From positions 1,271,040 to 1,310,641 of the forward strand of contig FP929036.1 of the NCBI GenBank assembly GCA_000209815.1: DNA of 39,602 nucleotides, in the 5' to 3' direction. Shown here piece after piece: positions 1 to 39,602 of this stretch. The notes below the pieces were generated by a model. It was not told the DNA's origin, ran no database searches, and worked only from the letters and a program-made list of their open reading frames with translations. Source of the DNA: Butyrivibrio fibrisolvens 16/4 (lineage in GTDB: Bacteria > Bacillota > Clostridia > Lachnospirales > Lachnospiraceae). The position numbers and the translations under genes were made by a program. Position 1 is the stretch's first letter. Every line of letters begins with the position of its first letter.

Positions 1-25
1 TTAAGACTAGAAAGGAGAGCTGACT

Positions 26-255
26 ATGAAATGCTTATTATGTAAATCAGATACAATGGTTGAAAGTACCACTAGTTATGTAGCTAAGCTGGAGACCTGC
101 TATATTATTATTGAAAATGTACCATGTATGAAATGTACACAGTGCGAGGAGGTTGTTTTTCTGCGTCAGTAATGGAGCGAATTGAAGATATTATTGAGCA
201 AGTGCAGAATGTTGCAAGTAAGATTTTTATCATGGATTATAGACAAGCTGCATAG
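26..255 (+). CDS. YgiT-type zinc-finger protein (MqsA-like antitoxin), frame broken once
   Basis: The N-terminal part has two CxxC pairs (CLLC near residue 3, CMKC near residue 35, with CEEV following), the zinc-binding pattern of YgiT/MqsA antitoxin N-domains. The literal frame stops at 172, but one extra T in the T run at 156-160 continues it to 255 with a normal YgiT ending (VMERIEDIIEQ, then KIFIMDYRQAA), giving 76 residues. A good ribosome site (AAAGGAGAG) lies about 8 bases before the ATG. The family is usually the second gene of a pair with a DUF4258/MqsR-like toxin, which would lie left of the window. Family call is firm; the antitoxin role is inferred. Confidence 0.7.
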
Positions 256-283
256 AGAAAATATATGTATGCATATAGTTAGG

Positions 284-310
284 AAAAAGACAGCATTTGC
301 TGTCTTTTTT
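284..310 (+). terminator. intrinsic terminator after the YgiT-type gene
   Basis: A run of A, GACAGCA, a very short loop, TGCTGTC and six T form a near-perfect 12-bp hairpin with a T tail, 28 bases after the restored stop. The flanking A and T runs make it potentially bidirectional. Confidence 0.8.
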
Positions 311-489
311 AGTGGGGATATATTGTTGGTGCAATGATAAAATGCATAGGTTATAACAATATATTCTTGTCTAAAATGATACAATAGCTTTAGAAAAGAA
401 GTAAAGGACACAAGTAAGGGGACCATCCCTAGCAGGGCCTTCCAGGCCTAGGTCTGCCCGAGCTCCACAGACCACTCGCTGACGCGAGC

Positions 490-524
490 AAGGAAGGATG
501 GAGATCGGCTACGCCGATGGGAAA
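490..524 (+). repeat. dispersed 35-bp palindrome-containing repeat, copy 1
   Basis: This stretch matches 12881-12915 at 33 of 35 positions. It holds GGAAGGATGG followed by the hairpin ATCGGC-loop-GCCGAT and GGGAAA. Both copies sit just upstream of an intrinsic terminator. Confidence 0.7.
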
Positions 525-558
525 GAGGTATTAAATGCATACATCTAGAATTTACAAT

Positions 559-590
559 GCTTTGAGGGCTGCCTTAAAGCTTTGTTTTTT
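559..590 (+). terminator. intrinsic terminator ending the GC-rich element
   Basis: GCTTTGAGG (559-567) pairs with CCTTAAAGC (572-580) around a GCTG loop, with one G-T wobble, followed by TTTGTTTTTT. It would end plus-strand transcripts before the convergent abiE pair. Confidence 0.75.
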
Positions 591-656
591 ATGTACGGAA
601 ACTCGATGAAAGAAACTAAGTTCCAGTGACAAATCTTTCACGAATTTGACGTATGA

Positions 657-1559
657 TTAAAAAATATCTTTTGTAAACTCCATTATAAATGCCTTCACAT
701 CTTGATATGAAATCTCATCAGAAATAAGGTTCCTGGTGGTACGCTCGTAATCATTTTCGTAGAAATCTTTATCACAAAATTCTTTGATTGTGGCAGCTAT
801 ATCTACGCTAGGCTCGGCGGAAGGAGCTACATTATCTTTTATTTTTAATCTATGATTACGAACCTCAGTGACAAGAGATTTGAAATTTTCATCTACTACA
901 ACTTGCTGTCCAAGCTTATAAATATCATATAGATGGCGTGAGTTTCTTGCAGCTTTGTTTTGAATGTAGTAGTCACATAAAGCAAACAGCTTATCAATCA
1001 ATGTTCGCTCTAAAGATTGCACCTGCATAGGAAATGGCAGAAGATTATACTCTTCAATTAATTCAGGTTCCTCATCTTTTAAAGCTTCATAGATATAGTT
1101 TCCTATCATTCTCTCTTCGGTTGGAAAAGCATAAGACATTAGGGCAGTTTCCAGCTTTACATATGTAGTCAAAAAAGGATTATCTACTATGGAGCTATAT
1201 GCAAAATCGTAGTGATTGTAATCTTTATTACTTTCAATAGAATCCCAGTTTGCTATTGTAAATCCAAATTTATCTGCAATGGATTTTAAGATATCGTATT
1301 TAAGATTCTTTCTTCTGCTTTTTCCTAAATGCTCAGTGAATGTGATATCAATATCTTCTGAAAAACGATCTATTACTCCAAAGGCCTTCGAAAGAGAAGT
1401 GCCGCCTTTAAAGCAGATAGGATAATCACATGAAGAGAGCTCCTTGAGGATAATTGTGACATAGTAATCCTTCTCTATGATATCTTGGGCTTGACCCATC
1501 TTTTCTGCAGTAAGGGCGACGATATCGCCAAATAATTCTTTATCATTGTGCAAGTACAT
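657..1559 (-). CDS. abiEii: AbiEii/AbiGii-family nucleotidyltransferase toxin
   Basis: This 300-residue protein shows the AbiEii nucleotidyltransferase signature: GGTSLSKAF near residue 52 followed by RFSEDIDITF near residue 65, supplying the Ser and paired Asp residues that bind metal and nucleotide. An upstream EKDYYVTIILKEL helix is also typical. Family members transfer nucleotides to tRNA or other targets and stop growth, and are blocked by the partner AbiEi (type IV toxin-antitoxin, phage abortive infection). The start overlaps the end of abiEi by 17 bases, indicating translational coupling. Length is normal and the catalytic residues are intact, so it should be active. Substrate is not readable from sequence. 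Confidence 0.9.
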   Translation of the reverse strand: MYLHNDKELFGDIVALTAEKMGQAQDIIEKDYYVTIILKELSSCDYPICFKGGTSLSKAFGVIDRFSEDIDITFTEHLGKSRRKNLKYDILKSIADKFGFTIANWDSIESNKDYNHYDFAYSSIVDNPFLTTYVKLETALMSYAFPTEERMIGNYIYEALKDEEPELIEEYNLLPFPMQVQSLERTLIDKLFALCDYYIQNKAARNSRHLYDIYKLGQQVVVDENFKSLVTEVRNHRLKIKDNVAPSAEPSVDIAATIKEFCDKDFYENDYERTTRNLISDEISYQDVKAFIMEFTKDIF

Positions 1560-2168
1560 TGTCTAACCTCAATTCATAATAAAATTTGAATGCTGTAAGT
1601 GGAAACTTCCTTATATATTCATCCACGTCGCTTCTTTTTATGTTATGTGATTCAATAAATTTCAAAAAGCATTGTCTGGCTTCTTCATAATCATAATCTA
1701 AATATGAGTCTAAATCCGACAATAGATACAGCATTTGTAATATGTAAACATTTTCATCGGTGATGGCTGTAAGTGGTTTTTTACATTAAATTTTCTGTTA
1801 CCAATTATAACATCCCTAGGGGCTGAGTTAGTGTTGTTACTTACTATCTCAACTACATGAGGAACCTGAGTAGAGATACCAATCTGATTTGCAAAGGTAT
1901 TTCCAGTATAGAATCCATCAACCTTTCCATTCTTGACTATAAACCTATATTTGGCAACGGTATCTGCTGTTGGTCCAACTGCTGATTTAAGCCTAGTTTT
2001 CTTTGGAATATAATAAATGCCATTATCATATTTAACAAGCAAACCCTTTTTGCATAGCGTTGATAGTTGCTGGGTAAGGGCTGGTTTTGAAATGGTGCCA
2101 TCATATATATCTGAGAAGAAGATTGGCTCACCTTCTTTATATTTATCTTTTATGTAGTTGTATATCAT
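1543..2168 (-). CDS. abiEi: AbiEi-type winged-helix antitoxin, frame broken once
   Basis: The N-terminal 152 residues contain a winged-helix segment (KPALTQQLSTLCKKGLLVKY, then GIYYIPKK), as in AbiEi antitoxins that repress their own promoter. The literal frame ends near 1710 in an odd tail. Adding one A (minus strand) to the six-base run at 1777-1782 joins it to a second ORF ending at 1543, giving 208 residues with a sensible join (FNVKKPLTAITDENVYILQ), close to the usual AbiEi length. So this is one gene, not two. An AAGGTGG ribosome site precedes the start. It lies directly upstream of and overlaps the toxin gene. Confidence 0.8.
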
Positions 2169-2179
2169 ATCATCACCAC

Positions 2180-2215
2180 CTTAACAATCTGAAAAATATA
2201 ATATAATTCGTTAAG
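2180..2215 (-). promoter_or_regulatory. inverted repeat between the abiE promoter and start (likely AbiEi operator)
   Basis: CTTAAC at 2180-2185 and GTTAAG at 2210-2215 form an inverted repeat with a 24-base spacer, between the predicted transcription start and the abiEi ribosome site. AbiEi family proteins are known to autoregulate by binding inverted repeats in this position. Six-base half-sites are short, so this is suggestive only. Confidence 0.45.
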
Positions 2216-2218
2216 TCT

Positions 2219-2246
2219 ATTTTAGCATGTTATTAGAATATGTCAA
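2219..2246 (-). promoter_or_regulatory. sigma-A-type promoter for the abiE pair
   Basis: Reading the minus strand, TTGACA (2246-2241) is followed after 16 bases by TAAAAT (2224-2219). This is the best-placed promoter for the minus-strand pair that starts at 2168. Confidence 0.7.
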
Positions 2247-2272
2247 AGAAATAATTATTCAGGAGGACAAAA

Positions 2273-2303
2273 TTATGTGTACAGTTAGCTTTTATGCTAT
2301 AAT
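2273..2303 (+). promoter_or_regulatory. extended -10 promoter for the MazG-like/HNH pair
   Basis: TGCTATAAT (2295-2303) is a consensus extended -10 element. The -35 position is poor (ATGTGT region), which an extended -10 tolerates. Predicted transcription would start near 2310, ahead of the TTG start at 2346. The same stretch can also be read as a 27-codon ORF from an ATG at 2275 with a perfect AGGAGG upstream (2261-2266). Both readings are possible. Confidence 0.5.
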
Positions 2304-2345
2304 TTTACTAGCGTTTTGCTCAATAAATACACAGGGGAAAACATA

Positions 2346-2645
2346 TTGGGAAAATTAGTAAGGGACAAAATTCCTCAGATAATTAAGGACGATGGGAAGC
2401 GCCCAATAATTAGGACTTTATCCACTGAGGAATACTTAAAGGAATTAGATATAAAACTTAATGAGGAAGTGGCAGAATACCAGGCGGACAAATCAATAGA
2501 GGAGATGGCCGATGTACTAGAGGTACTAAATGCTATATGTGTAGCTAGAGGCTATTCTTTAGAGGAGCTAGAAAAGGTTCGTAAAGAGAAGTGCGACGCT
2601 AGAGGAGCTTTTAAAGATCGTATCTATTGGGAGGGTAATCGCTGA
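2346..2645 (+). CDS. MazG-superfamily nucleotide pyrophosphohydrolase-like protein
   Basis: About 99 residues, beginning with KLVRDKIPQII, the hallmark start of small phosphoribosyl-ATP-pyrophosphohydrolase-like proteins, followed by the metal-binding EEVAEY and EEMADVLEV helices (ExxE plus ExxxD). These hydrolyse nucleoside triphosphates to monophosphate plus pyrophosphate. I chose the TTG at 2346 because GGGGAAAA lies 7 bases upstream and the family motif starts right after it; an in-frame TTG at 2316 would add an untypical head. The stop overlaps the next start (TGATG), so the two are translationally coupled. Pairing with a nuclease suggests a nucleotide-sensing or defence role, which is inference. 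Confidence 0.75.
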   Translation: MGKLVRDKIPQIIKDDGKRPIIRTLSTEEYLKELDIKLNEEVAEYQADKSIEEMADVLEVLNAICVARGYSLEELEKVRKEKCDARGAFKDRIYWEGNR

Positions 2646-3754
2646 TGGTTCTGCCTTATTCTGATGAACTTCATATAGAATATCTTAGTAGACTTTTTGA
2701 TAATACTAGCGAATGCTACAAATTCTTTTGGTTCAAAGCGATTCTTGAAAAGGTAATTGCTGGCACCAACGAAATATCATTTGAAGAGCTTGTAGATGAT
2801 ATGATTGCTAATGCTTGGTATATGGTTACAGAGTACTGTCTGAACCTAGGACCCAAGGATACTCTGGAGGATGTTGTAAAGCTCATCCAAAAGAAAAATC
2901 CTAGCTTTAAATCCAGCATCAAAAAGTCCGACCTTATAGCGTATCTATCAGAAACAAAAGATAAAGAAATCATTTCAAAGAAGAGGACATTGATACTCAA
3001 TGTACCTTATCGCCTTCAGGCTCCTTTTATGCCAGGAATAAAAGGTAAGGCCTGGGATGTTCCAAAAGATAATCTTGTGGAAAATATTAATAATCACAGT
3101 CATATTATGTATTACTTCTTGGGGCTTAATGGCCTGTCATCGCGAATCATTGTGAGGGATGACTGGGCTAATTATTTCGTGAAAAATCAAGAGATAATAC
3201 GAGGCTGGCTGGAGTACAATATGATTCTCTATCTGCAAAGAAGAAATCCAAACGTGCCTGGCATAGCGGACAAACTATATCCACCACAGGAAAGAAAACT
3301 GGATGATGTTAAGAAATACTGGAAGCTGATTTTGACGGTTTCCCCAGAGCCAGTGAAGGAGATTTATGGCGAGACCATTCTTACTGCGAAGGATATTTCT
3401 ATAGATCATTTTGTGCCTTGGTCGTATGTGGCGCATGATGAGATGTGGAACCTAAATCCTACCACGAAAAGCATCAACAGTTCGAAGAGCAATAATTTGC
3501 CAGACTGGAACACATATTTTAAACGCCTGGCAATGCTAGAGTATCAGTCATACAGAATGATGCGCGAGTATGATGTGGTGCATAAAGAGTTTGAGAAATG
3601 CGCAAAGAAACATTTCAATGATGACAGATTAAGATATCGTATATACGAATCTGATATTGAATACGAACGATTTGAAAAGGAACTGGAGGCTGTGATACTT
3701 CCGGTTTATAAGTCTGCTCAGAACTGCGGGTTTGAGGAGTGGAGGTATATATAA
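2645..3754 (+). CDS. HNH endonuclease domain protein
   Basis: A 369-residue protein with an HNH core near residues 255-285: SIDHFVPWSYVAHDEMWNL, then PTTKSINSSKSNNLP. This gives the His/Asn/His-type metal site and the usual N-terminal DH pair. The 250-residue N-terminal half is helical and unfamiliar, perhaps a targeting or sensing domain. It is coupled to the MazG-like gene by a one-base stop/start overlap. HNH proteins of this kind cut DNA in restriction or toxin settings; the target cannot be read from the sequence. Confidence 0.75.
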   Translation: MVLPYSDELHIEYLSRLFDNTSECYKFFWFKAILEKVIAGTNEISFEELVDDMIANAWYMVTEYCLNLGPKDTLEDVVKLIQKKNPSFKSSIKKSDLIAYLSETKDKEIISKKRTLILNVPYRLQAPFMPGIKGKAWDVPKDNLVENINNHSHIMYYFLGLNGLSSRIIVRDDWANYFVKNQEIIRGWLEYNMILYLQRRNPNVPGIADKLYPPQERKLDDVKKYWKLILTVSPEPVKEIYGETILTAKDISIDHFVPWSYVAHDEMWNLNPTTKSINSSKSNNLPDWNTYFKRLAMLEYQSYRMMREYDVVHKEFEKCAKKHFNDDRLRYRIYESDIEYERFEKELEAVILPVYKSAQNCGFEEWRYI

Positions 3755-3776
3755 GTGAGGAAGGTATAGAGACGAA

Positions 3777-4118
3777 ATGACCGGCGAAAACAATAAGACA
3801 AAATTGGAAGTTGATGAGATTAAGGAAAAATCAAAAGGTATACCATCAGTAACAATTAATGGTGAATACTATGGATATTTGGATTCCTGTAAAGAATGTC
3901 AAAATGAAATTTTAATCAAAACAAATGATGGTAGATATGGAAATTTAGGACCATTTTACTGCCCTGTATGTTCTGCACACTATTATGCAACTATAGATGA
4001 CAATAATCCTGAACTTTCATTGTATGTAGCGAGTTACGGTGAACAACCAGCATCACTGTTGGATTGCGAAGGAAGAAAACGCTCGGAGGAAATTCCTCTT
4101 TTGTATAGAGAGATATAG
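3777..4118 (+). CDS. hypothetical protein with two CxxC pairs
   Basis: 113 residues; not recognised. CKEC (near residue 38) and CPVC (near residue 62) probably bind one zinc ion as a rubredoxin-like knuckle pair. The first 30 residues are charged. A GGAAGG ribosome site precedes the ATG, 22 bases after the HNH gene, so it may be the third gene of that operon. No function can be assigned. Confidence 0.55.
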   Translation: MTGENNKTKLEVDEIKEKSKGIPSVTINGEYYGYLDSCKECQNEILIKTNDGRYGNLGPFYCPVCSAHYYATIDDNNPELSLYVASYGEQPASLLDCEGRKRSEEIPLLYREI

Positions 4119-4345
4119 TATTGGAACGCGCAGATGATTTTAAGAAATATCAGGGATGCTTTTCGAATGGAGATAGACAATACGGGAAATGCATTTGTAT
4201 TAAAGTACGACAAAGAAAAATTAAAACTATAAAAACTATAAAAACTGGCTCATTAAAAAACAATAAATCTAATCAAAAAAGGGTGAGTATCTAAGTTATT
4301 TTGATTTATTAAAATATGTAAAATAAGAATATTGATGACACCTAT
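4119..4345 (+). other. AT-rich spacer with a 32-codon ORF and a short tandem repeat
   Basis: A possible 32-residue ORF (4134-4232) has no clear ribosome site and may be a gene remnant. AAAACTAT is repeated about three times around 4224-4250. Nothing else is visible. Confidence 0.3.
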
Positions 4346-4687
4346 ATGATTTTTGAAAAGAATGTTGATATTATTAGTCGAATTCCTACTTTTAAAATTT
4401 ATATGAATGGAATATTAATAAAGGAGGAACGTCCTGTTTTTCCATATTTAATGTTGGGAACTGAGTTTGATACATTATCTGTTAATGTGAAATCAAGAGA
4501 GTACACATTGAATTTAGCTAGGTCAAGATTTGATGATGAATCTAGAGTGAAGATGTGGTGTGACATTTTGAGGATGATTTATGAGGATATAAAAGAAAAT
4601 CTAAATGGAGATGAGGATGCAATAATCAATTTTGCAATCAATCTTTATTCTGATACAAATTCCGAGGAATTAATTGAATCAAAGTAA
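4346..4687 (+). pseudogene. probable 3' remnant of an Hsp90-like ATPase gene
   Basis: 113 residues. The stretch FKIYMNGILIKEERPVFPY followed by INV-like NVKSREYTLNLARSRFD resembles the middle region of Hsp90/HtpG-like proteins, where a beta strand is followed by the Asn-Leu-Ala-Arg-x-Arg element. No GHKL ATP-binding domain is present upstream. The ATG has no ribosome site, and the open frame extends a few codons upstream to a stop at 4319, still looking coding. I read this as the tail of a truncated gene. The Hsp90 link is from motif shape only and is uncertain. Confidence 0.4.
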
Positions 4688-4703
4688 CAATTTGGATAGT
4701 TTA

Positions 4704-4733
4704 AGGGTGTAGTCAATATGCTACATCCTTTTT
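4704..4733 (+). terminator. intrinsic terminator
   Basis: GGGTGTAG (4705-4712) pairs with CTACATCC (4721-4728), one G-T wobble, loop of 8, followed by TTTTT. It separates the remnant from the membrane-protein operon. Confidence 0.8.
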
Positions 4734-4757
4734 ATATGAAAATATTTGTGGATAATT

Positions 4758-4815
4758 AATACTACAAAATATATATTGCTAATACTACAAATATGTGTTA
4801 TATATAATACTATAA
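4758..4815 (+). promoter_or_regulatory. promoter with three direct repeats ahead of the HTH/membrane-protein operon
   Basis: AATACTACAAA occurs at 4758-4768 and 4781-4791, and a variant AATACTATAA at 4806-4815, spaced 23-25 bases, about two helix turns. TTGCTA (4776-4781) and TATATA (4799-4804) with a 17-base spacer form a likely promoter lying among the repeats. Such repeats next to a gene for an HTH protein suggest autoregulation by that protein. Confidence 0.55.
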
Positions 4816-4827
4816 GGAGATAAAAGT

Positions 4828-5301
4828 ATGAATACTTATAGTGTAAAAGAAATTTCAGAGATGCTTGGAACAAATCCAGAAACTGTTAGAAGGTGGATAA
4901 GGGAAGGAAAATTAGAAGCTACTCAGGAATCTAGAAAAGATGGAAATACTGTATCTGAAGCTAATCTTCAGAAGTTTTTGGAATCTACTCCAAAGTACGC
5001 CGGATTAATTGCTGGAGGAGCATTAGCAATGGGAGTACCTATTGTTGGTGCTGCATTAGCAGTACTTGGGGGTGTTGCAGTTGGTGCAAGTAGTAAGAAA
5101 ATGAAACAACTTCAAGATAATGTTTCTTCTGAAAATATAATTTCATATTTGAATGAAGAAATAGAGAAGCATCAAGTTGCAATAGAGGAAAAAAAGAAAA
5201 ATATCAAAAAAATAGAAATGGAAATAAAGAAAGAAGAGGCTGAAATTAGCAACTTAAAGAAGACACTATTTGCACTTAAAAGTAGTATCAATAATAAATA
5301 A
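4828..5301 (+). CDS. HTH (MerR/excisionase-type) protein with glycine-rich membrane segment and coiled coil
   Basis: 157 residues. Residues 1-52 form a helix-turn-helix of the MerR/HTH_17 type (YSVKEISEMLGTNPETVRRW, then IREGKLEA). Residues 56-88 are a hydrophobic Gly/Ala-rich stretch with GxxxG spacing (LIAGGALAMGVPIVGA), probably membrane-spanning, followed by a Lys/Glu coiled coil to the end. A DNA-binding head on a membrane anchor is unusual; it could be a membrane-tethered regulator or the HTH may be used for protein contact. AAGGAG precedes the ATG. It heads a five-gene cluster with the same membrane-plus-coil design. Confidence 0.7.
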   Translation: MNTYSVKEISEMLGTNPETVRRWIREGKLEATQESRKDGNTVSEANLQKFLESTPKYAGLIAGGALAMGVPIVGAALAVLGGVAVGASSKKMKQLQDNVSSENIISYLNEEIEKHQVAIEEKKKNIKKIEMEIKKEEAEISNLKKTLFALKSSINNK

Positions 5302-5315
5302 GGAGTTAATTAGGA

Positions 5316-5873
5316 ATGGAAAAGAAAAAGGATATTACATTTAAAAATTTGGAGTCATTACAATATGTCGTAAACGTTGTGAATGAAGCATCTGAAGCAT
5401 TGAACGATACGAAAAGAACTATTAGAGAAAGCTCAATTCCTGATGTGCTATTTGGAGCTTTAGGTGCAAGTGTAGGCGGAGTCACTTCCTTTATTGCATT
5501 ATATGGATTGGGGACAGTAGGATTATCCGCAGCAGGGATTACGTCTGGACTAGCAACTGCAGGTGCAGTAGTTGGTGGTGGAATGGCTGCAGGTATTTTT
5601 GTTTTGGCAGTACCAATAGCAGGATTAGCTGTTGCAGGTGTTGGCCTTTCATCACATTTAAAGAATAAGCAATTAAACCAAGAAAAGGAACGATTGTATA
5701 AGGAGGCATTACAGAAACAGGCGGCTATAATAAAGGCTTTAGAAGAAGAGGTAGACGCATCTAAGGAGCGAATTGATTATTTAAATAGTCTAAATATTTT
5801 ATTGAGACAGGCAATTAAAGATTTACAAAAGGATTTGAGATATGAGGTAATTGTGTATGGGGAAGATAATTAA
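5316..5873 (+). CDS. small Gly/Ala-rich membrane protein with C-terminal coiled coil
   Basis: 185 residues; no family recognised. Residues about 45-112 hold two hydrophobic Gly/Ala-rich segments (e.g. GALGASVGGVTSFIALYG and AVVGGGMAAGIFVLAVP) with glycine-zipper spacing, suited to helix packing in a membrane. Residues 115-175 form a Lys/Glu/Gln coiled coil. It starts 14 bases after the previous gene with AAGGAG upstream, so it is in the same operon. Glycine-zipper proteins often oligomerise or form pores; that role is inference only. Confidence 0.65.
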   Translation: MEKKKDITFKNLESLQYVVNVVNEASEALNDTKRTIRESSIPDVLFGALGASVGGVTSFIALYGLGTVGLSAAGITSGLATAGAVVGGGMAAGIFVLAVPIAGLAVAGVGLSSHLKNKQLNQEKERLYKEALQKQAAIIKALEEEVDASKERIDYLNSLNILLRQAIKDLQKDLRYEVIVYGEDN

Positions 5874-6137
5874 TAATTGTGTAGATATATTAAAGAAAGT
5901 GCCTTGGAAATGGGTTGTTCCTACAGCAGTTATAAGCGCTATTGCAGGAGGCAGTGCGGTAGCAGAAAAAAAGACAAGGAGCAACATGAGAAAGACCTAT
6001 TAACTGCTAAGGCAATCCAAAAGGAGTCAGCTGTAAATGATGCACTTACAGCAGAGAATCATTATTTGAATGATTTAAATGAAATATTGAAAGAAGAACT
6101 GATTAATAGAGTATCTGGGGATGATGAAAATGAGTAA
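5857..6137 (+). CDS. small single-pass membrane protein, frame broken once
   Basis: Translation from the ATG at 5857 (overlapping the previous gene's end by 17 bases) gives VDILKKVPWKWVVPTAVISA, a basic stretch followed by a membrane helix ending AGGSAVAEKK. That frame is lost after the seven-A run at 5966-5972. One more A joins it to the frame ending at 6137 (KDKEQHEKDLL onward, a charged helix), for 93 residues. The same membrane-then-coil layout as its neighbours supports the restored version. The longer literal ORF starting at 5877 has a nonsensical Cys/Arg-rich head. Function unknown. Confidence 0.6.
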
Positions 6138-7491
6138 GTACCATTATTCAGAGTTAGAAAAGCAGATTAATAAGGTATTGGCTTATAATTCAGAAAAAGC
6201 GAGCGATATATGTACTATTGATTTGGCTAGAACAGATAAGAATATCAAGGAATCAGAACTGTTGCTTGCTTCTTTGGGGTATCGTATTCCTGAAAAAGTA
6301 TCAAAAGTTGATAAAAAACATAAGCCAGTTTTAGTTGTTAAGTCTTGGGAAAGTCTTTGTGTAGAAGCAGAGAAAGCGATTTCTGGAGAAGTAGCACTTG
6401 AAGATTTATTTACAGAATCGGAATTAAAAGAGAACAGGGCTGAACTTAAGAAGATTAATGATGAGTTTAAATTTATATATAAACTAGATAAATATGATAT
6501 TTCAATTTGTGCTGTTGCTGCTTTGGTAGGAGCATTAATTGATATTGTCCTAGTTGGGATTCCACAAAAAGGGTATGATGGTATCAAAGGTGGAACATTA
6601 TCAAACTATATAAGAGATTATTTCGAGAAGCAGTATCCTGATGAGGATATGCAAAAATTAGCAAATAGTAAAATAAGCAAAGTGCCTTATGATGCACAAG
6701 ATAATCGTAATACAACTATTAACGTTGAAGGTTTATCTGCATATTATCATAGAATAGTGTCATTAGGTCATGATCCATTATTGGGGTTTGTATTTGGTGT
6801 TTTAGATATATTAAATGGTACTATGACAACAATAGATAAAAACGGAAAATTTGTTTCTCAATTAATGGAAAACTATGCTGATAGAACTGAGATAGACATA
6901 GTAAAAGCACTAATTAAACAGATAAATCATCTAAAGTCAGATATAAATACATCTATGGGATTACCTGCACCGTTAATGTCGTTGTTTAATCTCCTTCAAT
7001 TGGGAAGTATTGGAGAATATGAACAAACAATTGCTGATATAGTGCAGGGAATGTACGCAGAGGGATACGATTTTATTCATTTTTGTAGTATGTCGGTGCC
7101 GGTAATGATTACTGAGCTGATAATAAGAATTGGATATTCATTAAAAAGAATAAAAGAAGGATATAGTGTAAAAGAGTCAATTCCTTTTTCAGGGAACAAC
7201 AATAAGCATCCTAAGTTAGGTACGATGTTATTTATTGGTCATGCTGGTTGTTCGGCGATTAATGCTGGAAAAGTGTATTTTACTAAGAATCCTATGGCTA
7301 TAAATTATCCTCAGTGGATAGCATTCGCTAAGTATTCTTATACAGAATTACGATGGGGGCTCATTCAAAAGCCTGCAATAAAAAAAGCATATATTGATGG
7401 CCGAATAAATGAGGAATTAGATGACGTATTTAAATCAATAGATGAATCATTTGATAGTCTTTCAGAAGATTACATTGTTGTATTTGAATAA
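6130..7491 (+). CDS. unknown 453-residue protein with hydrophobic segments
   Basis: Not recognised. Start chosen at 6130 (after GGGG 9 bases upstream; ATGs at 6121 and 6124 are also in frame), overlapping the previous stop. The first 120 residues are charged and helical. Hydrophobic stretches occur near residues 125-145 (AVAALVGALIDIVLVG), 215-230 (LGFVFGVLDILNG) and 325-345 (VPVMITELIIRIGY). A conserved-looking GHDPLLGFVFG motif and a late GHAGCSAINAGK stretch stand out. It is the largest product of the membrane-protein operon and a candidate effector or membrane-remodelling component. No catalytic motif is evident. Confidence 0.65.
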   Translation: MSKYHYSELEKQINKVLAYNSEKASDICTIDLARTDKNIKESELLLASLGYRIPEKVSKVDKKHKPVLVVKSWESLCVEAEKAISGEVALEDLFTESELKENRAELKKINDEFKFIYKLDKYDISICAVAALVGALIDIVLVGIPQKGYDGIKGGTLSNYIRDYFEKQYPDEDMQKLANSKISKVPYDAQDNRNTTINVEGLSAYYHRIVSLGHDPLLGFVFGVLDILNGTMTTIDKNGKFVSQLMENYADRTEIDIVKALIKQINHLKSDINTSMGLPAPLMSLFNLLQLGSIGEYEQTIADIVQGMYAEGYDFIHFCSMSVPVMITELIIRIGYSLKRIKEGYSVKESIPFSGNNNKHPKLGTMLFIGHAGCSAINAGKVYFTKNPMAINYPQWIAFAKYSYTELRWGLIQKPAIKKAYIDGRINEELDDVFKSIDESFDSLSEDYIVVFE

Positions 7492-7531
7492 ATATGTTGT
7501 ACGTGTAATATATTTGTATGGGAGGTTAACT

Positions 7532-8424
7532 ATGGAAAAAACAGATACGCAAGACATTGGCAGTAATTATGGGGAAAGTTTATCGACAGCATTAGCTGAG
7601 TTAAATGAACGGTTAAACGCAATTAATACCATAAATTGGTCGATGTCTTTTGACAATGTTAATAAAATAGCAAGTGCCTTTTCAAAAGTAAACTTTACCG
7701 TAAATACTGAAAGTTTTAATAAGTCCCTTAGGGCTATAGATGAGTGCGCGGAACGAATAAAAATAAGTTGCTCAGGAGAAAAATGGAATAATGCTATAGA
7801 ACAAATTAGTCAATCAACATCGAGCATTTCAAACATTTTTAACAGTGAAGCATTAAATAATGCACTTAAGCAATTGAGCAATTCAATAGTTGATACAGAA
7901 TTTTTGAAGAGAATTAACAGCATCGATTATTCACAAATTATAAAGAGTACGTCTAATGTATCTTTAAATGATATTGCTAGTGAGATATATCACGTGGCAG
8001 AAGATACTAATGATTCCATTGATGCCACTGAATTAATAGAAGAAATTCAATCTATTGACAAGTTAGATTCAAAAACATTTTCAGAAAGATTATTCGATAT
8101 TGCTGAGGAAAAGAAGAAAAATATTGGATTGCATATATTGCATTGCACATTATTTTTAACATTATTTGTATTGTAGTGATTGAGCCTCTTTTACAAGAAA
8201 CAGTGGGTAGTATTATAACAGCTCGTATTGATTGTTTAATTCGACAATCACCTAATACAACATCTGAAGTAATTAGTGAAATGAGAAAGGATAATGAGGC
8301 TGTAATAGTAGAAGATTTAAATTATTATTATAAGGTAAAAATATATAATGAGGATGGGGAGGAAAAAGAGGGCTTTGTAGCTAAGAAAAATGTAGAAATT
8401 ATTGATAGTACAGATAGTAAATAG
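7532..8424 (+). CDS. helical membrane protein with C-terminal SH3-like domain, frame broken once
   Basis: Start at 7532 follows GGGAGG; the open frame further upstream is spurious. The first 190 residues are Asn/Ser-rich amphipathic helix repeats. Adding one A to the run at 8117-8121 joins this to the ORF ending at 8424, creating a membrane helix (YWIAYIALHIIFNIICIVVI) and then a bacterial SH3-like domain (IDCLIRQSPNTTSEVI, YYKVKIYNEDG, EGFVAKKNVEII). Restored length is 297 residues. SH3_3-type domains usually bind peptides or cell wall outside the membrane. It closes the 4.8-8.4 kb operon. Confidence 0.65.
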
Positions 8425-8495
8425 GTATAAAATATAAATAATAAAGCATTGTTAATCTATAGATTACATAAAAGATTTTTGATAGACTGAATATG

Positions 8496-8524
8496 ATGAT
8501 TTTTATTTTAGAAATAAAAATCAT
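8496..8524. repeat. perfect 13-bp AT-rich inverted repeat
   Basis: ATGATTTTTATTT (8496-8508) and AAATAAAAATCAT (8512-8524) are perfectly complementary with a 3-base loop. The T-rich arms could end transcription, but no clear T tail follows. It lies in the 237-base spacer after the SH3 gene, where nothing else is visible. Confidence 0.5.
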
Positions 8525-8661
8525 ACTCCGCCCTTGAGAGGTAATTAAATGCAGGGATAATTCGATATTTATCGAATTCAGCTAAGAAGGTGACTGATTT
8601 TGTATAGTCCGCTATTCAGTGCGTGATTACTGCTTTGGAATCAAGGAGAAAGGAGGCAGTC

Positions 8662-8904
8662 ATGGCTAAAAGGGGTGTATCATCAAAAACACACAATCAA
8701 AAGCAATTGGATGATTATGCTAATCAGCACAATCCAAATAATAAGGCTTATCAAGCTAGAATTAACAATGCTCAAAAATCAAAGAAAGTCTTAAAGTATG
8801 AAGCCAAACAAGAACTAAGACGCCAAGCAAGATTTGAGGCGGCAGTTGGTTTGGATTCACCATTGGATTGGATGTGCTACAGTAATCCGTATGATTTTGA
8901 TTAA
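8662..8904 (+). CDS. small conserved hypothetical protein
   Basis: 80 residues, basic and hydrophilic, starting MAKRGVSSKTHNQKQLDDYA and with an Asn-Pro-Asn-Asn segment. I chose the ATG at 8662 because AAGGAGG lies 7 bases upstream. Proteins of this look are frequent in clostridial accessory regions, but I know no function. It has its own terminator. Confidence 0.65.
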   Translation: MAKRGVSSKTHNQKQLDDYANQHNPNNKAYQARINNAQKSKKVLKYEAKQELRRQARFEAAVGLDSPLDWMCYSNPYDFD

Positions 8905-8923
8905 TCTTTAATCATGAGCTTAA

Positions 8924-8956
8924 GAAAGCATCAACTTTGGTTGGTGCTTTCTTTTT
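8924..8956 (+). terminator. intrinsic terminator
   Basis: GAAAGCATCAAC (8924-8935) pairs with GTTGGTGCTTTC (8940-8951) with one wobble, loop TTTG, then TTTTT. Confidence 0.85.
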
Positions 8957-9004
8957 GAAAAGAAGTACAATACCCTTATACAAAACATAAGTAAGGGGGC
9001 AATA

Positions 9005-9640
9005 ATGACAGAAAAGATTAAAGTATTTAAGCACAACAGTATTTGTATAGATGTTGAAGGTAGGGCGGTTTATGTAGATCCATTTGAGATGGATGAAACA
9101 CCACGTGATGCTGCATTTATATTAGTTACTCATGACCATTATGATCACTTTTCGCCAGAAGCCATTGAAAAGGTCGCAAATGAAAACACTGTGTTGGTCG
9201 TTCCTGAGAAGATGAAAGGAAAGGCAGCGGAAGTTGCAGCAGTGGTGGGCAAGATTGAATATGTTAATCCTGGCTCAAGCTATGAAGTAGAAGGATTGCA
9301 GTTTGAAACTGTTGCTGCGTATAATATTTTAAAACCATTTCATCCAAAGAGTGCTGGTTGGGTTGGCTACATCATTTCTGTAGATGGAAAACGTATTTAC
9401 GTAGCGGGAGATACTGATGCTACTAAAGAGGCTAAAGCCGTAAACTGCGATATTGCCCTAGTGCCAGTTGGCGGAACTTATACTATGGATGCAAAGAAGG
9501 CAGCTGAACTAATCAATACAATTGCACCAGAAGTGGCTATTCCTGTTCATTATGGTCTGATAACTGGAACTTCTAAGAATGCGGGAGAAGAGTTTTCTAG
9601 GTTAGTAAAGTCGCCTGTAAAGGTTGAAGTAAGGATATAG
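9005..9640 (+). CDS. MBL-fold (UlaG-like) metallo-hydrolase, copy 1
   Basis: 211 residues with the metallo-beta-lactamase metal ligands: THDHYDHFS near residue 44 (HxHxDH), AGDTD near residue 135 and PVHYG near residue 181. The compact size and lack of inserts fit the UlaG-like/L-ascorbate-6-phosphate lactonase-related or general MBL-fold hydrolase group (YtkL/UPF0173 type). Substrate cannot be read. AAGGGGG lies 7 bases upstream of the ATG. It differs from the copy at 13271 at only 7 of 211 residues, none in the metal motifs. Confidence 0.85.
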   Translation: MTEKIKVFKHNSICIDVEGRAVYVDPFEMDETPRDAAFILVTHDHYDHFSPEAIEKVANENTVLVVPEKMKGKAAEVAAVVGKIEYVNPGSSYEVEGLQFETVAAYNILKPFHPKSAGWVGYIISVDGKRIYVAGDTDATKEAKAVNCDIALVPVGGTYTMDAKKAAELINTIAPEVAIPVHYGLITGTSKNAGEEFSRLVKSPVKVEVRI

Positions 9641-9682
9641 GAGGGGCTTCATGACAGAGTTGTGAAGGTGGGGTAACTTAGT

Positions 9683-10279
9683 ATGATTGAAAAGTTGGAA
9701 TGGACAAGAGCACCAAGAGAGTTTGAGATTAAAGAAGATAGAATAGAAATCACTACAGAGCCACATACAGATTTATGGCAGAGAACGTATTATCATTTTC
9801 GTAATGATAATGCGCCTGTGCTCCAGATGGAAACAGATGAGAAATTCTTTTCATTTATTGTGAAGACTGATTTCTCAGAAAGTCATCATCGTTTTGACCA
9901 ATGCGGTATTGTCCTGTATTTGGATTCGGATAATTGGCTAAAGGCATCTGTTGAATATGAGAATGATGAATTCCAGCATTTGGGTTCAGTAGTGACAAAT
10001 CATGGTTATTCAGACTGGGCAACTACAGCTATACCAACAGATGTTAAATATATGTGGTATCGCTTAAGTCGTAGGGAGGATGATTATTGTATCGAATGTT
10101 CAATAGATGGTAAAAATTTTTCACAGATGAGAGTGTGTCATATGTGGGAAGGCGGTGGAACAATTCGATTTGGAGTATATGCTTGCAGTCCTGAAGATTC
10201 AACTTTTAAAGCTATATTTACGGATATGAGACTCACAGAATGTGCATGGAAAGCACATGATGGCCAGCAGCCAGATTAG
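9683..10279 (+). CDS. DUF1349 family protein (concanavalin-like fold)
   Basis: 198 residues with the pattern of DUF1349/YesU-type proteins: TDLWQRTYYHF, then FDQCGIVLYLDSDNWLKASV and a late GGTIRFGVYACSPEDSTFKA. The family adopts a lectin/concanavalin-like beta sandwich and is thought to bind or act on carbohydrates; activity is unproven. It lies within the copy-1-only insert of the duplicated segment, flanked by TATAG...GAGGGG sequences. Confidence 0.8.
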   Translation: MIEKLEWTRAPREFEIKEDRIEITTEPHTDLWQRTYYHFRNDNAPVLQMETDEKFFSFIVKTDFSESHHRFDQCGIVLYLDSDNWLKASVEYENDEFQHLGSVVTNHGYSDWATTAIPTDVKYMWYRLSRREDDYCIECSIDGKNFSQMRVCHMWEGGGTIRFGVYACSPEDSTFKAIFTDMRLTECAWKAHDGQQPD

Positions 10280-10363
10280 GGTGCACAGGCTAAAGAATCA
10301 AAACAAGTAGTTTCAGAATGGTTATAGTAGAGGGGAAAATAAGTTAGAAAGAAGGTAATTAGC

Positions 10364-10575
10364 TTGAAATACATTGTAAAAGAATCCAGGAAGCAGACTA
10401 TGGCTGCGAGGAGAGACCGGAGGGATACCAGTTTCAGGTTTTGCTTCGATTACGTGACGAGACAGGACAGGAGATTGATATGGAAGTGGCAGATGCAGAA
10501 CTGTTAGCCAAGGATATCAACGAAGGCGACTGGGTATTCTTTGATAAGGATAATGAAATATTTAAGGAATTATAA
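10364..10575 (+). CDS. 70-residue protein, copy 1, frame broken once
   Basis: Nearly identical in sequence to the intact gene at 13942-14154 (starting from the equivalent TTG), but lacks one A at 10378-10381 so the frame is lost after five codons. With that base restored it encodes the same 70-residue acidic product with a different last residue pattern (IFKEL versus IFKED). This is the one frame break that can be checked against an intact copy inside the window. Function unknown. Confidence 0.65.
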
Positions 10576-10579
10576 TTAG

Positions 10580-10711
10580 ATTAACCACATTGGTGCCCCA
10601 TTACAGGTTTATTATGAAAAATTATTTGAAAACTTTGAAGGAAGCAGTGTAAAAGAATTTTTGCGCACTTGTAGAAAAGTCGGTTTGAAGTTTGTATATG
10701 GAGGTGAATGA
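10580..10711 (+). pseudogene. 3' fragment of an unknown gene
   Basis: An open frame from 10580 to the TGA at 10709-10711 looks coding (GAPLQVYYEKLFENFEGSS, then KEFLRTCRKVGLKFVYGGE) but has no start. Its stop lies one base before the ATG of the next gene with the ribosome site inside it, the usual layout of a coupled pair. The first gene of that pair was probably truncated by the duplication junction at about 10576. Family not recognised. Confidence 0.4.
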
Positions 10712-10712
10712 T

Positions 10713-10943
10713 ATGAGAAAACGTGATTTTGTTCAACCTACAGCAGAAGAGATAGAAAGTCGTGAAAAGATGTATGAAGAAGCTGAGCGTCTAGGAATAG
10801 ATTTAATGAGTTTTGATGGAAAAAATGAGAATGATGCAGCTAGTAGAGATATTCGCAAGGCTATCGTATATCTAGGAACAGGAAAATCAGTTCCTAAAGA
10901 TTTAGAAGAGCGTATTTTAAAGAGGAAGACAGTAGCCAAATAG
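10713..10943 (+). CDS. small hypothetical protein (partner of a truncated gene)
   Basis: 76 residues, charged, starting MRKRDFVQPTAEEIESREK. I chose the ATG at 10713 (GGAGGTG 6 bases upstream) over 10692. Ends in a basic tail (RILKRKTVAK). The size and the coupled upstream remnant would fit a toxin-antitoxin-like pair, but no family is recognised. Confidence 0.5.
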   Translation: MRKRDFVQPTAEEIESREKMYEEAERLGIDLMSFDGKNENDAASRDIRKAIVYLGTGKSVPKDLEERILKRKTVAK

Positions 10944-10971
10944 GTTGATTAATAAGGATTTTTAGTGAATC

Positions 10972-11023
10972 TTGTACCATAAATTACCCTCTGTGATATA
11001 CTAACGATAGTTATCACAGGGGG
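10972..11023 (+). promoter_or_regulatory. WYL-regulator promoter with overlapping palindromic operator
   Basis: CCCTCTGTGATA (10987-10998) and TATCACAGGGGG (11012-11023) are an inverted repeat with one mismatch and a 13-base centre. The -10 TATACT (10997-11002) overlaps the left arm and the ribosome site AGGGGG is part of the right arm. TTGTAC (10972-10977) is a possible -35 with a long 19-base spacer. A repressor bound here would block both promoter and leader, so autoregulation by the WYL protein is likely. Confidence 0.65.
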
Positions 11024-11030
11024 TATTTTT

Positions 11031-12017
11031 ATGGCAAAAGGGGCAAATCAAAAACTAAAGCTAAGCTATCTATGTAAAATCATGCAGGAGAAGACTGATG
11101 ATGAGCATAGTCTTACATTGGCACAGATTATAAAGGAATTAGAGAAGTACGAAATTACTGCTGAGAGAAAGAGTCTTTATGATGATTTCAAGGTTATGGA
11201 GAATGATCTTGGAATTGAAGTTATAAAAGAGACTGTGGGCAGAGAGACTTTCTATCATGTAGGCAGTCGTGCTTTTGAATTAGCAGAGGTTAAGCTACTT
11301 ATCGATGCAATTCAGGCTTCTAAATTTATATCTAAAAGCAAATCAGATCAGCTGATTAAAAAGATGAATACGTTCGTCAGTGAGTACCAGGCTAAGCAGC
11401 TGAAAAGACAGGTCTATGTAAATGACAGAATCAAGACCATGAATGAGAGCATCTATTATTCAGTGGACTCTATTCATAATGCTCTGATGAACAATAAGCA
11501 GATAGAATTCCTGTATTGTGCCTGGACCTTGGATAAGAAGCTGGAGCCGAAGAAGGAAGGCAAGAAGTATAGGGTAAGCCCTTGGGCTCTTATCTGGGCG
11601 GATGAAAATTATTATCTGGTGGCTTATGATTCTGAAGAAGATAAGGTTAAGCATTATCGTGTAGATAAGATGATAAAGCTTTCTGTTGCGGATGAAAAAA
11701 GAAAGGGCGAGGAGCACTTCAAGAACTTTGATATGACAACGTATGCACTTGAAAACTTTTCAATGTTTGGAGGAGAGATTAAGAAAGTGCATATTGAATT
11801 CCCGAATGAGAAGGTGGGAATTTTTATTGATAGATTTGGTAAAGATATTACTATTCGTCCAGCGGGAGAAGGAAGAAGCAAGATAGCAGTTGATGTGGCT
11901 GTTAGCTTACAGTTCTTCGGATGGATATTCAGTCTAGGAAAGGATGTAGCCATTATTGGTCCAGATGCAGTGGTGGATATGTATAAGACTGAACTTCAAA
12001 ATAGATTAACAGTTTAA
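11031..12017 (+). CDS. WYL-domain transcriptional regulator
   Basis: 328 residues. An N-terminal winged helix (residues 1-70, including TLAQIIKELEKYEITAERKS) precedes a WYL domain near residues 150-225 (KQIEFLYCAW, YRVSPWALIWADENYYLVAY, KHYRVDKM) and the WCX extension to the end. In defence settings WYL proteins often sense nucleic acids or nucleotides and repress nearby genes. The palindrome directly upstream is the probable operator. Length and domain order are normal. Confidence 0.9.
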   Translation: MAKGANQKLKLSYLCKIMQEKTDDEHSLTLAQIIKELEKYEITAERKSLYDDFKVMENDLGIEVIKETVGRETFYHVGSRAFELAEVKLLIDAIQASKFISKSKSDQLIKKMNTFVSEYQAKQLKRQVYVNDRIKTMNESIYYSVDSIHNALMNNKQIEFLYCAWTLDKKLEPKKEGKKYRVSPWALIWADENYYLVAYDSEEDKVKHYRVDKMIKLSVADEKRKGEEHFKNFDMTTYALENFSMFGGEIKKVHIEFPNEKVGIFIDRFGKDITIRPAGEGRSKIAVDVAVSLQFFGWIFSLGKDVAIIGPDAVVDMYKTELQNRLTV

Positions 12018-12043
12018 TAACTAATCTATGTGAATGATATATG

Positions 12044-12082
12044 AGCAGCATTTGGTCTTAATTGACTGAGTGCTGCTTTTTT
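12044..12082 (+). terminator. intrinsic terminator after the WYL gene
   Basis: AGCAGCA (12044-12050) pairs with TGCTGCT (12071-12077), extended inwards by TTTGGTC/GACTGAG with wobbles, then a T run. Confidence 0.8.
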
Positions 12083-12201
12083 GGATGCAAAAACACAGTA
12101 AAACCAAGACTTTGAGTAGTCCAATTTATCTCCACTGTCATATGTACAATAAAGATTGATGAACCAACGAAGCTGTAATAAATATTGGAATTCATAGCTC
12201 G

Positions 12202-12229
12202 TTGAAAAACATCAAAATTGATGTATTAT
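12202..12229 (+). promoter_or_regulatory. promoter of the HigBA-like pair
   Basis: TTGAAA (12202-12207), 16-base spacer, TATTAT (12224-12229), with the toxin ATG at 12248. The start of transcription would leave only a very short leader. Confidence 0.55.
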
Positions 12230-12247
12230 ACAGATAGGAGCAATGTA

Positions 12248-12574
12248 ATGGAAATTTATGATTATCAAACTTCCGGAGGTAAAAATGTAATCGTAGATTA
12301 TATTGATGGACTTTCTAAAGCGGAGCAGTTAGAAATATATGATATCCGCGATGAAATAAGAGAATCTGGTTTAGATGCCTTTGAAAAATTAAATACTCGA
12401 CAGTTGCGAGGGAAGCTTTGGGAGATTAAGGCATCTCAAACAAGAATTATGTATGTAATTATAGATAGTGAAGGAGTTGCTTTTCTACATATATGTAAGA
12501 AACAGAAGGGTAAAGCAGAGAAACAAGAAATTGATAAGGCAATTAAGCGTGCAAAGCGTGAAGGTCTTATGTAG
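12248..12574 (+). CDS. RelE/HigB-type (Gp49-like) toxin
   Basis: 108 residues. YDYQTSGGKNVIVDYIDGLS at the start, then LRGKLWEIKASQTRIMYVI and FLHICKKQKGKAEKQEI, the pattern of Gp49/HigB-like mRNA interferases of the RelE fold. The ATG at 12248 follows AGGAG by 5 bases; the ORF extension upstream lacks a ribosome site. It precedes the HTH antitoxin by 9 bases, the toxin-first order typical of higBA. Confidence 0.8.
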   Translation: MEIYDYQTSGGKNVIVDYIDGLSKAEQLEIYDIRDEIRESGLDAFEKLNTRQLRGKLWEIKASQTRIMYVIIDSEGVAFLHICKKQKGKAEKQEIDKAIKRAKREGLM

Positions 12575-12583
12575 GAGGTTGGA

Positions 12584-12877
12584 ATGTTAGTAAAGAGTGA
12601 TGCAAAGAAAGAAAAGGAAATTATAGATCAACTTATAGAAAATGATCCAGAGCTGATGAGGCAACATGAATTATTTAAAGCAGAAATGGCATTCAAGCAA
12701 GAGTTGATTAATGCAAGAAAAATGAATAGTCTTACTCAGAAGGATATTAGCAAATTGAGTGGGTTATCTCAGCAGGCTGTGAGTAGAATGGAGAATGGGA
12801 CAGGCGGAACAATTGAAACTATTATTAGATACTTGAGTTCAATGGGGTATTCATTATCTATAAAGAAAAATAGCTAG
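12584..12877 (+). CDS. XRE-family HTH antitoxin (HigA-like)
   Basis: 97 residues. A lambda-repressor-like HTH covers about residues 35-92 (QELINARKMNSLTQKDISKL, then LSQQAVSRMENG). The head is a charged helix that could contact the toxin. GGAGG precedes the ATG. Such proteins neutralise the HigB toxin and repress the operon. Confidence 0.85.
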   Translation: MLVKSDAKKEKEIIDQLIENDPELMRQHELFKAEMAFKQELINARKMNSLTQKDISKLSGLSQQAVSRMENGTGGTIETIIRYLSSMGYSLSIKKNS

Positions 12878-12880
12878 TTT

Positions 12881-12915
12881 AAGGAAGGATGGAAATCGGC
12901 TTCGCCGATGGGAAA
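12881..12915 (+). repeat. dispersed 35-bp palindrome-containing repeat, copy 2
   Basis: Matches 490-524 at 33 of 35 positions, with the same ATCGGC/GCCGAT hairpin. It lacks the upstream CCATCC partner and three-hairpin region seen at copy 1, so only the 3' part is shared. It starts 4 bases after the antitoxin stop. Confidence 0.7.
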
Positions 12916-12950
12916 TAAAGCATCAAGCAGGGGCGTGATGCTTTATTTTT
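12913..12950 (+). terminator. intrinsic terminator after the HigBA-like pair
   Basis: AAATAAAGCATCA (12913-12925) pairs perfectly with TGATGCTTTATTT (12936-12948), 10-base loop, then T. A 13-bp stem. Confidence 0.85.
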
Positions 12951-13023
12951 ATGTAGCAATTATTTATTCTCCAATCCTTTTAAATAATCCAGTAAACAAT
13001 TATAATTTTTCTAGTATATTTTT

Positions 13024-13096
13024 CGGGGTGTGGCTCAGATGGTAGAGCGCTACATTCGGGATGTAGAAGCCGCGCGTTCAAATCGCGTCACTCCGA
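13024..13096 (+). tRNA. tRNA-Pro (anticodon CGG)
   Basis: Folds as a full cloverleaf of 73 bases: acceptor CGGGGTG/CACTCCG with one G-T pair, D arm GCTC/GAGC, anticodon stem CTACA/TGTAG with loop TTCGGGA (anticodon CGG, reading CCG), short variable region, T arm GCGCG/CGCGT with loop TTCAAAT, discriminator A. CCA is not encoded. The gene sits in a mosaic region, and tRNA genes are common integration sites, but I found no duplicated 3' end nearby. Confidence 0.95.
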
Positions 13097-13125
13097 TTTA
13101 AAACTAGTAAGGAGATAGAAAAAGT

Positions 13126-13233
13126 ATGGAGAATTTAGAATGCAAAACATGTGGGAATACATTTTCAGGTCCAGTCGCATGGGACAGATTAGCAGAGACG
13201 ACATGCTGGGGCCAGAATCTATCTGGCAGATGA
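13126..13233 (+). CDS. 35-residue CxxC peptide
   Basis: A short ORF with AAGGAGA 10 bases upstream, beginning MENLECKTCGNTF. One CxxC and a later Cys suggest half of a zinc ribbon, so it may be a truncated or frame-broken zinc-ribbon gene. It lies between the tRNA and copy 2 of the duplication. Confidence 0.35.
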   Translation: MENLECKTCGNTFSGPVAWDRLAETTCWGQNLSGR

Positions 13234-13253
13234 TTTATGCAATTCGTGAATGC

Positions 13254-14151
13254 TAAGTAAGGGGGCACTAATGACAGAAAAGATTAAAGTATTTAAGCAC
13301 AATAGTATTTGTATAGATGTTGAAGGTAGGGCAGTTTATGTAGATCCATTTGAGATGGATGAAACACCACATGATGCTGCATTTATATTAGTTACTCATG
13401 ACCATTATGATCATTTTTCGCCAGAAGCCATTGAAAAGGTCGCTAATAAGAATACAGTGTTAGTTGTTCCTGAAAAAATGAAAAGCAAGGCAGCGGAAGT
13501 TGCAGCAGTGGTGGGTAAGATTGAATATGTTAATCCTGGTGCAAGCTATGAAGTAGAAGGATTACAGTTTGAAACTGTTGCTGCGTACAATATTTTAAAA
13601 CCATTTCATCCAAAGAGTGCTGGTTGGGTTGGCTACATCATTTCTGTAGATGGAAAACGTATTTACGTAGCAGGAGATACTGATACTACTAAAGAGGCTA
13701 AAGCTGTAAAGTGCGATATTGCATTAGTGCCAGTTGGCGGAACTTATACTATGGATGCAAAGAAGGCAGCTGAACTAATCAATACAATAGCACCAGAAGT
13801 GGCTATTCCTGTTCATTATGGTCTGATAACTGGAACTGCTAAGAATGCGGGAGAAGAGTTTTCTAGGTTAGTAAAGTCGCCTGTAAAGGTTGAAGTAAGG
13901 ATATAGTAGAGGGGAAAATAAGTTAGAAAGAAGGAATTAGCTTGAAGTATATAGTGAAAAGAATCCAGGAAGCAGACTATGGCTGTGAGGAGCGCCCAGA
14001 GGGATATCAGTTTCAGGTGTTGCTCCGATTACGTGACGAGACAGGACAGGAGATTGATATGGAGGTGGCAGATGCAGAACTGCTGGCCAAGGATATAAAC
14101 GAAGGCGACTGGGTATTCTTTGATAAGAATAATGAGATTTTCAAGGAAGAT
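13254..14151 (+). repeat. duplicated segment, copy 2
   Basis: Second copy of the metallo-hydrolase plus 70-residue gene, starting at the shared TAAGTAAGGGGGCA. The two genes are directly adjacent here. The join TATAGTAGAGGGG combines the two boundary sequences of the extra stretch in copy 1, as expected if copy 2 lost it by microhomology. Confidence 0.85.
13271..13906 (+). CDS. MBL-fold (UlaG-like) metallo-hydrolase, copy 2
   Basis: 211 residues, 7 differences from the 9005-9640 product, all metal ligands kept (THDHYDH, AGDTD, PVHYG). Start set at the ATG at 13271, matching copy 1 and with AAGGGGG upstream; the in-frame TTG at 13250 is only chance. Silent differences are also present, so the duplication is not brand new. 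Substrate unknown. Confidence 0.85.
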   Translation: MTEKIKVFKHNSICIDVEGRAVYVDPFEMDETPHDAAFILVTHDHYDHFSPEAIEKVANKNTVLVVPEKMKSKAAEVAAVVGKIEYVNPGASYEVEGLQFETVAAYNILKPFHPKSAGWVGYIISVDGKRIYVAGDTDTTKEAKAVKCDIALVPVGGTYTMDAKKAAELINTIAPEVAIPVHYGLITGTAKNAGEEFSRLVKSPVKVEVRI

Positions 14152-14154
14152 TAG
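13942..14154 (+). CDS. 70-residue acidic protein, copy 2 (intact)
   Basis: Starts at TTG with GAAGGA 10 bases upstream. Sequence includes YQFQVLLRLRDETGQEIDME and ELLAKDINEGDWVFFDKNN. It looks like a small beta-rich fold. Co-transcribed with the metallo-hydrolase; the pairing is kept in both copies, so the two may work together. Family not recognised. Confidence 0.6.
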   Translation: MKYIVKRIQEADYGCEERPEGYQFQVLLRLRDETGQEIDMEVADAELLAKDINEGDWVFFDKNNEIFKED

Positions 14155-14171
14155 AGGCTTATGTTTTTATA

Positions 14172-14534
14172 ATGGGAATTACTGATGGTCGCAAAGATTT
14201 TGATTTTAGTCAGACCGTAATATGCGATAGCTGTGGAAAGTATGGAAGATATCAGGTCTTCATGATATATACAGTTTTATCGCTTTTCTTTATTCCTACA
14301 TTCAAATGGAATAGAAGATATTATGTTCAGATGAGTTGTTGTGGTACGGTCTATGAACTTGATCCGGAGATAGGTAAGCGAATAGCCGCAGGAGAAGAGC
14401 TTCAAATAAAACCGCAGGATTTAACTAATGTGAGTCAGGGCAGAGGTTTCTTTAAGCGTTGCAATAATTGTGGCTATGAGACGGCGGAAGATTTTGATTA
14501 TTGCCCAAAGTGTGGAGTGAGGTTTGAGAAGTAG
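14172..14534 (+). CDS. zinc-ribbon protein
   Basis: 120 residues. Cys pairs CDSC (near 18), CCG (near 56), CNNC (near 96) and CPKC (near 112); the last two form a classic C-terminal zinc ribbon (YCPKCGVRF). A hydrophobic stretch near residues 30-45 (FMIYTVLSLFFIPTF) may be buried or membrane-associated. The ribosome site is weak. Such proteins are common in clostridia, with no settled function. Confidence 0.65.
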   Translation: MGITDGRKDFDFSQTVICDSCGKYGRYQVFMIYTVLSLFFIPTFKWNRRYYVQMSCCGTVYELDPEIGKRIAAGEELQIKPQDLTNVSQGRGFFKRCNNCGYETAEDFDYCPKCGVRFEK

Positions 14535-14559
14535 ATTAAGGTGGTTTTGAGGGAAGAAG

Positions 14560-15036
14560 ATGATTGACTGCAGAGAAATTACAGAAGCGGACAATGCAGC
14601 AGTGGCTGCGCTTGTGCGCGATAATCTAAAGGCACGTGGGCTGGATATCCCTGGAACGGTATATTTTGATGAGGGGTTGGACCATCTGAGTGATTTTTAC
14701 AACAATGATGAGCGCAGATACTATGTCATTGAGGATGATGGCGGTCAGGTGATTGGTGGTATAGGATTTGCCAGGTTTGAACCTATGAAAGATACTGCGG
14801 AACTTCAAAAGTTGTACCTTTCAGATGGAGCGAAGGGCTCAGGTCTTGGATATGAACTGATTGATTTTGTTGAGGAGAAGATGCTCGAGGCAGGATACAA
14901 GGTTTCCTATCTGGAAACACATGACAACCTGCAGGCTGCTATTCATATTTATGAGAAGAAGGGGTATGTAGAGATTGAACGCCCAAAGGAAGTTGTGCAT
15001 AGCACGATGAATAGGTTCTTTAGAAAAGAGTTATAA
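14560..15036 (+). CDS. GNAT-family N-acetyltransferase
   Basis: 158 residues with the GNAT pattern: GIGFARFEP (beta-4), ELQKLYLSDGAKGSGLGYEL (the V/I-x-x-x-x-R/K-G-x-G-x-G acetyl-CoA motif appears as AKGSGLG near residue 88) and the C-terminal HIYEKKGYVEIERP. The acceptor substrate is unknown. GGGAAG precedes the ATG. A terminator follows. Confidence 0.85.
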   Translation: MIDCREITEADNAAVAALVRDNLKARGLDIPGTVYFDEGLDHLSDFYNNDERRYYVIEDDGGQVIGGIGFARFEPMKDTAELQKLYLSDGAKGSGLGYELIDFVEEKMLEAGYKVSYLETHDNLQAAIHIYEKKGYVEIERPKEVVHSTMNRFFRKEL

Positions 15037-15078
15037 AACCGCATAAAATCAAGGAAAATATATGTCCTTTCCAATTTG

Positions 15079-15108
15079 CAGGTGTCCATATTAAGGGGCA
15101 CCTGTTTT
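15079..15108 (+). terminator. intrinsic terminator; left edge of the defence island
   Basis: CAGGTGTCC (15079-15087) pairs with GG(G)GCACCTG (15095-15104) with one wobble, loop of 7, followed by TTTT. Confidence 0.75.
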
Positions 15109-15355
15109 GCTATTATGGTTATAGTGGATGATGGAGAGGGGATAACTACTTATTTTTTAGGTGAAATTATACGTTGTGTGATGCACTTCTGGGTTTATTA
15201 AATTTTCACTTTACGGGGGATAGTTTCATCCAGTTGATAATAAATCGCAAGAACTTGAAAGAAAATAGCATTCTATTGGTGATATAAAGTCCTCATTATG
15301 GTAAAATTAATGACGTGTTATTGTATCAACTTTTAACTATAAAAGAGGTTTGAGG
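15109..15355 (+). promoter_or_regulatory. leader region of operon A with an extended -10
   Basis: An AT-rich spacer with no ORF. TGGTAAAAT (15299-15307) is an extended -10-like element; the nearest -35-like TTGGTG (15276) is 20 bases away, so the assignment is modest. Transcription would start near 15314, ahead of the HTH gene. No riboswitch or clear palindrome is visible. Confidence 0.4.
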
Positions 15356-15562
15356 ATGAAAATCAGTTATAAAAAATTATGGGTAAAATTAGCCGAAAAT
15401 GAAATGAGTAAGCAGGATTTTAGAGAAAAACTACAGATTGCTGCTGGTACGATGACAAAATTAAACAAGGGACAAGAAGTCTCTATGTCTGTGATTTTAA
15501 GAATTTGTGAATACTTTGATTGCAATATTGGAGATATTTGCGATGCTGTGAAGACAAAGTGA
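15356..15562 (+). CDS. small XRE/Cro-type HTH regulator
   Basis: 68 residues, all HTH: ISYKKLWVKLAENEMSKQDF, then AAGTMTKLNKGQEVSMSVIL and an ICEYFDCNIGDICD tail, the compact Cro/CI-like family often seen at the head of clostridial defence operons. Start at 15356 (AGAGG 7 bases upstream). It ends 15 bases before the PAPS-reductase-like gene, so it probably controls operon A. Confidence 0.85.
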   Translation: MKISYKKLWVKLAENEMSKQDFREKLQIAAGTMTKLNKGQEVSMSVILRICEYFDCNIGDICDAVKTK

Positions 15563-15577
15563 TAGATTGGTGGATAT

Positions 15578-17308
15578 ATGATAGAACGAGTTTGCCCGAA
15601 GTGCAGGGTGCCTATGGCTGGAGATAAATGTATAAAGCCTAATTGTGGTCATACTACAGAAATGTCATCTACTATTTATTGGTGCCATGATTGTAATGTG
15701 CCTATTTTTGAAAATGTGTGTCCGATATGCGGTCAAGATGGTCAATATATAGCAACAGATATTAGACCTGTATTCCCGGAAGAGAATTGTTTGATATCAA
15801 TTCTTCTTAAGGATGATCCATTTGCTTATCAAAAAGACTCTGTTTGGTTTGGAAGCAATTCATACATTATTAATGGCAAGAAGGTTAAGCTAGCTGTAAA
15901 CAAAATCAATAAGCTTCATATCGATGAGATAAAAAATATTAAGCAAAAGTATGATGATGTAGCTGAAAAAATCACATACGAGTTTTTTGATTTATATAAG
16001 GATAGATTTATTGAGGCTAATAAAGATAGATACAATTTTATAACCGAGGAAGCAGTTACATTTGTTCAGGGTTACAAGGAACGATATAAAATTGAAGATA
16101 TGATGGTGTCGTTTAGTGGAGGAAAAGATTCGACTGTTACATCACATATCGTTAATAGAGCGCTGGGAACAAATAAGGTCCTTCATGTTTTTGGAGACAC
16201 AACACTTGAGTTCCCTTATACATTGGAATATAAAAAGCGTTTCAACAAGAATGAAGAATCTAGTGGAGTAAGAATTCTTACTGCAAAGAATCGTGAAAAG
16301 AACTTTGAAGAATTATGTGAAGTTGTTGGACCACCTAGTCGTGTTATGAGATGGTGTTGTACCGTATTTAAAACGGGTGCGATACAAAAAACAATTGCGT
16401 CAGCCTTTAAAGATAAGAATAACATTTTGAGCTTTCAGGGAATTCGACATAATGAATCTGCTAGTAGAAGCAAGTATGAACGAGAAAGCGAGAGTCCTAA
16501 GATTTCAAAGCAGACGGTAGCTTCTCCAATTATAGATTGGATTGATTTCGATGTATGGCTCTATATTTTGACGACAGGAATTGATTTTAATGAAGCATAT
16601 CGACTTGGTTGGACAAGAGTTGGTTGTTGGTGCTGTCCAAATAATGGTGGCTGGTCTGAGTTTCTTTCAAAGGTTCATATGTATGACCAATATGTTCATT
16701 GGCATGATTTACTTGTAAATTTTGCTAAACAGATTGGAAAGCCAGATCCAGAAGATTATGTTGATGAGGGCGGATGGAAGGCTCGACAAGGTGGTAATGG
16801 TCTTGCCGCAGCACAGACATCAATCGTTTCATTTGAGCCATGCGCTACAGATGAGAATGCGTTTAATTATGACTTGCAACGTCCTATAACTGAAGAATTA
16901 TATGAGCTCTTTAAGCCTTTCGGCTTTATTAATAAAGAACTTGGAAATAAACGACTTGGAGAAGTATATATTCTTAACAAGGCAGGAAAGGTAGTACTTG
17001 TTCTTCAAGGAAGAATTGGAAGTACAAGGCTTAAAGTAATAATTAAAGACATTCATATTGCTAAGGCTAAGACATTAGCTGTAGCCGAAAGCAAGATACA
17101 ATGTCAGCTGACAAAGTATCAGATGTGTTTGGGCTGTAAAGCTTGTGAGAGTGTTTGTAAGTATGATGCTATTAGTGTTAAAGATGATGGCACAGGCAAG
17201 ATTACTTATACAATTGATAGTGATAAATGCAAGAGATGTACAGAATGTGTTGGTCACTTTAATGCAGGTTGTTACATGCGTAAAGTATTAGGAATTAAGA
17301 GGACATAA
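15578..17308 (+). CDS. DndC/SspC-like PAPS-reductase-family protein with zinc-ribbon head and ferredoxin tail
   Basis: 576 residues. Residues 1-60 hold several Cys pairs (CPKC, CHDC, CPICG), a zinc-ribbon head. The PP-loop ATP pyrophosphatase core begins at VSFSGGKDSTVTSH near residue 180, followed by HVFGDTTLEFPYT and MRWCCTVFKT, as in PAPS reductase and DNA-phosphorothioation DndC/SspC. A second Cys cluster (GCWCCPNNGGW) lies near residue 350. The last 70 residues look like a ferredoxin domain (CLGCKACESVC, then CKRCTEC), able to carry a 4Fe-4S cluster. DndC/SspC activate DNA with ATP for sulfur insertion; the same role here is inferred from fold and from the cysteine desulfurase in the operon. 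Confidence 0.85.
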   Translation: MIERVCPKCRVPMAGDKCIKPNCGHTTEMSSTIYWCHDCNVPIFENVCPICGQDGQYIATDIRPVFPEENCLISILLKDDPFAYQKDSVWFGSNSYIINGKKVKLAVNKINKLHIDEIKNIKQKYDDVAEKITYEFFDLYKDRFIEANKDRYNFITEEAVTFVQGYKERYKIEDMMVSFSGGKDSTVTSHIVNRALGTNKVLHVFGDTTLEFPYTLEYKKRFNKNEESSGVRILTAKNREKNFEELCEVVGPPSRVMRWCCTVFKTGAIQKTIASAFKDKNNILSFQGIRHNESASRSKYERESESPKISKQTVASPIIDWIDFDVWLYILTTGIDFNEAYRLGWTRVGCWCCPNNGGWSEFLSKVHMYDQYVHWHDLLVNFAKQIGKPDPEDYVDEGGWKARQGGNGLAAAQTSIVSFEPCATDENAFNYDLQRPITEELYELFKPFGFINKELGNKRLGEVYILNKAGKVVLVLQGRIGSTRLKVIIKDIHIAKAKTLAVAESKIQCQLTKYQMCLGCKACESVCKYDAISVKDDGTGKITYTIDSDKCKRCTECVGHFNAGCYMRKVLGIKRT

Positions 17309-17310
17309 AA

Positions 17311-18171
17311 ATGGCTAATGAAAATTCAATTAGATTACAGGGTCATGAAAAGTTCGCCCTTCGAGAAGGATGGCTTACTAAAGGACTGAATGAAGTTGAT
17401 AATCCTAAATATGACAATGTGTTTTTGGAAAAAGATGCAGCAGAGATCTTTGGAATTGGTAACAACATGGTTAAGTCACTTCGTTACTGGATGAGAGTAT
17501 TTGGGTTAACTAATGAAAGTGGAACAGAATTATCGCCATTTGGTAAGCTTGTGGCCAAGAAGGATAAATACATAGAGGATACTTTTTCTTTATGGATAAT
17601 GCATTCGAAAATAGCTAAGGATATTCATAATGCTACATCCTGGTATATGTATTTTAATCGCTGTGATGCTGACGATTTGGATAAATCACAGATTAACAGC
17701 ATTTTGTACAGAGAAATTTCTAAGTATGCTCCCGAAAAGAAGGTTTCAGAAAAATCTTTGGAGAGTGATGTTGATGTATTGCTTAATATGTATAGCAAGC
17801 GTAAAGAAAACGATGATCCAGAAGATAAGAGTATTTCCCCATTTAGCCAACTTGCGTTGGTTAAAAATGTGGGAGGAAAATATTCGAAAGTACATCCTTC
17901 GGCAAAGCATTTTAGTGAATTGATAGTGCTATATGAAATCGCATCTATGTTGTGCGGAGAGGATAGTTTGTCAATTGATGAATTGATAAATGGAGAAATG
18001 GGACTTCGCAGAATATATAATCTTTCAAGTGTTGTTGCAAATGATTATTTAGATAAATTAGATGCTGCTGGGTATATAAAGGTAGATAGAACCGCTGGAT
18101 TGGATGTGATTTATCCTCTGATGGAACTAGATGCTGATGTAATTTTGAAAGAATATTACGAAAACAAATAA
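17311..18171 (+). CDS. DUF4007 family protein
   Basis: 286 residues. The start HEKFALREGWLTKGL and FGIGNNMVKSLRYWMRVFGL near residue 48 are the DUF4007 signature. The family is known mainly as a partner of PAPS-reductase-like genes in defence islands and may bind DNA (its first third is winged-helix-like). It begins 2 bases after the previous stop, so the two are co-translated. Molecular role unproven. Confidence 0.85.
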   Translation: MANENSIRLQGHEKFALREGWLTKGLNEVDNPKYDNVFLEKDAAEIFGIGNNMVKSLRYWMRVFGLTNESGTELSPFGKLVAKKDKYIEDTFSLWIMHSKIAKDIHNATSWYMYFNRCDADDLDKSQINSILYREISKYAPEKKVSEKSLESDVDVLLNMYSKRKENDDPEDKSISPFSQLALVKNVGGKYSKVHPSAKHFSELIVLYEIASMLCGEDSLSIDELINGEMGLRRIYNLSSVVANDYLDKLDAAGYIKVDRTAGLDVIYPLMELDADVILKEYYENK

Positions 18172-18182
18172 AAGGTGATGGG

Positions 18183-21100
18183 ATGAAAAAAATACAATCT
18201 CTTAAAGATATCATAGAATTTAATAGCAGTTTTAAATCTGCTGTAAATCTATATTTAAGTTTAAATAAGCCTGAGAAGGTAAAGGGCTATATTCCAACAA
18301 AATCGTCTATAAGTGTTATAGGAGATTATTTGGAGAACATAATAAGCAATAAAGAGCAGGCGACTTTATTCGTTGGACCATATGGTAAGGGAAAGTCTCA
18401 TCTTTTATTAGTTTTAACTGCCATTATTTCGATGGATAGAACTCCTGAAAACAAGAAGATAATTGATGAGTTAGTAAAAAAGTAAGAAAAGTAGATGAAG
18501 TTGGTAATGAAGTTGCTGATTTAATAATGTCTATGTGGAGTAAAGATAAGTATTTACCTGTTCTTATCTCAGGCTCTACTGGTGATTTAAATCAGGCGTT
18601 TTTATTTGGGCTGAACGAAGCAATTAAAAGAGATAAGTCATTGGAAGGTTTGGCACCAGAGACTTATTATTCAATGGCAATCGAGCGTATCGAAGATTGG
18701 AAAAAGAATTATAAAGATACATTTGCTGTTTTTGAAAAGGAAGTAACTAAGTCGGGAATGACAATTAATGACTTGATTACTAATCTTAAGTTGTGTTCAA
18801 ATGATGCACTTGATACATTCAAAGCTATTTATCCTAAGGTGACAGCCGGTAGTGAGTTTAATCCTATGGCAGTTTCTGATGTTTTACCTTTGTTCAAGGG
18901 CATTAGTGAGAAATTAGTCGAAGATTATAACTACAGTGGTATCTATATTATTTTTGATGAGTTTAGTAAGTTCATTGAGAGTCAAGATGGATCGGCAGCT
19001 GGCTCAAATATGAAGTTAATACAGGATGTATGTGAGTTGGCAACAGAGTCAAAGAATGCGCCTTTATTCTTTACAATGGTGGCTCATAAGAGTATCAAAG
19101 AATATGGAAAGTATTTATCAATCGATATTATCAACTCATTTACTGGTATTGAGGGTCGTATTGTCGAAAAGTATTTTGTTACTTCATCAAAGAATAATTA
19201 TGAGTTAATTAAAAATGCAATCATAAAGAAAGATGATGATTTACAGAATATAGAGCATGTTCAAAAATTTGTGGACAGTGAAGCACTTGATAAGTATTAC
19301 CAGCTTCCTGCATTTAAAAGCAATTTTCCAAGAAAAGATTTTGAAAGCATAGTTTTAAATGGTTGCTATCCACTTAATCCAATTGCGTCATACTTGCTGC
19401 TTAATATTAGTGAGAAAGTGGCTCAAAATGAAAGAACGTTGTTTACATTCATTTCTAATGATGAGCCAAATAGTTTGCTTCGCTTTGTTGAGAACCATGA
19501 TGAAAGTGATGGATGGAGTGCTGGAGCAGACTTAATCTATGACTATTTTGCACCATTGTTTAAAAAGGATGTTACAAACGAGTTTATACATAATATTTGG
19601 CTTAGTGCTGAATATGTAATTGATAAATGTGAGTCGGATCTCCAGAAGAAAGTCGTAAAAGCACTTGCAATTATTCTTATAGCAAATAAAGAAGATGAAT
19701 TACCTGCGACTCGTACCTATATTCCGCTTTGCGTAGATGTTCCAGGCTGTGCCGAGATTATTGATGACCTAGCATCTAATGATTTCATTTATAGAAAGAA
19801 CGCAAATAATACTTACGCTTTTAAGACCAAGGCTGGTTCCGAATTGAAATCAGAGCTTAATAGGCAGCGTGAATTAAAAGGTGACAATGTTAATTATGCA
19901 AAAGCGTTATTAACAATTACCGGTAATTACTATATAGCGCCTCGAAAGTACAATGCACTTCATTGTATGACTAGATATTTTACAAATGAATATATGCTTG
20001 TAGAAGACTTTATGAATATTAATAGTGCAGATGCATTATTGAGTGACATGAAGGGTGATGGAAAGGTTATTACACTTTTTAGCTTTGAAGCAATTAAGCA
20101 GGAGCGAATCAAAAAGCATTTGGTTGAATTAGCTGATGATAGATTAATTGTTGTTTGTCCTAAGGAGAAAGTCAAGATACAAAAGCAATTAAAGGATTAT
20201 GAAATTGTCCAAGAGCTTAGGTCAAACCAGGTATTCACAAATAACAACGCTGTACTTAAGCGTGAATTACCATTGATGTTAGAAGATTTGACAGTAGAGA
20301 TTGAAAACGTACTACAAACTATATATGACGAAGAGTCAGGAACCAAGGTTTTCAGATATAGTTTAGCAGAAGGAAAACCAATTAAGGCAAGCTCTGCTGA
20401 GAAGGCAGTAAGTGACTGTTGTGAAGAAGTTTATTATGAAACACCAATTATTAATAATGAAATGGTTAATAGACAATTTATCACTACAGGTCAGACAAAA
20501 AAGGCGAGAATAAATATCATCGATACAATTCTCCAGCATAAATGTGATGAAGAATATGGTGAAGGATTTAATCAGGAAGCTACAATATATCGTTCATTAT
20601 TTGTGAAGAATGAGTTGCTAGCTGGAAACAATGCAAGACTTCAGAAAATCTTGGATAGAATGAATTCTTACATTGATACTTGTTGTGACAAAAAGGTTTC
20701 TTTTACTGATTTAATAAATGAGTTGATGGCTAAACCATACGGAATGAGATTAGGTGTAATTCCGATTTATTTTGCACATATTCTTGCGGAGAGACAGGAA
20801 GATATTATTGTTTATTTCGCAAATCAAGAGGTACAGATTAACGCAGAAATTATCGTTAATATGTGCGAGAACGCAGAAGATTATGCGGTATATGTCTCAA
20901 AAGAGGATATTGAGAAAGAGAAGTATTTAAACGAGCTAAATGCTAGGTTTAAGATTAGTGAGAACAGAAATCTTTCTTCAAATCGAATAAAAGATATTGT
21001 GATTTGTATGCAAAGATGGTTTAGAGCTCTTCCTCAAGCTACAAGAAATCTAGTAGATATAGAAAAATATGAAGAAAATGAGACTGTTGTTGCCCAGATG

Positions 21101-21766
21101 AAGGTGATTAGAAAGGCAATGCAAACAGTAGAGTTTAATCCTTTTGAGATGTTATTTGTGACATTTCCTAATGAGTTTGGAACGTCATCACTGCTGGAAA
21201 CGTTTGATATTATTGATAATCGTGTAGATGATTTTGAGGATTACTTCCATAAAATCGAGAATGAAATTGTTAATGATATCTTTAAAATCTGGGGCTCAAA
21301 GCGTGGAAAGGATAAACTTTATTTAGATTTACGCGAGTGGTATGAACAACAAAGCGTTTCAGCAAAGCAAGGTTTATATGACGGAAGAATAACTAATTTT
21401 ATGTCATGTATTGCTAGTCTTAATACACACAATAATGAGCAGGTTGCGCTGAAAGTAGTAAAAGCTGTTACTAATGTATATGTTGAAAACTGGAACAGTG
21501 GAGCTTTAGATGATTTTATAGAAGAATTAAGTGGACTAAAGATTGAGATTGAGTCAATAAAAGATGGTGATTCATCTGGCGAATACACACTTACATTCGT
21601 TGATAAGAATGGTGTAGAGAAAAATAAAAACTATTCTTATGCAAGCGAAGGCACAGGTAGTGTATTAAGAAATATTATAGAGGATACTCTTGATGAATAT
21701 GATGACCTGAGCGTGAATGATAGAGTATCTATTTTACTTGAAATGATAGACAAGATTACTAAATAG
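18183..21766 (+). CDS. large P-loop ATPase (BrxC/PglY-like architecture), frame broken once
   Basis: Restored length 1194 residues. The Walker A motif GPYGKGKSH is near residue 65 and a Walker B IIFDEFSKF near residue 252, both in the N-terminal AAA-like part; the rest is helical with no known motif. The frame stops at 18485 directly after the A run 18476-18481; one more A joins it to the long ORF with a smooth sequence (ELVKKVRKVDEVGNEV). Size and layout resemble the BrxC/PglY-type ATPases of BREX and related large defence ATPases, but I cannot claim orthology. The break also sits on an in-frame A-AAA-AAG slippery heptamer, so programmed frameshifting is a lesser alternative. Confidence 0.75.
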
Positions 21767-21778
21767 GAAGGCGATGTA

Positions 21779-24644
21779 ATGATTTATTTAGACAACGCAG
21801 CAACTACGTTCCCTAAACCAGAATCAGTATATGAAGCAATGGATAGGGCAAATAGAGAATACGCAGTAAATGCTGGAAGAGGTTCTTATAAGGCTGCGAG
21901 AGAAGCAAATCGTATAATCACTGAGACAAAACAGCAATTACGTAACTTAGTAAAGGCTGATATTTCTGCTGCTGTTGTCTTTGCTCCATCAATTACTATT
22001 GCTCTTAATCAGATAATTAATGGATTGAATATTCGAAATGGAGCGGTGGTTTATGTTTCTCCATACGAGCATAATGCTGTTGCTAGAACAGTACATAAAA
22101 TTGCGCAGGAAAGAAATCTATTGGTAAAAGAATTACCTATAAATGAGCAGGATTTTTCAATAGATTTGGAGAAGATGAAATACGAGTTTACAAAAGATAG
22201 ACCTGAATTTGTATTCTCTACTCATGTAAGTAATGTTACGGGATACATTTTGCCAGTTGAAGAAATCTTTTCAGAGGCAAAGAAATATGATGCTGTTACC
22301 GTGCTAGACTCTGCACAGTCACTTGGACTGATTGATATATCAGTATCGTCTTTAAAAGTAGATATTATTGCTTTTGCGGGCCATAAGACTTTATATGGCC
22401 CTTTAGGCATTGGTGGTTTTATTAATGTTACTGGCGTTTCTCTTAATACATTTATTACGGGTGGAACAGGTAGTGATTCATTAAACCTTGATATGCCTAC
22501 TGGTGCAGAATCACATTATGAAGCTGCTAGTTCGAATATTGTTGCGATAGTTGGTCTTAATGCAGCTCTTAAGGCTGTTGATATAGAAAAATCAAGGAAG
22601 CGAGAGCAAGAACTTACTGATATTTTGACTTTGGAATTAAGCAAAAATCCTAGAGTAAAGATGTTTATTCCAAATCGAGATAATCATACTGGGATTGTTT
22701 CTTTTATATTTGAAGGAATGAATTCCGAGGATATTGGACAGATTCTGGACGAAGATTTTGACATTGCAGTTAGAACTGGTTACCATTGTGCTCCATTCAT
22801 CCATAAATATCTAAGAGATGAGTCATCATTAGGAACTATAAGGGTTGGTATAGGAAGATATACTACAGAAGAAGAAATAAAAAACTTATTGCTGCATTGG
22901 GGGAGTTGGCTAATGAGTAATTATATTGATTATATGTATAAGATGAGTCAATCAGATTTGAGAGATTTCCTTGGTCAAAATATGGTTGATCTAATTGTTG
23001 AATGGTGGCCTGATGGAGATGCCATGCTAACTAAACAGCGAATGGTTAGTATAATCGATTCATTGTATGGAACTTCGATATTAAAAGAAAAGAATTTTAG
23101 ACGTAGTCTACTACTTTGCATGCAAGAATCAGATATATATCAGATTCGAGATAATTGCTTAAAGGGTGCTGAAAAGCAGGAAGAGGATCCATTGCATATA
23201 GTAGAATCAGTCGTGAATAAGCCTTGGAAAGATAATCATGTAAGTGTTTATCTGGCATACTTATGGGGGTTGACTGAGGCTATATTTGATAAAGAAAAGG
23301 ATGACGCAGTTATTGAAAATGATATAACTGCGCCAGAAGAGCAATTTTATGAGTTGTTAGATTATCAATACTATATTAAGCAAAGAGTTTTGGCAAATCT
23401 TAATTCAGGGCATCCTATGGAGAGAATGCTAGTCCATATGCCAACAGGAACTGGAAAAACCAAGACATCAATGCATACGATAACAAACTATATTAATTTT
23501 ACTCTGCAGAAGAAAGGTTTAGTAATATGGGTTGCTCATACTACGGAACTCCTTCAGCAAGCCTATGATACTTTTACAGAAGTATGGAATCATCTTGGAG
23601 ATGGCGAAATAAAGGCATATAAATTATGGGGAACAAGAACAATAGAAGATATTGATAATCAATTAGATGGCATTGTTTTTGTGGCTTGTCAAAGTTAATG
23701 TCTATATTTGAATCGTCGCCAGAATTGTTTGAGCGATTAAAAAGGACTGTCGTTTGATTGTGTTTGATGAGGCACATAAGGCAGCTGCTACCCAGACAAA
23801 GAAAGTAATTGAAGCCCTAATGAGAATGCCTAATGGCTACGAGAATAGGGCATTGATTGGATTAACTGCTACACCAGGACGTACAACAGAAGATTCATAT
23901 GATAATAATCTTTTAACAAATATGTTTGGAAACAAGCTAATTAATATTGATTCGTCGATATTGAATCAGATTAATCTTGGCCCATTACAGGCGTTGAATA
24001 CTGTAGCAGAAGAAAACATTATTAAATATTTTCAAGAAAGAAGAATACTGTCGAAAATGAAGCCTGAGAGGCTGACATATAAGGATTCATTCACAGATGA
24101 AGAATTAAAAGTATTAAGTAGTATGTTGGTGGATTTGGGTTACGATGATAAAGAGTATTCTAATGAACAGTTAAAGATTCTTGCTAGTAATAAGGAGCGT
24201 AACCTTGCAATTTTAAAACGAATAAAGGAGCTTCAGATTGCTAAAATTCCAACTATCGTGTTTGCATGTTCGGTAAATCATGCAAAAATGCTCTCAGCTA
24301 TGCTTACGCTGGAAGGTATTAAGAATAGTCTTGTTCTAGGCGAAATGGATCCGGTGGCAAGAAAGAAAGCAATAGATGAGTTCAAGGATAGAGAGTCTGG
24401 AGTGGATATCATTATAAACTATGAAGTATTAACTACTGGATTTGATTCTAAGAATATAAGGTGTGTATTTATTACGCGCCCTACCAAATCAATCGTTTTA
24501 TATAGTCAGATGTTGGGAAGAGGTTTGAGAGGACCTCAAATGGGTGGTAATGAAGAATGCCTATTAGTAGATATTGATGATAATCTTAAGGCTTTTGATA
24601 ATGAAACAGCCTTTTCACATTTTAACGATTATTGGAGAATTTAG
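21779..24644 (+). CDS. SufS-like cysteine desulfurase joined to a DEAH-box helicase; frame broken twice
   Basis: Residues 1-378 are a class V aminotransferase/cysteine desulfurase: YLDNAATTFPKP at the start, PLP lysine in FAGHKTLYG near residue 204, catalytic Cys in RTGYHCAPF near residue 338. The rest is an SF2 helicase: Walker A MPTGTGKTKTS, DEAH in IVFDEAHKAAA, LTATPGR, and QMLGRGLRG. Frame breaks at 23695-23696 (missing T) and 23739-23743 (missing A) lie between Walker A and DEAH; restoring both gives a continuous 955-residue frame. The fusion itself is doubtful. Removing one G from the run at 22899-22903 would end the desulfurase at 22913 (TAATG overlap, 377 residues) and start a 577-residue helicase at the ATG at 22913 behind a GGGAG ribosome site. 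Confidence 0.8.
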
Positions 24645-24653
24645 GAGGTCGTC

Positions 24654-26453
24654 ATGGGTGCGAGTATAGTAGATATTAAAAATATGGGTGATGCACTTAG
24701 AAATACAGGATATAAAAATATTGAAAGTGCAGTATCAGAAATTATAGATAACTCTGTTGAAGCAAATGCAAAAAACATTTTTTTGATTTTAAGAGAAGGA
24801 ATAGCTTCATCAGGTCGTAAAGTTGTTACCGAAGTTGGATTTCTGGATAACGGAGACGGTATGGATAGTACTGTTCTTGGTAATTGTTTGGGAATTGGTG
24901 CTTCAACTCGTCAAGCAAGAAAAGGTATGGGGCGTTTTGGTGTAGGCTTACCACAAGCATCATTGTATGCTTGTCCATTAATTGAGGTTTATTCATGGCA
25001 AAACGGAATTGAAAATGCTAAAAAAGTTTACCTGGATATTGAGAAAATTAAAAATGGTGTTCAGACTGAAATTGAAGATCCTGTTTCAGCTGTAATACCA
25101 GAACCATATGCTGATTATATTTCATATCGTACTTTATTTGAGGAATATGATTTTTCAAAGAGTGGTACTTTAGTAATTTGGAAGAATTGTGATCGAATTA
25201 ATCCAAAAACAAGAGGACCTTTAACTGAAAGATTAGAGTTTAGTCTAGGACAGAAATTTAGGTACTTTATTCATGATGGTGTTAGTCAAATCAAAATTGT
25301 ATGTGATGAGAATAGAGATGCTGCGGTTGATGTTGCTCCGAATGATCCTATGTTTTTAATGGAGGATAATTGTGTCCTTTGTAAAGAAGATGATCCTAAG
25401 TCCCTTTATAGAAGAGGGCAGGAAACTGGTCTTGAAGCTCCATTTGAATTATATACAGCAAAGGGAACTGGCACTGGTGAGATAGATACACCAATAAAAT
25501 ATATAAATAAGGATGGGGAAGTAGCTACTGCCAACGTAAAACTCAGATTCTCTATTGTAAAGGATAAGTTTTATGATGAAACAGCTTTTCCTAAAGGTAC
25601 TAATCCAGGTAATTATGCATTAGGAAAGTATGCCGCTAAACTTGAAGGAATATCAGTTATTAGAGCAAGAAGAGAAATTGATTTTAGAAAATTCAATTTC
25701 TACAATAATGTAAATGAACCACAGCATAGATGGTGGGGATGTGAGATTATTTTTGACCCAGAATTAGATGAAGCTTTTGGTGTTGCAAATAACAAGCAAT
25801 ATGTAGAACTTAAAGAAGTAGACGTAAACGATTTGGATCCAGAGGAAAGAGATGTATTACCAGTATGGGCTCAGCTGGTTGATATTATTAGGCCTACTAT
25901 CAAGGCCATGTATGCTCAGAATGAGGAAACAAGAAGTAGTACTAGAAGTTTTGGCGATACTGTGAGTCCAAGTACAGATATTATCAATACTGTAGAAAAT
26001 GATCCTGCTACTGCTGACTTCGACGATATGGATGTCGAAAAAGAGCCAGAACCATCAGAAGAGGAAGCAGCAGAAAAGGGTAAAGAAGAGTTAAAGAATT
26101 TGGGTTACGAAAATCCTACTGATGAGCAAGGAAAAGCGTTTATGCATAATAAGATTAACTTTGCTTATGAGGATAAGGGAGAAAGAAGTCCTGCATTTGA
26201 TTATAAAATTGTTTTATCTACAACGCTTATTACAATTAACACCAGCCATAAATTTTATACATCATTCTTGCAGAAGATATATGGTAATCCAGAAGTTAAG
26301 ACGACATTTGAGTTGTTTATAGCTTCATTGATTCAGTCGATTAGACGAACAAATACTTACCAGCAGAATGAAAATGATAGATTGCTCTCAACTTGGTATA
26401 ACAAGCTTAACAACTATATTTCAGAACAGTTAAATCCAAGAAACACTAAGTAG
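24654..26453 (+). CDS. MORC/Hsp90-like GHKL ATPase
   Basis: 599 residues. The N-terminal 200 residues contain the Bergerat-fold ATP site: SEIIDNSVEANA (N box), DNGDGMD (G1) and KGMGRFGVGLPQAS (G2). This matches the stand-alone MORC-like/HATPase_c_3 proteins found in restriction and phage-defence loci, which may clamp on or loop DNA. An acidic linker near residues 440-475 precedes a C-terminal domain of unknown fold. AGGAGG lies 5 bases before the ATG and the gene follows the helicase by 9 bases. Confidence 0.85.
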   Translation: MGASIVDIKNMGDALRNTGYKNIESAVSEIIDNSVEANAKNIFLILREGIASSGRKVVTEVGFLDNGDGMDSTVLGNCLGIGASTRQARKGMGRFGVGLPQASLYACPLIEVYSWQNGIENAKKVYLDIEKIKNGVQTEIEDPVSAVIPEPYADYISYRTLFEEYDFSKSGTLVIWKNCDRINPKTRGPLTERLEFSLGQKFRYFIHDGVSQIKIVCDENRDAAVDVAPNDPMFLMEDNCVLCKEDDPKSLYRRGQETGLEAPFELYTAKGTGTGEIDTPIKYINKDGEVATANVKLRFSIVKDKFYDETAFPKGTNPGNYALGKYAAKLEGISVIRARREIDFRKFNFYNNVNEPQHRWWGCEIIFDPELDEAFGVANNKQYVELKEVDVNDLDPEERDVLPVWAQLVDIIRPTIKAMYAQNEETRSSTRSFGDTVSPSTDIINTVENDPATADFDDMDVEKEPEPSEEEAAEKGKEELKNLGYENPTDEQGKAFMHNKINFAYEDKGERSPAFDYKIVLSTTLITINTSHKFYTSFLQKIYGNPEVKTTFELFIASLIQSIRRTNTYQQNENDRLLSTWYNKLNNYISEQLNPRNTK

Positions 26454-26461
26454 GTGAAAAT

Positions 26462-27358
26462 ATGGCGATTTTATTTTCAAACGAGATTATAAATGCTGTA
26501 ATTGATGAGCTAAAAAATGCAGAAAACTCTGTGCAAATTATTACTGCATATTGTAAAAAGAATACTTTTGAAAAGCTAGATTCAGTTATTTCAAATGATG
26601 TACATAACAAAAGACTTCTTGTTCGCTTTAGACTCGATGATGTGCTAAAGGGAAGTACAGATTTTGAAATATTAGAGTATGGCGTGCAACATGGGTGGAA
26701 TGTATTTTTGCGTTTTGATTTGCATGCTAAAACTTATATTGTCGACAATAAACGTGGATTAGTCGGTAGCGCAAACGCTACCAATTCAGGTTTAAATATT
26801 GGTAAAGCTGGCAATATGGAAATGGCAACATTTGTTGATGTTGAACCAGGGGACGTGGAAAAGATTAATGGCTTGTTTGATGACGCGATTCCAGTGGACG
26901 ATGAGTTGCTATTAAAGATGAAGCAGCAGTTTGAGTCGATAGAACAATCAGAAAAGCAGAAAAGTTATCGCTGGAATACAGAAATAACCAAACGCTTTAA
27001 TCCTAGTATTAATACATTGTTTTCATATGAGCTTCCAGAAGATTTTAGTTTTGTCGAGGGCGAGTATTTTTCATTTTTGGACTATACATTCTCGGGCGAT
27101 TTGGAAGCATTCAAAGAAGTATTCAGATGGAGTAATGCATACCTATGGTTACTTAAGCTTGTGAAAGATAATGATGGTGAGATGTACTTTGGGGCTGTAA
27201 CTGAGAAATTGCATAATGCATTGGTTACGGATCCAAAGCCATATAGGAGAGATGTTAAGCAGATGCTGGCTAATCTGCTTGATTTAATAGAAAAACTTGG
27301 AATGGAAGAGGTAGTAATTGATAGACCTAATCATTCACAAAGAATTAGATTGGGCTAG
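26462..27358 (+). CDS. phospholipase D-family nuclease-like protein
   Basis: 298 residues with a single HKD motif: LHAKTYIVD near residue 91 followed by GSANATNSG near residue 102. One motif means it would work as a dimer, as in Nuc/BfiI-type nucleases. PLD proteins are a core part of DISARM (DrmC) and are common in other restriction systems. The C-terminal half (170-298) is unfamiliar and may bind DNA or a partner. It starts 8 bases after the MORC-like gene. It could be the DNA-cleaving effector; orthology to DrmC is not claimed. Confidence 0.85.
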   Translation: MAILFSNEIINAVIDELKNAENSVQIITAYCKKNTFEKLDSVISNDVHNKRLLVRFRLDDVLKGSTDFEILEYGVQHGWNVFLRFDLHAKTYIVDNKRGLVGSANATNSGLNIGKAGNMEMATFVDVEPGDVEKINGLFDDAIPVDDELLLKMKQQFESIEQSEKQKSYRWNTEITKRFNPSINTLFSYELPEDFSFVEGEYFSFLDYTFSGDLEAFKEVFRWSNAYLWLLKLVKDNDGEMYFGAVTEKLHNALVTDPKPYRRDVKQMLANLLDLIEKLGMEEVVIDRPNHSQRIRLG

Positions 27359-27377
27359 TATTATTTAGGGGGGAAAA

Positions 27378-28388
27378 ATGTCAAGAGGTAAGTCTATTAC
27401 AAAAGTGCTACTAGATTCCTCACAGGCAGCACTATTTGCTGGAATTGAAATACATAACAAACCGCATATTAGCTATAGATATCCTACTGCAGTTGTGCTA
27501 ATTATAAACGCTTGGGAATTAGCATTAAAAGCATATATTTATAAATATGTTGGGAAAACCAAAATATATGAGAAAAGTAAAAAGGAATCAGATAGAAAGC
27601 ATACAATCTCATTTAGCGTTGCGTTAAATACAGTTTATGATGATGTTAAAAATAAGGAAAAGAATCAGGAATTTTTAGCGATACGCAGAAATCTAGAATT
27701 ACTTAATGAGTATAGGTGTTCTAATGTACACTTTGCTGAGCAGCAGCTTGATCCTATTATCTTTATGTTAATAAGTAAGGCGGTCCTTAACTACGATGTT
27801 TTTTTGAAAAAGTATTTTAAGCGTGATGTGACAAAAGATGATAATTTAATAATTCTTCCAGTTGGATTCAAACTACCATTTGACCCAATTACGTATTTAA
27901 AACAAGATTTGTCAAAGACACATAATGATTATGTTATGGAAGTTATAGGTGCTGTGAAAGAATTAGAAGATAATCATGTAGAAGAAAACATTGTTGTTGG
28001 ATTTGATGTATATACTGCTAGTGTAAAAAAGGTTGAAAAAGCGGATCTTATTGCAGCAATTGATCAGCAGTCGAATGGGATACGACTCACAAAGGAAGTA
28101 AAAATCACGGATAATCCAAATGCTCCAGAATATAGAATAATCGATGAACCTATCTTTCCACTAGATTATAACGAGGTTCGAAGACAGAGTAAGCAGTTAA
28201 TGCCGTCCATTAAATTTAATGCTGATTTTAACCATGTTATGAGTGAAATCAAGAAGGACAGAAGCAAATGTGAGGTTAGATACCTTGATCCCAAAAAGAA
28301 AAGTGGCGTTAGAAAAGATTATTATTCTGAGGATGTACCACAGGCTGTAGTGGATCTATATACCGATTATATTAAAGAAAAAGCGTAA
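27378..28388 (+). CDS. DUF3644 family protein
   Basis: 336 residues. The opening block (VLLDSSQAALFAGIEIHNKP, then YPTAVVLIINAWELALKAYI) and RRNLELLNEYRCSNVHFAEQ are typical of DUF3644, an all-helical HEPN-like family found in restriction and phage-defence loci. HEPN relatives often cut RNA through an R-x4-6-H motif; RCSNVHF is a possible match. GGGGGG precedes the ATG. Function in this system unknown. Confidence 0.75.
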   Translation: MSRGKSITKVLLDSSQAALFAGIEIHNKPHISYRYPTAVVLIINAWELALKAYIYKYVGKTKIYEKSKKESDRKHTISFSVALNTVYDDVKNKEKNQEFLAIRRNLELLNEYRCSNVHFAEQQLDPIIFMLISKAVLNYDVFLKKYFKRDVTKDDNLIILPVGFKLPFDPITYLKQDLSKTHNDYVMEVIGAVKELEDNHVEENIVVGFDVYTASVKKVEKADLIAAIDQQSNGIRLTKEVKITDNPNAPEYRIIDEPIFPLDYNEVRRQSKQLMPSIKFNADFNHVMSEIKKDRSKCEVRYLDPKKKSGVRKDYYSEDVPQAVVDLYTDYIKEKA

Positions 28389-28411
28389 TGCATAATTAGG
28401 GGGAATATTTT

Positions 28412-29013
28412 ATGAATGAATTCGATTTTTTATCAACAATTGAAACTCCAGAAAAACGCAAGCAACGACTTGTGGAAAAGGATATTGCACAAATTGAAGA
28501 AGCACTAGAATCAGAAGATGAGTCTTTTGTTTTAGAAACCCATAGATTGATTGATGGTAAATACCAAGCATGCATTGACGGATGGTCAAATGGAATGTAT
28601 GTGTGGATTCAGGGACATGGTTTTTTCTATAATGATTTAGATATGGAAACCATGAAAGAGAACTTGGCAACGATGAAACCAAAATTATTGGCATATATTG
28701 AGGGTTGGAATGAAAGTAATATTGACTCTAGTGATAGGCAAGATATAAATGTTACAGTTAATAATAAAATAAATATAGAAATATCATTTAAAGAAGCACG
28801 TCAAAAATAGAGGATATGCCTGGCTTAAATCAAGCTGATACAGAAGAAATACAGAGTAAAATCGACGAACTGGAGAATATCTCACAAGAAGGAATTTCTA
28901 AAAAAAAGAAGTGGGAAAAGGTTAAACCAATCCTATTATTTGCGTTAGATAAAGGTGCTGATGTGGCCATTACAATTATGGGTTTAATACTACAAATGAG
29001 ATTAGGAATGTGA
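28412..29013 (+). CDS. small defence-island hypothetical protein, frame broken once
   Basis: The first frame (28412-28810) and the short ORF at 28816-29013 join into one 200-residue protein if one A is added to the run at 28803-28807 (join: KEARQKIEDMPGLNQ). The N-terminal part is acidic; the middle (VTVNNKINIEISF) and the Lys-rich helix before a hydrophobic end (LLFALDKGADVAITIM) recall small helical proteins often found beside phage-defence genes. GGGGGAA precedes the ATG. Last gene of operon A. Function unknown. Confidence 0.6.
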
Positions 29014-29190
29014 TATTTGAAAGAGGCTTATATCTCAGATGAAGACGAGAATGACTAAAGAAAACAGTCGATTAAACATTTAAACGAAAAGATTTCACAA
29101 TACAGACAAGCTAATTTCTGTGGCAGATGAAGAAAAATAAGGTATAATTAATAGGCTTATTTAGGTATATTTGATACAGATATGATTTGT
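29014..29190 (+). other. non-coding spacer between operons A and B
   Basis: AT-rich DNA with no supported ORF. A short acidic open frame just after 29017 (LKEAYISDEDEND) lacks a ribosome site. Nothing else is visible before the terminator. Confidence 0.5.
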
Positions 29191-29219
29191 AAAGAAGCAA
29201 CTTTTTTGGTTGCTTCTTT
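29191..29219 (+). terminator. intrinsic terminator of operon A
   Basis: AAAGAAGCAAC (29191-29201) pairs perfectly with GTTGCTTCTTT (29209-29219), an 11-bp stem with a T-rich loop, followed by GCTTTG. Confidence 0.75.
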
Positions 29220-29246
29220 GCTTTGTCATCCTTAGAGTTCAAATAT

Positions 29247-29274
29247 TTGACATACTAGGGGTATATTATATAAA
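29247..29274 (+). promoter_or_regulatory. sigma-A-type promoter of operon B
   Basis: Consensus TTGACA (29247-29252), 16-base spacer and TATAAA (29269-29274), about 35 bases before the first gene of operon B. The best promoter in the window, so this half may be expressed on its own. Confidence 0.75.
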
Positions 29275-29307
29275 AGGACATTTTTTAGTAATAGAAAGGG
29301 AATAATT

Positions 29308-30261
29308 ATGAGTACAAATAAGAAAGGTCATACTCACGATATAAGCAGAAGCAATAGTAAGAGTGATAGCGCAAAAGGTTCGAAGAATTCAAAAATCCAA
29401 AAAGAAATCATCTTCGAATTACAGAGGAAAACAAACACCTAAAGTAAATACAAAACCTGAAACAAAGGCTAAAGAGAAAGTAGCAACTGTAGAGAAAGAT
29501 ATGCCTGTAGCAAAAGAAACATCTAGAGTCGAAAAGAATATTACAGTTGTTAAGAGACCTGAGAATATTAATTTTGGGAAAATAGAAGAACCTAAAGTCG
29601 AAACAAAGACTATAGAGGAAAGTGCAAACAAGACTACACCCAAAGAGGTTTCAGAAAAAATCATTGATACTATGAAGCCAGTTACAAAAAATGAGTTACC
29701 AGAGACAAAAGAAGAAGTAGCTTCTACGCCAGAGATGGCTCCTGAAAAAGATACTACTGAGAGAATCACAGCGGTTATCAAGGAGGAATCTGAAAAACAA
29801 GATAACAGACCAAGTCGAATTGATCTAAAGAATAAGAGTGAAGGCTTCAAGCTGATTATAGATGCTGCATTAGCTTATGAAAAACTTGAATCTGAAAACA
29901 CAAAGCTTAGTTCGAAAAATAAAGAACTGATAGATGAAAAAAGAAACTGGTAGCTGAGACTAATAATTTAAAGTTTTTACTAGATGAAGGCAATAAAATT
30001 TGCGAGCAGAAGCAAGAAGAAATAACTAATCTTAAGGCTGAAATAGAACAAAGAAACGAAGTTATTGGTATTGTTAAAGCTGATAAAAGCGAATCCGAGC
30101 AAGAGTTTAAGAATGCTCTCGCAGCTTCGTTAAAAACATTTTATGTAGATTTCAATGAATTAAAAGCGATGCCAATGGATGGCGATGTAGGAGCCGCTAT
30201 TACTGAAACATTTGATAATTTCATCAAAGTTTTAGAGAAAAATGGCATTTCTATGAAGTAA
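29308..30261 (+). CDS. charged low-complexity/coiled-coil protein, frame broken twice
   Basis: Restored length 317 residues. ATG at 29308 after GAAAGGG. The first 30 residues are Ser/Lys-rich; one extra A within 29391-29403 shifts the frame. The middle is Lys/Glu/Thr-rich low complexity (e.g. KAKEKVATVEKDMPVAKE). A missing A at 29937-29942 breaks it again; restored, the C-terminal 100 residues form a coiled coil (NLKAEIEQRNEVIGIVKADK) and end in a compact acidic domain. Probably an adaptor or nucleotide-exchange-like partner of the Hsp70 that follows 20 bases later; the latter idea rests on position only. Confidence 0.55.
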
Positions 30262-30281
30262 TAATGTTCGGAGTATAGGTA

Positions 30282-31757
30282 ATGGATAGTAAGAGGTTTA
30301 AATGGATTGGCATTGACTTTGGTACAACAAACAGTGCGTCTATTTCATTTTTGAATGAAGGTAATCATATTGGAAGGTATGAACATGGTGATGATCAAGG
30401 TACACCATTCCCTTCTATAGTTGGTATAAACAAAGAGACAGGAGAAATAATAACTGGTAGAGAAGCTAAAAATCGAAGAATGGAGCTTTCGGAAAGCTAT
30501 GAGTTTTTCACATCTATAAAGACTATTATCGATCAAGATAAGACATTTAATGTTGCTGGAAAAAACTGGACACCAGTTGCTCTTGCTACAGAGATACTAA
30601 AAGGACTCAAGGCTGAAATAAAACGTAAAAACGTTACAGTTGAAAGCGCTGTCATGGCCGTTCCTGTTGGGTTTACACCTAAAAAGAAAATGCGCCTTAG
30701 AGAAGCAGCAAAGAATGCTGGTATTGAAATTGAAACTTTTATTAGTGAGCCAACAGCTGCTCTTGTTAGTAATTACGCAAAAATGCGAATGTTCAAAAAT
30801 GTTGCAGTTTTTGATTGGGGGGGCGGTACTTTGGATGTTGCAATTCTTCGTCTTGATGGAGGTAGAGTTGAAGAAATTGCTACTGATGGAATGAATCTTG
30901 CTGGTGACAATATTGATAGAAAAATAGCAGATCAAATGCATATCAAGTATTGTCGTAACAAAGGTGTTAATAAGACTTTTGATGAAGTAGATGGTAAATC
31001 TAAAGATAGACTCATAGTAAAGAGCGAAAATGCCAAGATAGAATTGAGTGAAGGCGCAGATATCGCAAGTGTTCTTGTACCAAACTACGATAATAATGGA
31101 GTTTTCAGAGAAACTATTGAATACGATTTATTTGAGCAATTAGTTGAGCCAGAAATAAATGAAGCGTTAAATTGCATAAAGAGGGCAATAGAAAAAGCAC
31201 ATCTTAATAAAGCTAATATTGATGCAATTCTTTGTGTTGGTGGTTCTAGTAGATTGAAACCATTTAGAGACAAGATTATTGAGATTTATGGTAATGAAAA
31301 GATTGTATATCCTGAAAAGGTTATGTGGAATATAGCTGAAGGTGCAGCTGCAATAAGTATGACAAATGCTGCTGGTGGTTATGGAATGAACCAAGATATA
31401 GGTTTGATTTTAAGTAATGGTACATTTTATCCATTATTAAGAAAAGGTCAGCGAATTCCTTGTAGAGAGAAGAAAATTAATTTTGCATCAGTCACAGATG
31501 AAAAATCGGTTCGTTTTTTAGTTACCGATAATGAAGATCCGCAAAAGAGAACTTTTGAACAACCTGTTGTACTTGATAGGGAAGGACAACATTTCATGAG
31601 TGAACAATTTGAGGTTTCATGTTTTGTGGATCCTGATTTATTACTTAGATTTAGAGTTCGAAGTACAGAATTTATGAAAAAGTATCTGTATACATGGACT
31701 TACAGTAAATTGAATATATTCTATCAAATTGAAGGTGAGGCTTATGCAAGAGAGTAA
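30282..31757 (+). CDS. Hsp70-family (DnaK-like) ATPase with short C-terminal domain
   Basis: 491 residues. Actin-fold ATPase motifs: WIGIDFGTTNSAS near residue 8, FDWGGGTLDVAIL near residue 178 and CVGGSSRLKPF near residue 318. The ATPase domain (about 1-370) is complete; the remaining 120 residues are shorter than DnaK's substrate-binding domain and lid, so it is a divergent Hsp70 rather than the housekeeping chaperone. No DnaJ or GrpE gene is nearby. Its last codons overlap the start of the UvrD-like gene by 14 bases. In the system it may remodel the helicase/ATPase complexes, which is inference. Confidence 0.85.
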   Translation: MDSKRFKWIGIDFGTTNSASISFLNEGNHIGRYEHGDDQGTPFPSIVGINKETGEIITGREAKNRRMELSESYEFFTSIKTIIDQDKTFNVAGKNWTPVALATEILKGLKAEIKRKNVTVESAVMAVPVGFTPKKKMRLREAAKNAGIEIETFISEPTAALVSNYAKMRMFKNVAVFDWGGGTLDVAILRLDGGRVEEIATDGMNLAGDNIDRKIADQMHIKYCRNKGVNKTFDEVDGKSKDRLIVKSENAKIELSEGADIASVLVPNYDNNGVFRETIEYDLFEQLVEPEINEALNCIKRAIEKAHLNKANIDAILCVGGSSRLKPFRDKIIEIYGNEKIVYPEKVMWNIAEGAAAISMTNAAGGYGMNQDIGLILSNGTFYPLLRKGQRIPCREKKINFASVTDEKSVRFLVTDNEDPQKRTFEQPVVLDREGQHFMSEQFEVSCFVDPDLLLRFRVRSTEFMKKYLYTWTYSKLNIFYQIEGEAYARE

Positions 31758-34217
31758 TATTTATTTTGCAACCAACACTTTTAATTATGGCGGTGAAATT
31801 AGAGGTGAATCTAAGAATCGATTTAAAGAAGACAAGGCTGATGCAGAATTCTTTCATCAGGTTCTAGATTATGATGCACTAATAAGATTAAAAAAGATCC
31901 ACGTATGTATAATGGGTTAAATTCAAACTATTATTGTGGAACTTATGAGCAGAGAACTATATTGGATCCAAACTTTTCATCTGTAATGATTACAAATAGA
32001 CAAAGGGATCCTGAAATAGAGGCAGAAAATGCGCGTTATGATGCTGAATACGGTTATCCAGAAGACAATGATTATTATCCGTTGTTAGAAGAAATCGTAA
32101 TTGATAATACGTCTATTTCTTATGCGGATGAAATGTTAGGTAAGTGGGAGAAATCTAACCATGGATTTGACGATGCATCTGCAAACATATATGGGCTTTT
32201 TATAAAGCAAAAGACTGAAACTGATACGGGGAATAATACTGTAGCACCAGAAGATGCAGGCTTTGAAGAAATAGAAGATAAAGATCCTTATTACTATAGA
32301 TATAGGGATTCGGCTACTAAGGAAAAAAGTTCTGCTTTTAAATTAGATAAGACAAAGTTATATAAGGAAAAATATGGCAGTATATTTAGAGCATTTGCTG
32401 ACACAACACAGGAGGAAATAATAGAAGCTCCTCTTAATCAGATGTCGTTTGTAAATGCAGGCCCTGGAACTGGAAAAACATATACACTGATGAGAAAAAT
32501 TACACATATGGTTGAGAACCTTGAGGCAGACCCTGAAGGTATATTGGTGTTATGTTTTACGAACGCAGCTGTTAATGAGATTAAGGCACGTATAAAGAAA
32601 TTTTCTGAAGAAGAGGGTGATAGATCCTTCTTGAATATTGATGTTCGTACCTTCCATTCATTTTCATGGTTACTAATTAATCAAGCTAATGAAGTTTTCA
32701 TTGATAGAGATAATTATCGTTACATAGACTATACAAGTTTAGATTATGATCAGAGTATTGCTAAGGCTTCTGAGATTATATATAAGTTTGGCGAAGAAGT
32801 CTTTGGTAACTGTACGCATATTATTGTAGATGAAATTCAGGATTTAACAGATGTAAGAGCTCGAATGGTTCTTCATATTGTTGATGAATGTAAAAAGGCA
32901 GGTATTGGAATAACTGTATTAGGAGATTCATGCCAAGCTATATATGATTACTCTGAGGAAGAAATTTTATTTGAACTGAAATCTGATAGATTTTATGACT
33001 ACATGTTTGAGCGTTTCTATGATTCCGGAAAGTTTTATCGTTTAGACAAAAATCATCGTCAGTCACAGGATTTAATAAGGATTTGTGCACCTCTTAGAGA
33101 GACAATTTTGTCTGGTAAAAAAGAGGATGTGCATACAACTATCGCAGTAATTTCTAAGGTTGTACCAGCCATTACACAAGGATTGGCAACTATAAAACTT
33201 AGCAATCAAGAATTTAATATGCTGAAGCAAGACGGAACGGTATGTTTAATGTGCCGAAATAATGCGCAAGTATTAGCGACATCTTCTAACTTGCATAAAC
33301 GAGGAATAAAGCATGTTGTAAATGCATATGATGAATTTGAACAATTAGCAGATTGGATTGGTAAAGTTTGGGGATTATATCCTAAAGAAATAATATCATT
33401 TGATGAGTTTGAGGAATTAGTAAGGGATAAAGAGCTAGATATTGATGCTTATGAAATCTGGTCTCGCTTACAAGACTTAATAGGTAGTCAAAACAATGTA
33501 TTAAAAATTCCTGAGGTTTTAATGGCAATAGCTAAATCTAAGGTAGATGATCCTTTATTTAGAAATGTTCCAAAAGGAAATCTTATTGTATCCAATATTC
33601 ACAAGGCCAAAGGTCGTGAATATGATACTGTTGTTTTGGAAAAGAAATTTGTTAATCGAATGATCAACGAATCAAAGACATTTATTAGTCCTACTGCATA
33701 TTTAGAAGAAGCCAAAATGCTTTACGTTGCAATGACAAGACCACGAACTAAATTATATTTTAATGATTTAGCAGCAATGAATGTTTCTTTACACAAGATT
33801 CGATCAGGAAATAAGCGATGGGCTAGGGGCGATGGCTCTAACTTAGTTACAATTGAGGTAAGAGCACAATCGGATGTAAATCCAGAGACATATGATAATG
33901 AGTATATTCAAGAATATATTTGTAATAATGTTTCTATCGGTGATGAGATAAGGGTATTACTGGATAATACGGGCGACTACCTTACCTATAATATTTTTCA
34001 TGTAAGTGAAGCAGGTGAGAAGCTTATTGGAGAAATGAACGTGGATTTCATTGATGATATAGATTATATAATTACTCCATACGATTCACCTTGGCCTAGA
34101 AGAATTACAGACTTATATGTATCTGGAATACATTCAAAAATATCTCCTGATTTCAAGCACACTTGGTGTTGGGTGGATTTTTGCGGTTTAGGCAAAGCGT
34201 CAAATGATGTATATTAA
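31744..34217 (+). CDS. UvrD/PcrA-like SF1 helicase, frame broken once
   Basis: Restored length 824 residues. ATG at 31744 within the end of the Hsp70 gene. The six-A run at 31890-31895 lacks one A; restored, the sequence runs on (ALIRLKKDPRMYNGLNSNYY). Residues 1-235 are unfamiliar. Helicase motifs follow: NAGPGTGKTYT (Walker A, near 240), CFTNAAVNEIKAR (Ia), IIVDEIQDLTD (II), GDSCQAIYDY (III), NHRQS (IV), SNIHKAKGREYDTVVL (V) and LYVAMTRPRTKLYF (VI). The core is compact, without a RecB-like nuclease motif. It likely unwinds or translocates on DNA alongside DrmA. Confidence 0.85.
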
Positions 34218-34228
34218 GGAGTTTTTTC

Positions 34229-37200
34229 ATGAATTACGAGAAGTATTATGAAGCTAGAGATATAGTAAAGGAAATAATTGAAAAAGATTTGCTTGGATCA
34301 CTTGATGATGAGGAGATAATTAATGATTATCCTATTTCATATTATATTTTGGGGAAATTGTACCCTCAGCAATGTATAACCGAGACTGAAATATCTAATG
34401 CGGAAGATGCTGGAGAACTAGATGATGAGCCAGCAGTTGCAGCTGATACAGGACGTTTTCCTTCTTCTATTGGTATATCATTTTCTTTATCTAAGAAGGC
34501 CGAGGTTTTTAAGTTTGTAATAAAGGCTGCAAAGTACCATTTGCTTGAGGAGACTGATTCGGATACTAAAAAACCTTTATGGAAACGTGAAATTATATTT
34601 TTTAATTCTGATAATATTTTTGTTTCAGATTTGGTGGCTAAGAGACGTTTGAAAGTGACTATCAGTGAAGGACTTGTTGCGGATATCTTTTTGCACAAGA
34701 CATACAAAGATGGTAGTAGAACTGTATCTGTTACATTAATTAATACAAATGTACAATCCAAGACTTTCTCCAGAATGGATATTAATCTTAATACATTTTT
34801 TCAGCCTTATATAAAGGTGGTTGGTAAAGAGGATGCATTTACTGATGTTAGAAAAATGTAAAGCTAAATATAAGTAAAGAAACTGTGGAAATGGAAATGC
34901 TATATTCAAAATATAAAGAGTTTTCTACAGGCCATGGTTGTGCTACGAGTTATCATAGAGAGTCGGGAAATGTTGTGCTTGAAACATCAATGTTACCTTG
35001 CTACGAACTAAAACAAATGATGCCAGCTGAACAAGACGACAGATTACTTTCAATGAAATATTTAGCTTCAGTATCAAAAGATGATTTGATACCTCAACTA
35101 TTAAAATGGATTTCTGGATATGAGGATTGGATTAATCAGTTAAGTATTCTGGCTGAAAACATAGAAAAGGAATATAAGGAAGTAGCTAAAGATAATATTT
35201 CAAAGTGTACAGCGACTTATGAGACGATAGTAAAATCTATAAAATGTCTTAATGATGAAAATGTATATAAAGCTTTTAAATATGCTAATGAAGCTATGTT
35301 CTTGCAGCGAAAACAGGTACTCAACAATCGAGGAATAAAATGTGATGATAATAAGATAAATTGGTATCCGTTTCAGCTTGCATTTTTCCTTCAGGAGATA
35401 GTTTCATTCGCAAAGCCAGAATCTGTTGAACGAAAAAAGTTGATTTATTATGGTTCCCAACAGGTGGTGGTAAGACAGAGGCTTATTTAGGCATTGCAGC
35501 ATTTGATATTTTCTTACGTCGTTTGAGAAATCCAAGAACAGGCTCAGGTGTATCTGTAATAATGAGATATACATTGAGATTATTAACTTTTCAGCAGTTT
35601 GAAAGAGCATCTGCAATGATTTGTGCTTGCGAAGTACTCAGAAGGAAATACAATATTCCGGGTTCTGAAATATCGATTGGCCTTTGGGCTGGAAGGGCAC
35701 TTACGCCTAATGAGATTGAAAAAGCTGCAAAAATATTAGAAGGATACCCAGATCCAGATAATGAAAGTAGTAATCCAAGGCAGCTAAAAAAATGTCCTTG
35801 GTGTGGAACTACATTGGAAGATAGTAGTTACTCTTGTAATAATATTGAGAAAAGAATGTATATAAAATGTCCTGGTCAAAACTGTGATTTCAGAAATGGC
35901 TTGCCAGTACATTTAATTGATGAAGAGATTTATAAATTCAAACCTACTTTTTGGTGGCAACAGTTGACAAGTTTGCTCAGGTTGCTCATCGCGAGGAGAC
36001 TTTCTCTTTATTTGGAAAGAATACGGGCAATATGCCTCCTGAATTGATAATTCAAGATGAATTACATTTAATATCTGGACCACTTGGTACTATTACAGGA
36101 ATATATGAGGCAGCATTTAAGAAAATGTACTCAAATGATGGTATAAATGCAAAAATTATAGCATCTACAGCCACAATTAAGAATGCGTCAGAACAGATAA
36201 AGGCTCTATATGAGACTGGGTTTACTCAGTTTCCACCACAAGGCTTAGACTCAGATGATTCATATTTTGCTGTTAAATCTACGAGAGATAAAAACCAGCA
36301 AGACTATATATGGGTTGTATGGGAGCAGGTACTAGTGCCACTACTATAATGATTAGGGTGATGGCCGCAACGCTCTATGCAACTAGATATTTAGAGACAT
36401 TAAAGTATGATGACGATATTATTGATGCTTTTTGGTCTATAACAAGTTATTTTAATACATTAAGAGAGCTGGGCGGAGCAATACTTAGAGTTATTGATAA
36501 TGTTCAGGATCGTTTTTCATATCTAAAGGAATCAAAACTAAAGGACTATTATCCGATAAATGGTGGACAGACTAGATATGATAATTATATTGAGCTTACA
36601 AGCCGTGAGAAAAGTGAGAATATAGGAAAAATTATCCAAGAGGATTTAATGGTTAAATATTCGACAGATAAAACCAAGATGCCAGTAGATTTTATTCTTT
36701 CATCTAACATGATTTCTGTCGGTATTGATATTTCACGTTTGAATACAATGTTAGTAATGGGACAGCCTCATACAACAGCGGAATATATTCAAGCTACTAG
36801 TAGAGTGGGGCGTGAAACCCCTGGATTTGTATTTACAATGTATAACTATATGCGTTCTCGTGATAAATCTCATTTTGAACAGTTCACTCAGTACCATGAA
36901 GCATTTTATAAGTATGTAGAAGCCACAAGTGTTACTCCATTTGCTGAACGAGCTCGTGACAGAGCTTTGCAAACATTATTTATAATGCTTTGTCGTTTTT
37001 ATATTGATGAATTGCGTGCTAATGAGTCTGCAGGGCGGTTTAATCGTAATATTAGTGGATTAGAAGAAATTCGAGAATATATTCTTGAATATGTTAGTAA
37101 TGTAGATCCTGATGAATACGAAAATGTTGAAGAAGAGCTGGAAGAAATAGAAATTGAATGGGAAAGTTTGGCAATGGAAAACTCTGATATGACTTATAGG

Positions 37201-37323
37201 AAGTCTCCATTCCAAACAAAACCTGCACTATTTTGCGAAGATTATAATGAAAACAGTCGTTTTAGAGTATTAAATTCTATGAGAAGTGTTGAAACGGCAG
37301 TTCAGGTAATAACGAGGGATTAA
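34229..37323 (+). CDS. drmA: DrmA-like DISARM helicase, frame broken four times
   Basis: Restored length 1032 residues. The frame changes at 34852-34856 (A run), 35433-35438 (A run), 35948-35952 (T run) and near 36312-36314 (G run), each fixed by one added base, and all parts keep DrmA-like sequence. N-terminal domain: NYEKYYEARDIVKEII, PSSIGISFSLS. Helicase lobe 1: FPTGGGKTEAYLG near residue 410, a zinc knuckle (CPWCGT, then CPGQNC) near 525-552, DELHLISGPLGT near 610 and STATIKNA near 647. Lobe 2: SNMISVGIDISRL near 826 and QATSRVGRETPGF near 854. DrmA and DrmB together form the DNA-binding core of DISARM. The helicase is probably intact in the organism despite the breaks. Confidence 0.85.
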
Positions 37324-37324
37324 T

Positions 37325-39178
37325 ATGGCATTTAGAATAAAAACAGCAGGTAAAGATTCTGAAAAAGTATCTTATGGGAAAATAGCTGGAGAAATCCGTA
37401 AGTCTCAATGTATAACAACATATGGTCCAGGCGCATTAGTTGATTTCCCTAGAGCTAGTACAATTATCGATGGTATAGACAATTGGGAATCATCCCTTGG
37501 AAAGTATAATTTCAACAAGATGAAGATTCATGAACGTAATCTTGAAAGTATTCTTGGAAAGGACTTTTTTATTCAACCACAGATGATAGATAACGATAAA
37601 AAGGTTCATGGAATAAATGCAACTAGATTTCCAGAGTATTGTTATTGCCCAGAATGTGGAGTATTGGATCGTTATCGTAAAATTGAGAAAAAAACAGCTA
37701 ACATTAAAGATTATAATCACGAATCCTATTGTGCCGCTTGTTATCAATCGAAGAATAGAAATGTAAAACTTATACCATCGAGATTTGTTGTTTCGTGTGA
37801 AAAGGGACATCTCGATGATTTCCCATACGATTGGTGGGTACATCGAAGAACAGGAGCTTGTGGTAATTCCAAATTAACTATTGAGATTTCCAAGCACACA
37901 AATAGTTTGGAAGGAATTGTAATCAAATGTGCCTGTGGGGCAAAAGAAAATCTTGATGGTATTATGGACAAAGGAGCTTTATATCAACGAAGATGTTTTG
38001 GAGCAATGCCTTGGTTGGGTAAGTCAGAAGATAAAAAGGGATGGTATTCTGATTTACCTGAGAAAGAACCATGTGAATCTCAAGTTGTTGTGCTTCAACG
38101 TGGCGCAAACAATGTTTATTACTCTAATGTTATATCAGCTTTGACGATTCCACCTTACAGCTCTAGGATTCAGCGATATCTAATAGATTATATAAACAAT
38201 CTTGAGGACTATTATTCAAAATCTGATAGTTTAAAAGAAGCAAATTTAAGAGATTTTTTTGAACAACATTGCAAGGTTTTGCGATGTGATTATGACAGTT
38301 TTAAACGACAAGTAGATATTGCGCTTAACATTGATAATAAATCATTTCAGAATCCACGAGAACTAGTTATTGGCGAATATGAAGCGTTGTGCGACGACGA
38401 TTGCAAAGATCCGGATTTTTTAACAATAGAAGCACCTGTTCCCAATGATCTCAAATCTTTTATAGATCAAATAAAGATTGTTGGAAGATTACGAGAAGTG
38501 CAGGTTTTGAATGGCTTTTCTCGTGTTTATTCTTCGATAAATATAGCGCCAATCTCTAGAAGACCGCTAAAATGGCTTCCAGCAAATGAGCTGTACGGTG
38601 AGGGGATTTTTATTCGATTATCTGAAAACAAGATTTCTGAATGGGAACAAAAAATTGGCTCAAGATATAATGAGCTCCTAAATAGAGGAAAGAATCATCC
38701 TGCAGTAAAGTTTAGACTGTCAGGTGGAAGTGCTCGATATGTCTTACTGCATACATTGTCTCATCTTCTAATAAGAGAATTAACTTTACAATGCGGCTAT
38801 TCGGCTTCTTCAATAAAAGAAAAAATATATTGTTCTTCTGAGAATGAAAGTAATATGTGTGGCATCCTCATCTACACTGCGTCAGCCGATTCAGATGGCA
38901 GCCTTGGTGGTTTGGCTCGCCAGGGAGTTCCAGAAAAGCTACTGGATGTATTTTTAAATATGTTGGAAAGTGCTAGCTGGTGCTCAAATGATCCAATATG
39001 TATTGACTCGTTAGGTCAAGGTTATTCATCTCTTAATTATGCAGCTTGCCATGCTTGCACTTTGTTACCGGAGACTAGTTGTGAATGTGGAAACATTTTT
39101 TTAGACAGAGCTGCAATAGTAGGCACATCGGATAATCCCCAAATAGGATATTTTGCAGAGTTACTTCAGACAGATTAA
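37325..39178 (+). CDS. drmB: DrmB-like DUF1998 protein
   Basis: 617 residues. YGPGALVDFPRAST near residue 36 is the DrmB opening signature. Several zinc-site Cys pairs follow (CYCPECG near 104, CAAC, CEKGHLDDFPYDWW near 157, CACGAKE). The DUF1998 C-terminal part has HTLSHLLIREL near 477, SADSDGSLGGLARQG near 520 and the CHACTLLPETSCE cluster near 582. DrmB pairs with the DrmA helicase and is required in DISARM. It starts one base after the drmA stop. Frame intact throughout. A terminator 24 bases downstream ends the operon. Confidence 0.9.
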   Translation: MAFRIKTAGKDSEKVSYGKIAGEIRKSQCITTYGPGALVDFPRASTIIDGIDNWESSLGKYNFNKMKIHERNLESILGKDFFIQPQMIDNDKKVHGINATRFPEYCYCPECGVLDRYRKIEKKTANIKDYNHESYCAACYQSKNRNVKLIPSRFVVSCEKGHLDDFPYDWWVHRRTGACGNSKLTIEISKHTNSLEGIVIKCACGAKENLDGIMDKGALYQRRCFGAMPWLGKSEDKKGWYSDLPEKEPCESQVVVLQRGANNVYYSNVISALTIPPYSSRIQRYLIDYINNLEDYYSKSDSLKEANLRDFFEQHCKVLRCDYDSFKRQVDIALNIDNKSFQNPRELVIGEYEALCDDDCKDPDFLTIEAPVPNDLKSFIDQIKIVGRLREVQVLNGFSRVYSSINIAPISRRPLKWLPANELYGEGIFIRLSENKISEWEQKIGSRYNELLNRGKNHPAVKFRLSGGSARYVLLHTLSHLLIRELTLQCGYSASSIKEKIYCSSENESNMCGILIYTASADSDGSLGGLARQGVPEKLLDVFLNMLESASWCSNDPICIDSLGQGYSSLNYAACHACTLLPETSCECGNIFLDRAAIVGTSDNPQIGYFAELLQTD

Positions 39179-39201
39179 TATTGTAGTTATGATAGAAAGA
39201 G

Positions 39202-39233
39202 CAGGCTTGAGGAATTGAATCAGGCCTGTTTTT
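39202..39233 (+). terminator. intrinsic terminator of operon B; right edge of the island
   Basis: CAGGCTTGA (39202-39210) pairs with TCAGGCCTG (39220-39228), one wobble, 9-base loop, then TTTTT. Confidence 0.85.
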
Positions 39234-39357
39234 CAATTATTTATCATAATCGTATGGTAATGTGATTTTAGTAAGTTGCTTGCAGGCTGAAAATAGTAAA
39301 AGCTTATAAAATCAAGACATTAACCTGTCCGATAAACCGCGCTAAGATTTGTTATCT

Positions 39358-39363
39358 TATAAT
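39358..39363 (+). promoter_or_regulatory. -10 element of the last gene
   Basis: A perfect TATAAT lies 43 bases before the ATG at 39406. No convincing -35 is found at the right distance. Confidence 0.4.
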
Positions 39364-39405
39364 CACAAAAATAGATGCTTAGGAAATGGAGGTCGATGTG
39401 ATTAT

Positions 39406-39602
39406 ATGAGATACAAGGTTACACAGACGGAAACAATTGAATATGTACTTGAAGCAGCAAATGAAGATGAGGCCTGGGAGTTTTTGGAGAGTAATACTAC
39501 TAGAGAACTGCGGGCTTGCAAGCATGATATCAAAACACACTATAGTGCTGATATTGTTGAAAAGACAGTCATGCCAGCGGATTTTCATTATGATGATGAC
39601 AT
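39406..39602 (+). CDS. hypothetical protein, cut off by the window end
   Basis: The first 65 residues of a small acidic protein, opening MRYKVTQTETIEYVLEAANE with a pattern (Tyr-x-Val-Thr-x-Thr, then ...EAANEDEAWEFL) that resembles the DpnD/PcfM-like family. GGAGG is somewhat far upstream (13 bases). The frame is open to the last base, so its end and function cannot be judged. Confidence 0.5.
   Translation, partial: MRYKVTQTETIEYVLEAANEDEAWEFLESNTTRELRACKHDIKTHYSADIVEKTVMPADFHYDDD

Follow-up and report, generated by a model that had tools for sequence, protein, structure and literature searches.

Two neighbouring defence operons in Butyrivibrio fibrisolvens 16/4, one a probable phosphorothioation-based system with a helicase-MORC-PLD cassette

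The DNA analysed here, called the window, is a stretch of 39,602 nt from Butyrivibrio fibrisolvens 16/4 (contig FP929036.1, 1,271,040 to 1,310,641, forward strand), and all coordinates are positions within it. The window holds two adjacent defence operons, in all likelihood separate units, and operon 1, formed by the seven genes sspD-sspB-sspC-sspA-helicase-MORC-PLD on the plus strand (15.35-27.36 kb), is most likely a phosphorothioation-based restriction-modification system that acts via its helicase, MORC and PLD proteins. It is a widespread phage-defence operon, apparently unnamed so far, and a literature search found no paper describing a helicase-MORC-PLD cassette with Ssp. What is seen directly for operon 1 is the identity of its genes, the conservation of catalytic motifs, a rigid gene order and recurrence with sspBCD. 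The kinds of genes in the window, their places and their common plus strand, which had been proposed by a sequence-only reading of this DNA, were recovered by Pfam, PADLOC and ORF reading (Table 1).

Table 1. Features of the window, with the matches that identify them
Feature	Position	Strand	Evidence
Terminator-like hairpin upstream of operon 1	15078..15105	+	10-pair stem with 6 G-C, followed by a T tail; 1 found vs 0.2 expected in shuffles
Small HTH-like regulator ORF	15350..15562	+	ORF, identity read by eye
SspD, PAPS-reductase-type sulfurtransferase, C-terminal ferredoxin-like 4Fe-4S domain	15578..17308	+	PF01507 1.5e-31, Fer4_7 1.4e-6
SspB (DUF4007)	17311..18171	+	PF13182 3.9e-78, PADLOC SspB 1.9e-52
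SspC ATPase	18183..21766	+	two frames, 18183-18485 and 18527-21766; PADLOC SspC 1.2e-10 and 5.9e-89
SspA cysteine desulfurase	21779..22891	+	PF00266 8.7e-75, PADLOC SspA 1.1e-42
SF2 DEAH-type helicase	22913..24644	+	three frames; ResIII 6.1e-13, Helicase_C 3.6e-12
MORC-type GHKL ATPase	24654..26453	+	HATPase_c_3 1.3e-19
PLD-family nuclease, one HKD motif	26462..27358	+	PLDc_2 3.8e-11
DUF3644 protein (PDC-S19)	27378..28388	+	PF12358 8.6e-37, PDC-S19 7.8e-126
Two short ORFs, possibly one broken gene	28412..29013	+	ORFs without Pfam or PADLOC match
Intrinsic-terminator-like hairpin, 14-pair stem	29189..29221	+	1 found vs 0.9 expected in shuffles
Sigma70-like promoter TTGACA-16-TATAAA before operon 2	29247..29274	+	read by eye
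Coiled-coil protein, broken frames	29308..30255	+	ORFs
Hsp70-like ATPase	30282..31757	+	PF00012 1.7e-39
UvrD-family helicase	31905..34217	+	PF00580 4.6e-28; GajB models
DrmA, YprA-family helicase	34229..37323	+	five frames; PADLOC DrmA
DrmB, MZB/DUF1998-type	37325..39178	+	PADLOC DrmB 1.2e-85, PF09369 6.7e-8

Genes of operon 1

The Ssp phosphorothioation gene set, SspA, SspB, SspC (in two frames) and SspD, is complete in one cluster. SspD, which has the SGGKDS motif that is missing in 9 of 58 small-type SspD matches, matches the PADLOC models BrxP (5.7e-82) and SspD (2.2e-13). The sequence-only reading saw no SspB and was wrong on this point, since the DUF4007 protein is SspB, as indicated by its PADLOC match (E 1.9e-52) and by its match to the solved SspB structures 6juf/6lb9 (E 1.3e-15). 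The large ATPase, in which Walker A is present, is SspC (PADLOC E 5.9e-89), a single intact gene of 1200 aa in the relatives L056 and L059. SspA is a separate gene in the same relatives, and its ORF continues into the helicase in the present assembly.

The helicase, too, is encoded by one unbroken gene in L056 and L059 (about 580 aa), and its pieces in the window match the PADLOC models of PbeA only weakly. The MORC family is known from eukaryotic gene silencing. In the MORC protein of operon 1, residues E29, N33, D65, G69, G93, G96, and G98 are invariant among 36 sequences, and the solved-structure sequences retrieved by profile search are MORC2, MORC3 or MORC4 in nine of ten cases and PMS1 in the remaining one, while Foldseek retrieves GHKL proteins in general, with low TM-scores. 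By these GHKL motifs and by its nearest kinship among GHKL proteins, the window ATPase is assigned at the sequence level to the MORC family. In the PLD protein, H88, K90, D95, S103, and N105 are invariant among 20 close sequences, and the HKD pattern is found in 59 of 68 wider PLD matches and is missing in nine. The PLD gene belongs to operon 1, and its product matches DrmC models weakly (4.2e-8).

Recurrence of operon 1 and exchange of the helicase-MORC pair

A MORC-seeded scan of species genomes gave 312 relatives, the best 80 of which were kept as loci. Among these 80, the helicase is found in 78, SspC in 68, PLD in 61 and at least two of SspB, SspC and SspD in 67; the last fraction is 45 of 48 for loci in which both flanks reach 9 kb or more. 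Of the 13 loci without two detectable ssp genes, ten are flanked by under 9 kb on one side or both, and the other three (L085, L104, and L132) lack them despite at least 9 kb on both. The order D-B-C-A-HEL-MORC-PLD is kept in the 28 closest loci, which include one (L060) with no detectable SspA and a short SspC. In this close group sspA directly precedes the helicase gene, with the exception of L073, in which about 2.2 kb lie between them. MORC-helicase pairs with Ssp genes span several phyla, and the cassette accompanies ssp genes in seven of ten plasmid neighbourhoods of MORC matches. In the stretches around the Agrobacterium and Leisingera plasmid matches, MORC occurs but sspBCD does not, which shows that the link of the cassette or its relatives to Ssp is not a strict one.

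Identity of each gene to the window was correlated across 27 loci. The helicase and MORC follow each other closely (rho 0.96), as do the Ssp genes among themselves (rho 0.82-0.91), and either of the pair is less closely akin to the Ssp genes (rho 0.31-0.52) than members are within each group. The DNA of L075 is 84.7% identical to the window across sspDBCA and 86.3% across PLD, and between them identity is 64-69% in aligned pieces. Judged by these identities, the helicase and MORC seem to be exchanged together, as one block.

Proposed action of operon 1

SspA would use cysteine as its sulfur source, the sulfur would be transferred by SspD, which carries a ferredoxin-like domain, and SspB together with the SspC ATPase would select the site and insert sulfur into the DNA backbone. 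The helicase would translocate on DNA, with the MORC GHKL ATPase alongside it serving as a DNA clamp gated by ATP. DNA that lacks the sulfur mark would be cleaved by the PLD nuclease. The sequence-only reading had likewise proposed a sulfur mark as self signal with helicase, ATPase and PLD as restriction side, and the position of the cassette beside sspBCD in most of the 80 loci supports this reading. The restriction-side role is also favoured by another genome of the order (G021), in which PbeA and PbeC, a known restriction module, come after sspDBCA and occupy the place of the cassette.

It is somewhat probable, on balance, that helicase-MORC-PLD is a further restriction module of phosphorothioate-marked genomes in several phyla, with a clamp-type MORC and an exchangeable helicase-MORC pair. 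If the pair can be replaced independently of the sulfur genes and the nuclease, SspB/SspC would be the parts that choose the site, and a swapped pair would meet phage counter-defence. The apparent block exchange is a testable clue to the mark-reading part. Such a module would help to explain the large share of sspBCD loci without a known restriction partner, and the conserved cassette is a specific candidate, open to testing, for some of these missing partners. A MORC ATPase in a likely sulfur-gated DNA defence would also open clamp action to study in a simple host.

Comparison with known systems

The comparisons refer to the consulted parts of the cited papers. According to PMC8092258, 2,211 of 2,678 sspBCD loci lack SspE or SspFGH. 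Operon 1 shares the SspA, SspB, SspC, and SspD modification module with the SspABCD-SspE and SspABCD-SspFGH systems of that paper and differs from them in its restriction side, which is helicase-MORC-PLD. An SspE-type DUF262/GmrSD_N gene had 0 matches in the whole source genome (control genomes matched in 8 of 14), and SspF, SspG or SspH are not among the PADLOC matches listed for window proteins, one list being the best 25 of 47 and the library possibly lacking their models. BREX type 4, brxP-C-pglZ-brxL (PMC12839542), resembles operon 1 in the BrxP-type PAPS reductase with a ferredoxin-like domain, DUF4007, BrxC/SspC kin and cysteine desulfurase, whereas SspD and SspB are separate genes in operon 1. 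PglZ had 0 matches in the whole source genome (2 of 14 control genomes matched), which agrees, as for SspE, with the absences noted from the sequence alone; the same applies to DndB, DndD and DndE, none of which is among the PADLOC matches listed for the window proteins scanned.

PbeABCD, which accompanies Dnd (PMC6459918, PMC10853773), also combines sulfur marking with a restriction side made of PLD and helicase, but in the window these are separate proteins and a MORC ATPase is added; PbeC is not among the PADLOC matches listed for window proteins. In the prokaryotic MORC restriction-modification operons of PMC2292703, MORC likewise adjoins an SF2 helicase and some of these operons include an HKD/PLD domain, whereas the partners named in the part consulted are methylases and sulfur modification is unmentioned there. 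Operon 2 shares DrmA (in five frames) and a separate DrmB with DISARM and YprA-family systems (PMC12458937) and differs from them in having Hsp70, a coiled coil and UvrD alongside; the consulted main text of that preprint does not mention Hsp70.

Operon 2 and the stretch before it

The DUF3644 gene, found in one of the best 80 of 312 MORC loci, is an accessory gene in a variable slot, and the two short ORFs after it have no match in Pfam or PADLOC. The terminator scan found about as many hairpins here as in shuffles, so the weight of the 29189..29221 hairpin rests on its long stem and not on the count. The promoter-like site falls outside the scored sites because the scan rule accepts only T as the last base of the second hexamer. 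The tight spacing described from the sequence alone is not uniform, as both sites lie between the two blocks, and operon 1 and operon 2 would each form a transcription unit.

Operon 2, which consists of coiled coil-Hsp70-UvrD-DrmA-DrmB on the plus strand after these sites, is most likely a DISARM-like helicase system with the coiled coil and Hsp70 probably serving as a sensing or regulating front end. The C-terminal 52 residues of the coiled-coil protein match the protein preceding Hsp70 in L165 (40%, E 1.2e-7), and DrmA is encoded by a single unbroken gene in L029, L164, and L165, with a length of about 1025-1041 aa. Hsp70-UvrD-DrmA recurs in five other genomes (G281, G249, G744, G698, and G983), followed by DrmB in four of them; the G698 contig ends before that point. 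Relatives show this kind of core beside a DrmMII-type methylase or beside ZorABC, and a cytosine methylase accompanies it in two of the five genomes. No methyltransferase, DrmMI and DrmMII included, was found among the window proteins scanned, as had been noted before, and the sole C5 methylase match of the source genome lies about 210 kb away.

Alternative readings

The cassette could be an independent restriction system that travels with the Ssp genes without reading the sulfur mark, as the largely decoupled identities, the pair that looks swapped in L075 and the two of ten plasmid neighbourhoods without ssp genes would allow; its tight co-presence with Ssp across several phyla and the place of sspA directly before the helicase in the close group (L073 apart) make this unlikely. 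A single composite system, in which the sulfur mark set by operon 1 would also give protection from the DrmAB machinery of operon 2, whose own methylase was lost, is very unlikely. The operons are adjacent on one strand, a methylase is missing as described, and DUF4007 occurs elsewhere in two of the five other Hsp70-UvrD-DrmA genomes, compared with 4 of the 295 surveyed in the order, which, though drawn from few genomes, hints at a possible genome-level link between the two systems. Against this, none of the best 80 of 312 MORC loci shows Hsp70, DrmA or DrmB, 57 of the 80 showing at least 5.5 kb beyond MORC, which at window spacing reaches Hsp70 and not DrmB. No ssp gene lies in the visible stretches around Hsp70-UvrD-DrmA of the five genomes. 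Before Hsp70 these stretches comprise at least about 7 kb in G744, G698, and G983, whereas hardly any sequence precedes Hsp70 in G281 and G249; the contigs of two of the five genomes start at Hsp70 or, as in G281, just before it, and both G249 contigs end inside or at relevant genes, hence adjacency is not readable there. The ssp genes of G744 are a remnant on another contig, and the terminator- and promoter-like boundary precedes operon 2. The genome G983, in which neither of the two genes preceding Hsp70 encodes a methylase, also gives no match to DUF4007, so a missing methylase alone does not call for sulfur. The composite island of the sequence-only reading, which was to be refuted by independent occurrence of the operons, is thus not supported, as the operons are largely found apart.

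Two separate operons could still be decayed, with SspC, helicase and DrmA as pseudogenes and neither operon working in the source strain, given the seven frame breaks in these three genes relative to intact relatives and the run-together SspA and helicase. This is quite unlikely, although given the breaks parts may be dead in the source strain. The frame shift has the same direction in all seven breaks, each interval chosen around a break contains a homopolymer of at least 5, and by this sequence pattern the breaks are most likely assembly errors. ORFs are also short in 10 other stretches of the source genome (mean 254 aa, 251 ORFs) compared with 10 stretches of a same-genus genome that are unmatched for content (mean 318 aa, 199 ORFs). 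The frames of SspD, SspB, MORC, PLD, DUF3644, Hsp70, UvrD, and DrmB are long and open.

Gene content and the Ssp module

The two gene clusters of the window, which comes from a genome of 3.16 Mb in a single contig, are best explained as neighbouring and probably separate defence operons. Operon 1 (sspD-sspB-sspC-sspA-helicase-MORC-PLD) would be a phosphorothioation-based restriction-modification system, and operon 2 (coiled coil-Hsp70-UvrD-DrmA-DrmB) is DISARM-like. All genes named in the sequence-only reading are present on the + strand, and SspB, which it had thought missing, is the DUF4007 protein. The remaining members are SspC (the large ATPase), SspA (the cysteine desulfurase) and SspD (the PAPS-reductase protein), so the Ssp modification module is complete as judged by gene content. 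This SspD is of the type with a ferredoxin-like C-terminus, and its top PADLOC model is BrxP (5.7e-82); excerpts of PMC12839542 report such a C-terminus on PAPS reductases from BREX type 4 and a subset of SspD. BREX type 4, SspE, SspFGH and PbeABCD were each weighed as possible assignments.

Coordinates of features in the window and in loci of other genomes
Feature	Source	Coordinates
Type IV toxin-antitoxin pair (likely)	Window	657-2168
Operon 1	Window	15.35-27.36 kb
DUF3644 gene	Window	27378-28388
Two short ORFs	Window	28412-29013
Terminator-like hairpin, 14 pairs	Window	29189-29221
Ssp-Pbe locus	Genome G021	L008:6511-19998
Zorya-like genes and UvrD-DrmA-DrmB	Genome G292	L029:1107-12321
DUF3644 gene	Treponema	L064:12675-13391
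NERD-UvrD gene	Genome G744	L164:793-2547

The MORC protein keeps the GHKL motif residues across an alignment of 36 sequences, and the alignment profile matches ten solved structures, with MORC4, MORC2 and MORC3 at the top and accounting for nine. Its predicted fold (mean pLDDT 81.7, pTM 0.67) matches GHKL proteins generally, such as Hsp90, SMCHD1, MORC, MutL and GyrB, at low TM-scores of about 0.3-0.4 by query length, so the MORC label comes from sequence and not from fold.

Recurrence of operon 1

A locus survey across species genomes, seeded with the MORC protein, gave 312 relatives; the analysis kept the best 80. The HMMs were made from the window's own sequences, with an SspC model lacking the N-terminal part and a second SspD model added, so distant homologues may have been missed. 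Among these 80 loci the helicase is found in 78, SspC in 68, SspD in 65 (second model included), SspB in 63, PLD in 61 and SspA in 58. At least two of SspB, SspC and SspD occur in 67/80, and in 45 of the 48 loci where both MORC flanks reach at least 9 kb. The order SspD-B-C-A-helicase-MORC-PLD is kept in the 28 closest loci, whose hosts include Clostridia, Treponema, a Coriobacteriaceae, a Paludibacteraceae and an Anaeroplasmataceae MAG; as exceptions, SspC is short and SspA gives no detectable match in L060, and about 2.2 kb separates SspA from the helicase in L073.

Plasmids carry MORC matches in 47 records. Seven of the ten neighbourhoods inspected hold helicase, MORC and PLD with an SspC-type protein and PAPS reductase and/or DUF4007 (Treponema, Pannonibacter, Roseobacter, Planktothrix, Hymenobacter, Trichormus and Mesorhizobium). 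A sparsely annotated Cyanobacterium record has PAPS reductase, a helicase-like gene and cysteine desulfurase near the MORC match, and ssp genes are absent from the stretches inspected in Agrobacterium and Leisingera. A MORC search of eight operon-2 or ssp genomes, run without a positive control, found none.

Exchange of restriction genes

The locus of Lachnospira multipara (L075) is identical to the window at 84.7% of DNA positions over 15224-22879 and 86.3% over 26460-27345; across the helicase and MORC span the alignment exists in patches only, at 64-69%. At the protein level SspD, SspB, SspC and SspA share 93, 91, 90 and 80% and PLD 92%, against 55% for the C-terminal part of the helicase and 40% for MORC. 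This suggests that helicase and MORC may have been exchanged in L075 by a recombinational block swap. Over 27 loci, compared purely by identity to the window as single reference, helicase and MORC covary (Spearman 0.96), as do the four Ssp genes (0.82-0.91); the tie between the two groups is loose (0.31-0.52). PLD falls in between, at 0.52-0.65 with every other gene. Genome G021, of the same order as the window's genome, has BrxP-type sspDBCA followed by PbeA and PbeC in place of helicase, MORC and PLD. The Ssp loci are read as a single modification module that would combine with interchangeable restriction modules. In G021, Pbe restriction genes, described with Dnd, are coupled to an Ssp module.

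Relation between the two operons

Operons 1 and 2 had been proposed to act as one sulfur-marked defence system, a reading that surveys at order, class and phylum level and of the 80 loci led us to reject as the best one. Hsp70, DrmA and DrmB occur in 0/80 operon-1 loci (best 80 of 312 MORC relatives), and UvrD only in L081, where its neighbour is a methylase-restriction protein and neither Hsp70 nor DrmA. At least 5.5 kb 3' of MORC is visible in 57/80 loci, which reaches Hsp70 at the spacing of the window and leaves DrmB mostly outside; the co-occurrence test rests on Hsp70, UvrD and DrmA because the window's DrmB lies 10.9 kb past MORC, beyond most 10-kb flanks. Within 391 genomes of the class, DrmB relatives occur in seven, including the window's own, and around seven further DrmB places there is neither an ssp gene nor Hsp70, nor a close UvrD. 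UvrD relatives occur in four of 398 genomes of the phylum, the window's own included, the other three being G744, G698 and G983. Hsp70-UvrD-DrmA-DrmB is present in G281, G249, G744 and G983, and Hsp70-UvrD-DrmA followed by the contig end in G698; none of these five stretches holds ssp genes. For G281 and G249 this is a weak test, with the contig starting at or just before Hsp70, and at least about 7 kb 5' of Hsp70 is visible in G744, G698 and G983. Further genes lie 5' in G744 and G698: one for a cytosine methylase of DrmMII type, one for a protein of about 1,030 aa and one whose product, of about 450 aa, resembles a coiled coil.

A single sulfur-marked system nonetheless keeps a small chance; this was judged slightly higher, and that of two separate operons slightly lower, because little can be seen in G281 and G249 of the side expected to hold ssp genes. 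The survey of the order (295 genomes) finds DUF4007 in four genomes and a DrmB relative in seven. Two genomes hold both: the window's own, and G249, whose copies sit on two short contigs, each of which stops within or at the genes concerned. DUF4007 occurs in 2/15 DrmB/UvrD carriers (G249 and G744), which exceeds, over few genomes, the expectation from 4/295 in the order. A genome-level link between Ssp-type and Hsp70-UvrD-DrmA systems is conceivable, because both carriers are among the five Hsp70-UvrD-DrmA genomes; the ssp genes of G744, however, are fragments on another contig, among genes that look metabolic by eye. Operon 2 looks separate from operon 1. Between them lies a terminator-like hairpin, of a kind found once against 0.9 times in shuffles, and 3' of it a TTGACA-16-TATAAA site read by eye.

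In G292, ZorA-ZorB-ZorC-like genes, with a weak ZorC match (2.8e-4), lie directly 5' of UvrD-DrmA-DrmB. In the window the same core comes after coiled coil and Hsp70; in G292 the front end is of Zorya type and the core DISARM-like. A NERD-UvrD protein (PADLOC RTasNERD-Hel) is encoded directly 3' of DrmB in G744. A plasmid search with Hsp70 matched 139 records; the 25 listed were mostly DnaK, and the best match has a different neighbourhood.

Frame breaks

Comparison with intact relatives reveals seven frame breaks, one in SspC, two in the helicase and four in DrmA; SspA and helicase are fused into one ORF. Assembly error is the likeliest cause, and real decay of SspC, helicase and DrmA is less likely. 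The direction of the shift is the same in all seven. Every interval assigned to a break (21 to 86 bases, set from alignment ends) contains a homopolymer of at least 5, and the region has 158 runs of that kind in 24.4 kb. Elsewhere in the source genome, ten 20-kb stretches hold 251 ORFs (mean 254 aa); these are shorter and more numerous than the 199 ORFs (mean 318 aa) in ten stretches, unmatched for content, from a genome of the same genus.

Proposed mechanism and earlier descriptions

Sulfur would be mobilised by SspA and SspD and placed in DNA by SspB with SspC, and unmarked DNA would be the target of the helicase, MORC and PLD cassette. In the PLD family a single HKD motif goes with a dimer, and PLD, having a single motif, may therefore act as one. 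Published work, as excerpted, attributes single-strand phosphorothioate marks to Ssp genes. Excerpts of PMC8092258 count 2,211 of 2,678 sspBCD loci without SspE and without SspFGH. Restriction-modification operons in excerpts of PMC2292703 pair MORC with SF2 helicases as in the window, but those excerpts describe no sulfur. The open-access literature searched yielded no description of helicase-MORC-PLD as Ssp partner, nor of Hsp70-UvrD-DrmAB.

Accessory genes

DUF3644 was dropped as a core part because only 1/80 loci (best 80 of 312 MORC relatives) carries it. The slot 3' of PLD is very mixed: the 61 ORFs compared there, drawn from 27 of the 28 closest loci, include five GmrSD_N, three DndB and one DUF3644. 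Three of six DUF3644 plasmid matches were inspected and had no ssp neighbours, and comparison with solved structures gave one match, at chance level. In a Treponema locus DUF3644 lies directly 3' of PLD, with a top PDC-S19 model different from that of the window. The DUF3644 gene and the hairpin are separated by two short ORFs without Pfam or PADLOC matches, which may be one broken accessory gene. Repeats sought downstream were not found. Near the start of the window, an AbiEii-type nucleotidyltransferase toxin stands beside a DUF6088 protein, likely as a type IV toxin-antitoxin pair.
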